Shown here one piece after another: positions 1-64,000 of a stretch of DNA of 64,000 nt; position 1 is the first letter of the stretch; each line of letters opens with the position of its first letter. The notes beneath the pieces are model-generated. The model was given only the letters and a program-made list of their open reading frames with translations, was not told the DNA's origin and did not search any database. The stretch spans positions 110,059-174,058 of the forward strand of contig CADADB010000004.1 in the NCBI GenBank assembly GCA_902786595.1, in the 5' to 3' direction. Source of the DNA: an uncultured Bacteroidota bacterium (lineage in GTDB: Bacteria; Bacteroidota; Bacteroidia; Bacteroidales; WCHB1-69). The position numbers and the translations under genes were made by a program.

Positions 1-833
1 ACCACAAACTCCACCACAACAGTCCCGCTCACGCCGTGTGCCTTTGCCACTTCCGGGTACTTCACTTCTTTGGCCAGATAGGCATTCAATACTTCCTGTC
101 CACCTGGAAATTCGGGCATCTGTTCCGCAAAATCAACAAGATTTTCATCATCGTCAGCTGTTTCCTCTGTTTCTTCATCACGAATGACAACCGTAAAGCC
201 TTTCAGTACGCGCGTGCCCACAACTGATGCGACTACCACATTGTCAAAAACGACCGTGGAATGTCCCGGCAAATCACGGATAAGTGCTTGCAATTTTTCC
301 GTCAGCATATCGCCATAACAGACCTCATTGGCAACCACTTTCCCGTCACGTATCACGATTGCGCGGAAATTGAGGACTTCCCATTTGATGTCATACGGAA
401 AATTCTCCTCCATTGTCGCCCGAATTTTCGGGTAAAACAAAAGATCGCCACGATTTTGATAGCCGCATCTCACACGGGGGCCAAGAACGAGATGTGGATC
501 GGGTACTTTATAAACAAAAAAGGAGGAACTTCCTATCTCCGTCTCTGTTTTCGAAGACTTTTTCATTACGGAAATCCTGACCTTCTTGCCAACCATCGAA
601 TCAGGAACGGTCAAGTAGGAGTCTTTGATAACGCCATGGGATGTGGCAAGCGAAACATCCTTAGGTTCACCATCAGTTATGATGTTTAAAGGCACAGGGA
701 TTCCAGCATAGACGCCCGTTTGCTTCTTAGTCTGAACAAACCCATAATGCTGGGCCTCGGCAGATCCGAATCCGAGCATAACGATAAATGAAATCAAAAA
801 AAAGGTCACAAACGGGATAGCATTTTTTCTCAT
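1..833 (-). CDS. Secreted GldM C-terminal-like protein with a TonB C-terminal domain (3' end outside window)
   Basis: Reading leftwards from ATG at 833-831 gives about 277 residues with no stop before the window edge. Residues 1-28 are a clear Sec signal peptide (MRKNAIPFVTFF, then a hydrophobic stretch ending SAEAQ). About residues 30-200 resemble the periplasmic C-terminal domains of GldM, the T9SS motor/core protein: a small beta domain, then the linker VYKVPDPHLVLG, then a second domain with WEVLNFRAIVIRDG and LTEKLQALIRDL. A short acidic linker (EETEETADDDE) leads to a TonB C-terminal domain (MPEFPGGQEVLNAYLAK, KYPEVAKAHGVSGTVVVEF), cut by the window edge. GldM and TonB proteins are normally anchored in the inner membrane; this one appears to be exported and cleaved. 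The domain calls are from recognisable sequence; a role linking T9SS or TonB energy coupling is inference. Confidence 0.8.
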   Translation of the reverse strand, partial: MRKNAIPFVTFFLISFIVMLGFGSAEAQHYGFVQTKKQTGVYAGIPVPLNIITDGEPKDVSLATSHGVIKDSYLTVPDSMVGKKVRISVMKKSSKTETEIGSSSFFVYKVPDPHLVLGPRVRCGYQNRGDLLFYPKIRATMEENFPYDIKWEVLNFRAIVIRDGKVVANEVCYGDMLTEKLQALIRDLPGHSTVVFDNVVVASVVGTRVLKGFTVVIRDEETEETADDDENLVDFAEQMPEFPGGQEVLNAYLAKEVKYPEVAKAHGVSGTVVVEFV

Positions 834-1071
834 AAAAGTCCTCTTGTCTATTTTTACAATTTTTACGATGGTCTCCAAAACATTCTTTTTCGTATTGCCG
901 TTACCATAATGCAAAGTTCGTAAAACACTATGGCAGAACAGCGCTGCAAAAATAACAAAATATTAATTGTATGCATCCGCACAGATATATCCGCGATTTT
1001 CGCGTATCCAGAGAAAAAAATGTTCACTGATCACTTTCACATTTCACTAAAAAATGCAAATATGATTTTTT

Positions 1072-1106
1072 TGTCAACCCATTAGTTGACATTTTTTGTA
1101 TTTTTG
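1072..1106 (+). promoter_or_regulatory. Promoter and palindromic operator of the HTH/AbiEii pair
   Basis: A perfect inverted repeat, TGTCAAC-6 bp-GTTGACA (1072-1091), lies just upstream of a consensus Bacteroidota -7 box TATTTTTG (1099-1106). Its position suggests autoregulation by the HTH protein encoded next. The -7 box also shows that any start codon at 1096 is upstream of the transcript. Confidence 0.65.
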
Positions 1107-1122
1107 CACGTTCGTTATTATA

Positions 1123-1689
1123 GTGACTGTTTTGAAACAAAGTGCAGGGCAATATATCAGCAAATTGATGGTTAGAGACCATTACAACCAGTCGGCGTTG
1201 GCAAGGGAATTGGGTATCTCACGTCAGATGCTGAGCTATATTGTGCTTGACCAAAGAGAAATAACGCTTCCATTGTCCCTGAAAATCGAATCTCTGTTTG
1301 CTCTTCCCGAAGGCAAAATCCTGAAAATCCAGAACGAATACAAAATCCGGCAATACAAGGAGAGTCTCAGACGAGAGTTGTTCGAGAGACTGGAGCAGGC
1401 ACACGCTTTCTGGTCTTACGACAATGTCACGGCAAACAATCTGCCTGATGAATTGCTTATCGAAAAAGTGTTTGTGCATCTCGACATGGATGATATCGCA
1501 AAGTTATTCGAACTTTTCCCTAAAAAATACATTCAAAAAGTATGGCGTGAGAATATGGCCGTCCAAGGGGAGTACCTTTTCGACCTGAATGTGATGATCG
1601 CGCTCGTCTTCTTCCACATCAAAAAACCTGAAGCGTTCCTCCAACGCCAGGAAATGTCACATCTGAAAAAAATAACTCACTATGCGTAA
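1123..1689 (+). CDS. HTH-domain antitoxin partner of an AbiEii-type toxin
   Basis: The protein has an N-terminal helix-turn-helix (QSALARELGISRQMLSYIV) followed by a helical region without a known catalytic motif. It sits directly upstream of, and overlaps by 8 bp, a nucleotidyltransferase of the AbiEii/AbiGii toxin family, the usual arrangement of such a toxin with its antitoxin/repressor. The open frame extends back to a TTG at 1096, but that codon lies within the -7 box, so translation probably starts at the GTG at 1123 (VTVLKQSAGQYI) or the ATG at 1168. An upstream palindrome is a likely operator. Antitoxin function is inferred from context and the HTH; the C-terminal part is not matched to a named family with confidence. 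Confidence 0.72.
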   Translation: MTVLKQSAGQYISKLMVRDHYNQSALARELGISRQMLSYIVLDQREITLPLSLKIESLFALPEGKILKIQNEYKIRQYKESLRRELFERLEQAHAFWSYDNVTANNLPDELLIEKVFVHLDMDDIAKLFELFPKKYIQKVWRENMAVQGEYLFDLNVMIALVFFHIKKPEAFLQRQEMSHLKKITHYA

Positions 1690-2326
1690 AGGATTAACCC
1701 CGAACATTGAAGCCATCATCGACAACATGTCACAACTGGAATGTATCAAACCCTACACTTTGTGCGGCGGTACGGCTTTAGCCATACAGCTGGGCCACCG
1801 AATGAGTGAGGATTTGGATTTTATGCTGTGGCGAATCTCCAAAGCGGAGAAGCCCGAGGTGGACTGGCCTACGATTGAGAAAGAGATCCAAGAAAAGGTT
1901 GGCGAAATACAACATCGTGACATCCTCGGTTTTGACCAAGTCGCTTTTGTGGTCAATGGGGTGAAACTCTCTTTTTTTGTAAGCAACAATTATTCCCCTG
2001 TCAACCAAAGAATTGAATATCAAGGAAATATATATTTAGCCGATATCGCTTCTATACTTGCCATGAAGCTGGAGGTGATGCTGCGCAGGCTTAAATACAG
2101 AGACTACTATGATATTTACTCTATTGTGAAAGCCGGGCACTCCCTACGTGACGGTATCGAAGCGGCTGTGAATTATTCCGGACATAAACTCTCTTCCAAG
2201 TCCTTGATGATAATGCTCTCGACCAACCGGATTCCTTTTGACAACGGCTTCTCGCAAATGAGTCCGATATATGATGTCTCTACAGAGTCGATGCGTGAAT
2301 TTCTGGTACAACATTTTAACGGGTGA
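1682..2326 (+). CDS. Nucleotidyltransferase, AbiEii/AbiGii toxin family
   Basis: This 214-residue protein has the nucleotidyltransferase signature of the AbiEii/MenT-like toxins: CGGTALAIQLGHR at residues 28-40, then SEDLDF at 42-47 with two acidic metal-binding residues, and a later KLEVMLRRLKYRDYYDIY segment typical of the family (the RDYYD region). Members modify tRNA or other substrates by nucleotide transfer and cause abortive growth arrest unless neutralised. The ATG lies inside the upstream HTH gene, giving translational coupling. Toxin activity is known for the family and not shown here. Confidence 0.85.
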   Translation: MRKGLTPNIEAIIDNMSQLECIKPYTLCGGTALAIQLGHRMSEDLDFMLWRISKAEKPEVDWPTIEKEIQEKVGEIQHRDILGFDQVAFVVNGVKLSFFVSNNYSPVNQRIEYQGNIYLADIASILAMKLEVMLRRLKYRDYYDIYSIVKAGHSLRDGIEAAVNYSGHKLSSKSLMIMLSTNRIPFDNGFSQMSPIYDVSTESMREFLVQHFNG

Positions 2327-2357
2327 GGATCTAAACCAACCGACTTAAACCATCGTC

Positions 2358-2639
2358 ATGAGCAAGAAGGAATTTATCTGTCCCGTTTGCGGATATGATC
2401 GTTTACCGGAGCCTCCGCACGACGAGCAAGGTTGCCCGACATACGTTATTTGTCCGTGCTGCGGTTTCGAGTTCGGTTTCGACGACGATTCTGAAGGACA
2501 CACCTATTCCACCTACCGGCAACATTGGATTGACCAAGGTTTTCCATTTTTCAATGCCAAGAAACGGCCTGCCAACTGGAATATTCGCACGATGAAACGG
2601 CAGCTGGAGAACACCGAGAACGGAAATCTCCATAATTGA
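2358..2639 (+). CDS. Small cysteine-rich CPCC-type zinc-ribbon protein
   Basis: 93 residues with two knuckles near the N-terminus, CPVCGYDR (from residue 8) and CPCCGFEF (from about residue 32), followed by an acidic FGFDDDSEGHTYSTYRQHWIDQGF segment that is characteristic of CPCC-domain proteins. Four-cysteine spacing suggests one bound zinc. The family is of unknown function and often occurs in accessory regions near toxin or immunity genes. It follows the AbiEii gene by 31 bp on the same strand and may be co-transcribed. No enzymatic motif is visible. Confidence 0.7.
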   Translation: MSKKEFICPVCGYDRLPEPPHDEQGCPTYVICPCCGFEFGFDDDSEGHTYSTYRQHWIDQGFPFFNAKKRPANWNIRTMKRQLENTENGNLHN

Positions 2640-2671
2640 CAAGCGGCATCCATATAATCTGCGGCAACCTG

Positions 2672-2735
2672 ATCTCCGCGAATCGCGCGGATCACGAGGA
2701 AAAATTTTACGTGAGATCCGCGCGATACGCGGAGA
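2672..2735. repeat. Long imperfect inverted repeat between convergent genes
   Basis: Bases 2672-2695 and 2711-2735 are inverted copies of a roughly 24-bp GC-rich sequence (ATCTCCGCGAATCGCGCGG and its complement) with one mismatch and a 2-nt insertion. It lies between two convergent genes and could form a strong hairpin, working as a bidirectional terminator. It is followed by two direct copies of CATCCGTGGA (2737-2765); a related ATCCGTGGAGACAT occurs again near 3240-3256. Confidence 0.6.
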
Positions 2736-2765
2736 TATCATCCGTGGAGACATCATCCGTGGAAA

Positions 2766-3158
2766 TCACGTCCTGCTCCTCAGTACTTTATAGCCGTCTT
2801 TGAAATCCCCCACGTCAAAATTAATGAGCAACCCGGTCGATTTGCCCAACAACTTCATGTAGGTTCTTGTTTGTTTGAAATGCACAGGCATCAAGCGCTC
2901 AACAGCTTTCAGCTCAACCAAAACGGAATCTTCCACCAATAAATCAACCCGAAGGTCATCGGAAACGCAACATCCTTTGTACATCACAGGCACTGGCACT
3001 TGAGTCTTTACCGACAACCCCCTCAACCTCAGCTCGTGAATCATGGCTTTCCCATAAACACTTTCCAGAAGGCCTGGACCAAGATGGTTGTACACCTCCA
3101 TGGAACCACCAATAATTTCGTAAATCACTTCGTCTTCAAAAAATATTTTATTTGTCAT
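2766..3158 (-). CDS. GxxExxY family protein
   Basis: 130 residues carrying the diagnostic motif GPGLLESVY (GxxExxY), followed by KTQVPVPVMYKG and the core DLLVEDSVLVELKAVE, which resembles the D...ExK arrangement of PD-(D/E)XK nuclease folds. The C-terminal KLLGKSTGLLINFDV is also typical. Members are about 125-135 residues, so it appears complete. The biochemical role is unknown. It stands alone and converges on the toxin-antitoxin genes. A palindrome (3165-3180) lies immediately upstream of its start. Confidence 0.85.
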   Translation of the reverse strand: MTNKIFFEDEVIYEIIGGSMEVYNHLGPGLLESVYGKAMIHELRLRGLSVKTQVPVPVMYKGCCVSDDLRVDLLVEDSVLVELKAVERLMPVHFKQTRTYMKLLGKSTGLLINFDVGDFKDGYKVLRSRT

Positions 3159-3164
3159 ATTTTA

Positions 3165-3180
3165 ATATTTTGTAAAATAT
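3165..3180 (-). promoter_or_regulatory. AT-rich palindrome upstream of the GxxExxY gene
   Basis: ATATTTT-GT-AAAATAT is a perfect 7-bp-arm palindrome seven bases upstream of the ATG at 3158. It could be a repressor site or a chance AT palindrome; no consensus -7 box is visible next to it. Confidence 0.3.
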
Positions 3181-3261
3181 CACAACGAAACAATTTTACG
3201 ATTATTGTGTGCTCCGAAAAAAACCGTGCAACACCACGTAATCCGTGGAGACATATCGTGG

Positions 3262-5490
3262 CTACCTCCGCTCCCCCTGGCCCTGACCGGCCTGCGAACC
3301 CTCCAACTCCATCTTACCGAACTTGAACGACAGCCCGAACCGCACCGTCCGCGCCCGATAGCTCACACGCGTGGAGTCGCTGTAACTGTAATACGGATTG
3401 GCGCTTACGGTCGCGCTGCGGTTCCAGTCGAAGAGGTCGTCCACGTTCACCCACACCGCGATGCGCCGCTTCCAGAACTCTGCCCGCAACCCGAGGTCGA
3501 TGCTGTAGCTCGGCCGAACCGTGGTGAACAGGAACACGTTCTGCGACTGATAGTTGGCGGCGGCGTTCACCTCCAACACCTTCCACAGCTTCGCCCAAAA
3601 GTTCAGCCGGAAACTGTACCCCAAATTCTCCGTCTCGTAGGGCTGATCCTCGTCGCGGAACTGGAACGCCGACTTTGTGTAATAGACATTGCCGTAAAAA
3701 CGGATGTTCATAAAGCTCTTGAGCTGGTACGTAACATTCACCTCCGCACCCGTGTTCAGGGTCTTGCCCGCGTTGATAGGCTGCGAAAAATAGACCATCC
3801 TTCCGAAAAAAGGATCGTAACAGACATCCGCAAGGCTGGAAAACTCGTCTTTCGTGTTCTTGAACCACGCATTGACGCCTACGTTGCCGAACTTGTTGAT
3901 ATACTTCGTCCAGCCCGCCTCCACGGAGTTGGTGAACGCCTGCCGCAAGTCGGGGTTTCCCGTACTGAAGCTGTCCTCCCCGTATCTGTGGTAAGTGGTC
4001 AGGTCGGAGGACTGCGGGTTGTTCACCCGCCGCGTGTAGCTCAGCTTGAAATTGTGCATGTTTTTCGTGCGGTAGCTCAGGTGTATCGACGGGAAAAGCC
4101 CCCAATAGAGTTTCCGTACGTTATCGGCAGGGGAATCGGGATAGTCTAAGTTCAACGACAGCAGCTCAGAGCGCAGACCGCCCTTCAGCGTGAAGCCGCC
4201 GAAACGGTGCTGCACGGTAACGTACGCATCGAAATCCCCGTCCTGACCGCGCGAATTCATCGAACGCACCGCGTCATGCACATAGTAACGTCCCAAATCG
4301 GCCACCGCCAACGTGTCCGTCATCCATAGCTGTTTGTAGTGCACATAGCTTCCCGAAACACCCGTTTCCACCTCACCGTTCTGATGATATGGGATCGTGT
4401 AATCGACCGAAACATTTCCTCTATGATACTGGTAATCATTTGTTTGCAGCCAGTTACGGTCCGAAAGCCTTGGTGAAAGATAGTCGCGTTGGAGATCACC
4501 GCTCAAACGGTAGCCCTGCCCCGCATACGTGGCTGAAGCACTCAACTTATGCCCTTGGTTGTTGAATTTATGCTCATACCAAAGTCCCACGTAGCCCGAC
4601 AAAATCCCGGATCTGTTGTGCACCGTATTATGATATGAATAATCCCCGGGATTGTAGAGATACTCCGTCCAAGAAGTGGTGTCCACAGCGTTATAATGCG
4701 TCAGTTGCGGATAAAAACCGCCGTAAAAATAGACCGTGTTCGTGGTATCCGGTGTCCAAGAGGCGTTGAGGAACAACCCGGTCTGGTCTTCTCGAAACCG
4801 TCTGATAGAATGCGAGGAATCTGTGGAAGAAAGCCTTCCCGAATCGTCGTAAATGGCTGATTCTGAAAGTCTGTCGTGCAGGGAAGTGCTATACCAATAT
4901 TGCAGATAGGTGCTGATGGTGAACTTTTTGTTGGCATAAACATAGGAGAGGAAGGGAATGGCCTCGGGCGCGGAGGATCCCTTCGCCCCGAAGCTCAGGA
5001 AGCTGTTTTTCCTGATGTCGGAAACGGTGACGATGTTGATGATGCCGCCCGCACCCTGCGCACTGTACCGCGCCGAGGGGTTAGTGATGACCTCAATCTT
5101 CTCGATGTCACTGGCCGGCATCTGCTGCAGAAGGATTTTGAGGGCTTCGGCGTTCATGTTGGCAGGTCGATTGTTAAGCCATATCTGTACCGATGAGACT
5201 CCGCGCAGGGTGATATTGCCCTCCACATCGACCTCCACGCCCGGCGCGTTCTGCAGCGCGTCCGCCCCCGTACCCGACTGAACCGCAGGGTCTTCCGAAA
5301 CGTTGTACATCGTCTTTTCCCCATCGGTCATATAGACGGGCTTCTTCGCGGTGATGCCCACCTCGGGCAGTTCCGTGGTCTTCTTCGGGACAATCGTGTC
5401 CGACTTTGCGACTGAAACGGTATCGTTTTGCTGCGCGAACACCCTTCCAGCCACCGCCATCATGAGGATGGCCACCATGATTCTTTTCAT
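3262..5490 (-). CDS. TonB-dependent outer-membrane receptor (outer membrane beta-barrel family)
   Basis: 742 residues. It starts with a signal peptide (MKRIMVAILMMAVAGRVFAQ), then a plug domain at roughly residues 40-165 with ALQNAPGVEVDVEGNITLRG, SSVQIWLNNRPA and SDIEKIEVITNPSARY-SAQGAGGIINIV, followed by a long beta-barrel of the OMP_b-brl_3 type (RTVRFGLSFKFGKMEL near the end). There is no N-terminal carboxypeptidase-regulatory repeat and no SusD partner beside it, so a glycan-uptake role is not supported; the substrate is unknown. The last barrel strand is followed by an unusual short hydrophilic tail (EGSQAGQGQGERR). Its promoter carries the same operator-like sequence as blaI (9314-9358), suggesting control by the BlaI/M56 pair about 3.6 kb away. 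Confidence 0.9.
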   Translation of the reverse strand: MKRIMVAILMMAVAGRVFAQQNDTVSVAKSDTIVPKKTTELPEVGITAKKPVYMTDGEKTMYNVSEDPAVQSGTGADALQNAPGVEVDVEGNITLRGVSSVQIWLNNRPANMNAEALKILLQQMPASDIEKIEVITNPSARYSAQGAGGIINIVTVSDIRKNSFLSFGAKGSSAPEAIPFLSYVYANKKFTISTYLQYWYSTSLHDRLSESAIYDDSGRLSSTDSSHSIRRFREDQTGLFLNASWTPDTTNTVYFYGGFYPQLTHYNAVDTTSWTEYLYNPGDYSYHNTVHNRSGILSGYVGLWYEHKFNNQGHKLSASATYAGQGYRLSGDLQRDYLSPRLSDRNWLQTNDYQYHRGNVSVDYTIPYHQNGEVETGVSGSYVHYKQLWMTDTLAVADLGRYYVHDAVRSMNSRGQDGDFDAYVTVQHRFGGFTLKGGLRSELLSLNLDYPDSPADNVRKLYWGLFPSIHLSYRTKNMHNFKLSYTRRVNNPQSSDLTTYHRYGEDSFSTGNPDLRQAFTNSVEAGWTKYINKFGNVGVNAWFKNTKDEFSSLADVCYDPFFGRMVYFSQPINAGKTLNTGAEVNVTYQLKSFMNIRFYGNVYYTKSAFQFRDEDQPYETENLGYSFRLNFWAKLWKVLEVNAAANYQSQNVFLFTTVRPSYSIDLGLRAEFWKRRIAVWVNVDDLFDWNRSATVSANPYYSYSDSTRVSYRARTVRFGLSFKFGKMELEGSQAGQGQGERR

Positions 5491-5526
5491 AATCCTTTGG
5501 TTTTAAGTTCATAATCAATTACGCGG

Positions 5527-5571
5527 CAAAGATACAACTAATTTTTTAATTATACAACTAAATAATTAGTT
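5527..5571 (-). promoter_or_regulatory. Receptor promoter with a BlaI-like double operator
   Basis: On the minus strand the -7 box TATCTTTG (5534-5527) lies 20 bp from a TTG -33 element (5557-5555). A palindrome AACTAAATAATTAGTT (5556-5571) and a weaker copy AACTAATTTTTTAATT (5536-5551) are centred 20 bp apart, two helical turns. The whole block aligns without gaps with the blaI promoter at 9314-9358. Confidence 0.65.
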
Positions 5572-5574
5572 TAT

Positions 5575-5922
5575 GGTTATTTTATTGGTTTTAATTTTAT
5601 TTAGGCGTTCCGGCGCGTAGGAAACGACGCTTCAATCCCTAACGCACACCGTCAAGTGTGCAGACCCGCATTGTTGGTGTGTCCGGCGGCGTGTATGCGA
5701 TTCTGTGTCCATTTTTTTAAATTTTCTCCGAAATAATCTCCAAATGTGTTTTTTTTGAAAAGAGGCAATCTAAACCCATATAACAACTTTGTCTATTTTT
5801 ATCTCTCTAATTACAATAAAGCTATCGCAAATGGTAACTTATGACAAAATCACAAGAGACGATTTTTGTACAGTTTGATTTCGTATCTTTGGCCGTGAAA
5901 AATTTAAACACGAAAACAAGAA
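5575..5922. other. Intergenic region without a gene; one hairpin and one unassigned -7 box
   Basis: About 350 bp between the divergent receptor and HigBA promoters. GCACAC-CGTCAA-GTGTGC (5644-5661) can form a small hairpin. A consensus TATCTTTG lies at 5884-5891 and could be a second, upstream promoter for the HigBA genes. I see no credible coding sequence. Confidence 0.4.
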
Positions 5923-5955
5923 AATTCCCAATATTAGGAATTTTTATTATTTTTG
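5923..5955 (+). promoter_or_regulatory. HigBA promoter with palindromic operator
   Basis: AATTCC-8 bp-GGAATT (5923-5942) sits immediately upstream of the -7 box TATTTTTG (5948-5955). This is where a HigA-type antitoxin would bind for autoregulation. A TTG start at 5953 inside the -7 box cannot be used. Confidence 0.6.
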
Positions 5956-5970
5956 CAAACTCTCAAAACA

Positions 5971-6285
5971 ATGAACATATCATTTGAAGATGTTGAATTA
6001 GAAAAACTTATAACGACTCACAATAGCAAAAGGTACAAAAAATACACCCGAGACAAGAAATTCTTATGGGCTTTAGACCGTGTGTTTAACGATTTGCAGG
6101 GTGTTGCCAAGTGCAGCGACTTGAAACAGTTGAGCTATCTGCATTACGAGCAGCTCAGGAAAATTGGATTGAGCTCAGTGAGAGTGATGAATGGAAGAGT
6201 AGAACGGCTTTTGTTTCAGGAATTGGAAAATGGAATAAGAATAACCGTCATAGAACTTGATGAATCACACTATGGACAACGATAA
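5971..6285 (+). CDS. higB: HigB-type toxin (RelE/ParE superfamily)
   Basis: The protein from ATG 5971 is about 104 residues, starting MNISFEDVELEKL. It has the features of HigB/plasmid-maintenance killer toxins: an N-terminal LEKLITTHNSKRYKKY segment, a central LDRVFNDLQ helix, LHYEQL, and the C-terminal beta strands with RITVIELDESHYG. These are ribosome-dependent mRNA interferases in characterised cases. It precedes and overlaps its antitoxin gene, the reverse of many TA orders but normal for HigBA. The longer reading from 5953 begins within the promoter and is rejected. Confidence 0.82.
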   Translation: MNISFEDVELEKLITTHNSKRYKKYTRDKKFLWALDRVFNDLQGVAKCSDLKQLSYLHYEQLRKIGLSSVRVMNGRVERLLFQELENGIRITVIELDESHYGQR

Positions 6286-6610
6286 CAGAATCACAGCTTT
6301 CCGGGCGGTGCATCCCGGAGAAACACTTGCCGAGGAGCTGAAAGAGCGCGGCATCAAACAAAAAGAGCTGGCCAAAGCAATAGGCATCCAGCCCAGCCAT
6401 CTGAACGAGCTTATCAAGGGCAAGCGCAGTTTCACCACCGCAGTGGCGATGGCACTGGAAAAGGAGTTGGGCATTCCTTACGATTTCTGGATGCGCCTGC
6501 AATACGGCTACGAACACGACTGCCTTGTCATTGCCCAGCGCGAAGTGGAAGAGCAACAGCGCACCCGACGCGAGCCACCCCTTTTGAACAAGGTGGCCAC
6601 AATCCTTTAA
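6260..6610 (+). CDS. higA: HigA-family antitoxin (XRE helix-turn-helix)
   Basis: About 116 residues with VHPGETLAEELKERGI, the N-terminal hallmark of HigA antitoxins, followed by an XRE helix-turn-helix (KELAKAIGIQPSHLNELIKG) and the C-terminal region IPYDFWMRLQYGYE. It overlaps the toxin gene by 26 bp, so translation is coupled. The start at ATG 6260 is preferred; ATG 6272 is also possible. It should neutralise HigB and repress the shared promoter through the palindrome at 5923-5942. Confidence 0.88.
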   Translation: MNHTMDNDNRITAFRAVHPGETLAEELKERGIKQKELAKAIGIQPSHLNELIKGKRSFTTAVAMALEKELGIPYDFWMRLQYGYEHDCLVIAQREVEEQQRTRREPPLLNKVATIL

Positions 6611-6656
6611 TATCGACAGAGAAACCGACAACCCTAACGGCTCTTCATCGTTTTGT

Positions 6657-6998
6657 TCATGCCCGAGGTTTAAAATACACCACCTGATTCGGGAAATCGA
6701 TCACCACCTCGCCCATGTATTGCAGCAGCCCGAAACCGAAATAGCCAATGACGTCCTTGCCGTAGTGGTTATCCACAAAAGTGCTGTCCAACCACACGAA
6801 AGGGGCCGCGCAGTCGTAAACCAACCTGACAGGCAGACTATCGTTCAAGAAGGCATCCACGTAGATGTGCGGAGTGTAGGTATGGAAGCGGAAGGGGTGC
6901 TTTTGAACAGAAGTCCCGTTCGCACCGCTCCAGCTTGGCTGACCGATGCCGGCCAGCACACTTCCTAAGAAAACGATGATAATGAGGTAGTTTTTCAT
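6657..6998 (-). CDS. Short exported protein resembling the two ends of an aspartyl-protease-like protein
   Basis: 113 residues with an N-terminal signal peptide (MKNYLIIIVFLGSVLAGIGQ). The segment PHIYVDAFLNDSLPVRLVYDCAAPFVWLD resembles the first lobe of Bacteroidota retropepsin-like proteins, where D-T/S-G-A would be the active site; here it reads YDCAAPF, so the glycine is lost. The end (DVIGYFGFGLLQYMGEVVID, then FPNQVVYFKP) resembles the C-terminus of the same family. The middle, usually over 100 residues, is absent. It looks like an internally deleted, probably inactive relative. Identification is by sequence resemblance only. Confidence 0.6.
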   Translation of the reverse strand: MKNYLIIIVFLGSVLAGIGQPSWSGANGTSVQKHPFRFHTYTPHIYVDAFLNDSLPVRLVYDCAAPFVWLDSTFVDNHYGKDVIGYFGFGLLQYMGEVVIDFPNQVVYFKPRA

Positions 6999-7096
6999 TA
7001 CTTATTGCAATTAAGATTGCATTTCATAATTATCCATAACAACATCATTTTTAATAAGATGTTTAACAGCAACTGCTAACTACTAACTGCTAACTA

Positions 7097-8722
7097 TCAC
7101 TCTACCACCACATCGTTGATGGGAACGGTGTCGATTTGGATGTGCAAGAAGCGAGGTTCGGATTTCACATCGGAATCGGGCCGATCAATGCTAGTGTAGT
7201 TTTTCGACCGCCATCCTCTTGGATCGGTCACAGCAACTTTGAAATCTTCGCCCGTGGTGAATCCTACCGGCAGACGCAACATGCAACGCACCGGCTCCCC
7301 ATCCTTGATGGCCGGTTTGCAGGCAGGCGCGGCACGGAAGGCCTGATTGATTTCCGCCATGATGGCATCAATCATCTGTTGCACAAGCGCATTCCGTGCT
7401 TCCTTATCTTCGGGAGCATCCTCTCCGAGATCAAGGTGCGCGACAGCCCATCCATCATTGCTATCTTTGCGGCCTTTGAAAGGCACCGTAAACACAACCT
7501 CTCCCTTCTTGCCAGCAACATCACCCCAGCTGACACAAGCCGTATCCAACTCCGTGAAGAGAACTCGTCCATCCTTCTCCACGATAAAACAGACCGTTAA
7601 AAGTCCAGACAGATTGTACTTTTTGGCCAATTCGGGGTACTTCATGCTACCGTAAAGGTTATCGACATACTGTTGGATGCCACCCGGGAACAGCGGCATC
7701 GAATCGGGATCCATGCAAACGGGTTCATCTATAACTTTTTCAACTTCCTCTTCCACAGCTACTTCCTCCGTTTTCGGATGACAGTTCACCAACAAGAGTC
7801 CGGCGATGATGGGGACAAGCGCGAGGAGCCACCACGCGGACAATCTGCGTTTTACCGGCTGGCTCATCATCAAAATACGCTTCTTGGTCAGCAAATGACG
7901 GAAACTGTTGCCCACGGGCACGAACTTGCCCACGCACAACTGCTTGTACAGCAGCTCTAAGTAATCGCGGCGCGAGGTTCCGCACGAGAGCACCGCCTCA
8001 TCGGCCAAATACTCGTGGACGCTGCTCAATTCCCTGGCGTACAAGTAAATGACGGGATTGAACCATTGCAGCACCCGCACCGCTTCCGTGAAGAGCAGAT
8101 CCCACGTGTGACGCTGGCGGATGTGCGTCCGCTCGTGACGCAGCACCTGCTGCAACTCGCTCTCTGTGAACACTTCCGGATTCACGAACACCGAGCGCAG
8201 GAACGAGAACGGAAGGTTGCCGTCGGGCTCGCCCAGCACCCGCACGCACATATCGCCCGTCGAAAGCTCATCCGACAGCACACTGCGCCGATAGTACCTG
8301 AAAGTCTTAAAAAGCTTGACAACCAGCAGAATAAAGGCCACCCCGCAACCGAGGACGTATCCATACCATATTATATCCTTAAAAGAAAATGTTTTGGCAG
8401 TTTCTGTCGTTCCCCTTGTCTCAGTTGTCATATTTGTCATATCTGCCGTTGATTCAACAGCCTCAGTTTTTGTTTCCCCAGCCACATCTACTTGAACAAC
8501 AGCTGGTTCCTGCGTCATCCCAAAATGTTGCGTATAAGGTTGCGCTACAGCGGTCACACGACTCGGCATCTCAAGAGAGACAAACGGCAGCACCAACGAA
8601 AGTGCCAATGTGCCAACAAGATAGAAACGGCGCAAGCGGAACAGGTTGCTCCTGCGCAAGGTGGCGGCATACAGCCCGAAAAAGAGGGCGATGGCGACGG
8701 CGGAAAAGAGAATCGTTTTCAT
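7097..8722 (-). CDS. M56 (BlaR1-type) membrane metallopeptidase with a C-terminal TonB domain
   Basis: 541 residues. Hydrophobic segments near residues 1-20, 32-50, 118-138 and about 290-310 surround a cytoplasmic zinc-peptidase domain containing LRHERTHIRQRH (HExxH) and EYLADEAVL, the family's third-ligand region. After the last membrane segment (WWLLALVPIIAGLLLVN) comes a periplasmic region with a TonB C-terminal-like domain (PLFPGGIQQYVDNLY, KYPELAKKYNLSGLLTVCFIVEKDG). In the BlaR1/MecR1 paradigm such peptidases sense a signal and inactivate the BlaI repressor encoded beside them; here the two genes are 2 bp apart. The ligand is unlikely to be a beta-lactam, since no penicillin-binding domain is present. 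The stop codon directly abuts a TTAGCAGTTAG repeat. Confidence 0.9.
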   Translation of the reverse strand: MKTILFSAVAIALFFGLYAATLRRSNLFRLRRFYLVGTLALSLVLPFVSLEMPSRVTAVAQPYTQHFGMTQEPAVVQVDVAGETKTEAVESTADMTNMTTETRGTTETAKTFSFKDIIWYGYVLGCGVAFILLVVKLFKTFRYYRRSVLSDELSTGDMCVRVLGEPDGNLPFSFLRSVFVNPEVFTESELQQVLRHERTHIRQRHTWDLLFTEAVRVLQWFNPVIYLYARELSSVHEYLADEAVLSCGTSRRDYLELLYKQLCVGKFVPVGNSFRHLLTKKRILMMSQPVKRRLSAWWLLALVPIIAGLLLVNCHPKTEEVAVEEEVEKVIDEPVCMDPDSMPLFPGGIQQYVDNLYGSMKYPELAKKYNLSGLLTVCFIVEKDGRVLFTELDTACVSWGDVAGKKGEVVFTVPFKGRKDSNDGWAVAHLDLGEDAPEDKEARNALVQQMIDAIMAEINQAFRAAPACKPAIKDGEPVRCMLRLPVGFTTGEDFKVAVTDPRGWRSKNYTSIDRPDSDVKSEPRFLHIQIDTVPINDVVVE

Positions 8723-8724
8723 GA

Positions 8725-9111
8725 CTATTCGGTTTTTGTGGGTGAATCATCTTGCGGAACGGCATCGATCATCCTGCGGATGTCGTCCAGCTCTTCCAAC
8801 GTAATATCCTGGTTGTTAGCGAAAAAGGAGACCATTGACTTGAACGAGTTGTCGAAGTAGTTGCGCACAAAATGCTGCATGAACTCTTCCGAGTACTGTT
8901 CCTTGCTCACCAATGGATAGTAGCGGTTCGACTTCCCGAAGGTCTCGTGCGACACGAACCCCTTCTTTTCGAGAATGCGCACCACGGTCAGCATGGTGTT
9001 GTAGGCCGGCTTCGGTTCCGGGAAATTGGCGATGATGTCGGCGGCGAATCCCTGTTTGATCTGCCACAGCACCTGCATCACCTGTTCTTCTGCTTTGGTT
9101 AATTCTTTCAT
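8725..9111 (-). CDS. blaI: BlaI/MecI/CopY family transcriptional repressor
   Basis: 128 residues, the normal length. It has the winged-helix DNA-binding region (LTKAEEQVMQVLWQIKQGF, PAYNTMLTVVRILEKKGFV) and the C-terminal dimerisation helix region (MVSFFANNQDITLEELDDIRRMI). The KSNRYYPLVSKEQY segment follows the wing, where BlaI proteins are cleaved by their M56 partner. It lies 2 bp upstream of the M56 gene in one operon. The operon promoter at 9314-9358 carries the putative operator shared with the TonB-dependent receptor. Confidence 0.93.
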   Translation of the reverse strand: MKELTKAEEQVMQVLWQIKQGFAADIIANFPEPKPAYNTMLTVVRILEKKGFVSHETFGKSNRYYPLVSKEQYSEEFMQHFVRNYFDNSFKSMVSFFANNQDITLEELDDIRRMIDAVPQDDSPTKTE

Positions 9112-9313
9112 ATCGTTATATTTTATTGGTTAATGTTCATCGTCACATTCATCGTTCATTTATCGCATCATCGTATCATCGCATCATCGTCATCCGTCCT
9201 ATGCGCTATCGCTCACCCTATGCTAACATAGGTCGGGCTTTCAGCCCTTTTTGAATTAGATTTATATTCATTCTTAATTCTTAATTTTTCATTCTTAATT
9301 GAAAACGGCGCGG
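9112..9313 (-). other. Long 5' leader of blaI with repeats and hairpins
   Basis: If transcription begins just downstream of the -7 box at 9321-9314, the blaI leader is nearly 200 nt. It contains degenerate CATCGCATCATCG repeats (9150-9192), CCTATG-CTAA-CATAGG (9217-9232), and GGGCT-TTC-AGCCC followed by TTTTT on the plus strand (9235-9252), which looks like a weak terminator for plus-strand transcripts. Reiterated TTCATTCTTAATT-type repeats lie at 9258-9300. No ORF is supported. Confidence 0.45.
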
Positions 9314-9358
9314 CAAAGATATAATTTATTTTTTAATCACACAACGAAAAAATTAGTT
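9314..9358 (-). promoter_or_regulatory. blaI promoter with operator matching the receptor promoter
   Basis: The minus-strand -7 box TATCTTTG (9321-9314), a 20-bp spacer and a TTG -33 element are followed by AACGAAAAAATTAGTT (9343-9358), a near-palindrome placed at the same distance from the -7 box as its counterpart at 5556-5571. The flanking CGGCAAAGATA is also shared. Confidence 0.65.
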
Positions 9359-9421
9359 ATATATTGCATTCGTTGAGAAAAAAATATTTTTCGTAATTTC
9401 GCACCGCAAACCAAATCCGTT

Positions 9422-10645
9422 ATGAGAAAACTTATTATTGTCATATTCTACTGTCTGTCAACACTTTTCGCCACCGCCAATGACGGTGTCTTCTACGCTT
9501 CCGGCAACCAGCTGATACCAATTACCGAGACCGACATCAGCGTGAGGAAGGAGGTGTTGACCCTCAACCGGGTGGGCGACCACATCGAGGTGACTGTCTA
9601 TTACGAGTTCTTCAACCCCGTGGGCGAGAAAGAACTGCTGGTCGGGTTCGAGGCAGAGTCGCCTTACAACAGCAGTCTGGATCCTTTCAAGGTATTCCCG
9701 AGACATCCGCACATCCGCAACTTCAAGGTGGCGATGAACGGAGAACCGCTGACCTTTGAAATCGCCAATGTGCCCCTGAAATACTATGACCATGTCAAAG
9801 ATACCTTCCTGTCGAATCCGTATTTCAATAACGGGCACATAGAAACATGGGACAAACAACGGATTACAGACTCCATATACGCCTGGGGCGCGCCGGACCT
9901 GCCTACAGACTACGTCTATCACTTCAAAGCGAAATTCCGCCCAGGGCTAAACATCATCTACCACACTTACGACTTCGACCTTTCTTTCTCTATCGATGAG
10001 GAATTCTATTTTCCCTACGTGCTGACCGCTGCCAACCGCTGGGCCAACCACCAAATCGATGACTTCCTGTTGTTAGTCAATATGGGCGACCGCGAATCTT
10101 TCAGCATTGATCCGGATTTTTTTCAAAGTCCTGACGAATGGAGATTCCTCGGGAAAGGCAAAACCACGACATACTCTTCTTCATACCCTACGAAAAGGGA
10201 TATCCCTGTTTTCCACGTCCAAGAAGGCAGCCTCGCTTTCCGAAAGGCCAACTTCCACCCGGAAGGCGAATTGTATCTCACCAAAAGCAACACCATCCAT
10301 TACTCTTTCGGTGACCCTGACGACGCTCCTTCTTTTACAGAGACACTGGCAGAACAATATTATTCCTATTCTGATTTGCTGTCGGCCCTTCGACACGAAA
10401 TCACGAATTCGCTGATTATTCCATCCGACACCGACTACGAATACAACTACGACACCCTCGTCACCCCCGAGCAGCGCCGCATCCTCAAGAACCTACCTTT
10501 CGCCTATCGGGGCTACATCTTCAAAGACAAAGCATTACGAGACTATTTCGAATCCACCGACTGGTACCTGCCGAACCCGGAATACGACGGGAAGATGGAT
10601 GCTTTCAGCGCAGAGGAGAGGAAATGGGTGGAGTTTTGGAAATAA
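9422..10645 (+). CDS. Exported protein with a C-terminal YARHG domain
   Basis: 407 residues with a signal peptide (MRKLIIVIFYCLSTLFATAN). The body (residues about 25-310) is beta-rich and resembles DUF4424-type secreted proteins: FYASGNQLIPITETDISVRKEVL, then VYYEFFNPVGEKELLVGFEAE. The C-terminus carries a YARHG domain: LRHEI, AYRGYIFKDKALRDYFES and TDWYLPNPEYDG, ending in FSAEERKWVEFW. YARHG domains are extracellular and of unknown, possibly peptidoglycan- or surface-related function. No catalytic motif is visible. It diverges from the blaI operon. A weak -7 box (TAATTTCG) lies just upstream. Confidence 0.72.
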   Translation: MRKLIIVIFYCLSTLFATANDGVFYASGNQLIPITETDISVRKEVLTLNRVGDHIEVTVYYEFFNPVGEKELLVGFEAESPYNSSLDPFKVFPRHPHIRNFKVAMNGEPLTFEIANVPLKYYDHVKDTFLSNPYFNNGHIETWDKQRITDSIYAWGAPDLPTDYVYHFKAKFRPGLNIIYHTYDFDLSFSIDEEFYFPYVLTAANRWANHQIDDFLLLVNMGDRESFSIDPDFFQSPDEWRFLGKGKTTTYSSSYPTKRDIPVFHVQEGSLAFRKANFHPEGELYLTKSNTIHYSFGDPDDAPSFTETLAEQYYSYSDLLSALRHEITNSLIIPSDTDYEYNYDTLVTPEQRRILKNLPFAYRGYIFKDKALRDYFESTDWYLPNPEYDGKMDAFSAEERKWVEFWK

Positions 10646-10702
10646 CCCCCTAAACCTTTAACCTCCTAACCTCCTAACCTTCTAACCTTTTAACCCAACC
10701 AA
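10646..10702 (+). repeat. Degenerate CCTCCTAACCTT repeat filling the gap
   Basis: Directly after the TAA of the YARHG gene, the sequence is made of five or six imperfect copies of an 8-10 nt unit (CCTAAACCTTTAA, CCTCCTAA, CCTTCTAA, CCTTTTAA). It runs up to the next start codon with no other content. Confidence 0.6.
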
Positions 10703-11887
10703 ATGGAATCTATCAAGAAAATCTTCAAAATCGGCTACGGACCCTCCAGCAGCCACACTATGGGACCGCACCGCGCGGCCGAGATCTTCAAAGAGAGAAC
10801 CCCCGACGCCAACGGCTACCGCGTGACCCTTTACGGCAGTCTGGCGGCCACCGGCAAGGGCCACTTCACCGACAAGACCATCATCGACGCCCTTTCGCCA
10901 AAACCCACCGAAATCCTCTGGAAACCCGAAATCCAGCACGAGTTCCACACCAACGCTATGCTCTTCGAATCGCTCAAGGGTGAGGAAGTGACCGACCAGT
11001 GGAAAATTTACAGCATCGGCGGCGGCGAGATTGCGGATGAGCACTCCGTGATGGACCACGAAGAGCGCTACGAGGAGAACAGTATGTCGGAAATCGTGAA
11101 ACTGGTAGAGAAGTACGGTATGAACTTCTGGGAATATGTGGAAAAGCACGAGGACGCCGACCTTTGGGACTTTTTGGAGGAGCGTTGGAAGGTGATGCAG
11201 TCAACCATCGAGAAAGGGTTGCAGAACGACGGGGTGCTACCCGGCGGACTGTACGTCAAACGGAAGGCCACGCAATATTACGTGAAGGCGCGCAGCTACA
11301 AGGCCTCGCTGCAAGGTCGCTGTCTCGTGTCGGCCTACGCCTTGGCCACGGCGGAGGAGAACGCCTCGGGCGGCAAGATCGTCACCGCGCCCACCTGCGG
11401 ATCGTCGGGCGTGCTGCCGGCGGTGCTCTACCACCTCAAGCACAACCACGACTACAGCGACAAGTTCATCCTGAAGGCGATGGCCACAGCCGGACTCTTC
11501 GGAAACATCATCCGCACCAACGCCTCCCTATCCGGAGCAGAAGTGGGCTGCCAAGGCGAGATCGGCTCCGCGTGCGCTATGGCCGCAGCCGCCGCCAACC
11601 AGCTCTTCGGAGGTTCGCCACAACAGATTGAATACGCCGCCGAGATGGGACTGGAACACCACCTCGGACTTACCTGCGACCCCATCTGCGGTCTCGTGCA
11701 GATTCCCTGCATCGAGCGCAACGCCTTCGCCGCCCTCCGCGCCCTCGACGCCAACCTCTTCGCCATGATGTCCGACGGCAAGCACCTCATCAGCTTCGAC
11801 AAGGTGGTGAAAACGATGAACCTGACGGGCAAAGACCTGCCGAGTTTGTATAAGGAAACGGCGATGGGGGGACTGGCGATCGATTGA
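10703..11887 (+). CDS. sdaA: L-serine ammonia-lyase (L-serine deaminase), single-chain
   Basis: 394 residues. The N-terminal regulatory/beta domain contains the substrate motif GYGPSSSHTMGPHRAA, and the C-terminal alpha domain contains TAPTCGSSGVLPA and CDPICGLVQIPCIERN, the cysteines that hold the catalytic [4Fe-4S] cluster. Members convert L-serine to pyruvate and ammonia in the cytoplasm. The protein is shorter than the E. coli enzyme (about 454 residues) because of gaps in the N-terminal half, but both domains are complete to the conserved GGLA end. A strong terminator hairpin follows. Confidence 0.95.
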   Translation: MESIKKIFKIGYGPSSSHTMGPHRAAEIFKERTPDANGYRVTLYGSLAATGKGHFTDKTIIDALSPKPTEILWKPEIQHEFHTNAMLFESLKGEEVTDQWKIYSIGGGEIADEHSVMDHEERYEENSMSEIVKLVEKYGMNFWEYVEKHEDADLWDFLEERWKVMQSTIEKGLQNDGVLPGGLYVKRKATQYYVKARSYKASLQGRCLVSAYALATAEENASGGKIVTAPTCGSSGVLPAVLYHLKHNHDYSDKFILKAMATAGLFGNIIRTNASLSGAEVGCQGEIGSACAMAAAAANQLFGGSPQQIEYAAEMGLEHHLGLTCDPICGLVQIPCIERNAFAALRALDANLFAMMSDGKHLISFDKVVKTMNLTGKDLPSLYKETAMGGLAID

Positions 11888-11946
11888 TGACATGAGAGAT
11901 AAGAGGTTAAGATAATAAGAGGATAAGAAGAGGAACAAGGAGATAA

Positions 11947-11990
11947 AAAAGACGTGAGATTTAAGATGATAAACCTCACGTCTTTTCTTT
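11947..11990. terminator. Bidirectional intrinsic terminator between sdaA and gltX
   Basis: A perfect 12-bp stem, AAAAGACGTGAG/CTCACGTCTTTT, flanks a 16-nt loop and is followed by CTTTTATT on the plus strand; on the minus strand the A-run gives a T-run. It serves both convergent genes. It is embedded in degenerate GAGATAAGAGG and CTTAAGTCTTAAG repeats. Confidence 0.8.
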
Positions 11991-12023
11991 TATTCGCAAC
12001 GTCTTAAGTCTTAAGTCTCAAGT

Positions 12024-13559
12024 TTAACGTCCTTCCTCCGCGGCAATCGCCGCTTCGGTGCGCTTGCGGGTCTCTTCCACGCCGAGAACGCTGATCATGG
12101 TGAAGAGTTCGGGGCCTCGGGCGGCTCCTACGAGACCGATTCTCAGACTGTTAAGCACAGCTCCCATGTTCCATTCGTTGGCTTTGATGTGCTCCATCAC
12201 GCGGTCGTGGGCGGCCTGCATGTCGAAGACCTCATCCTGTTCTAACAGCTGGAGTATGACACGCAATTTCTCGCCAGTGCCTTCTTTCCAGCGCTTCTTC
12301 AGATCCTGTGCGCTGTACTCCGTCGGAGCCACGAAGAAGTAACCGGCCTGCTCCCAGAAATCAGGTATGAAGTTGAGACGATCCTTGATCAAATCAATGA
12401 CCTGCAGGAGATAATCTTCCGTATAGGCAATGCCTTTCTCGTCCAAAATCTTGGCAAAATAAGGTGCCAGTTCCTGCGCGGATTTCATCTGGATATATTC
12501 GTGGTTGAACCATTTGGCCTTGTCGAGGGAGAACTTCGCGCCGGATTTGCTGATTTTCTCCAACGAGAAAAGCTCCACCATCTCGTCAAGGGTGAAGATT
12601 TCCTGCTCGGTACCAGGATTCCATCCCAACAATGCCAACATATTCACCACCGCTTCAGGCAGATAACCGCTTTCGCGATATCCCGAGGAGACGTCGCCGC
12701 TCTTGGGATCGTGCCACTCCAGCGGGAATACCGGAAATCCGAGACGGTCGCCGTCGCGTTTGCTGAGCTTGCCGTTGCCATCGGGCTTAAGCAGCAGCGG
12801 CAGATGCGCGAATTGCGGGGCCTCCCAGCCGAACGCTTTGTACAACATCACGTGCAGGGGCGCCGACGGCAACCACTCCTCACCACGGATCACGTGCGTG
12901 ATCTGCATCGTGTGATCATCTACAATATTGGCCAAATGGTAGGTCGGCATTCCATCGGACTTATACAGAACCTTGTCATCCAAGAGGTTGGAATTAATCA
13001 CCACCTCGCCGCGAATCAAGTCGTGGACATGGATGTCGGTGTTTTCGGGATATTTGAAACGAACCACGTAAGGTGCACCCGACTCTATTCGTGCTTTCGT
13101 CTCTTCTGCACTCAGTGTCAGCGAGTTGACCATCGACATACGAGTGGAAGCATCATATTGGAAGGTCTTCTTCTGACTTTCCGCCTCCTTGCGTTTGGCA
13201 TCCAGGGCTTCAGGCGTGTCGAAAGCATAATATGCCCAACCATCACGCACAAGTTGCTCAGCGTATGGCTTGTACATCGGCTTACGCTCCGACTGTTTAT
13301 ACGGACCGAACTCGCCGCCGATGCCGACGCCCTCGTCGAACTTGAGTCCGAGCCACTGGAAGGCCTCGATGATGTACTCCTCTGCGCCCGGCACGAAGCG
13401 GGTCTGGTCAGTATCCTCGATACGCAGCAGGAAAGTGCCGCCGTGTTTCTTGGCAAACAGGTAGTTATACAATGCGGTACGCACGCCGCCGATGTGAAGA
13501 GGTCCAGTCGGACTCGGCGCAAATCTTACTCTCGGTTTCATATTTTCCATAAATGTCAT
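12024..13559 (-). CDS. gltX: Glutamate--tRNA ligase
   Basis: A class I aminoacyl-tRNA synthetase charging tRNA-Glu. The HIGH-type motif is in [20 protein letters not shown] near the start, and the KMSKS-type motif is GKLSKRDG near residue 255; [17 protein letters not shown] and the C-terminal anticodon-binding helices follow. The open frame begins at 13625, but the -7 box TATTTTTG lies at 13581-13574, so the first 22 codons are upstream of the transcript. The ATG at 13559 (or 13550/13541, giving [11 protein letters not shown]) is the true start, matching the family's usual N-terminus. Length about 505-511 residues is normal. Confidence 0.95.
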
Positions 13560-13573
13560 ATTCAAAAAGGATG

Positions 13574-13581
13574 CAAAAATA
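13574..13581 (-). promoter_or_regulatory. gltX promoter (-7 box)
   Basis: TATTTTTG followed by C on the minus strand, about 15 nt upstream of the ATG at 13559. It decides the start codon. Confidence 0.65.
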
Positions 13582-13660
13582 CAAAATTTATGGGGACGAA
13601 TCACAGAATTTGCGATTGTCCCCATAATCTCAGATCAATCTATTAAAAATAGAGATGTTG

Positions 13661-14428
13661 TTACTTCGACACATTAAACAAGCAGGTGAAACGCAGACCC
13701 ACATTTATGGGTATGGTCATATCATGAAGTGCCTCGTTGCTGATCGCGTATGGGACGTAATGGGAGTAAGATCCGACACTTTTTTTCGGTACTTCTTTAA
13801 AGATCCCATAATCCACGTATGCGCCAAGATAGAATCGGGCTTTAGGCTGGACAAGTTCATCAAAAGAGGTAAATGTCCCAAAAGAACCGCCCAACTCAAA
13901 ACGGGTATAAAGTTGGAAATCGCGATTATAACGATACTGATGAATGTCCTCATAATCCCAAACCTCAGAGTTATCGTTCAACGCGGGTCCTATGACAGCG
14001 CCGTTTCCAAAGACACTTAAAGAAGGCGCCACGCCTGCCTTGAAATAGAATTTGCCAAACTCCCCGCCTAACATCACCGGGAAGTTGAAGCTCATATTGT
14101 GCAAAACCTCCATCATCCCTTTTTCTATTGTATTATAATGCAAAAAACCAATCGTTGTGATATCCTCCGTGGACATATTTGCCATAATGGTATTATCATA
14201 CTCAACCCCAACACTGAAAGTGAGATGATTGTGATGGAGCTGGTAGCCCAGACCGATATTATCACTTAAGCCCCCGAGACACGCGACGGGCAAATACGGT
14301 TTCAAACGAACGGTGTTCGAATAAGCGGAGCCACGACTTAGGGAAATAAAATGCCGTGTGGGATGTTGTGCATTGATACTTCCTATAGATATCATGCAAC
14401 AAATCAACAAAATAATGCTTTTTTTCAT
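13661..14428 (-). CDS. Outer-membrane beta-barrel-like exported protein, function unknown
   Basis: 255 residues with a signal peptide (MKKSIILLICCMISIGSINAQ). The rest alternates hydrophobic and polar residues as in small outer-membrane barrels (HHNHLTFSVGVEYDN, FYFKAGVAPSLSVFG, RFYLGAYVDYGIF) and ends IPINVGLRFTCLFNV, with aromatic residues in the last strand as expected for barrel insertion. No specific family is recognised. It stands as a single gene between gltX and the ygiQ-like gene, all on the minus strand. Confidence 0.7.
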   Translation of the reverse strand: MKKSIILLICCMISIGSINAQHPTRHFISLSRGSAYSNTVRLKPYLPVACLGGLSDNIGLGYQLHHNHLTFSVGVEYDNTIMANMSTEDITTIGFLHYNTIEKGMMEVLHNMSFNFPVMLGGEFGKFYFKAGVAPSLSVFGNGAVIGPALNDNSEVWDYEDIHQYRYNRDFQLYTRFELGGSFGTFTSFDELVQPKARFYLGAYVDYGIFKEVPKKSVGSYSHYVPYAISNEALHDMTIPINVGLRFTCLFNVSK

Positions 14429-14469
14429 GATAATAATTTTTACATTTATACTTAATATAACGATACTAT

Positions 14470-16266
14470 TTATCTCTTATTGCGCAAAGCAGCTCTTATT
14501 TCTCGAATTTTTTTCTTGTTTTCAGGCAAATCGGCGAAAAAGAACAAATGCTGGTCCTGGCGCTCTTGTTTGCTCTTCGCCACATGCACTTTCTTGCCCG
14601 TATAGGGGTCATAACCAAGATAATACATCGCCGTGGCATACGTCATGGGGGTAGGTGTGAAGTCCTGCACCTGATCGGTCATCAAATGATATTTATGAGT
14701 GATGTCGCACAATTTGCTCATCTTTTCGATGGTACATCCGGGATGCGAGGCAATAAAATAGGGAATAAGCTGCTGATTTTTCCCGCATTTCCGATTTTCC
14801 TCGTTGAAATCTTTGAGAAAGTCGAGAAAATGGTCAAAGGAGGGCTTGCGCATAAGGGAAAGAACCTCCGCGTCCGTGTGTTCGGGCGCAACCTTCAGAC
14901 GTCCCGAAACATGGTGTCGAACCACTTGTCGGAGATACTCCCCGAGCCCGAGTTGCATACGCTCTTTTTCGTTGTCTGTCAACAACATATCGTAACGGAT
15001 GCCGCTGCCGATGGTAATGTGCTTCACCCCGTTGGTGTTCATCACTTTCTGATAGAGAGCCGTGACGGCATGGTGGTCGGCGACCAGATTCGGGCACTTT
15101 TTCGGCACAAGGCAGGAGGCACGCGCGCACTTCTCGCACTGCGACAAATCTTTGCCATGCATTTTGTACATATTGGCGGACGGGCCACCCAAATCACTGA
15201 TATGTCCCTTGAAATAAGGGCGTTGCACCAAATCCTCCACTTCGTGCATAACGGATTCCTCAGAGCGGGAGGCAATGGCCTTGCCCTGGTGCGCGGCAAT
15301 GGCACAGAAGCTGCATCCGCCGAAACACCCCCGATGGATAGTGATGGAGTTCTTGATCATCTCGAAGGCAGGGATGTCGCCACGTTTCAGATACTTGGGA
15401 TGCGGCGCATTCTTCATCCGGTCGAAGAGCGCGAAACTGTCCATTTCCTCTTCCGTGGCCACGGGAAACGGCGGCCGCACCACCACAAACTTATCCGTAT
15501 AGGGCTGGATCAATGTGCGTTGCACCCGCTTGTTCGACTCCTTCTCCATCGCTACAAAGTTTTCCCCATACTTACGCTTATCTTTCAGCTCTTCAGCATA
15601 ATCATGAAGCAGAATCGGATTTTCGGACTTATAGCGGTCAACACTATTATCTATATAGGCAATTTGGGAGCATTCGGAAAGATGATCGCGCCAGTCGGGG
15701 CGTTGCATGAGATGCGCCAGCTGTACAATAGGCCGTTCGCCCATGCCATAGACCAGCACATCTGCCTGACTGTCAAGGAGAATGGAAGGTTTGAGGGTGT
15801 CGCTCCAATAGTCGTAATGGGAGAGCCGTCGCATGGAGGCCTCCACACCTCCGAGCACAATGGGGGTGTCGGGGAAAAGCTGTCGCAAGATGCGGGAATA
15901 GACGGTGGTGGCATAATCGGGGCGGAAACCGGCCTTGCCTCCAGCGGTGTAGGCATCATCGCTGCGCAGCCGTTTGTTGGCGGTGTAGTGGTTGACCATG
16001 GAGTCCATGTTGCCAGAAGTAACCCCGAAGAAAAGACGCGGAGTCCCCAGCTTCTTAAAGTCGCGGAGGTCGTCCTGCCAGTTGGGCTGCGGCAAAATAG
16101 CCACGCGCAGTCCTTCGCGCTCGAGCACACGCCCGATGACCGCCGCACCAAAAGACGGATGGTCCACGTAAGCGTCACCGTTCACGATGATGACATCCAC
16201 GTAATCCCAACCCAAATAGTCGAGTTCCTTCTTGGTAATCGGTAGAAAATGCGACGCACCGGACAT
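14470..16266 (-). CDS. ygiQ: YgiQ family radical SAM protein
   Basis: About 598 residues. It begins MSGASHFLPITKKELDYLG, with the N-terminal YgiQ domain (VDVIIVNGDAYVDHPSFG), and contains the radical SAM cluster motif GCFGGCSFCAIAAHQG (CxxxCxxC). A C-terminal CEKCARASC-type cluster region, CPNLVADH and the conserved PTPMTYATAMYYLGYDPYTGK follow. The substrate of YgiQ is unknown. A longer frame starts at 16299, but that ATG overlaps the -7 box (16296-16289), so the ATG at 16266 is used. It stands alone on the minus strand. Confidence 0.93.
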   Translation of the reverse strand: MSGASHFLPITKKELDYLGWDYVDVIIVNGDAYVDHPSFGAAVIGRVLEREGLRVAILPQPNWQDDLRDFKKLGTPRLFFGVTSGNMDSMVNHYTANKRLRSDDAYTAGGKAGFRPDYATTVYSRILRQLFPDTPIVLGGVEASMRRLSHYDYWSDTLKPSILLDSQADVLVYGMGERPIVQLAHLMQRPDWRDHLSECSQIAYIDNSVDRYKSENPILLHDYAEELKDKRKYGENFVAMEKESNKRVQRTLIQPYTDKFVVVRPPFPVATEEEMDSFALFDRMKNAPHPKYLKRGDIPAFEMIKNSITIHRGCFGGCSFCAIAAHQGKAIASRSEESVMHEVEDLVQRPYFKGHISDLGGPSANMYKMHGKDLSQCEKCARASCLVPKKCPNLVADHHAVTALYQKVMNTNGVKHITIGSGIRYDMLLTDNEKERMQLGLGEYLRQVVRHHVSGRLKVAPEHTDAEVLSLMRKPSFDHFLDFLKDFNEENRKCGKNQQLIPYFIASHPGCTIEKMSKLCDITHKYHLMTDQVQDFTPTPMTYATAMYYLGYDPYTGKKVHVAKSKQERQDQHLFFFADLPENKKKIREIRAALRNKR

Positions 16267-16288
16267 AGTCACTTGTCTTTTCAGACGG

Positions 16289-16296
16289 CAAAAATA
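16289..16296 (-). promoter_or_regulatory. Promoter of the ygiQ-like gene (-7 box)
   Basis: TATTTTTG followed by C on the minus strand, about 23 nt upstream of the ATG at 16266. It excludes the upstream ATG at 16299. Confidence 0.6.
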
Positions 16297-16306
16297 CATT
16301 TTTAAT

Positions 16307-16333
16307 GGTTATGGGTTATGGGTTATGGGTTAT
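16307..16333. repeat. Tandem GGTTATG repeat
   Basis: Four consecutive copies of the heptamer GGTTATG end in TATTG, upstream of the ygiQ promoter. It is one of several short intergenic tandem repeats in this window. Confidence 0.7.
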
Positions 16334-16458
16334 TGAAGCAGGATGGGCGTTGGATATCAAGCATTATCTATTAGCCAAGAACCAGTAAATGAAGACAATA
16401 AACAAAAAGCATAACATGTAAAAAAAAAGTGTATTTTTGCCGCCTGAATTTTGACAGT

Positions 16459-16486
16459 GTAGAAACGTTTCATGAAACGTCTCTAC
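16459..16486. repeat. 28-bp palindromic repeat, copy 1
   Basis: GTAGAAACGTTTC/ATGAAACGTCTCTAC forms a near-perfect palindrome starting GTAG and ending CTAC, extended by GACA/TGTC on the outside. It ends 5 bp before the tRNA. Related copies lie at 21943-21970, 42637-42664 and 47509-47536. Confidence 0.8.
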
Positions 16487-16491
16487 TGTCG

Positions 16492-16565
16492 GGTCCCATA
16501 GCTCAGTTGGTTAGAGCATCTGACTCATAATCAGAGGGTCCAAGGTTCGAGCCCTTGTGGGACCA
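16492..16565 (+). tRNA. tRNA with CAU anticodon (elongator Met or Ile2)
   Basis: A complete cloverleaf: acceptor GGTCCCA/TGGGACC with discriminator A, D-arm GCTC...GAGC, anticodon stem TCTGA/TCAGA with loop CTCATAA (anticodon CAT), variable GGGTC, and T-arm CAAGG-TTCGAGC-CCTTG. The 3' CCA is not encoded. The CAU anticodon serves either elongator tRNA-Met or the tRNA-Ile that is modified to lysidine; I cannot separate them by eye. It is not an initiator by its ordinary acceptor pairing. AT-rich AATTCATAATGCATAATTC repeats follow (16569-16605). Confidence 0.95.
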
Positions 16566-16667
16566 CTTTTAATTCATAATGCATAATTCATAATTCATAA
16601 TTTTTTTGGCAATCGGACGTTTAGTTACGAAGGATTGATTGCGAATAATACGCTAACGAAAAAAAAG

Positions 16668-16675
16668 TATATTTG
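16668..16675 (+). promoter_or_regulatory. Promoter of the alpha/beta hydrolase gene (-7 box)
   Basis: TATATTTG followed by C, 17 nt upstream of the ATG at 16693. Confidence 0.6.
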
Positions 16676-16692
16676 CATCATGATTCGTGAAT

Positions 16693-18414
16693 ATGGCAAA
16701 AAGGTCGGACATATTATCCCATTGGAGAAGCTGCATAACAATTCTAGGGCTGCTCTTTTTAGCCGTATTCCTGTTAATTGTTCCTGATTCCTGCAAGAAC
16801 AAAACCAAAAACGGGGTTCAGCCAAGACAAGAAGAGCTGGACAAACCGAAAGAGGCAGAATTCGTTGATGATCTGGAACTTGCTGATTTTTCCTTTTCCA
16901 ACATCAAAGGGTTCTTTTTAGGTGAAATAAACGACCAGCCGTATGCTCTTTGCATTGAAACCGCGGACAAAAGCAAAGTGACTGGAAAATATTACCGGAT
17001 TGACACGCTGGAAAGCAGTGCTCTGCCCGTTCCTTTCAAGCTTCTGCGGGAACGCGACGGTCACCGACTCGTTGCCGGCTCCGCAAACGAGCTGGTGACT
17101 TTCTCCATTGCCGCCGACTCGGCTGCAATCCTTGGCACCATCAACACACAGGGTGAACAGGCGAATACGTTTCGAATCTCCTTCAAACACTACGTGTCTC
17201 CCCCCTACCGCGAAATCAAGTCCACCCGTTACCGCGAACCGAAGTACGATTTCACGAAGACCGCTGACGTCAAATACGGAACAGCAAAAGGTTTTTGGAC
17301 CAGCTATCCCATGGAGGACGACACCAACTATGTCAGGATGATTTTGAAACTGTTGCCCAAAACGGCGATCACGAAAAAGCTAGATCTGCTTCTAGACCTA
17401 TACGTTCCCGACGACAGTGTGCAAAAGCATCCGCTAATTGTGTTGCTGCATGGAGGGGCGTACTTTTTCGGCGACAAAGGCAACCGGAACATGCAGGTAT
17501 GGTGTGAGAATTTCGCAAAATGCGGTTATGTGGTGGCCTCCGTCAACTACCGGCTGGGATTTGCCCTCTCCAAAAATTCTATCCAACAATGTGGATATCA
17601 GGCAATCCAAGACGCGCACGCCGCACTCCGCTATTTGGTGGCTAACGCTGAAGAATACCGAATCGACCCCGACCACATCTTCCTCGCCGGTACCAGTGCA
17701 GGATCCATCACCGCCCTGGGGACCGCATTCATGGACAACACAAACTGTCCGCCCTTTGTAGTCAAGAACAAGCTTCAGAAAAAATGCGGATCGTTGCACA
17801 CTTCTGGCAACGAATACCGCGACAACGTGAGAATCAAGGCGATAGCCAACATGTGGGGGGCAGTTTACGACCTGCATGAGCTGGACGGCCGCCGCATCCC
17901 GATAGTTTCCTTCCACGGCACCAGTGACAAGGTTGTCCCTTTCGACCACGGTTTCCCATTCTCGGGAGTGAAAAGCAAACTCGGCGAAAGGATGTTCGAC
18001 GAGATGTTTGGCTCGAAAGCCATCCACCACCACCTCGACTCCTTGCATGTGCGCAACAAACTGTATCCGCTCGAAAGTTGCGGTCATGCGCCGTACCAGG
18101 AGAAAAACGGCACTCTGAACCATCACTATTATTTCATTCAGGATAAGATTCAGGAGTTTTTCTATCCAGAGCTCAAATCGAAAATCGAAATGAAACAGGA
18201 CGAACGAAATCCGCAAATATATTGCATCAACGAAGAAGACGCATCTTGTATCAGCTGGCAGACGGAAGGCGGCCTGATACTTGCCAATTCTGGAAACAGC
18301 GTCCGTGTGATTTGGTTTGAGGACGCCCCAAAACATCTGCTTCGCGCCTGCGGACTCAATTCCTTAGGCGTTCCTTTCAAACAGGAATGGAATCTCAAGA
18401 AGGCCTGTTCATAA
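16693..18414 (+). CDS. Membrane-anchored alpha/beta hydrolase (carboxylesterase-like)
   Basis: About 573 residues. A hydrophobic segment (SCITILGLLFLAVFLLIVP, about residues 15-33) is followed by DSCKNK, so it may be a lipoprotein or an N-terminally anchored protein. Residues 50-200 form an unrecognised beta-rich domain. The central hydrolase domain has the oxyanion motif LLHGGAYFFG, the nucleophile elbow LAGTSAGS and a late histidine in ESCGHAPY. The C-terminal 80 residues are unassigned. The oxyanion HGGAYF motif and SxG elbow point to the BD-FAE/type-B carboxylesterase-like group. The substrate is unknown. A GTG at 16687 is an alternative start. Confidence 0.8.
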   Translation: MAKRSDILSHWRSCITILGLLFLAVFLLIVPDSCKNKTKNGVQPRQEELDKPKEAEFVDDLELADFSFSNIKGFFLGEINDQPYALCIETADKSKVTGKYYRIDTLESSALPVPFKLLRERDGHRLVAGSANELVTFSIAADSAAILGTINTQGEQANTFRISFKHYVSPPYREIKSTRYREPKYDFTKTADVKYGTAKGFWTSYPMEDDTNYVRMILKLLPKTAITKKLDLLLDLYVPDDSVQKHPLIVLLHGGAYFFGDKGNRNMQVWCENFAKCGYVVASVNYRLGFALSKNSIQQCGYQAIQDAHAALRYLVANAEEYRIDPDHIFLAGTSAGSITALGTAFMDNTNCPPFVVKNKLQKKCGSLHTSGNEYRDNVRIKAIANMWGAVYDLHELDGRRIPIVSFHGTSDKVVPFDHGFPFSGVKSKLGERMFDEMFGSKAIHHHLDSLHVRNKLYPLESCGHAPYQEKNGTLNHHYYFIQDKIQEFFYPELKSKIEMKQDERNPQIYCINEEDASCISWQTEGGLILANSGNSVRVIWFEDAPKHLLRACGLNSLGVPFKQEWNLKKACS

Positions 18415-18438
18415 CCCTATCCCCAGCTGTTGAAAAAA

Positions 18439-18483
18439 TATTTTTGCAAAAGATTGATTATATGCAAAAAAAGTCTATTTTTG
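18439..18483 (+). promoter_or_regulatory. Two tandem promoters before rpsT
   Basis: Two consensus -7 boxes TATTTTTG, each followed by C, lie at 18439-18446 and 18476-18483. The second is about 48 nt upstream of the ATG. Tandem promoters fit a ribosomal protein gene. Confidence 0.6.
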
Positions 18484-18530
18484 CAGCCCGAAAATTTAAA
18501 ACGAAAAAACATAAAAAATAGTAAGAAATA

Positions 18531-18782
18531 ATGGCAAACCACAAGTCATCATTAAAGAGAATTAGAGCAAACGAAACCAAAAGATTAGCAAATCGTTACT
18601 ACTCCAAAACGATGCGTAACGCATTGAGAGACATTCGCGCTATCAGCGATAAAGGCGAGGCCACCTCTAAGTTGGCAAACATGACCTCCATGATTGACAA
18701 ACTCGCCAAAAGGGGCATGATTCACAAGAACAAAGCTGCCAACCTGAAATCAGGTTTGATGAAGCATATCAATGCCCTCTAA
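18531..18782 (+). CDS. rpsT: 30S ribosomal protein S20
   Basis: 83 residues, the usual length, starting [17 protein letters not shown] and rich in basic residues, with the bundle [13 protein letters not shown] and the end [16 protein letters not shown]. It binds 16S rRNA early in 30S assembly. Its 3' end overlaps the following thioesterase gene by 11 bp. Confidence 0.97.
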
Positions 18783-19212
18783 ACCACTCTCCGAAGATAC
18801 GCATTTCCGTGTCTCCGTACCTGTGCAGGTGCGGATGAGTGATTTAGACCCCTTCGTCCATGTCAATAACGGCATCCAATGCCACTATTTTGATCTTGGA
18901 CGGAGTTTTTATTTGGAAAAAGTGCTGCAAAACCAGGTCGATTGGAAAACCATCGATCTGGTTTTGGTGCATATAGAGCTCGACTTTGCCGCACCCGTGG
19001 AGTTCCACGACAAGCTCGTGTGCGAGTCCAAGATCTTCGAAATCGGCCACAAAAGTCTGAAAATGCGGCAACAGCTTCGCGACCTCAACACCAACACCGT
19101 GAAAACCACCTGCCTGAGCGTCCTCGCCGGCTTCGACCGCCAAACCCATCAGGCCATCCCCATTTGCGAGGAGTACAAGCGAAGGATTCGGGAGTTTGAA
19201 GGGAATGTGTGA
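18772..19212 (+). CDS. Acyl-CoA thioesterase, 4HBT hot-dog fold
   Basis: 146 residues with the 4-hydroxybenzoyl-CoA thioesterase/YbgC pattern: [22 protein letters not shown] near the N-terminus (the D...H-VNN active-site region), then [23 protein letters not shown]. Such enzymes hydrolyse acyl-CoA thioesters in the cytoplasm; substrate range cannot be read from sequence. The ATG lies within the last codons of rpsT, so the two genes are translationally linked, an odd functional pairing. Repeats of GACGTATGAC type start at its stop codon. Confidence 0.85.
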
Positions 19213-19359
19213 CGTATGACGGGAGACATGAGACATACGTGATTAACGAGGATTTATACAGCGAAAATCAACGAAATAAAACACAAAGGATAATCCACCG
19301 AAATACCTTGAACAAACGAAAACGCCCAAAGTCTTAAGTCTTACGTCTAACGTCTCAGA
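19213..19359 (+). repeat. Degenerate GACATGAGACATACG and CTTAAGTCTTACGTCTAACG repeats
   Basis: The gap begins at the TGA stop of the thioesterase gene with GACGTATGACGGGAGACATG and ends just before the next ATG with CTTAAGTCTTACGTCTAACG. The same words recur after mmdB (24629 onwards) and before the gltX stop (12000-12024). No gene is seen. Confidence 0.5.
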
Positions 19360-20109
19360 ATGATCAGCAAAAACCGCATATCCCAAATCCGTAAGTTACA
19401 CGCCAAGAAATTCCGCGATGAGAGCGGACTTTTTTTGGTGGAGGGTTATAAAAGCGTGGAGATGCTTTGCGCCTCCGATTTTGAAGTGGAGGAGATTTTC
19501 GCCACTGAAAACGCTCTGACGGACAATGCTGCGTGGTTAAGTTCCCTCTCCCCCACCCTTGTCACCGCCGAGGAGATGTCGCGCATCAGCACTATGCAGA
19601 CTCCGCCGGAACTGCTTGCAATTGCACTTCAGCGGCAATCCCTTCCCGACATCCCCACCGACCAGTCCATACTTGCTCTTGACCACATCTCGGACCCCGG
19701 CAACCTCGGCACCATCATCCGTACTGCCGATTGGTTTGATATCCAGCATGTTGTATGTTCCCCCGACTGCGTGGAGTTCTACAACCCGAAAGTCATTCAG
19801 GCGACTATGGGTTCCTTCACACACATACACGTACACCGTCGTTCACTTCCAGAATTTCTAAAACAGGAAAGCTGTCGTCGTCACATTCTCGGCACCTTCC
19901 TCGATGGTGAAGATATCCGCCAGTTCAAATTCAACCGCAACGAAATCGTGGTCATCGGCAACGAGTCGAACGGCATCTCAGAGGAGGTGGCCAACGCCGT
20001 CACGCACCGCATCACCATTCCCACCGCCGCCCAAGGCCGCGACACCGCCGAGTCCCTCAACGCTGCCATCGCCGCCGCCGTAGTGATGTACCGGATGGCG
20101 GGGTGTTAG
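19360..20109 (+). CDS. RNA methyltransferase, TrmH/SpoU family
   Basis: 249 residues. The N-terminal RNA-binding region is RKLHAKKFRDESGLFLVEGYKSVEM. The C-terminal SPOUT domain contains the three family motifs: LDHISDPGNLGTIIRTADWF (motif 1), IVVIGNESNGISEEV (motif 2) and ITIPTAAQGRDTAESLNAA (motif 3), which form the knotted SAM site. It probably 2'-O-methylates a ribose in rRNA or tRNA; the target cannot be fixed. Its stop codon TAG is itself part of a TTAGCTGTTAGC repeat. Confidence 0.93.
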   Translation: MISKNRISQIRKLHAKKFRDESGLFLVEGYKSVEMLCASDFEVEEIFATENALTDNAAWLSSLSPTLVTAEEMSRISTMQTPPELLAIALQRQSLPDIPTDQSILALDHISDPGNLGTIIRTADWFDIQHVVCSPDCVEFYNPKVIQATMGSFTHIHVHRRSLPEFLKQESCRRHILGTFLDGEDIRQFKFNRNEIVVIGNESNGISEEVANAVTHRITIPTAAQGRDTAESLNAAIAAAVVMYRMAGC

Positions 20110-20272
20110 CTGTTAGCTTTTGGCTGTTAGCTTTTGGCTATTAACTATTGGCTATTGGCTGTTTTAGATAGCTATGGCTAGTAACTGTGTGCCTTTTAAG
20201 GAGGCTGACTATAACCATAACTATAACTGCCGATTGTAAATCCTGAATCGCAAACCGAAAATCCCGCAAAAA
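20107..20272 (+). repeat. TTAGCTGTTAGCTTTTGGCTG repeat array
   Basis: Directly from the TAG stop of the methyltransferase gene, imperfect copies of a 14-16 nt unit (GTTAGCTTTTGGCT, GCTATTAACTATTG) continue for about 70 bp, followed by TAACCATAACTATAAC. Similar units occur at 7058-7096, 27623-27680, 48547-48612, 51874-51906 and 58043-58118. No gene is present. Confidence 0.6.
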
Positions 20273-20299
20273 AATTCAATTTTGCATTAAAAAATTTAG

Positions 20300-20307
20300 T
20301 ATTTTTG
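20300..20307 (+). promoter_or_regulatory. Promoter of the decarboxylase operon (-7 box)
   Basis: TATTTTTG followed by C, about 65 nt upstream of the mmdA ATG. Confidence 0.6.
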
Positions 20308-20372
20308 CGAGGGTAATATATTGTGCGTATTATTTCAAAAAAAATCTATAACAAATTAAATACCAATCAAAT

Positions 20373-21932
20373 ATGGCAATGCAAGATAAAATCAACGAGC
20401 TTTTGTCCTTGAGGGAGAAGGCTCGTTTGGGCGGCGGTCAAGACAAGATTGACAAACAGCACGCCAAAGGCAAATATTCCGCTCGTGAGCGCATCCTGAT
20501 GTTCCTCGACGAAGGCAGCTTTGAGGAGTTCGACATGTTCGTGACCCACCGCTGCGTGAACTTCGGCATCGAGAAGGACAAATTCCTGTCCGATGGTGTG
20601 GTGACCGGCTACGGCACCGTGAACGGCCGTCTGGTCTATGTCTTCTCACAAGATTTCACCGTGTTTGGCGGTTCTCTTTCCGAGACCTTCGCCGCGAAGA
20701 TCTGCAAGGTGATGGACCAGGCCATGAAGGTCGGTGCTCCCGTCATCGGCTTCAACGACTCCGGTGGAGCCCGTATCCAGGAGGGTGTCAACAGCTTGGC
20801 TGGCTATGCCGAGATTTTCCAGCGCAACATCCTGGCTTCCGGCGTGGTTCCGCAAATCTCCGCCATCTTCGGCCCTTGCGCCGGCGGCGCGGTCTATTCT
20901 CCTGCATTGACCGACTTCATCATGATGGCCCAGAACTCCAGCTACATGTTCGTCACCGGTCCGAAGGTCGTGAAGACCGTCACCGGCGAGGACGTGACCA
21001 CCGAGCAGCTTGGCGGTGCGACCATCCACTCCACCAAATCCGGTGTGGCGCAGTTCTCTGTGGCTGACGAGGAGACGGGTATCGCATTACTGCGCGACCT
21101 CATCGGCTATCTGCCCTCCAACAATATGGAGGAGCCGCCGTATGAGCCCACCGAGGATCCCATCAACCGTTTGGAAGACAGTCTCAACTCCATCATCCCC
21201 GACAATCCTAACCAACCCTACGATGTGAAGGATGTGATCGGCGGCATCGTCGATGACGGCAAGTTCCTCGAAGTGCATGCCACCTACGCACAGAACATCG
21301 TGGTCGGTTTCGCCCGTTTCAACGGCATGGCCGTGGGTATCGTGGCCAACCAGCCCAAGTGCATGGCCGGCGTGCTCGACATCAACGCTTCCCGCAAGGG
21401 CGCGCGTTTCGTCCGTTTCTGCGACGCCTTCAACATCCCGTTGGTCACCCTGGTTGACGTTCCCGGCTTCCTGCCCGGCACCGGCCAAGAGTACGGCGGC
21501 ATCATCCTGCACGGCGCGAAACTGCTTTACGCTTACGGTGAGTGCACTGTGCCGAAGGTCACCGTCATTCTGCGCAAGAACTACGGCGGCGCCTACTGCG
21601 TGATGAGCTCCAAGCACCTCCGCGGCGATGTGAACTACGCATGGCCGACCGCAGAGATCGCCGTCATGGGCGGCAGCGGTGCTGCGGAAATCCTTTACGG
21701 TTCCCAGATGAAGAAGATCGAGGATGCCGGCGAGCGCCAGAAATTCCTCGACGAAAAAGTGGAAGAGTACCGTCAGAAATTCTCCAACCCATACGTGGCT
21801 GCGCAATACGGCTACATCGACGATGTCATCGAGCCGCGCAATACCCGTTTCCGCGTGATCCGCGCCCTTGAGTCGCTGCGTAACAAACGTTTGGAGAACC
21901 CGGCCAAGAAACACGATAACCTGCCGTTGTAA
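20373..21932 (+). CDS. mmdA: Methylmalonyl-CoA decarboxylase alpha subunit (carboxyltransferase)
   Basis: 519 residues of the acyl-CoA carboxyltransferase family: [14 protein letters not shown] near the N-terminus, the glycine-rich oxyanion segments [14 protein letters not shown] and [20 protein letters not shown] in the N-lobe, then [18 protein letters not shown] and [13 protein letters not shown] in the C-lobe. It moves the carboxyl group of (S)-methylmalonyl-CoA to biotin. The operon also encodes the gamma, biotin and membrane subunits, so a Na+-pumping decarboxylase is supported; methylmalonyl-CoA is preferred over glutaconyl-CoA because of the Bacteroidota propionate pathway. Confidence 0.93.
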
Positions 21933-21942
21933 TATGTTCGTT

Positions 21943-21970
21943 GTAGAGACGTGCCATGGTGCGTCTCTAC
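21943..21970. repeat. 28-bp palindromic repeat, copy 2
   Basis: GTAGAGACGTGCCATGG followed by TGCGTCTCTAC, one mismatch from a perfect palindrome, lies between mmdA and the gamma-subunit gene inside the operon. In RNA it would form a stem of about 13 bp and might reduce read-through or stabilise the mmdA end. Confidence 0.85.
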
Positions 21971-22000
21971 ATTCACAAAAACCAATAAATTCAGAGATTT

Positions 22001-22987
22001 ATGAAATCGATTTACAAATATATCTTCACCGTTGTCGCGCTGTTCGCCGTCACGGCCTCCTTCGGGCAGTCGGTACATGACCTGCGCCTCAACGAGATGA
22101 TGATCAAGAACGAGGATAACTATGCCGACGAGTATGGCCGTCACGTGCCGTGGGTGGAGATTTTCAACACCGCCTACAACACGGTCAACATCACCGGCTG
22201 TTATCTCACCGACGACACGACGGGTCTGGCCAGAGCCGGCAAGAAAGGCGGCGAAATCCCGACCCGCTGGTACCGTATCCCCACGGACCAGAAAATGTAC
22301 ATGCCCCAGCGCAGCTTCCTGATTTTCTATCTGGACAATTCACCGCTGTACGGGCCTTACCACGCCAACTTCACCCCTGCGGAGTCGAAGACGCACTACA
22401 TCGCGCTCATCAGTTCCAACGGCAAAGAGTTGCTCGACATCGTGGAATATCCTGTGGAATTGCGTGACACTACCCGCACATACGGCTACGTGCTAGACGG
22501 TGTCCGCGACCCGAAAGCCTTCAAACAGGGCAAACGGCAGTCTGGCGAACTCGACTTCTTGAGCGAGTTCACTCCGGCATCTTCCAATGAAACGGGCGTG
22601 AAAATCTCCAAGCAGGACAAACTCAAACGCGACGATCCCTACGGCATCGGCATGGCACTCATCTCCATGGCCGTGGTGTTCACGGCGCTAATCATGATCT
22701 ACATCATGCTGAAGATTTTCAACTACGTAAGCCGTCGCGCCACCCAGAAGTCCAAAGCGCAAGAAGAAGCGGCAAAAGCAAACGTAGCTGCCGTGAAATC
22801 TGCTGACGACAAGGAGGTTGAGGCCGCCAACGCGGAAGAGATTGCCGCCATCGGCGTGGCCCTGCACCTGCACTTCGGCAGCATGCACGACGAAGAGAGT
22901 GAGGTCATTACCATCAACATGCCTTCCAAGCACTATTCGCCGTGGGCTCAAAAAGAACTTACCATGAAGAGAAACCCCAGAAGATAA
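22001..22987 (+). CDS. Decarboxylase gamma subunit (OadG) fused to an N-terminal lamin-tail-like domain
   Basis: 328 residues, far longer than classical OadG (about 80). A signal peptide (residues 1-23, ending SFGQ) leads to a lamin-tail-like beta domain (LRLNEMMIKNEDN, HVPWVEIFNTAYNTVNITGCY, SFLIFYLDNSPLYGP). A single membrane segment near residues 215-240 (GIGMALISMAVVFTALIMIY) is followed by KIFNYVSR and an Ala/Lys-rich tail, as in OadG. The gamma subunit holds the alpha and beta subunits together. The extra domain would face the periplasm. It lies between mmdA and the biotin carrier gene. Confidence 0.85.
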   Translation: MKSIYKYIFTVVALFAVTASFGQSVHDLRLNEMMIKNEDNYADEYGRHVPWVEIFNTAYNTVNITGCYLTDDTTGLARAGKKGGEIPTRWYRIPTDQKMYMPQRSFLIFYLDNSPLYGPYHANFTPAESKTHYIALISSNGKELLDIVEYPVELRDTTRTYGYVLDGVRDPKAFKQGKRQSGELDFLSEFTPASSNETGVKISKQDKLKRDDPYGIGMALISMAVVFTALIMIYIMLKIFNYVSRRATQKSKAQEEAAKANVAAVKSADDKEVEAANAEEIAAIGVALHLHFGSMHDEESEVITINMPSKHYSPWAQKELTMKRNPRR

Positions 22988-23011
22988 TCACCAAAATCAG
23001 AAATAAAGAAT

Positions 23012-23455
23012 ATGAAAACCTATAATTTTAAGATTTACGGAAATAAATACGCCGTCGAAGTCGGTGAAATCGAAGACAACATGGTTGATGTGACCGTGAA
23101 CGGCGCACCTTACAAGGTGGAACTGGATATGGAACTGAAACCCCGCACGGTGGTGAAACCCGTGGTGACGGTGGCCGCGCCTCCGAAGGCCCAAGCAGCC
23201 GCTCCCGCGCAGAAAGTGGCTCCCGCCGCTCCCACCGGTGGTGGCGGCACACTCAACTCACCGCTGCCCGGCACCGTTCTGGATGTGTTCGTGAGACCGG
23301 GCGACGCTGTGAAGGTCGGCCAACGCCTCCTCCTCCTCGAAGCCATGAAGATGGAGAACAACATCGACGCTGACCGCGACGGTGTGATCAAAGAGGTGAA
23401 GGTCAACAAGAGCGACGCCGTCATGGAAGGCCAGGTGCTCGTGGTTTTTGAATAA
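23012..23455 (+). CDS. mmdC: Biotin carrier subunit of the decarboxylase
   Basis: 147 residues. An N-terminal domain (FKIYGNKYAVEVGEIEDN) is joined by an Ala/Pro-rich flexible linker (about residues 50-78) to a biotinyl domain with LEAMKMENNI; the biotin-accepting lysine is about residue 113. The carrier shuttles the carboxyl group between alpha and beta subunits. It lies 24 bp after the gamma-subunit gene and 30 bp before the beta-subunit gene. Confidence 0.93.
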   Translation: MKTYNFKIYGNKYAVEVGEIEDNMVDVTVNGAPYKVELDMELKPRTVVKPVVTVAAPPKAQAAAPAQKVAPAAPTGGGGTLNSPLPGTVLDVFVRPGDAVKVGQRLLLLEAMKMENNIDADRDGVIKEVKVNKSDAVMEGQVLVVFE

Positions 23456-23485
23456 GGAATTTCATCATCATAAAAGATTGAGATT

Positions 23486-24631
23486 ATGTTAGAATTTTTC
23501 AAAGAAGGATTATTGCAATTCCTGAGCTATTCCGGTTTCGGAAACTGCACCTGGGGGCATATCATCATGATATGCATCGGCTTGGTGTTCATAGCTTTGG
23601 GAATTATCAAGGAATATGAGCCGCTGCTGCTCGTGCCCATCGGATTCGGCATCATCATCGGTAACATCCCGTTCACCGATGGTCTGCAGGTGGGTGTTTA
23701 TGAGAACGGCGCCGTGCTCAACTACCTCTATTTCGGTGTGGTCAAGGGTTTCTATCCTCCGTTGATCTTCCTCGGCATCGGGGCCATGACGGATTTCTCG
23801 GCCCTGATATCGAATCCGAAGCTGATTTTAATCGGTGCGGCCGCCCAGTTCGGTATCTTCGCGGCTTACATCACTGCCTTGTTGCTGGGTTTCACCCCCA
23901 TGGAAGCTGGTGCTATCGGCATCATCGGTGGTGCTGACGGTCCCACCGCCATCTTCATCTCATCGAAGTTAGCTCCGAGCATGATGGGTGCCATTGCCGT
24001 GTCGGCCTACTCCTACATGGCATTGGTTCCGGTGATCCAACCCCCGATCATGCGCGCGCTGACCACCCCGCAAGAGCGACTCATCCGTATGCGTCCGCCT
24101 CGTGCGGTCAGCCATCGCGAGAAAGTGCTCTTCCCGATGATGTGTATCCTGCTCACCGCGTTCCTCGTGCCTACGGGTCTGCCTTTGTTGGGTATGCTCT
24201 TCTTCGGTAACCTGCTGAAAGAGAGCGGCGTGACCAAGCGTCTGGCCAATACCGCCTCAGGTCCGCTGGTCGATATCGTGACCATCCTCATCGGTCTCAC
24301 TGTCGGTGCCTCCACACAGGCCACCAACTTCCTGAGACCCGCTTCCGTACTCATCTTCGTGTTAGGTGCATTCTCCTTCGTGATCGCCACCGCTTCAGGT
24401 GTGCTCTTCGTGAAGTTCTTCAACCTCTTCCTCAAAGGCGACAACAAGATCAACCCGCTTATCGGTAACGCCGGCGTTTCCGCCGTGCCCGATGCAGCAC
24501 GTGTCTCCTTGGTCGAGGGTCAGAAATACGACCGCACCAACTTCCTGCTCATGCACGCCATGGGCCCGAACGTGGCCGGCGTCATCGGCAGCGCAGTGGC
24601 CGCAGGTATCCTGCTGAGCTTCTTGTACTAA
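23486..24631 (+). CDS. mmdB: Na+-translocating decarboxylase beta subunit
   Basis: 381 residues with about ten hydrophobic segments. Family motifs include GIGAMTDFSALISNP, GAIGIIGGADGPTAIF (the ion-pathway region) and TVGASTQATNFLRP, ending with NFLLMHAMGPNVAGVIGSA. It decarboxylates carboxybiotin and couples this to Na+ export across the inner membrane. It is the last gene of the operon, and a strong terminator follows 28 bp after its stop. Confidence 0.95.
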   Translation: MLEFFKEGLLQFLSYSGFGNCTWGHIIMICIGLVFIALGIIKEYEPLLLVPIGFGIIIGNIPFTDGLQVGVYENGAVLNYLYFGVVKGFYPPLIFLGIGAMTDFSALISNPKLILIGAAAQFGIFAAYITALLLGFTPMEAGAIGIIGGADGPTAIFISSKLAPSMMGAIAVSAYSYMALVPVIQPPIMRALTTPQERLIRMRPPRAVSHREKVLFPMMCILLTAFLVPTGLPLLGMLFFGNLLKESGVTKRLANTASGPLVDIVTILIGLTVGASTQATNFLRPASVLIFVLGAFSFVIATASGVLFVKFFNLFLKGDNKINPLIGNAGVSAVPDAARVSLVEGQKYDRTNFLLMHAMGPNVAGVIGSAVAAGILLSFLY

Positions 24632-24658
24632 GACGTGAGACGTAAGATTTAAGATAAC

Positions 24659-24687
24659 AAAAAGGCATCCTTTCGGATGCCTTTTTT
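24659..24687. terminator. Bidirectional intrinsic terminator after mmdB
   Basis: AAAAAGGCATCC-TTTC-GGATGCCTTTTTT is a perfect stem with a tetraloop and T-runs on both strands. It separates the decarboxylase operon from the convergent nuclease gene. Confidence 0.9.
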
Positions 24688-24688
24688 A

Positions 24689-27622
24689 TTATCGGCTCTC
24701 CACAACCGTTTGTCGGCCGCAGAGATGCAAAAAATCGCAATTCTTGCAGTCATCGTCGTGCTCTGTCTGGGTGAAGGGGGTATCCGCATCAAAAATACGG
24801 ATAAACAACTCGTTCAAACAATCCTTTAAAACAGATTTATACGTCAAGAGGTTGTCATCCTGAAAGATTTCCGCATTGAAGAGGTATTTAGGACGATTTT
24901 TGTTAACCTCACGAGTGCTAAGAATACATGCCTTCACTACAGACGCGGGTTCCTTAACAACATGCTCGTACATAAGCATATATATTGCAAGTTGGAAAAG
25001 TTTGTCGTATTTGCTGTCTTTAAAGACATTATCTATAACCTCTTTCTTGTCATCATCCTTCAAATCCGCATCCTTTTTCACGGTGAGACGAAGTTTGGAT
25101 TCCTCCACCTTGCCAGTCTTGTAATCCAAAATCATGACCTCTCCATTCCCGTTCTTCTGCACACGGTCGATGCTGCCGGTCATTTTCACGGTGAAAGAAG
25201 GTTTTCCTTCTTCTGGAACAATCGTATAGTCCTGAATATCAATTTTCATCTCATTGGCGGTAATCCTCCACGGAGAGTTGAGAAGTTCCGTCTTTGCCTG
25301 TTCCAGATAGCTAACCACCGTTTCCTTGATGATGCGCCTGTTAATCAGCCAATACCCTTGGTTCAGTTCATTTCTGGACATAGACTCCCTGCCTTTCAGC
25401 TTGAGAATTTCGGCACAGACCAATTCGTCGCATTGATCGATATATTTCTGCAAAACAGAGGAATACAACTCCTTCTGACTCCCACATTTGATAATCTGAT
25501 CGAAAGCAGCATTGAAAATTGCATGGATCACTGTACCCAACTCATTGGCTTCCAGGTGGTCGGACAAAGCCATCGGTTCCTGCACTTTCATCAAATAGCG
25601 AAGACAGAACTTGAGAGGACAGAGGACGAACGTCTGCAAAGACGAGGCGGAAAAGGCGTGCTGGCGGAGTTTCTCAATCAGCTGGTCGCTTTTGGGAATG
25701 TTCAGAGCCGACCGAACCGGCAGCGAAAGTTCAAAATCAACCTTTTCATGCTGAATGTGGATAATGTCGGACAACTGCTGGTTCTTCACCTCATATTCCA
25801 ATTGGGAAATAAAACGACTCTTTTCCGCCATGGTAGTGTCAGAGGAACTGTTGTAAATCAGCATCACATTTTCAGCCCTCTGCAACAGGCGGAAAAAGTG
25901 ATAGGCATATACTTGATCTTGGTAAAGATAGTTGGGCAGCGCCTCCTTTCCATCGAACTTGTACTTGAAATCAAAGGGCAGCAAGGAATCGTAGGTGATA
26001 CCATGAGGAAGGACTCCCTCGTTGACGGAGAGCATGATGACATTCTTGAAGTCCATCATGCGGGTTTCCAACAATCCCATCACCTGCAAACCCGTGTCAG
26101 GATCGCCCTTTATGGCAATGGAAAGATCGTTTGTCATCTTGGCCAAAGCAAATTTGACAAACGGGAAATCCACCTTTTCGTCCGGAGCAAACCAATGGTC
26201 AAAAAGAGATTGTAATTCTGACAACCTATGATTGATCTCCTGCCATAACTGCTTGTATTTCATTTCCGCAGTGACTGAATCCGCATACTGGCAGAAATGC
26301 ATCAACAGGGCTGGGAAATGACGACCGATTTCTGATATCGGGCGGCATTCAAACAGCTCTTTGTGCGGAAGTTGCGAATATCGAATAACCGTAGGAAAAT
26401 AAATCGGAGTATTTGACTCGGTTCTAAGTAGCTCATGATTCCATAATTGCGCCAGCTGATCCCCGCTGAAGGAAAGTTCGGAATTATCATCCGCCGTAAG
26501 GGCGAAAGCAGATTCATAAACTGCCACCAAATGCTGCAAAAGCGAACATACCGGTGTGGCCGAGAAGGGAAATCCCATAGTTGCGTTAATATTCAGATCG
26601 TCAGGATTATAAGCCGACAAGAACGGTATCAGCAGCTCCTCGTCCGCCAGTACCACTGCCGTGTCTGACATATTCACCAGCCCATTTTCATCAATATGTT
26701 TCGCTTTGATTTTATCATTTTTGATGCGCTCTATTTCTTCTATCGCACAGTAGATTTGGCGCATATTCTGGGCCGTGGCCACAATCTTCACCTCTTTCGG
26801 AACCGTGGCGTAATTATTCTCGGTAAATTCAAGCCGTTCAGGATTCAACTGCAGCTTTTCGCAATTGCGTTTGATGAAAAAGGATGGTTCCCGTTGGATT
26901 CGGGCCCCTGCGGACTGTTCCTCCAAATGGCAATAAAACGGGTCTATGTCAAAATAAAATTCCGTTTGGAAATGTTCCTGAAGATAACGCATAATCGTCA
27001 ACTCGGCGGGTGAAAGCGCATAAAAACCGGCAAAGACCAGCCGCTTTAATGGGATTTTCTGTGCATACAGGGCGATGTTTTCGGCACAATCGCGATACAT
27101 CATGCCTTCGTATGCCTCACCGTTTTCTCTCAACTGCTTCACGAGCAATCCGTAAATCTCAGCAAGCAAATCATTGAATTTCAGTTTTTCCCGATCGCCT
27201 TCCGAAAGGGTTTCCTTGCTGAACGAAACTTCGAACTTTGCAGCATCGGCATATTCCTTCAGGATGTTCGGGACATCTTGCAACTGCATGTCCATATCGC
27301 TGATATCCTTGAGAAACGTGCTCCCCCACGAGAGGATATTGTGCAGTTCGAAACGAGCTCCCGGAAAGTGGCAGGACACCGCGTGCAGGTTCAGCAACTG
27401 TGTTGTCTGGTCAATGACATGGAGCGGCGACAGCCAGTTAATAAAATCCTCCATCGGGAAAATCCGAGGCGCAAACATCGGGTTGTTGCCATTGGCCTCG
27501 TACATACCCTGCAGCAAGCGCCGCCGCGCACGACGGTTCGGCAAAATCACCGCGACATCGTGCAGGGGAATGCTGCGATTTTCAAGGAGTTTGTCGATAA
27601 TATGGTTCAGGAAAGGGGACAT
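24689..27622 (-). CDS. AddB-like PD-(D/E)XK nuclease/helicase-related protein
   Basis: 977 residues. The N-terminus VAVILPNRRARRRLLQGM is the degenerate P-loop region of AddB/RecB-like proteins. The C-terminal nuclease domain contains SASSLQTFVLCPLKFCLRYL, later GEVMILDYKTGK (the D-x-K core) and DDDCKNCDFLHLCGRQ. One cysteine upstream plus C-x2-C-x5-C downstream match the [4Fe-4S] staple of AddB nucleases. It probably acts in double-strand-break resection, with a helicase partner not encoded here. No Walker A motif with GKT is visible, consistent with AddB-type inactivation of the helicase. Confidence 0.88.
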   Translation of the reverse strand: MSPFLNHIIDKLLENRSIPLHDVAVILPNRRARRRLLQGMYEANGNNPMFAPRIFPMEDFINWLSPLHVIDQTTQLLNLHAVSCHFPGARFELHNILSWGSTFLKDISDMDMQLQDVPNILKEYADAAKFEVSFSKETLSEGDREKLKFNDLLAEIYGLLVKQLRENGEAYEGMMYRDCAENIALYAQKIPLKRLVFAGFYALSPAELTIMRYLQEHFQTEFYFDIDPFYCHLEEQSAGARIQREPSFFIKRNCEKLQLNPERLEFTENNYATVPKEVKIVATAQNMRQIYCAIEEIERIKNDKIKAKHIDENGLVNMSDTAVVLADEELLIPFLSAYNPDDLNINATMGFPFSATPVCSLLQHLVAVYESAFALTADDNSELSFSGDQLAQLWNHELLRTESNTPIYFPTVIRYSQLPHKELFECRPISEIGRHFPALLMHFCQYADSVTAEMKYKQLWQEINHRLSELQSLFDHWFAPDEKVDFPFVKFALAKMTNDLSIAIKGDPDTGLQVMGLLETRMMDFKNVIMLSVNEGVLPHGITYDSLLPFDFKYKFDGKEALPNYLYQDQVYAYHFFRLLQRAENVMLIYNSSSDTTMAEKSRFISQLEYEVKNQQLSDIIHIQHEKVDFELSLPVRSALNIPKSDQLIEKLRQHAFSASSLQTFVLCPLKFCLRYLMKVQEPMALSDHLEANELGTVIHAIFNAAFDQIIKCGSQKELYSSVLQKYIDQCDELVCAEILKLKGRESMSRNELNQGYWLINRRIIKETVVSYLEQAKTELLNSPWRITANEMKIDIQDYTIVPEEGKPSFTVKMTGSIDRVQKNGNGEVMILDYKTGKVEESKLRLTVKKDADLKDDDKKEVIDNVFKDSKYDKLFQLAIYMLMYEHVVKEPASVVKACILSTREVNKNRPKYLFNAEIFQDDNLLTYKSVLKDCLNELFIRIFDADTPFTQTEHDDDCKNCDFLHLCGRQTVVESR

Positions 27623-27753
27623 TGGCTGTTGGCTATTGGCTTTGGGCTATTAACTATAACAATAACTATGACTTTAAACTTAACTGTGGCTTTTAAACAT
27701 CATCGTCTCATCGCATCATCGTCTCATCGCATCATCGTCTCATCGTTTCATCG
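27623..27753 (-). repeat. Two short repeat arrays between ung and the nuclease gene
   Basis: 27625-27680 consists of TTGGCTGTTGGCTATTGGCT-type units. 27700-27758 contains three copies of a 16-mer (CATCGTCTCATCGCAT) ending in CATCGTTTCATCGTC. The second type recurs near 9150-9192. There is no spacing pattern of a CRISPR array. Confidence 0.65.
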
Positions 27754-28428
27754 TCACAGTTGCCAGTTAATCGGTGCCTTGCCCATTGACACCAGGATCT
27801 CGTTGGTGCGGGAGAAGTGGCGGCATCCGAAGAAACCGCGGGATGCGGAGAGCGGTGACGGGTGCGGAGCTGTGAGCACATAATGTTTGGACGTATCGAT
27901 AAGACGCTGTTTCTCAATGGCATAGTTACCCCAAAGCAGGAAGACAAGTCCTTCGCGTTGCTCCGAAAGCCGCTGGATGGCGCAGTCGGTAAAGGTTTCC
28001 CATCCGTGACGCTGGTGCGAGCCCGCCTGATGTGCCCGTACGGTGAGTGTCGCGTTAAGCAGCAACACACCCTGGTTCGCCCACGCCTGCAGATTTCCGC
28101 TTCTTGGCGGGACAAAACCCACATCCGTGCTCAGCTCCTTGAAGATGTTCTGCAGCGACTTCGGAATCGGCACGCCATCCTGCACCGAAAAACACAAACC
28201 ATGCGCCTGCCCTTCCCCATGATAGGGATCCTGTCCGATAATCACGACCTTCACCTTATCGAACGGTGTGGAATTGAACGCATTGAAAATCTTCGGTCCC
28301 GGCGGAAAGACAAGATAGTGTTTTTTCTCTTCCACCAAAAAGGCCTTCAGTTCCGCAAAATACGGAGCCTGGAATTGGTCCCAGAGGACTTTTTTCCAGG
28401 ATTCGTCGATGTTTGGGTTTATAGCCAT
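27754..28428 (-). CDS. ung: Uracil-DNA glycosylase, family 1
   Basis: 224 residues with the family-1 signatures: [20 protein letters not shown] (catalytic Asp in QDPYH), FLLWGNYA, and the C-terminal [13 protein letters not shown] (catalytic/leucine-loop region). It removes uracil from DNA at the first step of base-excision repair in the cytoplasm. It lies 2 bp after purH on the minus strand and is probably co-transcribed with it. Confidence 0.97.
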
Positions 28429-28430
28429 AA

Positions 28431-29966
28431 TTAGTGCTTAAAGTGACGGACCCCCGTGAACACCATCGCGATCCCAAACTCGTTGCAGGCCTTGATTGAG
28501 TCTTCGTCGCGGACGCTGCCGCCGGGCTGGATAATGGCGGTAACGCCGTATTCCTTGGCCATCTTGACCACATCATCAAAGGGGAAGAAGGCGTCACTGG
28601 CGAGACAGAGATTCGCTGTAAGCCCTTTTGCCTTGGCTTCTTCGAGAGCGATATGGGCGGCGCCCACACGATTCATCTGTCCTGCGCCGACACCGGCAAT
28701 GCAACCGTTGCAGGCCACCGTAATGGCATTGGAGCGCACATGCTTGCATATCGTCATCGCGAGCTTCAGATTCTCCATCTCCTCTGCCGTGGGAGCTTTT
28801 TCCGTCACCACGTTAAGTTCGTAATCCTCAAAACGTTTACGGTCAAGGGATTGGCAAAGCAGACCGCCAGCCACGCTGACGTACATCCGCTCATCAGCGT
28901 TGGATTTGTCGGTGCTGAAGGTCATCAATCGGATATTCTTCTTGGTGGAAAGATGGTCAAATGCCTCTTTGGTGAACGAAGGCGCGAGGATGATTTCGAG
29001 GAAGACGGGCTTCATCGCCTCGGCCGTCGGCAGATCGATTTCGCGGTTGGAGGCCACGATACCACCAAAGATGGAGACGCTATCGGCCTCGTATGCACGG
29101 GTCCAGGCCTCCAAAGCGGTTGCCCCGAGTCCCACACCACACGGGTTCTTGTGCTTCACGGCCACCATTGTCGGGCCGTCGAACTCGCGCAGAATCTGCA
29201 AGGCGGCATCTGCGTCTTGTATATTGTTGTACGACAACTCTTTACCATGCAGTTGCTCTGCCCAAGCCATGGAGAATCCCTGTTTCTTGCCGGCATAGAA
29301 CGCAGCATCCTGATGAGGGTTTTCACCATAACGTAACGATTGTTTCTTGGTAAATGTAAGCGTCAGATTCTCAGGATATTCTTCACCTGTCTTTTCCGTC
29401 AGGTAAGTGGAAATATAGGTGTCGTATGCGGCAGTGTGGCGGAAGACTTTGGCGGCCAGACGACGGCGCGTTTCCAACGTTGTGTCACCATGGGCTTTGA
29501 GTTCGTCCAGCACGGTAGCATAGTCGGCATTATCGACCACCACCGTCACAAAAGCGTGGTTTTTTGCCGCACTGCGCAGCATGGAAGGGCCACCAATGTC
29601 GATGTTCTCAATAGCATCCTCAAACGTAGTCCCTTCTTTCTCAATGGTTTGTTTGAAAGGATAGAGGTTCACTACCACCATATCAATGGGAGCAATGCCG
29701 TTGGTTTCCATCTCCTTGACATGCTCGGGGTTGGTGCGTACAGAGAGCAGACCGCCATGGACTTTGGGATGCAACGTCTTCACGCGCCCGTCCATAATTT
29801 CGGGAAAACCTGTTACATCACTGATGCCGATAGTCGGGACGCCAGCCGCATCCAACGCCTTGCGCGTGCCACCTGTGGATATGATTTCGTAACCTAATTT
29901 TATAAGTTCCTGTGCGAAGGGCACTACACCTTCCTTGTTACTCACACTGATAATCGCTCTTTTCAT
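28431..29966 (-). CDS. purH: Bifunctional AICAR transformylase / IMP cyclohydrolase
   Basis: 511 residues from ATG 29966 ([19 protein letters not shown]). The N-terminal MGS-like cyclohydrolase domain has [16 protein letters not shown]. The C-terminal transformylase domain has [27 protein letters not shown] and the end [22 protein letters not shown]. It catalyses the last two steps of purine synthesis. A longer frame to 30014 would start upstream of the -7 box (TACCTTTG, 29997-29990) and is rejected. Confidence 0.97.
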
Positions 29967-29989
29967 ATTTCTAAATTTCAAATAAAGTG

Positions 29990-29997
29990 CAAAGGTA
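29990..29997 (-). promoter_or_regulatory. purH-ung promoter (-7 box)
   Basis: TACCTTTG followed by C on the minus strand, 24 nt upstream of the purH ATG. It sets the purH start. Confidence 0.6.
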
Positions 29998-30131
29998 CAC
30001 AAATTTCGATTCAATTTTAGTCCAGAAAAAAAAGATAATCGAGAACGTATTTATTCTCACATTCATCTTACATGATAAAATTTACATGTCGGCAAAAGTA
30101 CATTTTTTTGCTACCTGTTGAGTTAATATGT

Positions 30132-30163
30132 AAAAAAAGAGACGCATGTCCTTGCGTCTCTTT
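30132..30163 (-). terminator. Intrinsic terminator of the lipoprotein gene
   Basis: AAAGAGACGCA-TGTCCT-TGCGTCTCTTT is an 11-bp perfect stem. On the minus strand it is followed by a run of seven T residues, about 30 nt after the stop of the gene at 30193. Confidence 0.85.
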
Positions 30164-30192
30164 AGGAGTGTAGTATATCGTATAACCTTGGA

Positions 30193-30717
30193 TTAGAAGG
30201 TGTATTCCAAAGTGAACGTCAGACGATCCGGATGGGTGGAGATGAAATTCAGGAATTGTGCTTTCGAGCTGAACTGACCGACAGGCGCATCGTTGAGATC
30301 GCGGTCCTTCACCACACCATTCTCAATGTAGTGAATGTTCGGGACAGCACCGAAAATGATGGTACCCGTTTCGGGGAGTTCAGACTCGTTATAAACGATA
30401 GTTCCCTCGATTTTGGCGGTGAACGGAGTCTTGATTTCGAAAGCGGGGAGATTCCAAGGCGCGGAGACGTTGTTCACTTCCACAGTTTTACCCGTTGCGT
30501 CAACATATTTGAGGTTGTAGTGGAAGTAAGGGGAAATTTGCAGCGTCTGACCATTTTGCTTGAAGGAGTCCTTCATCTGGTACTGGATGGTGATCTTTTT
30601 GTTGCCGCCAGTACCGCTACCGCCATTGTCGTCGCCGTTCTCACGGTTACAGGATATGGCCACCAGACCGCCCAGGCATATCGCCATCAGGATAAACAAG
30701 TGTCTTTTCATTTTCAT
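30193..30717 (-). CDS. Lipoprotein of unknown function
   Basis: 174 residues. The signal sequence ends in a lipobox-like stretch (LVAISCNRENG), with a Gly/Asn/Asp-rich linker directly after the cysteine. The remainder is beta-rich (KITIQYQMKDSF, SPYFHYNLKYVDATG, FTAKIEGTIVYNESELP, RLTFTLEYTF). No known domain is recognised. It lies 27 bp after another lipoprotein gene on the same strand, suggesting one small operon of surface or periplasmic lipoproteins. Confidence 0.7.
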   Translation of the reverse strand: MKMKRHLFILMAICLGGLVAISCNRENGDDNGGSGTGGNKKITIQYQMKDSFKQNGQTLQISPYFHYNLKYVDATGKTVEVNNVSAPWNLPAFEIKTPFTAKIEGTIVYNESELPETGTIIFGAVPNIHYIENGVVKDRDLNDAPVGQFSSKAQFLNFISTHPDRLTFTLEYTF

Positions 30718-30744
30718 CTATATTTGAATGAGCCGACAGCGAGA

Positions 30745-31164
30745 TTAATCCTGTTTCAGGGTGCGGGACAAGACGAGCTCGTCCTGATTGGTGTCGCGGT
30801 TTGCGAGGAATAAGTTAATCTTGGTGCCGCCCATAAGGACGCCAGGATGACTTGCTCTGGCAGCTTCAACGGCATCGATGGCTTTGTTGAAAGCATTTTC
30901 AGCTCTCTTGCGGACCTCTTTTTTCTCGCCTTTGAACACATAGATGCCTGTGGTTTCCGTGTAGCTGTCTGCGCTCGCTTTCATGTTGTCAATGACAATT
31001 TGCTCAAACCACATGCGGTAGTTGTTGACTATTCCTTCCTCGGTGTTCGGATCGAGCTTGACGGAATATATCCAGTCGCCGTCCTCTACACGTCCGCAGG
31101 AGGAGAAAATACCAGTCATGGCCACGACGCAGCAAATCACTGCAATAGATAAGAACTTTTTCAT
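30745..31164 (-). CDS. Lipoprotein of unknown function
   Basis: 139 residues with a hydrophobic signal (MKKFLSIAVICCVVAMTGIF) and lipobox FSSC. The mature part is helical (NYRMWFEQIVIDNMKASAD, KKEVRKRAENAFNKAIDAVEAAR) and ends with NLFLANRDTNQDELVLSRTL. No family is recognised. It is the first gene of the pair with the lipoprotein at 30193-30717. An unusual lack of T9SS or Sus features makes a substrate guess unsafe. Confidence 0.7.
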   Translation of the reverse strand: MKKFLSIAVICCVVAMTGIFSSCGRVEDGDWIYSVKLDPNTEEGIVNNYRMWFEQIVIDNMKASADSYTETTGIYVFKGEKKEVRKRAENAFNKAIDAVEAARASHPGVLMGGTKINLFLANRDTNQDELVLSRTLKQD

Positions 31165-31337
31165 TTTTTTAATTTTTTTGTGAACAATAAGGTGGATTAA
31201 ATATTTGATTATAAATCATTTACACATTTAGCACAACATAGAATAGCACTTTCAAAAGTGAAAGTGCAAAAATACATTTTTTTTTAATCATCTGTAATGT
31301 TACTTTTTTTTAAAACTGTATGTAATATTGCTCTTTA

Positions 31338-31392
31338 CCGACGCTTGGAAGCGTCGGCTACTGCGATGTTTATTGCGACGCTTGGAAGCGTC
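31338..31392. repeat. Two copies of a GACGCTTGGAAGCGTC palindrome
   Basis: CCGACGCTTGGAAGCGTCGG (31338-31357) and GACGCTTGGAAGCGTC (31377-31392) are the same hairpin 39 bp apart, directly behind the acyltransferase stop. They probably act as 3' end or terminator structures for the minus-strand operon. Confidence 0.75.
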
Positions 31393-31397
31393 ACCTC

Positions 31398-33257
31398 CTA
31401 GAACTGGAAGTAGATAAACGGCTGCAAATCCGCCGTGACGAACTGGTAGAGCACAAAGACGGCCACGACCACGATGAGACCCATGAGCCAAAGCGGGAGC
31501 ATGGCGAAGTTGATGCGGTACCAGCGTTTCCAACGGTCGGGGAGCCAGTGGATGACCATGCCGAGAACGAACATGATGAAGACGAACTTGTAGTTGGCAA
31601 TGATGTCGGGGATGGCCGCGACGTTCCATTGCCCGCCTATACTGTTGACCATCGCCTTGGCGGTCTCCCACGCCGTCTCATTCGCGGTGGCCGGATCGAG
31701 GTTGGAACCGGAACGGAAGAACAACCGCGTGAACGAGATGAAGACGAATGTCTGGATGATGCCCCACGTCTTGTCTAACCACTCCACCGTCTTGTCGGGC
31801 TTGATGAGCGTGAAGATGGTCTTGATGAGCGTTCCCACGAACCATACGCCGCTCCACACCACGCCGATCATCAGCGCGGGATGCGGCCACAAGTGGTTGG
31901 TGATCAGGAAGGTGACGAATATCACGGTGGCGATGGTGCTGCGCACGAGCATATTGCCGTGTCGCCAGATTTTGTACGACAGGATGCCGATGCCGTTCAA
32001 GCCGCCCCAAATCATGAAGTTCCACGAGGCACCGTGCCACAAGCCGCCTAATAGCATGGTGTTCATCATGTTGAGGTTGGTGCTGATCTTCAGACGCGCC
32101 TTCTTACTCACTAATGAGGCCACGAGCAACGCCAGCGCGATGCCGCCAATAATACAGGTAATCACCACGCTCTTGGTGAGCAGGATGATGACGGCCGCGA
32201 TGAGCGAGATGCAGAGGTAGGTGCCGAACGTGGCGTTACGGTTGCCGCCCAATGGGATGTAGAGGTAGTCTTTCAGCCAGTTGGAGAGGGAAATGTGCCA
32301 CCGCTTCCAGAAGTTGCCTGGGTTGGTGGCCTTGTACGGCGAGTTGAAGTTCTTGGGCAGGTAGAAGCCCATCAGCATGGCCACACCGATGGCAATGTCG
32401 GTGTAGCCCGAGAAGTCGGCATAGACCTGCAATGAATAGACGAACAGCGCAGAAAGGTTCTCGAACGCAGTGAACAACGACGGGTTGTTGAAGACCCTAT
32501 CAACGAAGTTGACCGCAAGGTAGTCGCTCATAATCAGCTTCTTGGCCAATCCGTTGAGAATCCAGAAGACGGCGATGCCGAACTGCCGGCGGGTGAGGAA
32601 GAACTTCTTGTAAAGCTGCGGCACGAATTGGTCAGCTCGCACGATAGGGCCAGCGACCAACTGCGGGAAAAACGACACGTAGAACCCAAAGTCGAGGATG
32701 TTGGAAACGTGCGCAATCTTCCGTTTATAGACATCCACCAAATAGCTGATATTCTGGAAAGTATAGAATGAAATGCCGACGGGAAGCAATATTTTGGAAG
32801 CATCGAAATAGTTCGTGCCCGTCCAATTATTGGTCCACTGTGCGAGCCAGTTGATGACCTCATGCTCGCTGCCTACAATCGTATTGTAAGCATCGGTGCA
32901 AAAATAGGCATACTTAAAATAGAAGAGTATCAGCAAGTTGATGACCACACCCGAAATCATGAACGTCTTGCGCCAACCGTTTCGCTGCGACTTGTCCATG
33001 AAAACACCGAGGAAGTAGTCTAAGAAGGTGTCAAACAGCAAGATAAGGACAAAGAGACCAGAGGTTTTGTAGTAGAAAAGCAAGCTGACGAAGAAGAGGA
33101 ACGTATTGCGTAACAACCGTTTGCGATGGAATAGCGCGAAGAAGGCGAACACGATGGCGAAGAATGCCCAGAAGTTGAACTGGGTGAAGAGCAACGGATG
33201 CGTCTCATCGAACGAGAACAGGTTGATCAGAAATTGCGAAACGTTCTCCCAGGTCAT
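31398..33257 (-). CDS. MBOAT-family O-acyltransferase (AlgI-like)
   Basis: 619 residues with about ten or more membrane segments. Family motifs include VGISFYTFQNISYLVDVY, FFPQLVAGPIVRA, VYADFSGYTDIAIG, FNSPYKATNPGNFWKRWHISLSNWLKDYLYIPLGGN and the catalytic-histidine region LLGGLWHGASWNF. Such proteins move acetyl groups from the cytoplasm across the membrane for O-acetylation of extracellular polymers. It overlaps the upstream SGNH gene by ATGA and ends a three-gene operon; the SGNH partners would place the acetyl group on the polymer. The acceptor is unknown. Confidence 0.93.
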   Translation of the reverse strand: MTWENVSQFLINLFSFDETHPLLFTQFNFWAFFAIVFAFFALFHRKRLLRNTFLFFVSLLFYYKTSGLFVLILLFDTFLDYFLGVFMDKSQRNGWRKTFMISGVVINLLILFYFKYAYFCTDAYNTIVGSEHEVINWLAQWTNNWTGTNYFDASKILLPVGISFYTFQNISYLVDVYKRKIAHVSNILDFGFYVSFFPQLVAGPIVRADQFVPQLYKKFFLTRRQFGIAVFWILNGLAKKLIMSDYLAVNFVDRVFNNPSLFTAFENLSALFVYSLQVYADFSGYTDIAIGVAMLMGFYLPKNFNSPYKATNPGNFWKRWHISLSNWLKDYLYIPLGGNRNATFGTYLCISLIAAVIILLTKSVVITCIIGGIALALLVASLVSKKARLKISTNLNMMNTMLLGGLWHGASWNFMIWGGLNGIGILSYKIWRHGNMLVRSTIATVIFVTFLITNHLWPHPALMIGVVWSGVWFVGTLIKTIFTLIKPDKTVEWLDKTWGIIQTFVFISFTRLFFRSGSNLDPATANETAWETAKAMVNSIGGQWNVAAIPDIIANYKFVFIMFVLGMVIHWLPDRWKRWYRINFAMLPLWLMGLIVVVAVFVLYQFVTADLQPFIYFQF

Positions 33258-34564
33258 TGCTGTAATGTTTTAAGTGGTTGAACAAAAGCGTGCCAGAAGA
33301 GGTCGCCGATGAGGTTATAGCCATTGACGGTAAAGTGGACGCGGTCTTTCTGCGCGAGTCCCTTGGCCTGCCATTTAGCCATGGAGCCGAGCCCGCCCAT
33401 CACCTCGAACTGGTCCCAGCAGGCGCCGCCTGTAAGATTCGCTAACCGGTGCATGACGTCGCTAACCTCGGGTCCTGTCTGGTTCACGGTGTAACGTCCC
33501 TTCCTGCCTTTCTTCCAGGTGTCATTGTTCGACAGGAAGATGAACGCACAATCGGGATTGGCCTCGCGAATGCGGGCGATCAGCTGCAAGTAGTTGTTTT
33601 TGAACACAGTAGAGTCAAAGTCAGTGCCGAAAGCGTCATTCACCCCGATGCCGAAAATCACCAAATCGGGCGGGAAGGCCTTGAGGTCGCGAACAAAGTT
33701 CTTGCACCGCAGATAGGAAGGCACTGCCGCGCCGTTAACCCCTATGGACGTGAAGGTTACGCCCGGTTTCCCGTTTTTCAACCACAACCCGTTCACGAAG
33801 AAAGTATCCGGTGCACCACAAGGGAAGTAAAAAGTAAACTCCTGCAAAGGACGGTCGGGATAAAAGTAGTAACGCTCGTTTTCCAAGTCGGCTTCGTCAG
33901 GGAAGCGCCATATCGTATCATATTTCAGCACGGGATCGATGTAGTGACCGTTGGAGCGGCCGAAGAGGACGAGCGTGTCGGTGGCGAAGTCATAATCCGG
34001 CTCGTTCATCGTGAACTTGATGGACTGTACCGACTGCGTGCAATAGACGGAAATGCCCGACATGCCGAGCGGTGACGGGTACTGCTGATAGACATTGCGT
34101 ATCAGCGAGAAAACATCGGAGCGGGTGATTTTGTAGTCGCGAGGGTTGTTGCAAGCGTTGGCCGCCGAGTATGGGAAGATTAGCCCGCGATCGGCTGGTT
34201 CGCCACCATATTCCGCCAAAACGTGCTTGCGGATGCGGTGCGACATCGTGCCTGCCTGCACGTGTGAGCCACCAATGTGCATGATGTGGACGTTGCCCTT
34301 GTGGATGCGGTTCACGCGGTCCCACTTCTCGTAGAAACGCACCAACGGCATGCTGTCCCTGCCCCAGCAGAGTGTGTCGTCATTGAAACGGATGAAGGAG
34401 AATGTGGAGTCGTAAGACGAGAACAACTCGGGCAGCACCCACACAGCGGAGGTGTCGGCCTCCATCACCAGCGCGACGCTGTCAGCGGTCTCGTCGGTCT
34501 GCGCAAAAACGTTCAACACGCAGAGTGTCAATATGATGCTGATTAGTTTTCGGCGGCCTCCCAT
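33254..34564 (-). CDS. SGNH/GDSL-type hydrolase, exported
   Basis: 436 residues with a signal peptide (KLISIILTLCVLNVFAQ). The nucleophile block reads VHIMHIGGSHVQAG, where GGSH replaces the usual GDS. The glycine and asparagine blocks are present (DLVIFGIGVNDAFG), and the final D-x-x-H block is DRVHFTVNGYNLIG. It sits between a second SGNH gene (22-bp overlap) and the MBOAT gene (4-bp overlap), so it is probably an accessory O-acetyltransferase or esterase, like AlgX/AlgJ or DltD partners. Function as transferase rather than esterase is inference. Confidence 0.85.
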   Translation of the reverse strand: MGGRRKLISIILTLCVLNVFAQTDETADSVALVMEADTSAVWVLPELFSSYDSTFSFIRFNDDTLCWGRDSMPLVRFYEKWDRVNRIHKGNVHIMHIGGSHVQAGTMSHRIRKHVLAEYGGEPADRGLIFPYSAANACNNPRDYKITRSDVFSLIRNVYQQYPSPLGMSGISVYCTQSVQSIKFTMNEPDYDFATDTLVLFGRSNGHYIDPVLKYDTIWRFPDEADLENERYYFYPDRPLQEFTFYFPCGAPDTFFVNGLWLKNGKPGVTFTSIGVNGAAVPSYLRCKNFVRDLKAFPPDLVIFGIGVNDAFGTDFDSTVFKNNYLQLIARIREANPDCAFIFLSNNDTWKKGRKGRYTVNQTGPEVSDVMHRLANLTGGACWDQFEVMGGLGSMAKWQAKGLAQKDRVHFTVNGYNLIGDLFWHAFVQPLKTLQQ

Positions 34565-36054
34565 AAATTGTCGAATTGTTCGGCACCCATCTTTCGACGG
34601 GTGGTGTAGAGTTCATACATCGTCGCGAAATTCTCAGCCAGAGTCTTGCCAACATAGTTCGCGCCGGTAGGGGTGAAATGCACGTAGTCGGGACCGGCCC
34701 ATCCTTTCTTCACCCAAGCGATCATAGCGTTTCGGCCGCCCATCACCTCATACAAATCCCAGTAAGCCACATGGTTGCGCAGACACATATTGCGCAAGCT
34801 GTCCACCATCGCGGGCAGGAATTTATACGTCTGCAGCGAACCGCCGTAGGAGTGGCTCATGTCAGACGGCCCGATAAAAAGCAGGGTGGCATTAGGACAA
34901 ACGCTCTTGATGCGACGTATCTGCTTCTGCATCAGAGCACAATAATCATTGATGGACTTGGTGCTATAGGTTGATGGCATTTGATTGCCACCGAATTGCA
35001 GAATGATCAGCCCCACGTTCGAATTCTGGTAGCATTTGCGCAAAATGGAGTCGGTGACGAGGGTGAACTGGTTGCCGGAGGAGCTGCGCAGCGGGATGTT
35101 ATCGACACTCACGCCCGGGCCGTTATCGATCATGATGCCGTAGATGTCAGCCGTACCCTGCATATTGAGACGCACTGATGTAGCGGTGGAGTCCGTCTGC
35201 CAGCGCATGGCGTGTATGCCTGCGCCTTCACTCGTGCAGGTGGAATCGAAACCATGCTTGCGGTCGGAAAGAGTTGCGCGGAACTTACCGTCATGGTCAT
35301 TGTAGAGCAGCGTGACGCGAGAGAAACGTTTCACGCGACTGTCGGAACGTTTGCTAGTGGAGGCGTATGCGTTGAAAGTGCCGGTGCCGGTGAGTCGGTA
35401 ACATTTCAGCATGAGTCCGTAGTTGCCACGCGCCCGTGCGCCGTCTCCGTATGTGGAGTATAGGGTGAAAGCGCCGCTGGCCGACTGGCTCACCGCATAG
35501 GACGCAACAGTCTGGATGGCAGGCACCAAGCCCGGACCACCACCGCCGAATTTCGACTGCATCCAGGTGCGGAGGTTACCAGAGATGCGGTCCATCTCAA
35601 TTTGCGAATCGCCATAGTGGAGCACGCGCACCACCTCGTCCTTGGATCTTGCCGAAGCCGCTTTCGCGAAGAATTTGTCGAAATAGGTCACATCACCATC
35701 GGGCAGATAAAAGTGACCCTCCGAAGCGAGAGTGGTCTTGAAATGCTCCAATGTATCTATCTGTTCCTCAACCCGTTTCTGTTTGATGGAATCCTCTTTG
35801 GCGATTTCCGCGATAATGGCTTCGCGCTTCTTGCGGTTGAAGAGTGTGGGTTTAGGGATGCGTTTGTCACGAGAAAGACTGTCACCAGGCAGATCGGGCA
35901 AGTCGGCATCAGGGTCCGCCAGTACTTTTTCGATGGAAGGAAAGTTAACGGTGTGTTTGGCAAGCGTAATGCCCTCTTCGGGATAGAAGAAGCTGATAAT
36001 CCCTAAACAAGTGATTATCAAAATGATGAACAACGCAATTTGCCAAGGTTTCAT
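34543..36054 (-). CDS. Membrane-anchored SGNH/GDSL hydrolase
   Basis: 503 residues. An N-terminal anchor (PWQIALFIILIITCLGIISFFY) precedes a charged coiled region (about residues 65-110). The SGNH domain then shows VVRVLHYGDSQIEMDR (nucleophile Ser in GDS), LIILQFGGNQMPS and the catalytic DYVHFTPTGANYVGK. It is the first gene of the SGNH-SGNH-MBOAT operon and has its own consensus promoter (-7 box 36090-36083). Probably periplasmic, acting on the acetylated polymer. Confidence 0.87.
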   Translation of the reverse strand: MKPWQIALFIILIITCLGIISFFYPEEGITLAKHTVNFPSIEKVLADPDADLPDLPGDSLSRDKRIPKPTLFNRKKREAIIAEIAKEDSIKQKRVEEQIDTLEHFKTTLASEGHFYLPDGDVTYFDKFFAKAASARSKDEVVRVLHYGDSQIEMDRISGNLRTWMQSKFGGGGPGLVPAIQTVASYAVSQSASGAFTLYSTYGDGARARGNYGLMLKCYRLTGTGTFNAYASTSKRSDSRVKRFSRVTLLYNDHDGKFRATLSDRKHGFDSTCTSEGAGIHAMRWQTDSTATSVRLNMQGTADIYGIMIDNGPGVSVDNIPLRSSSGNQFTLVTDSILRKCYQNSNVGLIILQFGGNQMPSTYSTKSINDYCALMQKQIRRIKSVCPNATLLFIGPSDMSHSYGGSLQTYKFLPAMVDSLRNMCLRNHVAYWDLYEVMGGRNAMIAWVKKGWAGPDYVHFTPTGANYVGKTLAENFATMYELYTTRRKMGAEQFDNLWEAAEN

Positions 36055-36082
36055 TCCTTCTCTACCCTAATTTTTGAGGGCG

Positions 36083-36090
36083 CAAAGGTA
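36083..36090 (-). promoter_or_regulatory. Promoter of the O-acylation operon (-7 box)
   Basis: TACCTTTG followed by C on the minus strand, about 30 nt upstream of the first SGNH gene. Confidence 0.6.
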
Positions 36091-36211
36091 CACTTTTTTT
36101 GCTGTAGTCATTAAGCTTTTTTATCCCTCTTCTCGCCTTAAAAATCATCAATAAAACAGGCAGGAAATTCTTTAAAAAAATTCACAAAACAGCTGTATTA
36201 CAAAAAAAACG

Positions 36212-36219
36212 TATTTTTG
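36212..36219 (+). promoter_or_regulatory. Promoter of the giant adhesin gene (-7 box)
   Basis: TATTTTTG followed by C, 70 nt upstream of the ATG at 36289. The leader is very AT-rich (repeated AAACAAACAAAAACAATAAA), typical of highly expressed Bacteroidota genes. Confidence 0.65.
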
Positions 36220-36288
36220 CAACTAATTTTTTAAAAATATAAACAAACAAAAACAATAAAATTCATCAACTAACTAAATTAAATCACC

Positions 36289-39200
36289 ATGCAAAAAATT
36301 CTACGAACATTAATGCTTGCGGTACTATTGCTGCCGTTCGCATTGCATGCGCAGAACACATTGACTGTGGCCAATGGCACGAATACCAATTCGTATGTGC
36401 CAGTCTATGGCTTGTATGTCGATGATTACGTGCGCTGCCAGACAGTCTATCCCGCCAATGAGATAGCATCCTCAGCCCTTGCTTACAGCATGACGGGAGG
36501 AACCATCACCTCGTTGACCTACTACTTGAGCACTCCTGCAACAGCTTCTTGGGGGGATGCCCAGTTTGTGGTCAACCTTTTGGAAGTTCCTTACACAACG
36601 CTGACTTCTTTTGTGGACATGACTGACGCCACAACGGTTTACACCGGTTCTTTGGACGCCACACAGTCCACCATGGAGATCACCTTCACCACCCCCTACA
36701 CCTATCAGGGTGGCAATCTTCTGATTGAGATTTACAGCACAGCAGTAGGTACTTACAAGAGTGCTTATTTCTATGGTATTAATGCCTCCGGTGCCAGCTG
36801 GCAGGGTTACAACAGCACGTCTTGGACCAACATCACCGGTGCCGCGAGGGACTTTATCCCTAAGACCACCTTCACTTTCACTGGAGGCAGCGAGATCACC
36901 TGCCGTCCTATCACAGAACTGAGTATTGACGCTACGGAGACCACATCCAGCAGTCTGACGCTCACTTGGACCGACTCTCTCAACACCGATGCCACCTACA
37001 CGGTCTATAACATGGCTGACAATACCGTTCTTCAAAGCGGCATCACAGACCACACCTACACCATCACCGGGCTTGACGCCAACACGACTTACACCTTCGG
37101 GGTGGAGGTCAACTGCTCGGCATCCGATGTTTCTTCCATTACGGCCGTCAGCGGCCGCACCGCTTGTAGCATCCTCTCTTCACTGCCTTTTACCGAGGGT
37201 TTCGAAGACTATCCTTCAGGCGATTACCAGATGCCTTTCTGTTGGAGCCGCTACATTTCCGCCTCCACAGCTTCTGCCACCTATCCTTACAGTTATAGTG
37301 GCAATTCCCATTCCGGCAGCCGCTCGCTCTACTTCTACGGGACCACCGGAGACGCCTATCCCGACACCATGGTGGCCATCATGCCGGAGCTTGATGTGAC
37401 TCTTTACCCGATGAACGCTAACCGTTTGGTTTTCTGGGCCAAGATGGGTACATCATCCAACAGCAAGAATGTCTATGTGGGCACTCTGACCGATCCCACC
37501 GACCCTTCCACTTTCACTTTGGTTGACAGTGTGCTTGTAAGCGGCAGTGTCTATACCAAGTTTTCAATTCCTATGGCCGATGCCACCGGCGCTTATGTGG
37601 CCATGGTTGTGTTTAAGGGCACTGGTTCTATGTATATTGACGATGTCACTTTGGAGGAGATGCCTTCATGCCTTGAGGTTTCCAACCTCACTGTGAGCGG
37701 CACCACTTCAAACAGCATCACCCTCAGCTGGGTTGACTCAACCAACACTGATGCCACCTACACTATTTATGATATGTCCGACAATTCTCTCATCGGCACC
37801 TCCAACACCCATACTTACACTGCCGAAAACCTTGATGCCAATACGGTTTACACTTTCGGTGTGCAGGCCAACTGCAGCGCTGGCGACGCTCCTTTGACCA
37901 CTGTCAGCGGCCGTACCGCATGCACTGCCTTTGCAGCGCCTTTCACATGGACTTTTGAAGATATGGCCACCGCTGCAACGCCTGAATGCTGGACCAAAGT
38001 CGGCTCAGGCACAGTTGCCGTCCAGAGCGGCACATCCAACAGCCACGAAAGCAGCAGATACCTCCGCTTCAGCGGCTCTACGAGCAATCTTGTGGTTTTA
38101 CCCGAGACCGAGAATGAAATCAACACGCTGCAACTGCGATTCTGGACTCGTCCGGAGAGCTTTACCAACGCCAACTGCGGCAATTTCTCAGTCGGTTATG
38201 TGACGGATGCCAGCGATGCCTCCTCCTTTGTTGAAGTGAGCAACTATGTATATAGCGATTTCTCTGCATACGACGAGAAAACCGTCATATTCCTCAATGC
38301 TCCCGCGGGCGCCCGCTTGGCTATGCGCCACAATGCTGGATCTACCTCTTGGTACTGGTATGTTGACGATGTGACAATTGAGGATCTTCCGTCTTGTCCG
38401 CCTGTCTCTGGTATGGCTATTGACAATATCACTGCCAATAGTGTCACCTTGAGCTGGAATGGCACAGCGAGCAGCTACAGCATCTATGACATGTCTGACA
38501 ACACGCTCCTCACGAGTGGAATCTCTCAGACCACCTATACTGTAACTGGTCTTACGGCCAACACGTCTTATGTTTTTGGCGTGCGGGCAAACTGTTCGGA
38601 AACCGATTCTTCTTCAATTGAGACCATCGGCGGGCGCACGGCATGCGACCTTGTCACAACCCTGCCTTTCACCGAAGATTTTGAAACCGTTCCCGCAGGC
38701 AGCTATCAGATGCCTTACTGCTGGTATCGTTATTCTTCCGCTGCCACTTCTGCCGCCACCTATCCTTACTCTTATAGCACGACTTCTTACTCCCACGGTG
38801 GTAGCCGTGTGCTCTATTTCTACGGCACTACCTCCAGCTCATACTCCGACACGATGGCCGCTATCCTGCCCGAGCTTGATGTCACCGTCCATCCGATGAA
38901 CACCACTCGCATCACTTTCTGGGCCAGAATGGGCGCTGCCACCAATGCCAAGTTCGTTTATGTAGGTACCATGACCGATCCTGCCGACCCGACAACCCTC
39001 ACAGTGATTGACTCCGTTCTCATTAACGGCGCCACACACACCAAGTATATCGTCCCGATGACCAATGCGAACGCCACGGCTTCTTATGCGGCTCTCGTTG
39101 TTTACAAGGGTACCGGCAGCATCTACATTGATGACTTAACTCTTGAGGAAATACCTTCTTGCCCTGATGTGACAGGTCTCACCCTCGTCAGCAACACAGC

Positions 39201-42200
39201 TACAACAGCCACTATCAGCTGGGATGCCACTACGGCACAAGACTATGAAGTAGAAGTGCGCCAGAACAATGTTGCCCTGACCGACGTCACGATAACCGTA
39301 ACGGAAAACACCGCTGAAATCGATGGTCTTTCGGTTGACAACGACTACCAAATCTTCGTGCGCGCCATCTGCGGAACTGTGTCGGGTAGCTGGAGCGACG
39401 CTCTTAACTTGCATATCGGCTATTGCTTGCCCAACCCCACTTCACGTGACGGACAAGGCATCACCAGCGTGTCTTTCGGTGGAATGACCAACACCACCCA
39501 TCCGACCGCTGCCGGATTTGGAGACTACACCTCCATGGTTGGCACCGTTCCCGTTGGCACTGTCGCCACGGTTGACATCACATACGCCACGGGGTACTCC
39601 TACGGAACCATCATCTGGGTGGACTGGAACAACAGTTTGAGCTTTGAGGGCAACGAGGTTGTCTATGTTGGCGAAAGTTCCAGCACTAACCCTACCACTC
39701 TGACTGCCACTTTCAACATTCCTGCTACTACGGAATTAGGCAGCTATCGTATGCGTATTATCGGCGCCGACAGTTATTATGACAGCTACACAGGTTCCAT
39801 TGAAGCCGCGGCTGATGCAGATCCGTGTGCCACTTATACATGGGGGGTCGCCGAGGACTATACCCTCACCGTAGGTGAAGCCCCTGACTGTATGCCTGTG
39901 ACGGGTCTGACAGACCTCAACACCACTGCAAACAGCATCACATTGAGCTGGAGTGGCAATGCAGCCAGCTACAGCATTTATGACATGTCGGACACGACTC
40001 TCATCATTAGTGGCATCACCGACACCACATACACCATCGAAGGTCTGAACGCCACAAGCAGCTACACTTTCGGTGTGGTTGCCAACTGTTCCCCCACCCT
40101 CTCTTCTGAGATGGTTACGGCCACCTTCACCACCTCCTGCGGTGCCGTTGCCATTCCTTTCGTGGAGAGTTTTGAGAGCACCAGCACGACATTAGGTTGC
40201 TGGAGCTTGTATAATATCGCCACCAACACAGGTTTAACCAGCACGAACCCGTACAACGGATCCCTGGCATTCGTCTTTGCCTACAACACCAATCCTCCTC
40301 AATACCTCTTCTCTCCTGAGTTAAGCGGTACTGAGAATGGTTTGAAAGTAAGCTTTATGTACAGAATAATGAGCACAAACTATCCTGAAAGTTTCCAAAT
40401 CGGATACTCGACAACAACGAATGATCTTGAAGCTTACACTTGGGGGGTGGAACAGACCAATCTCCTCAACACCTCTTATCAGGAATACAGCGAGGTTCTG
40501 CCTGCAGGCACCAAATTTGTCTCCATCAAATACACTGCCAACGACATGTATTATCTCTTCATTGATGATGTCACCTTTGATTACCCGCCGACCTGTGCTC
40601 CTGCTGCCAACTTGACCGCGAGCGCTGTATCCGAAAACTCCATTACCATCAGCTGGACTGGCGATGCTGCCAGCTACGATGTGTACAATGGTAGCACTTT
40701 CGTGGCCAATGTCACCTCCAACAGTTACACCTTCACCGGTCTCAGTTCCTCCACCAACTATACTTTCGGCGTTCAGGCCATCTGCTCGGCCACTGACACT
40801 GCCAGCATGGCGACTATAAATACCATGACCGAGTGCGGTGACATCACCACATTGCCCTACTCTGAAGGTTTTGAAGCCGGCATCGGTTGCTGGACAACCG
40901 TCAACGGCAGCAACGATGGCCAACCTTGGTCAATCACTGACTGTGCAGGTCTTGAGAATGTCAATCCTCATGGTGGAAACTATGTTGCTTCCTCTTGGAG
41001 CTGGAGCAGCACCGCAATGCATGCCAATGCTTGGTTGATTTCACCGAAATTCGTTCTTCCGAACTCTGCCGAAGATCTCACCTTCACATGGTGGGATGTC
41101 ACTAACTCCGGCTGGCCTGACAGCTACAGTGTGGTTCTTTCCACCACCACTGCTGACACCGCCGCTTTCACCACGGTTGTGTATCCTTACACCGCAGCAA
41201 CTGGTGCATGGACGCAACACAGCATTGACCTGAGCTCATACGCTGGCCAGAGCGTTTACCTCGCATTCCATCATGTTGATTACGACGCCAACTACCTGTT
41301 GATTGATGACATCGAATTATCCCAGGGGGGCTTTACTCCTCCTACTCCGGACACTTTGACTGTGACTTTCGCTGTCAACAGCGCGGCCATGGGTACCACG
41401 ATTCCCGCTCCCGGCACTTATCAGTACCTTGATGGTGACACCGTTTTCTTCAGCGCCACGCCAAATACCGGCTACCAATTCATAGGTTGGGAATGGGTAA
41501 CTGGCAGCATTGTTGATACTTTGGCTGCCAACTACATTTCCGCTTACTTCCCGGCCAGCTCCATGATGTCCTACGGAAGTATGACGCTGACTGCCCTGTT
41601 CGAAGCTGGCAATCCCGACAGCACCACTGTTACATACGCAGTGAATGATGCCACGATGGGCACGACATCTCCTGCCCCCGGCACCTATACTGTCTATGTC
41701 GGCAACAGTATTGTGGCCACCGCTATTCCTAATGATGGCTATGAACTGAGCGCATGGATGTTTGACACTTACGTTGGAACCACCCTTATCAACTCTGACA
41801 CCATTCTCTCCAGCGATTCAGGATTCGGCAACCCGATGACTTTCGGCACTCTTCCTCAGTCCTATGCGGACTATGGGGCCACCATCACCATCACCGCTGT
41901 CTTTGAAGCCAGCTCCACTCCTGTCACGCAATACACTGTGACCTTGAATTCTGCCGATGCCGCTATGGGTAGCGTGTCTCCCGCCGGCGTCACCACTGTT
42001 GACGAAGGCAGCTCCTTCACCGCTACGGCTACCGCCAACACCGGTTATCATTTCGTGGCTTGGATGAGCGGCAACACCCAAGTGAGCACCGCCAACCCGT
42101 ACACCTTCACCGTGAACGAGAATGTCACCCTGACCGCCACCTTCGAGGCGGACCCGACTCCTCAATACACGGTGACCCTAGTCACCGCTGACGCCGCTAT

Positions 42201-42618
42201 GGGCAGTGTTTCTCCTGCCGGCGCCACCACCGTTGACGAAGGCACCACCTTCACCGCAACCGCCACCGCTAATCCCGACCACCACTTCGTGGCTTGGATG
42301 AACGGCAACTCGCAGGTGAGCACCGCCAACCCGTACACCTTCACCGTAACTGGTGACATTACCTTGACCGCCACCTTCGCGTATAATGACGGTATCGAGA
42401 ACTTCGATTTGTCCAAGGTCAACGTCTATTCTACCAACAGCACGATTGTCGTTCGCGGAGCCGAGAATCAAGACCTCGCCGTCTATGACATGAACGGTCG
42501 CTGTATCTACAAGCTTGTCAACGCCAACGAGATTGAAGAAATCACCGTGGTTAGTGCCGGCGTCTATCTTGTAAGAGTCAGCAACGGCATCACAAAGAAA
42601 GTGGTCGTGTTGAAATAA
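36289..42618 (+). CDS. Giant multidomain secreted adhesin-like protein with T9SS type A sorting domain
   Basis: 2109 residues. After a signal peptide (1-22) comes a beta-sandwich domain (to about 204). Six fibronectin type III domains (starting near 205, 461, 703, 958, 1198 and 1436; typical TYTITGLDANTTYTFGVE) alternate with five MAM/choice-of-anchor-J or cleaved-adhesin-like domains (near 294, 545, 786, 1284, 1516; typical FTEGFED...YIDDVTLEE). A GEVED domain lies near 1046-1195 (WVDWNNSLSFEGNE). Four divergent InlB B-repeats follow (1685-2030, MGSVSPAG), and a C-terminal sorting domain ends in GVYLVRVSNGITKKVVVLK. The C-terminus should direct export by T9SS and surface attachment. No protease catalytic domain is present, so adhesion or binding is inferred. 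Confidence 0.93.
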   Translation: MQKILRTLMLAVLLLPFALHAQNTLTVANGTNTNSYVPVYGLYVDDYVRCQTVYPANEIASSALAYSMTGGTITSLTYYLSTPATASWGDAQFVVNLLEVPYTTLTSFVDMTDATTVYTGSLDATQSTMEITFTTPYTYQGGNLLIEIYSTAVGTYKSAYFYGINASGASWQGYNSTSWTNITGAARDFIPKTTFTFTGGSEITCRPITELSIDATETTSSSLTLTWTDSLNTDATYTVYNMADNTVLQSGITDHTYTITGLDANTTYTFGVEVNCSASDVSSITAVSGRTACSILSSLPFTEGFEDYPSGDYQMPFCWSRYISASTASATYPYSYSGNSHSGSRSLYFYGTTGDAYPDTMVAIMPELDVTLYPMNANRLVFWAKMGTSSNSKNVYVGTLTDPTDPSTFTLVDSVLVSGSVYTKFSIPMADATGAYVAMVVFKGTGSMYIDDVTLEEMPSCLEVSNLTVSGTTSNSITLSWVDSTNTDATYTIYDMSDNSLIGTSNTHTYTAENLDANTVYTFGVQANCSAGDAPLTTVSGRTACTAFAAPFTWTFEDMATAATPECWTKVGSGTVAVQSGTSNSHESSRYLRFSGSTSNLVVLPETENEINTLQLRFWTRPESFTNANCGNFSVGYVTDASDASSFVEVSNYVYSDFSAYDEKTVIFLNAPAGARLAMRHNAGSTSWYWYVDDVTIEDLPSCPPVSGMAIDNITANSVTLSWNGTASSYSIYDMSDNTLLTSGISQTTYTVTGLTANTSYVFGVRANCSETDSSSIETIGGRTACDLVTTLPFTEDFETVPAGSYQMPYCWYRYSSAATSAATYPYSYSTTSYSHGGSRVLYFYGTTSSSYSDTMAAILPELDVTVHPMNTTRITFWARMGAATNAKFVYVGTMTDPADPTTLTVIDSVLINGATHTKYIVPMTNANATASYAALVVYKGTGSIYIDDLTLEEIPSCPDVTGLTLVSNTATTATISWDATTAQDYEVEVRQNNVALTDVTITVTENTAEIDGLSVDNDYQIFVRAICGTVSGSWSDALNLHIGYCLPNPTSRDGQGITSVSFGGMTNTTHPTAAGFGDYTSMVGTVPVGTVATVDITYATGYSYGTIIWVDWNNSLSFEGNEVVYVGESSSTNPTTLTATFNIPATTELGSYRMRIIGADSYYDSYTGSIEAAADADPCATYTWGVAEDYTLTVGEAPDCMPVTGLTDLNTTANSITLSWSGNAASYSIYDMSDTTLIISGITDTTYTIEGLNATSSYTFGVVANCSPTLSSEMVTATFTTSCGAVAIPFVESFESTSTTLGCWSLYNIATNTGLTSTNPYNGSLAFVFAYNTNPPQYLFSPELSGTENGLKVSFMYRIMSTNYPESFQIGYSTTTNDLEAYTWGVEQTNLLNTSYQEYSEVLPAGTKFVSIKYTANDMYYLFIDDVTFDYPPTCAPAANLTASAVSENSITISWTGDAASYDVYNGSTFVANVTSNSYTFTGLSSSTNYTFGVQAICSATDTASMATINTMTECGDITTLPYSEGFEAGIGCWTTVNGSNDGQPWSITDCAGLENVNPHGGNYVASSWSWSSTAMHANAWLISPKFVLPNSAEDLTFTWWDVTNSGWPDSYSVVLSTTTADTAAFTTVVYPYTAATGAWTQHSIDLSSYAGQSVYLAFHHVDYDANYLLIDDIELSQGGFTPPTPDTLTVTFAVNSAAMGTTIPAPGTYQYLDGDTVFFSATPNTGYQFIGWEWVTGSIVDTLAANYISAYFPASSMMSYGSMTLTALFEAGNPDSTTVTYAVNDATMGTTSPAPGTYTVYVGNSIVATAIPNDGYELSAWMFDTYVGTTLINSDTILSSDSGFGNPMTFGTLPQSYADYGATITITAVFEASSTPVTQYTVTLNSADAAMGSVSPAGVTTVDEGSSFTATATANTGYHFVAWMSGNTQVSTANPYTFTVNENVTLTATFEADPTPQYTVTLVTADAAMGSVSPAGATTVDEGTTFTATATANPDHHFVAWMNGNSQVSTANPYTFTVTGDITLTATFAYNDGIENFDLSKVNVYSTNSTIVVRGAENQDLAVYDMNGRCIYKLVNANEIEEITVVSAGVYLVRVSNGITKKVVVLK

Positions 42619-42636
42619 GCTTCTTATTTTGCCTTT

Positions 42637-42664
42637 GTAGAGACGTGCCATGGCGCGTCTCTAC
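42637..42664. repeat. 28-bp palindromic repeat, copy 3
   Basis: GTAGAGACGTGCCATGG plus CGCGTCTCTAC, 28 bp, with only one mismatch from full symmetry, begins 19 bp after the adhesin stop. It differs from copy 2 by one base. Confidence 0.85.
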
Positions 42665-42682
42665 AATATAAATCCAACAATC

Positions 42683-42716
42683 AGGCCTGATGCGAACATC
42701 GCGTCAGGCCTTTTTT
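42683..42716. terminator. Intrinsic terminator after the adhesin gene
   Basis: AGGCCTGATGCG...CGCGTCAGGCC followed by TTTTTT on the plus strand, with one mismatch in a 12-bp stem. It ends the adhesin transcript. Confidence 0.85.
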
Positions 42717-42800
42717 GTTGGAAATAACTTTGCTTTTTGTCCTATGTAAAGACTATCCCAAAATAGCACACTAACGTCTTGACAGACAGAGAGGGTTAGT

Positions 42801-43622
42801 TCATATTCCCCTCGGCTGCAAACTCCGCCGGTACTCGCTGGGCGACTGTCCGAGGTGTTTGGTGCAGTAGCGGCTGAAATAGCTTAACGACGTAAAATTC
42901 ATACGGTCGGCGATCTGCGTGAGCGAAAGCCGTTCGTCGTTGAGATACTTTTTCAGGATGGGCACCGTGTGGCGATCGATGAAGCTGCTGACGCTGTGGC
43001 CGGTGACGCGCTTGACGGTGGCAGAGAGGTACTTCGGCGACACGTGCAGCCGCTCGGCGTAGTAGCTCACCTCGCGCTCTGTGCGACTGATTCCCGTGGA
43101 GAGCAAATCCATCAGCTGTTTGACGATATAGGCCGTGCGGTCGCTATGGGTATCGGTGGCCTCGCGCCGAGCGTGGAGTTCGAAGATGTCGTACATCATC
43201 GTCAGACAGAGACTCCCCATCATCTCGCGGTAGAAGAGCAGGTGGCGGTCGTCGAGGCGGTCGCGGAGGCGGTGCAAGTCCTCCAGCAGGATTTCCGCCT
43301 GACGGTCATCGACCTTGATGACGGGGTTCTGGTTGAGCGAGATGCTGCCCCCGATGCTGTAGTTGTTCGACGGCAGCAGTCCGCCGAGGTACTTGTTGTC
43401 GGCGGCGAACCACTCGACTTGCATCCCCGGAGCGGCGGCTAGGTTCTTCGCCCGGCTGGGGTTCGGCATCACCACCAAGTCGTTTTTCACGATATGGTAG
43501 CATTTTTCGTTGAACACGAAGCTGCCTTCTCCCGCCGTGCACAGCAGGTGCATGCAGGTGTGGCTCAGTTCCGGCGCGTTCATCGCGAGGAAATCGGTGG
43601 AATAGAGGAAGTCGGGTTTCAT
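42801..43622 (-). CDS. AraC-family transcriptional regulator
   Basis: 273 residues. The N-terminal cupin-like sensor region (HLLCTAGEGSFVFNEKCYHIVKNDLVVMPNP) is followed by a C-terminal double helix-turn-helix: VSYYAERLHVSPKYLSATVKRVTG and RLSLTQIADRMNFTSLSYFSRYCTKHLGQSPSEYRRS. It lies next to a cluster of reductase, flavodoxin and acetyltransferase genes starting at 45002 and is a plausible regulator of them, although an AAA-ATPase gene is now in between. The effector is unknown. Confidence 0.9.
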   Translation of the reverse strand: MKPDFLYSTDFLAMNAPELSHTCMHLLCTAGEGSFVFNEKCYHIVKNDLVVMPNPSRAKNLAAAPGMQVEWFAADNKYLGGLLPSNNYSIGGSISLNQNPVIKVDDRQAEILLEDLHRLRDRLDDRHLLFYREMMGSLCLTMMYDIFELHARREATDTHSDRTAYIVKQLMDLLSTGISRTEREVSYYAERLHVSPKYLSATVKRVTGHSVSSFIDRHTVPILKKYLNDERLSLTQIADRMNFTSLSYFSRYCTKHLGQSPSEYRRSLQPRGI

Positions 43623-43644
43623 AACGCAAAAATAGTAATATCTT

Positions 43645-44766
43645 TTACAGCAACAGCTCGTAAAAATTTTCAGGATTAACCGTTTTTATTTCCGTGTTTG
43701 GATAGGCGTTCAGAAATGTCGCGCTTATTCTCGCTTTTTTCTTTGAATTCCACTTGAACTCATATGCAGTAAGCTTTCCGTCACCCACCTCAATGTAGTC
43801 AATCTCCTGCTGCTGTGTGGTCCTCCAGAAATAACGGTTGACAAAAGTGCGGTCGTAATGCCGTTTTTTAACAAACTCGCTAATCATCCAATTCTCCCAT
43901 AAGGCACCGACATCATCACGCAATGCAAGATCGTTAAAGTTGTTGATGAGGGCGTTTCTAACCCCATTGTCGTAAAAATAGATTTTTCGTGCTGCCTTAA
44001 GTTCGTTGCGTAGATTGCGGCTCAAAGAACCGAGTCTGAAAAGAATCTGGGTTTGTTCCAGAAGCGTAATGTACTTCTCCACGGTATTCTTGTCAAGTCC
44101 CACTTGGCGACTTAATTCGTTCAGAGAAACCTCACTGCCTACTTGGAAGGCCAACAACTGCAACAACCTGACCAATTTGTCGGATTTCTTGACACGTTCC
44201 CATTCGAGAATATCTTTGTACAAGTAACTGTCCGTAATTTGCTTCAGCACTTCGCGTTCATCACCGGGGCTTGTTACCACATCAGGATAATACCCATATA
44301 TCAGTCTCAGGGGCAAATGCTTGATTTCCTCGAAAGGGCTTGTATGTTCCGCCATTTCTCCAAAAGACAAAGGGAACAAAGTATATTCCCATTTTCTTCC
44401 CGTCAACGGCTCGTTGATGCGATTGGCCAGATCAAACGACGAACTTCCCGTCAAAATGAGCTGTACGTTTGGTAAATTGTCGGTAATCAGTTTCATTTTC
44501 AAGCCTATATTCTCTATACGCTGCGCCTCATCAACTACCATGATTTTTCTTGATCCGATCATACTGCGGAATTTTTCCACTGAAACATCCTGCAATAACG
44601 TACGAGTGCCCAATTCATCCCCGTTAAGCCACAAAACATCATCATACCGGCGCATCAATTCATTCAACAATGTGGTTTTACCGACTTGTCTGGCACCGAC
44701 CAAGACAATGGCCTTTCCTGTAAATATCCTGTCTATCAATGTTTTATATAATTTTCGTGCTATCAT
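43645..44766 (-). CDS. ATP-binding protein, AAA_14/DUF4143 family
   Basis: 373 residues. Walker A is VGARQVGKTTLLNEL, Walker B is KIMVVDEAQRI, and the sensor region is LILTGSSSFDL. The C-terminal DUF4143 domain has VSLNELSRQVGLDKNTVEKYITLLEQTQILFRLGSLSRN and QQQEIDYIEV...AYEFKW, a PD-(D/E)XK-like end. These genes are common, patchily distributed accessory ATPases of unknown function. Base composition is visibly lower in GC than its neighbours, and it interrupts an AraC/redox-gene region, suggesting insertion. A striking palindrome lies in its promoter. Confidence 0.9.
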   Translation of the reverse strand: MIARKLYKTLIDRIFTGKAIVLVGARQVGKTTLLNELMRRYDDVLWLNGDELGTRTLLQDVSVEKFRSMIGSRKIMVVDEAQRIENIGLKMKLITDNLPNVQLILTGSSSFDLANRINEPLTGRKWEYTLFPLSFGEMAEHTSPFEEIKHLPLRLIYGYYPDVVTSPGDEREVLKQITDSYLYKDILEWERVKKSDKLVRLLQLLAFQVGSEVSLNELSRQVGLDKNTVEKYITLLEQTQILFRLGSLSRNLRNELKAARKIYFYDNGVRNALINNFNDLALRDDVGALWENWMISEFVKKRHYDRTFVNRYFWRTTQQQEIDYIEVGDGKLTAYEFKWNSKKKARISATFLNAYPNTEIKTVNPENFYELLL

Positions 44767-44786
44767 GTCTAAACAATTTCACGCTG

Positions 44787-44849
44787 CAAAGATACTAAAT
44801 TTGGTGAATCAATTCACCAAATATTATAATTTTTAGTGATTTAATTCAC
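44787..44849 (-). promoter_or_regulatory. AAA-ATPase promoter with two palindromes
   Basis: The minus-strand -7 box TATCTTTG (44794-44787) is followed upstream by a perfect palindrome with 10-bp arms, TTTGGTGAAT-CA-ATTCACCAAA (44800-44821), and a weaker second copy GTGATTTAATTCAC (about 44836-44849). The palindrome lies in the -33/-7 spacer, so a bound repressor would block transcription. The gene encodes no obvious HTH repressor apart from its winged-helix-like DUF4143 region. Confidence 0.65.
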
Positions 44850-44935
44850 CGAAAAACATTTTTATATTTGCATTTTTTCTTCAATTTGTGAAAACAATGA
44901 TACTTTTTGTGAAACTTTCACGACAGGAAACGTTG

Positions 44936-44943
44936 TATTTTTG
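44936..44943 (+). promoter_or_regulatory. Promoter of the acetyltransferase-reductase gene set (-7 box)
   Basis: TATTTTTG followed by C, 58 nt upstream of the ATG at 45002. GTGAAACTTTCAC (44909-44921), upstream of this box, is a small palindrome. Confidence 0.55.
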
Positions 44944-45001
44944 CCTCGTCAAAATGACAGAGATTATAGACCCGTTATAAAATAAAGAAAACCAATACGT
45001 T

Positions 45002-45541
45002 ATGCAAGAATTTATCGTTGACCCGAGACAAAGCACGCCCGAGGAATTGGCGGAAGGGATGCGTCAGGCGCAGACCTTGTTCAAACTTAACCACACGATG
45101 CCCTACACCGAAGAGTACAACGCCCTCGCCGGAGAGCTGTTCGGCCATGATGTGTTTGCCGACGGCGGATTCGTGATGCCCGGTCTGACGGGTGTCTGTT
45201 TCGACCGTGTGAAGCTGGGCCGCGGTGTGAAAATCATGAACAACTGCCTGATGATGGCCCGCGGCGGCATCACCATCGACGACAACGCAATGGTCGCCGC
45301 CAACGCGCAGCTCATCAGCAACAACCACGACCTCCACGACCGGATGCTGCTCACCTGCAAGCCCGTCCACATCGGCAAGGATGTCTGGATCGGCGCGGGC
45401 GCCACCATCCTGCCAGGCGTGACCGTTGGCGACAATGCCGTGGTGGCCGCCGGCGCGGTAGTGACCAAAGACGTGGCCCCGAACACCATCGTGGGAGGGA
45501 ATCCCGCCAAGTTTATCAAAGAAATTTCCGAAAAACAATAA
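45002..45541 (+). CDS. Hexapeptide-repeat O-acetyltransferase (maltose/galactoside type)
   Basis: 179 residues. The N-terminal helical region ([26 protein letters not shown]) and left-handed beta-helix repeats ([60 protein letters not shown]) match the LbH-MAT family, including the catalytic-histidine-bearing NNHDLHDR. The sugar or other acceptor is unknown. It begins a tightly spaced set of genes with an aldo/keto reductase and flavodoxin-type proteins, and a second copy of the family lies at 56391. Confidence 0.92.
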
Positions 45542-45559
45542 CCAATTATCAATACAATT

Positions 45560-46405
45560 ATGGAATATATCAAATTATCCAATGGCGTTGAGATGCCCCT
45601 GCTGGGCTACGGCGTTTTTCAAGTAAGCCCTGATGAATGCGAGCGTTGCGTGAGCGATGCGCTGAGCGTTGGCTACCGGCTGATAGATACAGCACAAGCG
45701 TATGCCAACGAGGAGGGAGTGGGTAACGCCTGGCGCAAAAGTGGCCTGAAACGAGAGGAGGTTTTCCTCGTGACGAAGGTATGGATCAGCAATGCTGGCG
45801 AGGAGAAAGCAGCCAAGAGTATTGACGAGAGTCTGCGCAAACTCCAGACGGAGTACATCGACCTGATGCTCATCCATCAGGCTTACGGCGACGTGTTCGG
45901 CACCTGGCGGGCGATGGAGAAAGCCTATCGCGACGGCAAGGTGCGTGCCATCGGGGTGAGCAACTTCCAACAAGCCCGTTTCTTCGACTTCGCCCACTAT
46001 GTGGATATCAAGCCGATGGTGAACCAACTGCAATGCAACACCCTCATCCAGCAGACAGCCATCGAGCCGATACTTGCAGAATTCGGCACACGTATGATGG
46101 CTTGGGGACCGCTTGGCGGACAAGGGGTCGAAGGCATCGTGAAGAGTGAAGAGCTTGCCGCCATAGGTGCCAAGTATGGCAAAAGTGCCGCTCAGGTGGC
46201 CCTCCGGTGGCTCACACAACGCGGCATCGTGGCCATCCCGAAATCCACCCACAAGGAACGTATGCAGCAGAACCTCGACGTCTTCGACTTTGCCCTCACC
46301 GACGACGATCTGGTTCAGATTGCCACGATGAACCAGCACGACACCGGCACTGTCAACTTCAACGATATGAACTTTGTGAAGTATCTTATTGAGAATTACG
46401 GATAA
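45560..46405 (+). CDS. Aldo/keto reductase (full length)
   Basis: 281 residues, the normal size. The TIM-barrel tetrad is intact: D and Y in RLIDTAQAYANE, K in LVTKVWI and H in LMLIHQAYGD. Cofactor-binding end motifs are VAIPKSTHKERMQQNLDVFDF. It reduces aldehydes or ketones using NADPH; the substrate is unknown. It lies 18 bp after the acetyltransferase gene. This intact copy is the internal standard for the two deleted paralogues at 48094 and 62159. Confidence 0.93.
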   Translation: MEYIKLSNGVEMPLLGYGVFQVSPDECERCVSDALSVGYRLIDTAQAYANEEGVGNAWRKSGLKREEVFLVTKVWISNAGEEKAAKSIDESLRKLQTEYIDLMLIHQAYGDVFGTWRAMEKAYRDGKVRAIGVSNFQQARFFDFAHYVDIKPMVNQLQCNTLIQQTAIEPILAEFGTRMMAWGPLGGQGVEGIVKSEELAAIGAKYGKSAAQVALRWLTQRGIVAIPKSTHKERMQQNLDVFDFALTDDDLVQIATMNQHDTGTVNFNDMNFVKYLIENYG

Positions 46406-46430
46406 AAATATTAACCCAATACTATTTACA

Positions 46431-47411
46431 ATGAAAAAAATTGCATTTCTTGCCGTTGCAGTGTTAATGCTACTCGGCTGTCAACCGAAAGAGGAAGTCT
46501 TCGCACAGCAACCTCAGGGTTCGGTGGTCTATATGACCAAGGAAATCACCCCCGAAGCGCTGATCAACATCTACCAGGCACTCGGTGTGCCGGCAGAAGG
46601 TCGCGTGGCCGTGAAAATCTCCACCGGCGAGGCCGGCAACAACAACCACCTGAAGGCCGGACTCATCGGGCCGCTGGTGCAGTTAGTGAACGGCAGGATT
46701 GTGGAATGCAACACCGCCTACGCTGGCAGCCGCATGAACACCGAAGACCACCTGAAAGTCATCGAGGAGCACGGTTTCAACACCATCGGCGGTGTGGACA
46801 TTATGGATGCCGACGGCGAAATCCGCATCCCTGTGCGCGACACCACCTACATGCGCTACAATATTGTGGGGAAGAACCTGCAGAACTACGACTTCATGAT
46901 CAACCTCGCCCATTTCAAGGGGCATCAAATGGGCGGCTTTGGCGGCGTGCTGAAGAACGCCAGCATCGGAGTGGCCTCGCGCAACGGCAAGACCTACATC
47001 CACACCAACGGACAAAGCGAGGACTACACCCACCTCTGGGAATACATCCAGCCGCAGAATCAGGACAAGTTCCTCGAGTGTATGGCCACCGCTGCCGCTG
47101 CGGTGCATGACTACTTCAAAGGCAAGGTTCTCTACATCGCCGTGATGAATAACATGAGCATCGACTGCGACTGCAACGGCAATCCCACCCCTGTGGCGCT
47201 CAAAGACATGGGCATCCTCGCCAGTACTGATCCCGTGGCCCTCGACCAGGCCTGCATCGACCTCGTCCTCGGTCAGGAGCAGAGCGCCGACAACGATGTC
47301 GCCTCCATGAAAGAGCGCATCGAGAGCCGCCACGGCATCCATACCGTCGAACACGCCGAAAAAATCGGTCTCGGCAGCCGCCAGTACACGATTATTAGTA
47401 TCGACAAATAA
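46431..47411 (+). CDS. DUF362-domain lipoprotein
   Basis: About 326 residues from ATG 46431 (MKKIAFLAVAVLMLLGC), with a lipobox ending in LLGC. The DUF362 domain contains GRVAVKISTGEAG, NTIGGVDIMDADGEIRIPV, FMINLAHFKGHQMGGFGGVLKNASIGVASR and DPVALDQACIDLV. DUF362 proteins are often linked to iron-sulfur or redox functions, but the biochemical activity is not established. The frame extends upstream to a TTG at 46389 within the previous gene; the ATG with its signal peptide is clearly right. It forms an operon with the reductase genes. Confidence 0.85.
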   Translation: MKKIAFLAVAVLMLLGCQPKEEVFAQQPQGSVVYMTKEITPEALINIYQALGVPAEGRVAVKISTGEAGNNNHLKAGLIGPLVQLVNGRIVECNTAYAGSRMNTEDHLKVIEEHGFNTIGGVDIMDADGEIRIPVRDTTYMRYNIVGKNLQNYDFMINLAHFKGHQMGGFGGVLKNASIGVASRNGKTYIHTNGQSEDYTHLWEYIQPQNQDKFLECMATAAAAVHDYFKGKVLYIAVMNNMSIDCDCNGNPTPVALKDMGILASTDPVALDQACIDLVLGQEQSADNDVASMKERIESRHGIHTVEHAEKIGLGSRQYTIISIDK

Positions 47412-47430
47412 TACCGCAAATCAATAGGTT

Positions 47431-48072
47431 ATGAACATCAAAAACATCCTCGTTGCAGTCCTCGCCGTGTTTTTCGCCACGGGCTGCAACGGACAGAATA
47501 AAAACAATGTGGAGACGTTTCAGGAAACGTCTCTACAGAACGAACAAAAATCAAATTCCGGAAATATGAGCAAATCCATCGTCATTTTCTTCTCCCACGC
47601 GGGGGACAACTATTCCGTCGGCGTCATCGACACGGGTAACACCAAGGTCGTGGCCGACTACATCAGTGAAATCACAGGCGCCGACCAGTTCGAGATCGTC
47701 ACCCACAAATACGACGGCATGGCCTACACACCGCTCATCGAGCTGGCCAAGAAGGAGGCCGCCGCGGGCGAGCTGCCGCCTTACGAGGGCACTGCTCCTG
47801 ACCTCAGCGGCTACGACACCGTCTTCATCGGCGGTCCCGTATGGTGGGGCACCTACCCGCAGGTGATGTTTACTCTGTTCAAGGACATCAACCTCGACGG
47901 CAAGACCGTCATCCCCTTCACCACCCACGAAGGCAGCGGCCTGGCCTCCTGCGTCAGCGACGTGAAGAAGGCCTTCCCGAAAGCCAACGTCACGGGCGAG
48001 TTCAGCATCTACGGTCACGAGGTGCGAGGCGGCAAGGCGAAGGTGGAGCGGTGGCTGAAAGGACTCAGATAA
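47431..48072 (+). CDS. Flavodoxin-domain lipoprotein carrying a palindromic repeat in its linker
   Basis: 213 residues. A signal with lipobox (VFFATGCNG) is followed by a linker, then a flavodoxin domain beginning KSIVIFFSHAGDNYSVG, with IGGPVWWGTYPQVMFTLF as the second FMN-binding loop and TTHEGSGLASC. It would carry FMN and act in electron transfer in the periplasm or at the membrane. The linker codons 27-36 are encoded by a 28-bp palindromic repeat (47509-47536), giving VETFQETSL. The neighbouring reductase genes suggest a shared redox role. Confidence 0.88.
   Translation: MNIKNILVAVLAVFFATGCNGQNKNNVETFQETSLQNEQKSNSGNMSKSIVIFFSHAGDNYSVGVIDTGNTKVVADYISEITGADQFEIVTHKYDGMAYTPLIELAKKEAAAGELPPYEGTAPDLSGYDTVFIGGPVWWGTYPQVMFTLFKDINLDGKTVIPFTTHEGSGLASCVSDVKKAFPKANVTGEFSIYGHEVRGGKAKVERWLKGLR
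47509..47536 (+). repeat. 28-bp palindromic repeat, copy 4, inside a coding sequence
   Basis: GTGGAGACGTTTC and AGGAAACGTCTCTAC form the same palindrome as copies at 16459, 21943 and 42637. It occupies the linker between lipoprotein signal and flavodoxin domain without breaking the frame. Confidence 0.85.
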
Positions 48073-48093
48073 TCGCACAATCATCCTAAAATT

Positions 48094-48549
48094 ATGAAAT
48101 ACACGCAATTAGGAAACACCGGCATTGAGGTCAGCCGCATCTGCGTCGGCTGCATGTCGTACGGGAAGCCCTCGGAGGACTTCCACCTGTGGACTCTCAA
48201 CCAGGAGGAGACCACGAAGATGATCAAGCACGCCCTCGACCTCGGGGTGAACTTCTTCGACACCGCCAACGGCTATTCGCACGGCACCAGCGAGGAGTTC
48301 TTAGGCAAAGCGCTGAAAGACCTCGGTGTCGCCCGTGTGGCGGAGGTGGCGGAGCGTCTCGGTGTGACGATGACGGAAGTCGCGTTGGCCTGGCTGCTGA
48401 AGCGGGGGGTCGCCGCACCCATCGTGGGAGCCACGAAAGTGCCGCACTTCAATGACGCGGTCCGCGCTCTGGATCTCGACCTCAGCGACGAAGACGCTGC
48501 CTACCTCGAAGAGCCCTACAAGGCGCACGAAGTGGTGGGAGCGCTGTGA
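48094..48549 (+). CDS. Aldo/keto reductase with in-frame central deletion, probably inactive
   Basis: 151 residues instead of about 320. The N-terminus is intact up to SEEFLGKALKDLG (residues 1-80, with D and Y of FFDTANGYSHG). It then joins directly to VARVAEVAERLGVTMTEVALAWLL and the C-terminal cofactor part PIVGATKVPHFNDAVRALDL. The missing roughly 170 residues include the catalytic Lys and His. The frame stays open across the join, so a clean in-frame deletion (or assembly error) rather than a random one is suggested. It is the last gene of the reductase operon. Its stop begins a TGAGCCTTCGGCTGTTG repeat. Confidence 0.75.
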   Translation: MKYTQLGNTGIEVSRICVGCMSYGKPSEDFHLWTLNQEETTKMIKHALDLGVNFFDTANGYSHGTSEEFLGKALKDLGVARVAEVAERLGVTMTEVALAWLLKRGVAAPIVGATKVPHFNDAVRALDLDLSDEDAAYLEEPYKAHEVVGAL

Positions 48550-48660
48550 GCCTTCGGCTGTTGGTAAGCTTCGCTGTTAGTTAGCTTCGCTGTTGATTAG
48601 CCTGCGGCTGTTAATGACTTCGTGTTAACATGAAATAATCAACACGAAGTCATCAGTCTT
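48547..48660 (+). repeat. GCCTTCGGCTGTTG array with a 13-bp-arm hairpin
   Basis: Starting at the TGA stop, about four imperfect units of GTTAGCTTCGCTGTT type follow. ATGACTTCGTGTT (48614-48626) and AACACGAAGTCAT (48641-48653) form a perfect inverted repeat. The 15-mer ACTTCGTGTTAACAT at 48617-48631 is found again at 58104 and 62841. Confidence 0.7.
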
Positions 48661-48705
48661 TCTGTTTCTTTCAAGAAAAGTAGTGTTTTTGAAGTATTCT
48701 TTGCC

Positions 48706-49221
48706 TTAGTCGAGCACCAGACTGGGGGCGCTGTAGGCGCGGGCGGCGAGCTCCTGGTTGAGCATATAGAGACTGCGGGGGTCGCTGCCGAAGAGTTCCA
48801 TCTTCGAGATCATATCGCGGGCGTTAGTCTCCTCTTCGCCTTGCTCTTTGACGAACCAGTCGAGGAACTGCATAGTGCGGAAATCCTTGACCTTGTTGGC
48901 GGCATCATAGATAGTGTGGATCGAGGCGGTCACATACTCCTCGTGTTCCAGACCGGCCTTCAGCACGTCCATATCTTTCTTGAACACCTTGTCGGGTTTG
49001 GCGATGGCATCCAGCGTTACGGGGCAGTCGTTGTTCTGCATGTAGCGGTAGAACAGCATGGCGTGGTCGCGCTCCTCCTGGGCCTGAATCATATACCAGT
49101 TAGCGAAACCGTTCAGACCGCGGCGCTCGAAATAGTTGGACATATCAAGATAGAGATAGGCGCTGTAAAGCTCCTTGTTGATTTGATCGTTAAGCAGATC
49201 GGCTACTTTTTTGTTAAGCAT
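48706..49221 (-). CDS. Ferritin
   Basis: 171 residues with the ferroxidase di-iron ligands in LYSAYLYLDMSNYFE and AQEERDHAMLFYRY, then the second half EQGEEETNARDMI. The protein is a prokaryotic ferritin (FtnA-like), without the Met heme ligand typical of bacterioferritin. It stores iron in a 24-mer and is often upregulated by oxidative or iron stress. It has its own promoter (-7 box 49294-49287). Confidence 0.95.
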   Translation of the reverse strand: MLNKKVADLLNDQINKELYSAYLYLDMSNYFERRGLNGFANWYMIQAQEERDHAMLFYRYMQNNDCPVTLDAIAKPDKVFKKDMDVLKAGLEHEEYVTASIHTIYDAANKVKDFRTMQFLDWFVKEQGEEETNARDMISKMELFGSDPRSLYMLNQELAARAYSAPSLVLD

Positions 49222-49286
49222 AATTATTGTTATTTATAAATTGTTGTCGAAAAGACGGATTAATGACGTTCCTGTTTTTTCGGTTG

Positions 49287-49294
49287 CAAAAATA
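49287..49294 (-). promoter_or_regulatory. Ferritin promoter (-7 box)
   Basis: TATTTTTG followed by C on the minus strand, 66 nt upstream of the ferritin ATG at 49221. Confidence 0.55.
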
Positions 49295-49377
49295 CGACTA
49301 TTTTCTTACATGGCAAAAAAATATTTTGCAAAAGACTATGGCAGCCGGATTCATCTCGTCGATTTCGGATTTTTCTA

Positions 49378-49423
49378 TTTTATTCAAGAAAAGTTGTATC
49401 TTTGCAGCGTCTTTTGAATAAAA
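49378..49423 (+). promoter_or_regulatory. AbiE promoter flanked by an inverted repeat
   Basis: TTTTATTCAA (49378-49387) and its complement TTGAATAAAA (49414-49423) straddle the -7 box TATCTTTG (49397-49404). The arrangement fits the known negative autoregulation of AbiE operons by an inverted-repeat-binding AbiEi. Confidence 0.65.
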
Positions 49424-49430
49424 TGAGATA

Positions 49431-50051
49431 ATGACCTACTTGGAGTTCAGGGAGCAGTGGCACGGGATGGGATGTTTCAACGTTTATCAGATCCGTGCGT
49501 GGGAGCCGGGATTCGACCGAAGCAACCTCACACGCTGGGTGAAGCGGGGCTATTTGTCGAAACTGCGGCAGGACTGGTATGCCTTCAGCGACCTGAAGGG
49601 CACTCCCGAGATGGCGCGTTATATTGCGCAGCGCATTTACACGCCGTCGTACATCAGCCTGCACTACGCCCTGTCGTTCTACGGCATCATTCCCGAAGCG
49701 GTGACCGACATCACCTGCGTCACCTCCAACCGCACCACGGCCTACCATAACGACTTCGGCCGTTTCAGCTACCAGACCGTCAAGCCCGATCTTTTCTTCG
49801 GCTTCCGCCAGATGCCCGTTTCGCCGCAGGGCAGCTACCTGCTGGCTTTACCCGAAAAGGCCATCCTCGACCTGCTGTACCTTTACCCGCAATACAACAC
49901 CGCCGAGACCTTGTTGGAGCTGCGCTTCGACGAATGGTGGATGCGGGAGGAACTGGACAAGGATCGACTGGCGGCTTACGCGACGCAAAGCGGCAACAAG
50001 TCGCTGCAAGAACGAATACAATTGTTGATGAAAACCTATACAGATGATTGA
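49431..50051 (+). CDS. abiEi: AbiEi-type antitoxin/transcriptional regulator
   Basis: 206 residues with an N-terminal winged-helix region (YLEFREQWHGMGCFNVYQI, LTRWVKRGYLSKLRQDWYAF) and the family core IYTPSYISLHYALSFYGIIPEAVTDITCVTS. The C-terminal region has LLALPEKAILDLLYLYPQYN. In type IV TA systems AbiEi counteracts the AbiEii toxin without binding it and represses the operon. It overlaps the toxin gene by 8 bp. Confidence 0.9.
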   Translation: MTYLEFREQWHGMGCFNVYQIRAWEPGFDRSNLTRWVKRGYLSKLRQDWYAFSDLKGTPEMARYIAQRIYTPSYISLHYALSFYGIIPEAVTDITCVTSNRTTAYHNDFGRFSYQTVKPDLFFGFRQMPVSPQGSYLLALPEKAILDLLYLYPQYNTAETLLELRFDEWWMREELDKDRLAAYATQSGNKSLQERIQLLMKTYTDD

Positions 50052-50832
50052 TTTACAGTCCATATTGGCCTACTATCCGCCGCAACTTGCGACGAACGCC
50101 GCATTTCACAAGCACATCTTGAAGGAATACATTGAACTGTTGGCGCTGGAGCACCTTTCGCAATCGCCCTACGCGCCCAAATTGGTGTTCATCGGCGGGA
50201 CCAACCTGCGCCTTGTCCTCGGATTAGACCGTTTCTCCGAGGATTTGGATTTCGATTGCAAGCGACTGACGGCTGACGAGTTTGTCTCGATGACCGATGC
50301 GCTGGTCGATCACTTGCGGCTCAACGGTTTGCGCGTGGAGTTGCGCGACAAGGAGAATCCCCGGCTGACGGCCTTCCGTCGCAACATCTACTTCCCGGAA
50401 CTGCTGTTCGACCTAAATCTCACCGGTCATCGGGAGGAAAGGTTTTTGATGAAGATCGAAGCCCAGGACCAAGGGGTGGACTACACTCCGCAAACGGCGA
50501 TGGTCAGTCGCAACGGCTTCTTTTTTCCCGTGACGGTTCCGGCCAAGAGTACCATGCTCTCCATGAAGCTTGCGGCACTGCTGGCCCGGGCCAAAGGACG
50601 CGACTTCTACGACACCATCTTCCTTTGGCAACAAACCGACCCCGACTACGGCTTCCTTCACCAACGATGTGGAATCGACACCCCGGAAATGTTGAAGAAA
50701 GCACTATCCGACAAACTTGACACCACTGACCTTGAACTAAAGCAGAAAGACTTCGAGCATCTGCTCTTCAACCCTTCGCGCAGCACACAGATACTGCATT
50801 TCAAGCAATTTATAGATGGCAAATTAAAATAA
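50044..50832 (+). CDS. abiEii: AbiEii-type nucleotidyltransferase toxin
   Basis: 262 residues. The nucleotidyltransferase motif is VFIGGTNLRLVLGLDRFSED (residues 48-67) followed by LDFD (metal-binding Asp pair); later STMLSMKLAALLARAKGRDFYD matches the family's second conserved block. It is the toxin half of the AbiE pair, active in phage abortive infection in characterised cases. A second, shorter AbiEii relative with a different antitoxin is at 1682-2326. Confidence 0.92.
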   Translation: MIDLQSILAYYPPQLATNAAFHKHILKEYIELLALEHLSQSPYAPKLVFIGGTNLRLVLGLDRFSEDLDFDCKRLTADEFVSMTDALVDHLRLNGLRVELRDKENPRLTAFRRNIYFPELLFDLNLTGHREERFLMKIEAQDQGVDYTPQTAMVSRNGFFFPVTVPAKSTMLSMKLAALLARAKGRDFYDTIFLWQQTDPDYGFLHQRCGIDTPEMLKKALSDKLDTTDLELKQKDFEHLLFNPSRSTQILHFKQFIDGKLK

Positions 50833-50861
50833 CGTTTCCAACGCACAAACATTCAAACTTT

Positions 50862-51254
50862 ATGATTAATCAAAACGAACGATTATATTATCGTGGTACT
50901 GTTTTTGAGGTAACCTACGAGTGGGAAGGAAGGATTGACACTCACCAATCCATTTTGGTAGAAACACACGATGAAGGTTTTGTCTTTGTAGTAGTCCAAA
51001 TTAACGAATATCACGCCGGATGTGTCGACGGCTATATTCACCTTCAGTTTGAATACGTTAAGGCGGTAACTCAATCTTTTCTTCAACAAGAATTGGTTAG
51101 ACAATGTTATAGCAACATTCTGAAGTTTCAAATCATTACAGAAAATCATAGTGAAACAATAAAGGAGTTTTTGAAATCCCAAAAAGAATGGGGTTTTTGG
51201 GAAGATCCTCTTCAACCTTACAATCCAAATAAAACCACTTCTCCCACGGATTAA
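50862..51254 (+). CDS. Hypothetical protein after the AbiE pair
   Basis: 130 residues, unrecognised. The N-terminal half is beta-rich (LYYRGTVFEVTYEWEGRID, VETHDEGFVFVVVQINEYHAG); the second half is helical (AVTQSFLQQELVRQCYSNILK) and ends with a Pro/Asn/Thr-rich tail. It is 29 bp behind the AbiEii gene and probably co-transcribed. Its base composition is lower in GC than its surroundings. It may be a third gene of the module or an unrelated passenger. Confidence 0.6.
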   Translation: MINQNERLYYRGTVFEVTYEWEGRIDTHQSILVETHDEGFVFVVVQINEYHAGCVDGYIHLQFEYVKAVTQSFLQQELVRQCYSNILKFQIITENHSETIKEFLKSQKEWGFWEDPLQPYNPNKTTSPTD

Positions 51255-51317
51255 TGCAGAAATATAGTCTGTGGAGTTCTGCGCGTTCTGCGGGCAAATA
51301 ACTGTCCCATATTTTTG
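51255..51317 (+). promoter_or_regulatory. TCTGCG repeats and the promoter of the ClbS-like gene
   Basis: GTTCTGCGCGTTCTGCGGG at 51278-51296 matches the TCTGCGTGGTCTGCGGG at about 61060-61076. The -7 box TATTTTTG, followed by C, lies at 51310-51317. Confidence 0.5.
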
Positions 51318-51342
51318 CACAAGAATTAAAGCGATATAAAAA

Positions 51343-51873
51343 ATGGACAAAAACGAACTCTTAGCAGCCATGTCGGACAGTTATGCGAAACTGAACGAGC
51401 AAATCGGCAAAATGACAGATGACGAACTGAACGCGACTTTCCAGTTCGCCAATGACCAAAAAAAATGCGGTGCGCGATGGATTTACGACCAGTGCGCCCG
51501 CGACCTCCTCATACACCTTTATGAATGGCAGGTGCTGATGCGCGAATTTGTGAACAACATCCGCGAAGGCCACCAAAAGGACTATCTGCCCGACGAATAT
51601 CGCAAAAACTACCACGAGATGGACAAGATGCTGGTGGAAAAACACCAGAACACCTCGTTTCAGGAGGCACAGCGGCTTCTGGAGCAGACCCATGACGAAA
51701 TGATTCAGCTGGCAGACAGCTTTTCCGAGGAGGAACTTTTCATCAAAGGCCACTACAAGTGCACCTACACCACCGATATGGCCGCTTACTTCACGAGTGT
51801 CACCACAAGTCCCTACAAGCAGGCCCTGAAGATGTTGAAGACGCACCAAAAGAAGCTGAAAACTTCGTGTTGA
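51343..51873 (+). CDS. ClbS/DfsB family four-helix-bundle protein
   Basis: 176 residues with the family pattern: KNELLAAMSDSYAKLNEQIGKMTDDEL, then WIYDQCARDLLIHLYEWQVLMREFV and HKKDYLPDEYRK-like residues, and a late AAYFTSVTTSPYKQALKMLKTH. ClbS from colibactin clusters hydrolyses the toxin's cyclopropane; most family members have no known substrate. No biosynthetic cluster is nearby, so resistance is not implied. It is monocistronic. Confidence 0.85.
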   Translation: MDKNELLAAMSDSYAKLNEQIGKMTDDELNATFQFANDQKKCGARWIYDQCARDLLIHLYEWQVLMREFVNNIREGHQKDYLPDEYRKNYHEMDKMLVEKHQNTSFQEAQRLLEQTHDEMIQLADSFSEEELFIKGHYKCTYTTDMAAYFTSVTTSPYKQALKMLKTHQKKLKTSC

Positions 51874-51906
51874 TGAGCCTGCGGCTGTTGGTTAGCCTTC
51901 GGCTGT
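51874..51906 (+). repeat. TGAGCCTGCGGCTGTTGG repeat at a stop codon
   Basis: Two units, TGAGCCTGCGGCTGTTGG and TTAGCCTTCGGCTGTTAC, begin directly after the ClbS-like stop codon. It is the same family as at 48547 and 62804. Confidence 0.65.
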
Positions 51907-51928
51907 TACGATAGTCTTCCAAATTCTC

Positions 51929-53032
51929 TTATTTCTTTACAAACTCCACACGGCGGTTCTTGGCACGGCCTTCCTCTGTGGTGTTGGGGGCGATGGGGGA
52001 GTGTGATCCTTTGCCCACGGCCGAGAGACGTGATTTGTCGATACCCAGTTTCACCAGGGCATCCACGATGGCTTCTGCACGCTTCTGGCTCAGCGGATTG
52101 TTTATGGCGTCGGTTCCGGTATTGTCGCAGTGACCCTGCACCTCGAAGGTGAGGTCGGCGTGCTCTTGCATCAGCTTGGCCACGCGGTTGATTTCAACGG
52201 TGGATTCCGGTTTGAGGTCGGCCTTGCCGCTTTCGAAGGTGATGGCGTAGGTCACAATCTTGCCGTCGGTGGTCAAACGGTCGTAGAGCGGCACGGCGCC
52301 CTGGGCGATGCGCACGTTGCTCAACCCCGTGTAGCGATAGTACGCTCCGCTGGCGAAGAAGAGGTAGCCCGGAGCCTTCATCGCCGGCACGTTGATCATG
52401 CGCACGCCATTCACATAGCCTTTGAAAGCCCGCTTGTTGAACGAAAAGGCGAAGTGGTTCCACTCGCCGGCAACCACCGGATTGTCCTTCTCCAAATAGT
52501 CGCTGGTGCCCGGGGTCAGCCCCAACATCTTTTCTCCACTCGACTGGCTGCTCCCGTCCGGTTTCAGCAGAGACCACGTCAAGTTGCAGGACCCGTCTTC
52601 CCTGTACCAAAAACGCACATAGCTTGAAGCGTTATAGTAGCTTTCGTCGCCGCGGTCGCCGAAATAAAGGTTCATTTCGAGCAATGTCTCCTCCTCGTCC
52701 CCCGTGTTCACCGGGGCCACGTAGAGGTCGAACTCCACCGTGAACACCTCAGGCAGCCAATCCCATTTCTCTTTCATCAGCGGCATCACCTGTCCCAGGC
52801 CGTTGTCGGTGAACGCCAGCACATTGCGACCCTTCTGCTGCGCAGTCTCCGCATAGCCGTCCAGCAAGTCCCATCGCAGCGAGAATTCCCCGAGTTTCTC
52901 GTGTTCAAAGTTGTCGTCGAATATGATTTCGTCGCCGGGAACAAAATCGCTCTTCGCGTAGTTGTTCTCCTGAGCATTCAGTGTCATTCCGGCAAGCATT
53001 AACAGCACAGCCACAAATAATAATTTCTTCAT
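51929..53032 (-). CDS. OmpA-family lipoprotein or exported protein with a lectin-like domain
   Basis: 367 residues. Signal MKKLLFVAVLLMLAGMTLNAQ. Residues about 35-230 form a concanavalin/LamG-like beta domain (DNFEHEKLGEFSLRWDLLDGY, VEFDLYVAPVNTG, WNHFAFSFNKRAFKGYVNGVRM). The C-terminus is an OmpA peptidoglycan-binding domain (KADLKPESTVEINRVAKLMQ, VQGHCDNTGTDAINNPLSQKRAEAI, SRLSAVGKGSHSP). It should tether the outer membrane to peptidoglycan. It has its own -7 box at 53069-53062. Confidence 0.92.
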   Translation of the reverse strand: MKKLLFVAVLLMLAGMTLNAQENNYAKSDFVPGDEIIFDDNFEHEKLGEFSLRWDLLDGYAETAQQKGRNVLAFTDNGLGQVMPLMKEKWDWLPEVFTVEFDLYVAPVNTGDEEETLLEMNLYFGDRGDESYYNASSYVRFWYREDGSCNLTWSLLKPDGSSQSSGEKMLGLTPGTSDYLEKDNPVVAGEWNHFAFSFNKRAFKGYVNGVRMINVPAMKAPGYLFFASGAYYRYTGLSNVRIAQGAVPLYDRLTTDGKIVTYAITFESGKADLKPESTVEINRVAKLMQEHADLTFEVQGHCDNTGTDAINNPLSQKRAEAIVDALVKLGIDKSRLSAVGKGSHSPIAPNTTEEGRAKNRRVEFVKK

Positions 53033-53061
53033 GATGATAGCTTTTCAATGATTACAAAGTG

Positions 53062-53069
53062 CAAAAATA
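53062..53069 (-). promoter_or_regulatory. Promoter of the OmpA-family gene (-7 box)
   Basis: TATTTTTG followed by C on the minus strand, 30 nt upstream of the ATG at 53032. Confidence 0.55.
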
Positions 53070-53202
53070 CAAACTTTTTTGAAACAATGACGATAATCTG
53101 TAAGATGGACAGGGCTCACGCATAAACTTGGGACTTTGGAACACGGACACCGGCATCGACACCCGCGGCGACTGGGAACACACGATGGAATAAAAAAATC
53201 CC

Positions 53203-53210
53203 TATTTTTG
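53203..53210 (+). promoter_or_regulatory. Promoter of the amidohydrolase operon (-7 box)
   Basis: TATTTTTG followed by C, 28 nt upstream of the ATG at 53238. It rules out the upstream frame start at 53136. Confidence 0.65.
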
Positions 53211-53237
53211 CAAGAAAAAAAGAGAGTGTCTCACACT

Positions 53238-54563
53238 ATGAGGAAAATACGGATAATCAGTTTTATAACATTGCTTATGGCGCACGCCTCCGCTCAGATT
53301 GACCTCCACAGCCACGCCATCACGCAGGGCTACCTCGACTACATCAAGGCCAACGGTGCCGAGATGGACGAGGGGTTTCCCATCCCGGGCTGGGACGTGG
53401 AGAAGCACATCGCCTTCATGGACAAGGCCGGCATCCAGACTTCGGTGCTGACGATGCCCGCGCCGCAACCCTTCTTCGGCGACGCGGAGGCTTCGGCGGC
53501 GGTGTGCCGCAAATACAACGAAGAATGCGCCGCGCTGAAAGCTCGCTATCCGGGGCGTTTTATGTTCTGCGCCGCGCTGCCTCTGCCTGATGTGCCGCAC
53601 GCCTTGGAGGAGGCACGCTACGCCTTGGAGGTGCTGGGTGCCGACGGCATCAAGTTGGCCACCAACAGCTACGGACAGTACCTCGGCGACCCCGCCTTGG
53701 ACACCCTTATGGCATACCTCGACGCACAAAAGGCCGTCGTCATCCTGCATCCGCACAAACCCTCGGCGGTGAACGCGCAGTTGATCGCCGACGTGCCGTT
53801 GGCAAGCTACGAATATCTGGCCGAGACCTCTCGTGCGGTGCTTAACATGGTGGCCCACAACGTGTTGGTGCGTTATCCAAACCTGAAGGTAGTGGTGCCA
53901 CACTGCGGTTCGTTCCTGCCCAACGCCCTGCCGCGCTTCCGTTCGCTGCTGCCCGTGATGGTGAAGCAGGGCATTATGCAGCCTGTGGATGTCGATGCCA
54001 ACCTGTCGCGGCTCTACTACGACCTGGCCGGCGCGCCCACCGATGACATCCTCGACGCGCTCCTCACCATCACTACGCCCGACCATATCCTCTACGGTAG
54101 CGACTACCCCTATGTGGCCGAGCCGGTGCTCATCAGCGGCAAGCAGGCCCTGGAGGGGCGTCTCGCCTCGCACGGACTGAACTCGCAGGACATCTTCACC
54201 GACAACGCCCGCAGGCTGTTCGGCGAGAACGTGCCCCTGCGGCAATACGGCGAGCGCATCGTCCGCCTCGCCGAAATTGAGGTGGTGCCGGAGTATCTGG
54301 AAGAGTATCTGGCTTACGCCAAGGAAGTTGGGGTGACCTCAGTGAAGGTGGAGCCCGGCGTGCTGACATTATTTTCGATGCAGACCAAAGAAGACCCCTG
54401 CAAAATCTACATCCTCGAAATCTACGCCGACAAAGAGGCCTACCAGAGCCATCTCCAGACCGCCCATTTCAAGAAGTACAAAGAGGGCACCGCCCAAATG
54501 GTGAAGTCGCTGAAGCTGATCGACACCAAGCCGATGGTGGGGATGGAGATGCTGGGACATTGA
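53238..54563 (+). CDS. Amidohydrolase fused to a C-terminal ABM monooxygenase-type domain
   Basis: About 441 residues from ATG 53238, with a signal peptide (MRKIRIISFITLLMAHASAQ). The amidohydrolase_2 (ACMSD-like) metal site is in IDLHSHA (HxH), HPHKP, VPHCGSF and LYGSDYPYV. From about residue 340 the protein continues into an antibiotic-biosynthesis-monooxygenase (ABM) domain: EIEVVPEYLEEYLAYAKE, EPGVLTLFSMQ, IYILEIYADKEAYQSHLQT-HFKKY. ABM domains oxidise quinol-like aromatics. The fusion and the following CMD-cupin gene suggest work on aromatic or lactone compounds in the periplasm; the substrate is unknown. Confidence 0.9.
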   Translation: MRKIRIISFITLLMAHASAQIDLHSHAITQGYLDYIKANGAEMDEGFPIPGWDVEKHIAFMDKAGIQTSVLTMPAPQPFFGDAEASAAVCRKYNEECAALKARYPGRFMFCAALPLPDVPHALEEARYALEVLGADGIKLATNSYGQYLGDPALDTLMAYLDAQKAVVILHPHKPSAVNAQLIADVPLASYEYLAETSRAVLNMVAHNVLVRYPNLKVVVPHCGSFLPNALPRFRSLLPVMVKQGIMQPVDVDANLSRLYYDLAGAPTDDILDALLTITTPDHILYGSDYPYVAEPVLISGKQALEGRLASHGLNSQDIFTDNARRLFGENVPLRQYGERIVRLAEIEVVPEYLEEYLAYAKEVGVTSVKVEPGVLTLFSMQTKEDPCKIYILEIYADKEAYQSHLQTAHFKKYKEGTAQMVKSLKLIDTKPMVGMEMLGH

Positions 54564-54587
54564 AAAAACAAACAAATCAAGAGCAAT

Positions 54588-55721
54588 ATGAAACACCCCC
54601 TTCTGATTTTCGCCGCCGCCATCGTGTTAATGGTTGGCTGCAACAAGACAACAAAAACAGACAAAGATATGAACACTTTGACATTCAACGAGAAACAGGC
54701 GGCGGCGATGTCGGCCATCGCCTGCTACGAGGCGCAGGGCGACCAAACGTCGTTAGCCACCGCCATCAACGAGGGTTTCGACGCGGGGCTTACCGCCAAC
54801 CAGATCAAGGAGGCCCTCTCGCAACTCTACGCCTACACGGGATTTCCACGTTCACTCAACGCATTAGGCACCCTGCAGAAAGTGATGAAGCAACGCGGTG
54901 AGGTGGAGATCGGCACCGAATCCACTCCCCTACCCTCCAACTACGATGCCCTGAAACAAGGCACCGAAGTGCAAACCAAACTGTCGGGACAGCCCTTCGA
55001 CTACAAGTTCTGTCCCGCCGAGGACTACTACCTCAAGGCGCACCTCTTCGGCGACATCTTCGCCCGCGACCTGCTCACCCACGCCGACCGCGAGTTATTG
55101 ACTGTCAGCGCCTTGGCTGGTCTGGAGGGCGTGGAACCCCAGCTGGCCGCCCACGTGCGCGGTGCACGGAACATGGGTCTGACCGACGCCCAGCTGCTCG
55201 CCATCCCGAAGGTGTTGCAGGAGCGTGTGGGCAAAATGGAGGCGCACCGTGTCGCCGTGGCCATTCAGCAGTTGGGCATCAGCGATTCAGTTAACGACCA
55301 CCTCGCCAGCAATATATACGTCCAGGACTACGTTGATTTGAAGTCGAATTGGCGGCGGGGCGAGCCGAACACCGCCTACGCGCAGTACTTCATCGGCAAC
55401 AGCTACCTTGCGCCCTACGGCGGTGGCATGGTCAACGTGTCCTTCGAGCCGGGCTGCCGCAACAACTGGCACATCCACCACAAGCAGGTGCAGGTGCTGG
55501 TGTGTGTCTATGGCCGTGGCTGGTACCAGGAATGGGGCAAACCCGCTGTCAAGTTGGAGCCCGGCGTGATCATCGAGATCCCCGAAGGCGTGAAGCACTG
55601 GCACGGCGCCGCCAAAGACAGCTGGATGCAGCACCTCACCTACCACAAGGACGTGCAGGAAGGGGCCAGCAACGAATGGCTGGAACCTGTCACCGATGAT
55701 CAATACAGCGCTTTGAAATAA
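54588..55721 (+). CDS. Carboxymuconolactone decarboxylase-like/cupin fusion lipoprotein
   Basis: 377 residues. Lipobox LMVGCNK follows the signal. Two carboxymuconolactone-decarboxylase-like (AhpD-fold) helical domains follow: first TAINEGFDAGLTANQIKEAL, SQLYAYTGFP, then RDLLTHADRELLTVSALAGLEG and LAAHVRGARNMGLTDAQL. The thiol pair normally present in AhpD is not seen. A C-terminal cupin has the metal ligands WHIHHKQVQV, then IPEGVKHWHGA. It probably acts together with the upstream amidohydrolase gene (24 bp apart). Confidence 0.9.
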   Translation: MKHPLLIFAAAIVLMVGCNKTTKTDKDMNTLTFNEKQAAAMSAIACYEAQGDQTSLATAINEGFDAGLTANQIKEALSQLYAYTGFPRSLNALGTLQKVMKQRGEVEIGTESTPLPSNYDALKQGTEVQTKLSGQPFDYKFCPAEDYYLKAHLFGDIFARDLLTHADRELLTVSALAGLEGVEPQLAAHVRGARNMGLTDAQLLAIPKVLQERVGKMEAHRVAVAIQQLGISDSVNDHLASNIYVQDYVDLKSNWRRGEPNTAYAQYFIGNSYLAPYGGGMVNVSFEPGCRNNWHIHHKQVQVLVCVYGRGWYQEWGKPAVKLEPGVIIEIPEGVKHWHGAAKDSWMQHLTYHKDVQEGASNEWLEPVTDDQYSALK

Positions 55722-55768
55722 CCAACATTCACTCATCAACATTTACTCACCAACATTCACTTAAAGAT

Positions 55769-56386
55769 ATGAAAGCACTTCTTATCAACGGCAGTCCCAA
55801 CGCGAAGGGCTGCACCTTCACCGCCCTGAGCCTTGTGGCGGAAGAATTACAGAAAAACGGCGTGGAAACCGAGATCGTTCACGTGGGGCACAAGAATATC
55901 CACGGCTGCATCAGCTGCGGGAAATGCTATGAAACAGGCAAATGCGTCTTTGACGACATCGTGAACGAAGTCGCCCCGAAATTCGAGCAAGCCGACGCGC
56001 TGATCATCGGCTCGCCGGTCTATTACGCGGGCATCGCTGGCACGATGAAATCCTTCCTCGACCGACTCTTCTTCAGCACGCACTTCCGGAAATGCATGAA
56101 GGTGGGCGCAGCGGTCTGCTCGGCCCGACGCGCCGGCACCACCGCCACCTTCGACCAGCTGAACAAGTACTTCACCATCAGTGAGATGCCCGTCGCGAGC
56201 ACCCGCTACTGGAACATGGTGCATGGTCACAGTGCCGAAGACGTGATGCAGGATGCGGAGGGCGTGCAGTGCATGCGCATCCTCGGCCGCAACATCGCCT
56301 TCCTCGTCAAGGCCATCGCTGCGGAGAAGGAGCGCAACGGTCTGCCCGAAGCGGAGGAAGCGGTATTCACGAATTTTATCCGATAA
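55769..56386 (+). CDS. NADPH-dependent FMN reductase / flavodoxin-family protein
   Basis: 205 residues. The Rossmann-like FMN-binding start is ALLINGSPNAKGCTF, followed by ISCGKCYETGKCVFDDIVNEV, a cysteine set typical of iron-sulfur flavoproteins, and IIGSPVYYAGIAGTMKSFLDRLFF, the second FMN loop. It is cytoplasmic (no signal) and probably reduces quinones or metal/aromatic acceptors. It lies in the same operon as the amidohydrolase and the acetyltransferase (5 bp downstream). Confidence 0.9.
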   Translation: MKALLINGSPNAKGCTFTALSLVAEELQKNGVETEIVHVGHKNIHGCISCGKCYETGKCVFDDIVNEVAPKFEQADALIIGSPVYYAGIAGTMKSFLDRLFFSTHFRKCMKVGAAVCSARRAGTTATFDQLNKYFTISEMPVASTRYWNMVHGHSAEDVMQDAEGVQCMRILGRNIAFLVKAIAAEKERNGLPEAEEAVFTNFIR

Positions 56387-56390
56387 CGCC

Positions 56391-56933
56391 ATGAACGACA
56401 AACCCACAGGAAAAGACTATGTCGGCAGCGACGACCTTTATGCCGACGTGCAGCGCACCATGCGGCTCTGCGCCGAGATGAACAGCGGCTACCACACGGA
56501 GGCCGAGGTGCGCGACTGTCTGCGCGAGATCACCCGCAGCGAGGTGCCCGACACCGTGCGCGTTTTCACCCCGCTGAATATCAACTACGGTCCGGGCGTG
56601 CGCTTCGGCAACGACTGCTTCCTCAACTTCGGCTGCACGTTGTTAGCCATCGGCGGCATCACCATCGAGGATGACGTTTTCATCGGTCCGCATTGCGTGC
56701 TGGCCACCGAATACCATCCCGAAGGTCCTGCCAAGCGCCACACGTTGCTCACCAAGCCCATAGTCGTTAAACGCAACGCCTGGCTCGGCGCCGACGTGAA
56801 GGTGTTGGCAGGTGTCACCATCGGCGAGAACGCCATCGTGGCCGCCGGCAGCGTGGTTACCAAGGACGTGCCCGACAATATGGTGGTGGCAGGGAGTCCG
56901 GCCAAAGTGATAAGGGAGATAAAACAATATTAA
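56391..56933 (+). CDS. Hexapeptide-repeat O-acetyltransferase (second copy)
   Basis: 180 residues from ATG 56391 (MNDKPTGKDYVGSDDLYADV). Left-handed beta-helix repeats are GVRFGNDCFLNFGCTLLAIGGITIEDDVFIGPHCVLATEYH and LGADVKVLAGVTIGENAIVAAGSVVTKDVPDN. A related acetyltransferase is at 45002. A frame from 56253 would overlap the previous gene by 134 bp and is not used. The acceptor is unknown. Confidence 0.9.
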   Translation: MNDKPTGKDYVGSDDLYADVQRTMRLCAEMNSGYHTEAEVRDCLREITRSEVPDTVRVFTPLNINYGPGVRFGNDCFLNFGCTLLAIGGITIEDDVFIGPHCVLATEYHPEGPAKRHTLLTKPIVVKRNAWLGADVKVLAGVTIGENAIVAAGSVVTKDVPDNMVVAGSPAKVIREIKQY

Positions 56934-56935
56934 CA

Positions 56936-58045
56936 ATGAAAAAACTCATCCTCCTCGCCCTTGCGGCACTGACACTGGCTGCCTGCGGCAACAAGCAAGA
57001 AACAAAAAACAACGAGAATATGAAACAGGAATTGACCCTCACGCAGGAGTGAGACAAGGTATTCCCCCTCAGCGACAAAGTAAACCACCGCAAGGTGACG
57101 TTTGAAACACAGTACGGCCTGACCTTGGCCGCCGACCTTTACACGCCCGTAGGGGCGAATAATGATTCGCCCACAGGTCTCCCTGCTTTAGCCGTGAGCG
57201 GACCTTTCGGTGCCGTCAAGGAACAAAGCAGTGGCCTCTACGCTATGAAGATGGCGGAGCGCGGCTTCGTAGCACTGGCCTTCGACCCGTCCTATACCGG
57301 TGAAAGCAGCGGCGAGCCCCGTCGCACGGCCTCGCCCGACATCAACACCGAGGACTTCATGGCTGCCGTTGATTTCCTGTCGCAGTTAGAGAATGTGGAT
57401 CCCGAGCGCATCGGCATCATCGGTATCTGCGGCTGGGGTGGCATCGCCCTGAATGCCGCCGCTGCCGACCCGCGCATCAAGGCTACCGTGGCCAGCACGA
57501 TGTACGACATGACCCGCATCAGCGGCAACGGCTATTACGACAGTGACAACAACGAGGAAGCCCGTCACGCTGCCCGCGAAGCAATGGGCAAACAGCGTCT
57601 CGCCGACCCGATGGCGATGGCCGGCGGCGTCATCGACCCGCTGCCTGATGAGGTTCCGCAGTTTGTGAAGGACTACCACGCCTATTACAAAACCCCGCGC
57701 GGCTACCACGTGCGCAGCGGCAACAGCAACGACGGTTGGCGCATCATCGGCACACAGGCATACGCCAACGCACGTTTTCTCTACTACATCAACGAAATCC
57801 GCTCCGCTGTCCTCGTGATGCACGGCGAGAAGGCCCACAGCCGCTACTTCGGAGAGGCCGCCTACCATTATATGGTGGATGGCAAGGCCGAGGGTTACAA
57901 CTTCATCGGCAAACCGAATCCCAATCCTGACAACAAGCAGCTGCTCATCATCCCCGGCGCCACCCACTGCGACCTCTACGACGGCGGCGATGGCAACTAC
58001 ATCCCGTGGGACACGCTGGCGGAGTTTTTCGGGAAGAATATGTAG
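56936..58045 (+). pseudogene. Alpha/beta hydrolase lipoprotein interrupted by an in-frame stop (TGA)
   Basis: From ATG 56936 the frame reads MKKLILLALAALTLAACGNK (lipoprotein signal), then stops at TGA 57050-57052 after LTLTQE. The same frame continues without a shift as DKVFPLSDKVNHRKVTFETQ and a complete alpha/beta hydrolase with GIIGICGWGGIALNAAAAD (nucleophile elbow with Cys), as in dienelactone-hydrolase-like proteins, and the late histidine in IIPGATHCDLYDGGD. A single base change (for example TGG to TGA) explains it. A GTG at 57095 could restart translation without the signal. It could also be a sequencing error. Confidence 0.75.
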
Positions 58046-58118
58046 CTTCGCTGTTGGTTACTTCGTGTTGGTTACTTCGTGTTGGTTAGCTTCGCTGTTG
58101 ATTACTTCGTGTTAACAT
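58043..58118 (+). repeat. TAGCTTCGCTGTTGGTTACTTCGTGTTGG repeat array
   Basis: The TAG stop of the hydrolase lies within the first repeat unit. About five 14-15 nt units alternate GGTTACTTCGTGTT and TTAGCTTCGCTGTT, ending in ACTTCGTGTTAACAT (58104-58118), also found at 48617 and 62841. Confidence 0.75.
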
Positions 58119-58458
58119 TCGCGACCGCATTAACAAAACACCGTTCCGGACGCGAACCAGCCCGTTAGGGCTGAAGGGCTCGGTAGGGATGGGGCGGCGT
58201 TTTGGTTTTTCCGCACGCCGTAGGTGTGCGGGGATTATGGAAAATGGTGTGGGATTCGATGTATGCCCGCAGACCTAACGGCCTGCGAAAACACGTACCG
58301 CACACGCCGATGCTACCGAGCCCGGCAGACCTGACGGCCTGCCAACCTTCGCGACCGTCTCCTTTGTCTATGACACCCCCACCGCACAGGTCTATACAGG
58401 CGTGATGGACTCCCTCATCGGCCAGTCCACCAACCTCGACGACCAAGTGACCCCATAA
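58119..58458 (+). pseudogene. Gene remnant and hairpin-rich intergenic sequence
   Basis: 58119-58345 is filled with small palindromes such as AGCCCGTTAGGGCT, CCGCAC/GTGTGCGG around 58213-58234, and two GCAGACCTAACGGCCTGC-type copies (58269, 58325). From 58279 an open frame without a start runs to TAA at 58456-58458, ending FVYDTPTAQVYTGVMDSL and QSTNLDDQVTP, which looks like a protein C-terminus. TTCGCGACCG occurs at 58118-58127 and again at 58348-58357. The rest holds no recognisable gene. Family unknown. Confidence 0.35.
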
Positions 58459-58495
58459 CCCAAAATCGCATTTTCGGTTGTTTGATCAGTTTTTG

Positions 58496-58527
58496 AAAGC
58501 CGTTGCACACCGTGACGGCTTTTTTTG
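58496..58527 (+). terminator. Intrinsic terminator before the small lipoprotein gene
   Basis: AAAGCCGT-11 nt-ACGGCTTT followed by TTTTT forms an 8-bp stem. It ends transcription from the decayed region and is immediately followed by the -7 box TAGTTTTG (58528-58535) of the next gene. Confidence 0.7.
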
Positions 58528-58551
58528 TAGTTTTGCCGCGTTATTCAAAAT

Positions 58552-58857
58552 ATGTCAAGAATGAAAAAGTATGCTCTTATATTGTTATCTTCATTATTGC
58601 TAACTTCTTGCGGTTGCGCCAACCGATGGGTAAAAGTATTAGGCCATTACTATAGACCTGAACATTATGAACAATATAACAGCCAATACTATAGCTATGG
58701 TCGATGGGTGGAGGAACAAAAGTTGCTTCGTGTCGAATGCAAATGTGGAACTAAAGACATAATTGTAACTGAAGAATTATATAATGAAGTGAACGATGGA
58801 GATAGTATTTATTGGCATAAAGATGAACACAATGTCAGTGTTAAACAAACGCACTGA
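58552..58857 (+). CDS. Small lipoprotein of unknown function
   Basis: 101 residues (or 98 from ATG 58561, MKKYALILLSSLLL). Lipobox LLTSCGC. The mature part has VLGHYYRPEHYEQYNSQYY, rich in tyrosine, then RVECKCGTKDIIVTEELYNEV. It has a consensus promoter and a Bacteroidota lipoprotein signal, and is AT-rich compared with neighbours. No family recognised. Confidence 0.7.
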   Translation: MSRMKKYALILLSSLLLTSCGCANRWVKVLGHYYRPEHYEQYNSQYYSYGRWVEEQKLLRVECKCGTKDIIVTEELYNEVNDGDSIYWHKDEHNVSVKQTH

Positions 58858-58989
58858 TAGATATAATTTAGCATATCCTTATTTGATTTGAACCATGGGT
58901 GATTTTTTTTGGCGACCGGACACGCTTTCCGCTCAAATTTCGTCCTTGCGTCCTCATAACTGCAATCGTGTCATGGTATTAAGGTAAAC

Positions 58990-59022
58990 AAAAACGCGGT
59001 CAAACAGCACGGCCGCGTTTTT
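58990..59022 (+). terminator. Intrinsic terminator after the small lipoprotein gene
   Basis: AAAAACGCGG-13 nt-CCGCGTTTTT forms a perfect 10-bp stem with T-run. 58858-58989 before it contains no recognisable gene. Confidence 0.8.
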
Positions 59023-59078
59023 CTTTGTCCTATATTTTCCGTTTATAAACGTCTATCTTTGCCCCAAAAGACGAAGAC

Positions 59079-59336
59079 ATGGACGAAATACTACGATGGC
59101 TCACCAACGGGAAAGACTACCAAACAGGCTTCGCGCTGCTTGAAAAACACCAGCGCAACCGTATGTTGGTGCAGCACTTCCGGCACTCAACCCCGAAATT
59201 CGCCGCCGCCAAACGGGAGTACGAGCTGCGCAAGCTCCTCAAAGGCAAAATCGCTGCGGCGGTAAAGTACAAAAAGATTGCATTTAGCAAAGTGATATTT
59301 TACTATTTTTGCAAACTCAAAAGCCAAGTGATATGA
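59079..59336 (+). CDS. Small hypothetical protein (C-terminus runs through a downstream promoter)
   Basis: 85 residues starting MDEILRWLTNGKDYQTGFAL, with a -7 box TATCTTTG at 59054-59061 upstream. The first 55 residues (to about YELRKLLKG) are helical and look like a genuine small protein. The last 25 residues (KYKKIAFSKVIFYYFCKLKS) are translated from an AT-rich stretch that contains the -7 box of another promoter (59304-59311) and are probably not original sequence. No function recognised. Confidence 0.55.
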   Translation: MDEILRWLTNGKDYQTGFALLEKHQRNRMLVQHFRHSTPKFAAAKREYELRKLLKGKIAAAVKYKKIAFSKVIFYYFCKLKSQVI

Positions 59337-59353
59337 ATAAGGTGTCAACATGA
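59290..59353 (+). promoter_or_regulatory. Orphan promoter with direct repeats and a five-codon ORF relic
   Basis: A consensus -7 box TATTTTTG (59304-59311) is flanked by two copies of AAGTGATAT (59290-59298 and 59326-59334). The second overlaps ATG 59333, but that frame stops after six codons (MNKVST). The next sequence is repeat material. It looks like a regulated promoter whose gene has been lost. Confidence 0.5.
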
Positions 59354-59425
59354 AATAACTAACATGAAATAACTAACATGAAATAACTAACACGAAGACA
59401 TCAACACGAAGTCACCAACCTTCAC
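59343..59425 (+). repeat. Tandem AACATGAAATAACT repeat array
   Basis: Three exact or near-exact copies of the 14-mer ATGAAATAACTAAC are followed by CACGAAGACATCAACACGAAGTCACC. The array runs into the start of the next gene. CACGAAGTCA is the reverse of the TGACTTCGTG repeats at 48614. Confidence 0.75.
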
Positions 59426-59427
59426 TT

Positions 59428-60000
59428 ATGGAAGAACAAAACATCCTTGACATACAGACACGGAACGAATTTCGCCAATGGCTTGAAACCCATCATGCGA
59501 CAGAGAAAGCGTGTTGGGTGTGCGTGAAACGCGGTCGCCCCACCGACGATGATACATTCTGGTATCTCGACGCGGTGGAGGAGGCGCTCTGCTTCGGGTG
59601 GATCGACAGCCGCCAGAAGCCCCTCGACGGGGTGCTGATGCAGTGCTTCACGCCAAGAAAGCGCAACAGTCCCTGGTCGGAGCTGAACAAGGAACGTGCG
59701 CGGCGCTTGGAGAAGCTGGGACGGATGACCGATGCCGGACGGCGGGTGCTGCCCCCGATGGGCGTCCGCAGCTTCCACATCGACGAGGACGTGGAAGCTG
59801 CGTTGAAGGCCGCGCGGGCGTGGACGAAGTTCAAGTCCTTCCCGTCCTTGTACCAGCGCATCCGCGCCTACAACGTGGCCTTCTACAAGAAGAGGGACGC
59901 TCAGATGTACCAGCAAGCCCTCGCCCACCTCGTCGAAGAGACGAAAAAGGGAAAGATGTTCGGCGATTGGAACGATTACGGCCGGCTGTTGGACTATTAG
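59428..60000 (+). CDS. YdeI/OmpD-associated family protein
   Basis: 190 residues. The N-terminus (RNEFRQWLETHHATEKACWVCVKRG) and YLDAVEEALCFGWIDSRQKPLD are the family's conserved blocks, with CFTPRKRNSPWSELNKERARRLEKLGRM following and FYKKRDAQMYQQALAHLVEETKKGK at the C-terminus. The family is widespread and poorly characterised; some members are linked to stress or bacteriocin protection. It is followed 49 bp later by a PhzF-like gene. Confidence 0.9.
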   Translation: MEEQNILDIQTRNEFRQWLETHHATEKACWVCVKRGRPTDDDTFWYLDAVEEALCFGWIDSRQKPLDGVLMQCFTPRKRNSPWSELNKERARRLEKLGRMTDAGRRVLPPMGVRSFHIDEDVEAALKAARAWTKFKSFPSLYQRIRAYNVAFYKKRDAQMYQQALAHLVEETKKGKMFGDWNDYGRLLDY

Positions 60001-60049
60001 TTTCCCATTTTTCCAACGAATAGAAACGACAATAAAACAAGTTCAAGAT

Positions 60050-60889
60050 ATGAAATACTACATCGTTGACGCTTTCACCGACCAGCCCTTCGGCGGAAAC
60101 CCTGCCGGGGTGGTGCTCCTCGACGGGAACAGCTTCCCGAGCGAGACGCTGATGCTGCAAATCGCCGCCGAGCTGCGCTATTCGGAGACGGCCTTCGTGA
60201 GACGGGATTCCGAAAAAGAGTTCACCATCCGCTACTTTACCCCGATGGCCGAGGTGGAGCTGTGCGGACATGCCACCATCGCCTCGTTTGCCCTGATGCA
60301 TCGGGTGCTCGGCATCACGGGCCGGTGCCTCTGTCACGCAAAAGCCGGCGACATCTATGTCGAGGCGGGACCGCGGGTGTTGATGCAGATGACCCCGTCT
60401 GAAGTTCTGAAAACCATTGAGGACACAGAGGAGGTTTATCGTGCGCTTGGTATTTGCGACTATACGCCGGCATTACCGGTGATGATTGTCTCGACCGGCT
60501 TGCCCGACTTCATGATTCAGGTTGAAGATGTTGAAACGCTCAACCGTCTTCCCCTTGACATGAACGCCATCAGCGCGGTGACGGAAAAGCACAACGCCGT
60601 CAGCTTCCACGTCTTCGCTTTCGGCAACGACGGCCACACCGCTCACGTGCGCGATTTCGGGCCGCTGTATGGCGTTCCCGAGGAGTCGGCCACCGGCACC
60701 GCCAACGCTTCGTTGACCCATTATCTCCAGCAGAACGGGTGCATCCCCCCGACGGGCGACTTCTCCTTCCTGCAAGGCGAGGCGATGGGCCGGCCTTCGG
60801 TAGTCGCCACGCGCATCACTACTGACGGGACAATCTATGTGGGCGGCACCGCGGCAGTGGTGGCGGAGGGGGAATTGTTGCTCATGTAG
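60050..60889 (+). CDS. PhzF-family isomerase-like protein
   Basis: 279 residues. The family signature is YYIVDAFTDQPFGGNPAGVVLL at the N-terminus, with the catalytic Glu region SETAFVRRD. The two-fold barrel repeats are YFTPMAEVELCGHATIASFALM and FGPLYGVPEESATGTANASLTHYL. PhzF isomerises a phenazine precursor; most homologues in Bacteroidota have unknown substrates. No phenazine genes are here, so the name is structural only. Confidence 0.92.
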   Translation: MKYYIVDAFTDQPFGGNPAGVVLLDGNSFPSETLMLQIAAELRYSETAFVRRDSEKEFTIRYFTPMAEVELCGHATIASFALMHRVLGITGRCLCHAKAGDIYVEAGPRVLMQMTPSEVLKTIEDTEEVYRALGICDYTPALPVMIVSTGLPDFMIQVEDVETLNRLPLDMNAISAVTEKHNAVSFHVFAFGNDGHTAHVRDFGPLYGVPEESATGTANASLTHYLQQNGCIPPTGDFSFLQGEAMGRPSVVATRITTDGTIYVGGTAAVVAEGELLLM

Positions 60890-60900
60890 CCATGTTTATA

Positions 60901-61043
60901 TTCACTTTTTTAAAAGTGAAAAAATATTATTATTTCGCTTTTGCAAAAGTGATTTTTTATTTTTGCATTTTTAATAGTGAACTGATATGATACATAAAGA
61001 TTATCAACAACTTGAGAATCAATATTTCGCAAAAAACGCGTGA
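60901..61043 (+). promoter_or_regulatory. Orphan promoter with strong palindromes and an 18-codon relic ORF
   Basis: TTCACTTTTTTAAAAGTGAA (60901-60920) and CGCTTTTGCAAAAGTG (60937-60952) are strong palindromes just upstream of a consensus -7 box TATTTTTG (60958-60965). A half-site ATAGTGAA follows. ATG 60987 opens MIHKDYQQLENQYFAKNA, then TGA at 61041-61043, beyond which repeats begin. This is the control region of an autoregulated gene whose body is gone, or a very short peptide gene. Confidence 0.5.
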
Positions 61044-61125
61044 TAATCTGCGTTAATCTGCGTGGTCTGCGGGACAATTATATGCTCGCTGAACTCGCAG
61101 AAATACGCAGACAGGATATTTACAA
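61044..61125 (+). repeat. TAATCTGCG direct repeats with an inverted CGCAGA copy
   Basis: TAATCTGCGT-TAATCTGCGTGG-TCTGCGGG (61044-61076) is followed by CGCAGAAATACGCAGA (about 61099-61114) in inverse orientation. The unit recurs at 51278-51296. Confidence 0.6.
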
Positions 61126-61174
61126 GATTCAAGGGGATAATTCAGAAATTTAATAATCGAAATAAATCTTAAAA

Positions 61175-62116
61175 ATGGAAATCAAAGCAATAAAATTCCG
61201 CAAAGAGGGTTTCTACACCCAACCTTTCGTCATGGGCGGCGAAGAAGGCCCCGACAAATTCGACCGCAACATCCGCTATCGCGGCAGCTTGCAAAACTAC
61301 CTCATTGACACCGGCAGCGAAGTGATTCTGATGGATACAGGTCTCCCCGCCGGCACGCCCGAGGAGGCTCCTGACGAGAACTCGTTGGCCTTCACCGGCA
61401 AGGACATCTGCAGCTATATGGAGGCCTTCGCGGCCCTCGGCTACAAGCCCGAGCAGGTGACCAAGATCCTGCTCACCCACAAACACGCCGACCACAGCGG
61501 CGAGCTGAAAAGCTTCCCCAACGCCAAGGTCTATGTCAATGCCGACGAAATGGACGCCGCTGAGCTCCAAGGACTTACAAATCTCGTCCCCGTCAGCTTC
61601 ACCGACGGCCCGTATTACAACTTCCCCGACAGTCAGAAAATCCACGACGGCATCTACCTCATCAAGGCCAAGGGTCACACCAAGGGCAACAGTATCATCG
61701 TGGTGGAGAACGACGGCTTATTCTATATGCTTCACGGCGACATCACTTATGTTGACGAAGCGTTGTATGAGAACAAACTCTCCGTGGTTTTCGACGACCT
61801 ATCCGCCGCCCGCGAGACGCAGGACCGCATCCGCGAGTTCATCCGCAACCATCCCACCGTCTATTGCGGCACCCACACCCCGCAGGGCTACGAGAACCTG
61901 GAGGCCAAGCGCGTGATGGACCTCGACCACCCCGTACCGACAGTCTTGGCCGAGGTGGATTTCTCCAAACAGCAGGCCTCCGGCAAGTACGTCTGCTCCA
62001 TCTGCGGCTACGTCTATGATCCCGCCGAGCACGACGGCGTGGCCTTCGAGGACCTGCCCGACGACTGGAAGTGCCCGAGATGCAGGCAGGGGAAGGAGAA
62101 GTTCAACAGGGCGTAA
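61175..62116 (+). CDS. MBL-fold metallo-hydrolase with C-terminal rubredoxin domain
   Basis: 313 residues. The metallo-beta-lactamase motif [10 protein letters not shown] (HxHxDH at residues 102-107) and the later [11 protein letters not shown] and YCGTHTPQG complete the metal site. The last 50 residues are rubredoxin: [17 protein letters not shown] (Cys 274, 277) and [13 protein letters not shown] (Cys 300, 303), which binds one iron. In flavodiiron-type systems rubredoxin gives electrons to oxygen- or NO-reducing MBL proteins, but no flavodoxin domain is present here. The unusual fusion suggests redox-linked function; the natural substrate is unknown. Confidence 0.9.
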
Positions 62117-62158
62117 AGGTGTGTACAAGAGGTTCAAGGACTATCCAATAAAAACCGG

Positions 62159-62857
62159 ATGAATATGGAATACAAAACCTTAAACAATGGACTGAAGATG
62201 CCGATGGTCGGCCTTGGGGTCTATAACATCCCCGAAAAAGAGACGCAAAGGGTGGTGGAAGACGCCTTGTCGGTGGGCTACCGCAGCATTGACACGGCCG
62301 CCATGTACGAAAACGAGAAAGGCGTAGGCGACGCGGTTCGGGCTTGCAACGTTCCACGCGAAGGGCTGTTCAAGGCCATCGGGGTGTCGAACTTCTATCC
62401 TAACACCTTCCCGATGATTGTGAAGGACACCAAGATCATGCCCGTTGTGAACCAATGCGAGGCCCACGTGCTCTACCAGCAGCGGAAGATGAGGGAGTAC
62501 CTGAAACCTTACGATGTTGCCTTGGAGGCTTGGAGTCCGTTGGCGGAAGGCCGAAGCAGCATCTTCAAGGACAAGACGTTGGTGGGTATCGGCGAGAAAT
62601 ACGGCAAGACTTCCGCACAAATCGCCTTGAAATTCCTCGTTCAGAACGACATCATCATCATTCCCAAGACCACGCACAAGGAAAGGATGGTGGAGAACAT
62701 CAGCCTCTTTGACTTCACGCTCACAGACGACGATCTCGCCGCAATCCGGAGGTTGGACACCGGCCGCAACGTGACAGGCTGGCCGTCGGATGCGCTCCGA
62801 TATGAGCCTGCGTCCGTTGATTGGCCTTCGGCTGTTAATTACTTCGTGTTAACATGA
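62159..62857 (+). CDS. Aldo/keto reductase with in-frame internal deletion and repeat-derived C-terminus
   Basis: 232 residues instead of about 275-280. The N-terminus is normal (MPMVGLGVYNIPE, SIDTAAMYENEKGVGDAVRA with catalytic D and Y). After VPREGLF it jumps to KAIGVSNFYPN, so about 45-60 residues are missing, including catalytic Lys and His. The C-terminal cofactor region is intact (IIIPKTTHKERM, FTLTDDDLAAIRRLDTGRN). The last 17 residues (EPASVDWPSAVNYFVLT) are encoded by GAGCCTGCG...GGCCTTCGGCTG repeat sequence. Start ATG 62159 or 62165. Probably catalytically dead. Confidence 0.75.
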   Translation: MNMEYKTLNNGLKMPMVGLGVYNIPEKETQRVVEDALSVGYRSIDTAAMYENEKGVGDAVRACNVPREGLFKAIGVSNFYPNTFPMIVKDTKIMPVVNQCEAHVLYQQRKMREYLKPYDVALEAWSPLAEGRSSIFKDKTLVGIGEKYGKTSAQIALKFLVQNDIIIIPKTTHKERMVENISLFDFTLTDDDLAAIRRLDTGRNVTGWPSDALRYEPASVDWPSAVNYFVLT

Positions 62858-62873
62858 AGTAATCAACATGAAG
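62804..62873 (+). repeat. GAGCCTGCG/GGCCTTCGGCTG/ATTACTTCGTG repeat overlapping the reductase 3' end
   Basis: The family of 48547 and 51874 covers the last 17 codons of the reductase gene and continues past its TGA. ATTACTTC (62838-62845) and GAAGTAAT (62856-62863) are inverted around the shared 15-mer ACTTCGTGTTAACAT (62841-62855). Confidence 0.65.
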
Positions 62874-62902
62874 TTTACAGGGCTTGTTTGGCGGTTCGAA
62901 GT

Positions 62903-62918
62903 TATTTTTGTATTTTTG
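62903..62918 (+). promoter_or_regulatory. Promoter of the Fic gene (two adjoining -7 boxes)
   Basis: TATTTTTG occurs at 62903-62910 and again at 62911-62918, the second followed by C. The transcript leader to ATG 62975 would be about 50 nt. Confidence 0.5.
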
Positions 62919-62974
62919 CCGCAGAATTTGCGACGTTACAAATGGTATATTGCCGCATCAAGTACGAATGAGTT

Positions 62975-64000
62975 ATGTATATACACGAAAGAGAAAAATG
63001 GACAAACTTCCGTTGGGACACATCACAAGTGTCTCTCCTTCAGGAGAAAGTGTTCCGTAAACAGGGGCTGCTATACGGTAGGTTGAGTTCGTTAGGCTTT
63101 GACAGCAAACTGCGTGCGATGGCAGAGAACCTGACATCCGATGTGGTGTATTCTTCGGAGATAGAAGGTATTCTGCTGAACGTGGATCAGGTTCGTTCTT
63201 CCATTGCTAGAAAACTTGGGATCGAAAACATTAAATATAGTGCGCCTTCGCATTATGTTGATTCTGTTGTAGGGGTAATGCTCGAAGCGATTCAGCATTA
63301 TGATTTGCCTCTCAGTAAAGAGAAACTGTGTGCTTGGCAAGCCGCTTTCTTTCCATCGGGCTACAGCGAGGGTGGTCAGATAGAAATTGGCAAATACCGT
63401 ACAAACGAAGAGCATATCGTCAGCGGAATGTTCGGACGTGAGAAAATCCACTATATTGCTCCTTCTCCAGACCGTGTTGAAGAGGAGATGGAAAAGTTCC
63501 TCACATGGTTTGATGGTGAGGAGCCAGTGAATAGTGTTCATCGCGCATTTCTGGTTTGTGAGCATTCATCCCTTCGAGGATGGCAATGGCCGTTTGGCTC
63601 GCATCCTTTCTGACATGTTGCTGGCTCGTGGAGAGAAGAGCGAATTCCGTTTCTACAATGTCTCATCACAGATTAACAAGGACAAGAATCACTACTACGA
63701 GATTCTTGAACGTATGCAGCATGGCGATGGCGACATAACGGAGTGGTTGGTCTGGTACATGCAGAAGCTGATTGAAGCACTTGACGAGGCAGACACCATC
63801 GTGACCACCATCTTGAACAAAAACTTCTTCTGGCAGAAGGCATCGTCTGTTCCAATGACAGAGCGTCAGACGCACATGCTCAATCTCTTTCTTGATGGCT
63901 TTGAGGCAAAGATAACGTCAAAGACATGGGCAACATTAGCAAAGTGCTCGAAAGACACGGCCATACGTGACATACAGGACTTGGTTGACAAGAACATACT
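62975..64000 (+). pseudogene. Fic-family AMP-transferase gene with a frameshift (3' end outside window)
   Basis: From ATG 62975 the protein shows a DUF4172-type N-terminus (WTNFRWDTSQVSLLQEKVF) with VYSSEIEGI, matching the S-x-x-x-E-G inhibitory helix of Fic proteins, and GKYRTNEEHIVSG. Near 63536-63541 the frame is lost: the original frame runs to a stop at 63613, whereas the second frame gives AHFWFVSIHPFEDGNGRLAR, the Fic active site HPFxDGNGR, and stays open to the window end (LSDMLLARGEKSEFRFYNVS). One missing base in the NSV/FIAHF region explains it. Fic enzymes attach AMP to target proteins. Either a genuine pseudogene or an assembly or sequencing error. Confidence 0.8.

Follow-up and report, generated by a model that had tools for sequence, protein, structure and literature searches.

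Degenerate heptanucleotide arrays with a shared polarity in the intergenic gaps of an uncultured Bacteroidales genome

The genome of this uncultured Bacteroidales bacterium from the gut is densely populated with degenerate tandem arrays that belong to many word families, and the feature that these arrays share is a heptamer period, not the individual words. They are degenerate tandem repeats of the STRR or long simple sequence repeat kind, mostly with heptanucleotide units and less often with units of 8, 14, 16 or 18 bp, and are nearly confined to the gaps between genes. Among relatives they change in unit number, are lost or are replaced by arrays of another family. The units show a graded similarity along each array, the families recur at unlinked sites, and the arrays follow a G-rich-to-C-rich polarity that was absent from the preliminary description of this DNA. 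The window referred to below is the whole stretch analysed, 64,000 nucleotides in length.

Period, density and word families

In 464 kb of the genome, degenerate tandem arrays with a 7-bp (or 8-bp) unit were found in 104 of 226 intergenic gaps, against 0.7 expected. Period-7 segments numbered 136 against 1.9 expected; there were none at period 5 or 9, and period-8 arrays were far rarer. Gap DNA of the same sample matched itself at lag 7 with a frequency of 0.351, where shuffles gave 0.279 (z 26); harmonics appeared at lags 14, 21 and 28, and the signal at lag 8 was weaker (z 11). In 228 unshuffled coding pieces the match was 0.240 for lag 7 and 0.239 for lag 8. Of 531 genes, 3 had a period-7 array within their final 90 nt and none had one in the middle. 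A control stretch of 50 kb from E. coli K-12 had no array in its 21 gaps. Array occurrence peaks at stop codons and is also common before start codons and within gaps; in genome G000, arrays were present in 12 of 40 divergent gaps versus 83 of 159 co-directional ones. Genes were called with our own codon-usage script, with approximate starts, and some of the stretches used in this work had been picked because of TTRGCTN hits.

The arrays and related elements of the window are listed here, with the strand where one was assigned.

7071..7096, minus strand: AACTGCT heptamer array of 3.6 units, directly 3' of the stop of a minus-strand M56 gene (0 of 1000 shuffles)
9162..9189: ATCGCATC octamer array in a divergent gap
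9267..9300: TTAATTC heptamer array, sharing the divergent gap of the 9162..9189 octamer array
10643..10696, plus strand: TAACCTCC octamer array running from the stop codon into the gap between YARHG and SDH; L034 and L035 have other families
11894..11934, plus strand: GATAAGAG degenerate 8/16-bp array following the SDH stop, weak alone (40 of 1000 shuffles)
12001..12023, minus strand: GTCTTAA heptamer array (sense TTAAGAC) following the GltX stop
16302..16333: TTATGGG heptamer array in the left part of a divergent gap
16570..16602: TAATTCA heptamer array adjoining tRNA-Met on its 3' side
19329..19355, plus strand: AAGTCTT heptamer array immediately 5' of the SpoU start
20104..20163, plus strand: TTRGCTD heptamer array overlapping the SpoU stop codon
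24629..24647, plus strand: short TAAGACG heptamer array at the OAD-beta stop (0 of 1000 shuffles)
27623..27657: TGGCTAT heptamer array, the left (G-rich) arm of its gap
27700..27753: TCATCGTC octamer array, the right (C-rich) arm of the gap of 27623..27657
48547..48617, plus strand: TTCG-family 16/18-bp array, units with 3-4 bp hairpins
48615..48653: TGACTTCGTGTT ... AACACGAAGTCA, an inverted repeat that closes the TTCG-family array 48547..48617
51868..51907, plus strand: TTCG-family 18-bp array overlapping the DUF1706 stop
55721..55761, plus strand: CAACATTCACTCAT 14-bp array filling the gap between co-directional genes
56988..57012: GCAACAA heptamer array
58043..58118, plus strand: TTCG-family 14/16-bp array beginning in a stop codon
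59347..59419: AACATGAAATAACT / AACACGAAGACACC 14-bp array, a C-rich form of the TTCG family
62804..62864, plus strand: a pair of TTCG-family units plus an inverted repeat around GTTAAC, unreported by Tandem Repeats Finder

The preliminary description had drawn attention to direct repeats at or near stop codons, and these are present at the loci it named; the repeats are real and the phenomenon is larger than was reported, with some words, the coverage and the stop-codon starts in need of correction. For stretches cut around each of ten such loci, the highest score across periods 6-20 exceeded that of all 1000 dinucleotide shuffles at eight (7058, 10646, 20107, 24632, 48547, 51874, 58043 and 62804), and support was weak at 19213 (18/1000) and 11888 (40/1000). 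The word ACTTCGTGTTAACAT does recur at 48617, 58104 and 62841, with no other copy in the 2.84-Mb draft genome. Among the unit words, TGAGCCTTCGGCTG is a single copy at 48547 and TTAGCTTCGCTGTTG occurs at 48581 and 58086; GACGTGAGACG, said to be shared by 19213 and 24632, is found at 24632 as its sole site, and 19213 has a looser relative. Arrays had been thought to cover mostly the whole gap, but their median coverage is 30%, reaching at least 80% in 8 of 106 array-bearing gaps. Nor do all begin at stop codons: among 70 stop-adjacent arrays of G000, 15 begin inside the stop and 26 in the next 5 bases, but 21 begin upstream in the gene and 8 later. Judged by repeat structure, the arrays are not CRISPR, in agreement with the preliminary description: units 7-18 bp long stand head to tail with nothing between them, whereas a CRISPR array places unique spacers between almost identical repeats some 25-40 bp in length. 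At the Rfam 15 gathering score, the only match in the window was a tRNA.

The words are numerous, yet fewer than chance would give. The 120 heptamer arrays fall into 56 classes versus 108 for random words, with the commonest class seen 11 times versus 2.7, and 2.7 of the 7 unit columns vary versus 3.6 at random (260 arrays). Unit identity declines with distance along the array (0.824, 0.794, 0.756 and 0.712; 151 arrays). Families recur not only at unlinked sites but also in unrelated lineages; the degenerate word TTRGCTD, for example, recurs in distant lineages among the matches listed. TTRGCTN is nonetheless not a privileged word: by our own count it was found in at least 35 of 295 genomes of the order and a reversed control pattern in at least 15, which indicates that other heptamers behave alike. 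Local spreading of heptamer families was also considered and rejected, with same-family pairs within 20 kb numbering 32 of 346 in G000 (31.5 when permuted) and 17 of 251 in G028 (29.2 when permuted). The TTCG family had no match in either the phage or the plasmid collection at E 0.001.

Polarity of the arrays

Of 229 arrays lying within 15 nt of a gene, 207 have a G-rich strand that leads away from that gene, 5' to 3', toward the interior of the gap. Across all classifiable arrays the figure was 294 of 363, the remaining 43 of 406 being gap-spanning or having G equal to C. Both counts omit nine stretches of 5 kb or less (4 of 77 named loci and 5 of 60 others). With seven sets pooled, the rule was followed by 135/162 arrays in ++ gaps, 99/121 in --, 29/37 in +- and 31/43 in -+; G000 and G028 are related, so that pooled counts are not fully independent, but each is significant alone. 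Among 98 consecutive pairs (63 of opposite form, 19 CC, 10 GG and 6 with a member where G equals C), the opposite-form neighbours were G-rich then C-rich in 62 of 63, and when neither array stood at a gene edge there were 12 GC pairs versus 1 CG. Four of 111 long arrays switch from G to C in phase, and none switches in reverse.

The rule has its limits. Polarity fades more than 7 nt from the stop (9:5 at 8-15 nt, 8:9 at 16-40 nt and 9:5 at 41-80 nt), was absent more than 15 nt from a gene in G023 and G014 together (5/14), and did not appear in the divergent gaps of the distant relatives alone (5/9). Gap DNA outside arrays has almost no skew beside stops in ++ and -- gaps and a weak skew of the same sign as the arrays in +- gaps (0.11 and -0.06). 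Borders of tRNA genes were set aside as a translation-free test of the rule, since 60 loci (30 each of 44 and 45 in two related genomes) yielded 14 arrays, too few of them independent, with mixed directions.

Stop and start codons account for much of the polarity rule, but not for all of it. Of 106 stop-adjacent arrays with more stops in the G-form than in the C-form, 99 are in G-form, and of 121 start-side arrays with more starts in the G-form, 107 are in C-form. Stop-adjacent arrays whose C-rich strand is richer in stops are still in G-form in 24 of 33 cases. Polarity is also seen in 18 of 21 stop-adjacent arrays where stop content does not predict orientation, in 12 of 16 with no stop in the G-form (p 0.08), and in 16 of 20 start-side arrays with no start codon in the G-form.

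Turnover and comparison with known repeats

Where the flanking genes are almost identical, the gaps between them still vary in the number of units or in family, or lack the array, in a comparison made between species, not strains of one species. From last sense codon to last sense codon, the SDH-GltX gap measures 142 nt here, 157 in L034, 162 in L035 and 2 in L062; in L035 it holds another array family. The flanking proteins are 98-99% identical. Its 11894..11934 array has 7 units in L034 and is missing in L062, and L034 has lost or never gained one unit of the array on the GltX side. Downstream of gene 48094, the gap with the 48547..48617 array spans 156 bp here versus 752 bp in G028, with flanks 99 and 100% identical over the best matching segment. 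Gap 16267-16692 is nearly unchanged between species, as is the SpoU-mmdA array (20104..20163) in L034; in L062 that array is contracted. The sister gaps are polymorphic, with a few arrays nearly unchanged, not the repeat-free and invariant gaps that would have spoken against the preliminary description. Readable indels in conserved arrays are internal and do not lie at the gap-side end. As for possible gene shuffling at the arrays, gene order around the TTCG arrays in G028 and G032 is largely as in the window, with some genes missing; gene pair 49431-50044 has different neighbours in G007 and G036, and gene 51343 in G036 and G009.

Arrays of this kind are already known: Nostoc, Xanthomonas and Beggiatoaceae all have heptanucleotide repeats. 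The STRR found in heterocystous cyanobacteria and the long simple sequence repeats, the subjects of Mazel in 1990 and Mrazek in 2007, are reportedly intergenic and dominated by heptanucleotides, with slippage proposed as their source. The arrays described here likewise have a dominant 7-nt unit, an intergenic location and unit numbers that vary between relatives.

The heptamers GGGAATC of Xanthomonas and GGGGA(C/T)T of Nostoc PCC 7120 lie mostly within 50 bp of genes, their G-rich strand being the coding strand downstream of stops and the non-coding strand upstream of starts (Rehm et al. 2015, PMC4692102). The present arrays resemble them in their 7-nt unit, intergenic location, G strand leading away from the nearest ORF, under-representation between divergent genes and length variation between related species, but comprise many families, in contrast to the single quadruplex-forming family per genome treated in that work (PMC4692102). 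Only 3 of 406 arrays hold a G-quadruplex motif (four runs of at least 3 G), and since nearly all lack it, the printed quadruplex reading of the polarity is not required. TAACTGA direct repeats have been described in marine Beggiatoaceae, Cyanobacteria and five Bacteroidetes, with other heptamers noted in Bacteroidetes gaps (MacGregor 2015, PMC4679880). These too are intergenic 7-nt tandem arrays, some overlapping stops, with 7-nt indels between relatives and a patchy distribution; unlike ours, they are built on a single word and lie mostly just upstream of starts in their main genome (PMC4679880). Among the 406 arrays here, a single one contains two adjacent copies of TAACTGA. These gaps also hold small dispersed palindromes that end in GTAG, resembling the REP or GTAG-tagged palindromes (PMC3733652), elements that are not tandem heptamers.

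Origin of the arrays

The arrays are probably (about 0.6) slippage-driven heptamer repeats filtered at gene ends, and would themselves need no function. Copy number would shift in 7-bp steps by strand slippage or unequal recombination, new arrays would be seeded by copying from existing ones, and arrays would overrun old spacer DNA until they met a gene. Selection at gene ends would then retain versions harmless to the gene, namely orientations with in-frame stops at 3' ends and G-poor orientations without stray ATG, GTG or TTG at 5' ends. Replication slippage had been suggested from the start, and it is supported by orthologous gaps that differ by whole units or hundreds of bases and by adjacent units that are more alike than distant ones. 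Against filtered slippage, polarity persists where stop and start content fails to predict it and away from gene edges, and some arrays are nearly unchanged between species. Simple slippage also leaves the recurrence of families at unlinked sites and in unrelated lineages unexplained, and no local clustering of families, as seeding by neighbours would suggest, was found in G000 or G028. A templated process, raised alongside slippage, may be the source of arrays. Strand-biased growth at DNA 3' ends is a doubtful alternative in which the strand leaving a gene would be extended with G-rich heptamers copied from other arrays, as in recombination-based telomere growth. The trigger could be a break in the gap or a stalled nascent 3' end, and the outcome would be G-rich, 3'-pointing arrays at both gene borders, meeting in mid-gap. 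Polarity in every gene arrangement, the G-then-C order of neighbours even off gene edges, the one-way in-phase switches and the near absence of skew outside arrays beside stops all favour such growth. Yet a purely DNA-level process should not fade beyond 7 nt from the stop, and the loss of polarity far from genes in G023 and G014 and in the divergent gaps of distant relatives, the internal indels and the weak skew outside arrays in +- gaps also count against it. It seems unlikely that bacterial gaps in several phyla arise by a chromosomal counterpart of recombination-based telomere growth, whereby a strand-biased 3'-end process would build and rebuild them with G-rich heptamers outward from gene borders, each gap tending to be two fused G-rich tails, G-form then C-form, whatever the gene direction.

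Other readings would give the arrays a function. Repetition of a 7-nt unit that includes a stop codon shuts every reading frame within 21 nt, so arrays could be kept as translational barriers after genes, which was the earlier suggestion of stop-codon-supplying spacers. In keeping with this, each of the three sense frames meets a stop in 139 of 196 stop-adjacent arrays, sense stops outnumber antisense (0.78 versus 0.38 per 7 nt; 64 arrays), and the 21 arrays of G000 noted above begin inside the gene. Shuffled sense letters already yield 0.66 stops per 7 nt, however, a period of 8 would be equally serviceable and is far rarer, arrays also precede starts and lie inside gaps, and the stop-free GGTTATN and TTGGCTN arrays still follow stop codons, just as the printed GGGAATC arrays obey the same rule with a word that lacks stops (PMC4692102); despite this partial support, we judge the barrier role improbable. 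G-rich and C-rich arms could conceivably pair in the transcript as hairpins or terminators that end or protect the mRNA. The folds of six stretches picked by visual inspection are more stable than those of shuffles (z -2.6 to -5.2), and TTCG-family units keep paired arms in 410 of 471 odd-length cores versus 39 in shuffles, but only 12 of 133 arrays have in their own gap an inverted partner that no more than 1 of 40 random gaps could match (about 3 expected), and same-family pairs within one gap are not significantly enriched (4/21 and 5/30). Inverted arms were accordingly rejected as a general architecture, and a hairpin role is quite improbable. The arrays could also be bound by a protein that reads heptamers in RNA or DNA, an idea put forward for the TAACTGA repeats (PMC4679880). 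This would fit the concentration of variation in few unit positions and the recurrence of TTRGCTD in distant lineages, but with dozens of word classes in one genome, and some words swapped or lost between close relatives, this is very improbable. Chance or assembly artefact is scarcely credible: both the window and its relatives come from draft metagenome assemblies, but the shuffle controls speak against this reading, and arrays occur in loci from the independent assembly series RUG, RGIG and UBA as well as in a completed plasmid of a cyanobacterium.

That dozens of unrelated words share a period of 7 and a single direction rule points to some general, unexplained process at work on the gaps of bacterial genomes, the rule being seen here in Bacteroidales and in print in Xanthomonas and Nostoc. 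The arrays alter the last codons of some genes and the spacer length between close species. They also provide a test bed that needs sequence only, in which tRNA borders, replication arms and losses of repair genes, compared over many genomes, could separate a mutational from a selective origin.

Intergenic heptamer arrays

The draft genome containing the window (G000) comprises 2.84 Mb on 40 contigs. Judged by glutamyl-tRNA synthetase, it is closest among named relatives to ruminant metagenome assemblies of Bacteroidales, including RUG083 and RGIG6723 (98% identical) and RGIG2805 (97%). The genome was sampled as the window plus 20 stretches of 20 kb, with genes called by a codon-usage script that placed 55 in the window. 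Across 226 gaps of 30–600 nt in this sample, lag-7 self-match was 0.351, versus 0.279 in shuffled gaps (z 26), with recurring peaks at lags 14, 21 and 28 and a weaker one at lag 8; no lag-7 peak was found in coding pieces. Segments of period 7 numbered 136 (1.9 expected) and those of period 8 numbered 19 (2.7 expected), while periods 5 and 9 yielded none, and 104 of the 226 gaps carried a period-7 or period-8 array against 0.7 expected. Array-bearing gaps in G000 were more frequent between co-directional genes (83/159) than between convergent (11/32) or divergent ones (12/40).

The 133 arrays employ many words, including TTRGCTN, GGTTATN, GACGTAA, TAATTGA, GAATTAA, GTGATTA, AAATCGC and the octamer CGATGAGA. 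By consensus, 120 heptamer arrays fell into 56 classes, versus 108 for random words. Among seven array sets pooled from G000 and its relatives (406 arrays), 2.7 of 7 unit columns were variable in 260 arrays, versus 3.6 at random; in 151 arrays, units were less alike the farther apart they lay. The repeats named in the preliminary description do exist, apart from a few copies that it listed wrongly, such as GACGTGAGACG, which is absent from 19213. ACTTCGTGTTAACAT does occur at 48617, 58104 and 62841, its only three copies in the draft genome. When stretches around the ten named loci were compared with 1000 dinucleotide shuffles, eight were never equalled; those at 19213 and 11888 were weak (18/1000 and 40/1000). 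The idea that most of each gap is taken up by arrays proved wrong for G000, where median coverage was 30% and reached at least 80% in only 8 of 106 array-bearing gaps.

Other periods and hosts were also encountered. A second peak, at period 11, occurred in 73 loci of named relatives (33 segments versus 1.0) and was nearly missing in G000 (2 versus 0.3). The reversed pattern that served as control for TTRGCTN was frequent in genomes of the same order such as G060, G175 and G196, with as many as 39 occurrences on a single strand, so that heptamer families other than TTRGCTN are common there. The TTRGCTN family also lies right behind a stop codon on a megaplasmid of the betaproteobacterium Mycetohabitans (L240:1983-2060) and on a plasmid of the cyanobacterium Pseudanabaena (L239:18677-18853).

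Long-unit arrays and palindromes

The TTCG family (window 48547, 51874, 58043 and 62804) has units of 14, 16 or 18 bp, in each of which a linker (GTTGGTT, for example) is joined to a core with arms that pair on either side of TTC. Among 486 cores, 410 of the 471 with odd length were fully paired, versus 39 in shuffles. Because the arms come in few types (AGCC/GGCT 132, AGC/GCT 106, AC/GT 103, AT/AT 56), few independent compensatory changes are represented. Among the matches listed, the family was found mainly at 46–66 kb of contig C14 in the related genome G028, a region corresponding to the TTCG-bearing part of the window, and also on C7, C9, C10, C17 and C18.

A palindrome around GTTAAC ends TTCG arrays at window 62838-62864 and in G028 (L159:10606-10710 and 14100-14200), where the junction links G-rich and C-rich arms. 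Other palindromes, of the form GTAGAGACG-(variable palindromic core)-CGTCTCTAC, occur at window 21943 and 42637 and at L114:13849 and L041:11547; together with GTAGGGGCG relatives they number 17 in the 464-kb G000 sample. They are similar to GTAG-tagged REP elements as described in the available text of PMC3733652. A 2109-aa open reading frame lies at window 36289-42618.

The direction rule and its possible causes

Lag-7 self-match is already elevated at the stop codon itself (0.356) and peaks in the 21 bases behind it (0.41–0.45). Arrays also obey a direction rule, by which the G-rich strand runs 5′ to 3′ from the nearest gene into the gap. In G000, 58 of 71 left-half arrays with unequal G and C were G-rich on the top strand and 43 of 50 right-half arrays were C-rich (p 5e-14). 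The rule was significant separately in ++, -- and -+ gaps, and fell short in +- gaps (p 0.21). G028 showed it too, as did 73 named loci from further relatives, arrays near genes in two more genome pairs (G023+G014 and G029+G006), and additional families of the order (20/26). It was absent more than 15 nt from a gene in G023+G014 (5/14) and in divergent gaps of distant relatives taken alone (5/9). With the seven sets pooled, each arrangement was significant (++ 135/162, -- 99/121, +- 29/37, -+ 31/43), and 207 of 229 arrays within 15 nt of a gene conformed.

Since C is absent from all stop and start codons, this polarity would be favoured if selection acted for stops behind genes and against stray starts ahead of them. 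Where such selection predicts an orientation, it was adopted by 99 of 106 stop-adjacent arrays and by 107 of 121 on the start side. Stop selection does not account for stop-adjacent arrays with more stops in the C-rich form, 24 of 33 of which still followed the rule, or for those with equal stops in both forms (18/21), nor does start selection account for start-side arrays lacking start codons in the G-rich form (16/20). Stop-adjacent arrays without any stop in the G-rich form tended the same way, short of significance (12/16). The rule's reach also differs: on the stop side it holds only for arrays in contact with the stop codon (139:25 at 0–7 nt, 8:9 at 16–40 nt), whereas on the start side it extends beyond 80 nt (13:3), a difference that speaks for involvement of the transcript. 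Consecutive arrays stood G-rich then C-rich in 62 pairs and the other way round in one, with 29 same-form pairs; where neither touched a gene edge the counts were 12 and 1, and this persistence away from gene edges favours a DNA-level cause. At 60 tRNA loci of two related genomes, where translation plays no part, a small set of 14 arrays was mixed in direction. Three gaps of the Pseudanabaena plasmid, judged by eye and one of them narrowly, likewise look G-rich then C-rich with related words.

In the available text of MacGregor 2015 (PMC4679880), TAACTGA arrays are described from Beggiatoaceae, Cyanobacteria and five Bacteroidetes, along with 7-nt indels and other heptamers; that of Rehm 2015 (PMC4692102) reports an identical direction rule for quadruplex-forming heptamers of Xanthomonas and Nostoc, settling on no function. 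In contrast to the latter, a quadruplex motif is present in only 3 of our 406 arrays, and leaving these out preserves the rule (293/360). PMC4853749 and PMC6749651, in their accessible portions, touch on heptamer repeats in passing. In a literature search over a collection with few subscription journals, no title or abstract opening was recognised as treating arrays like these in Bacteroidales of the rumen or a direction rule shared by many families. The arrays belong to a known type, present here at high density and in many words. The direction rule is genuine; part of it was already known, and it is incompletely explained.

Array turnover between relatives

The last sense codons of the SDH–GltX pair are separated by 142 nt in the window and by 157, 162, 2 and 677 nt at loci L034, L035, L062 and L072 of other genomes, with flanking proteins 98–99% identical in the first three and L072 more distant; the L035 spacer is built of another family. 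The gap behind gene 48094 measures 156 bp in the window; its G028 counterpart has 752 bp and contains dozens of TTCG-family units. Further gaps differ between flanks that are 61–100% identical. The SpoU–mmdA array is unchanged in L034 and internally contracted in L062, and both arrays of gap 16267-16692 are nearly unchanged in L034 and L035. Slippage and array replacement, as processes that would generate such differences, are well supported by this comparison of relatives.

The aldo/keto reductase gene 48094-48549 encodes 151 aa, versus 322 aa in G028 (L159:14785-15750), and the window's copy seems to lack an internal part. Genes of window 45–63 kb have other neighbourhoods at L164, L165 (G007), L167, L168 (G036) and L169 (G009), gene 49431-50044 for example adjoining 56391 and 57095, which implies some rearrangement in this array-rich region. 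The minus strand at 24689-27622 encodes a 977-aa PD-(D/E)XK nuclease-superfamily protein that may supply the AddB-like half of a nuclease acting in recombination; it would be of interest if array growth were driven by recombination.
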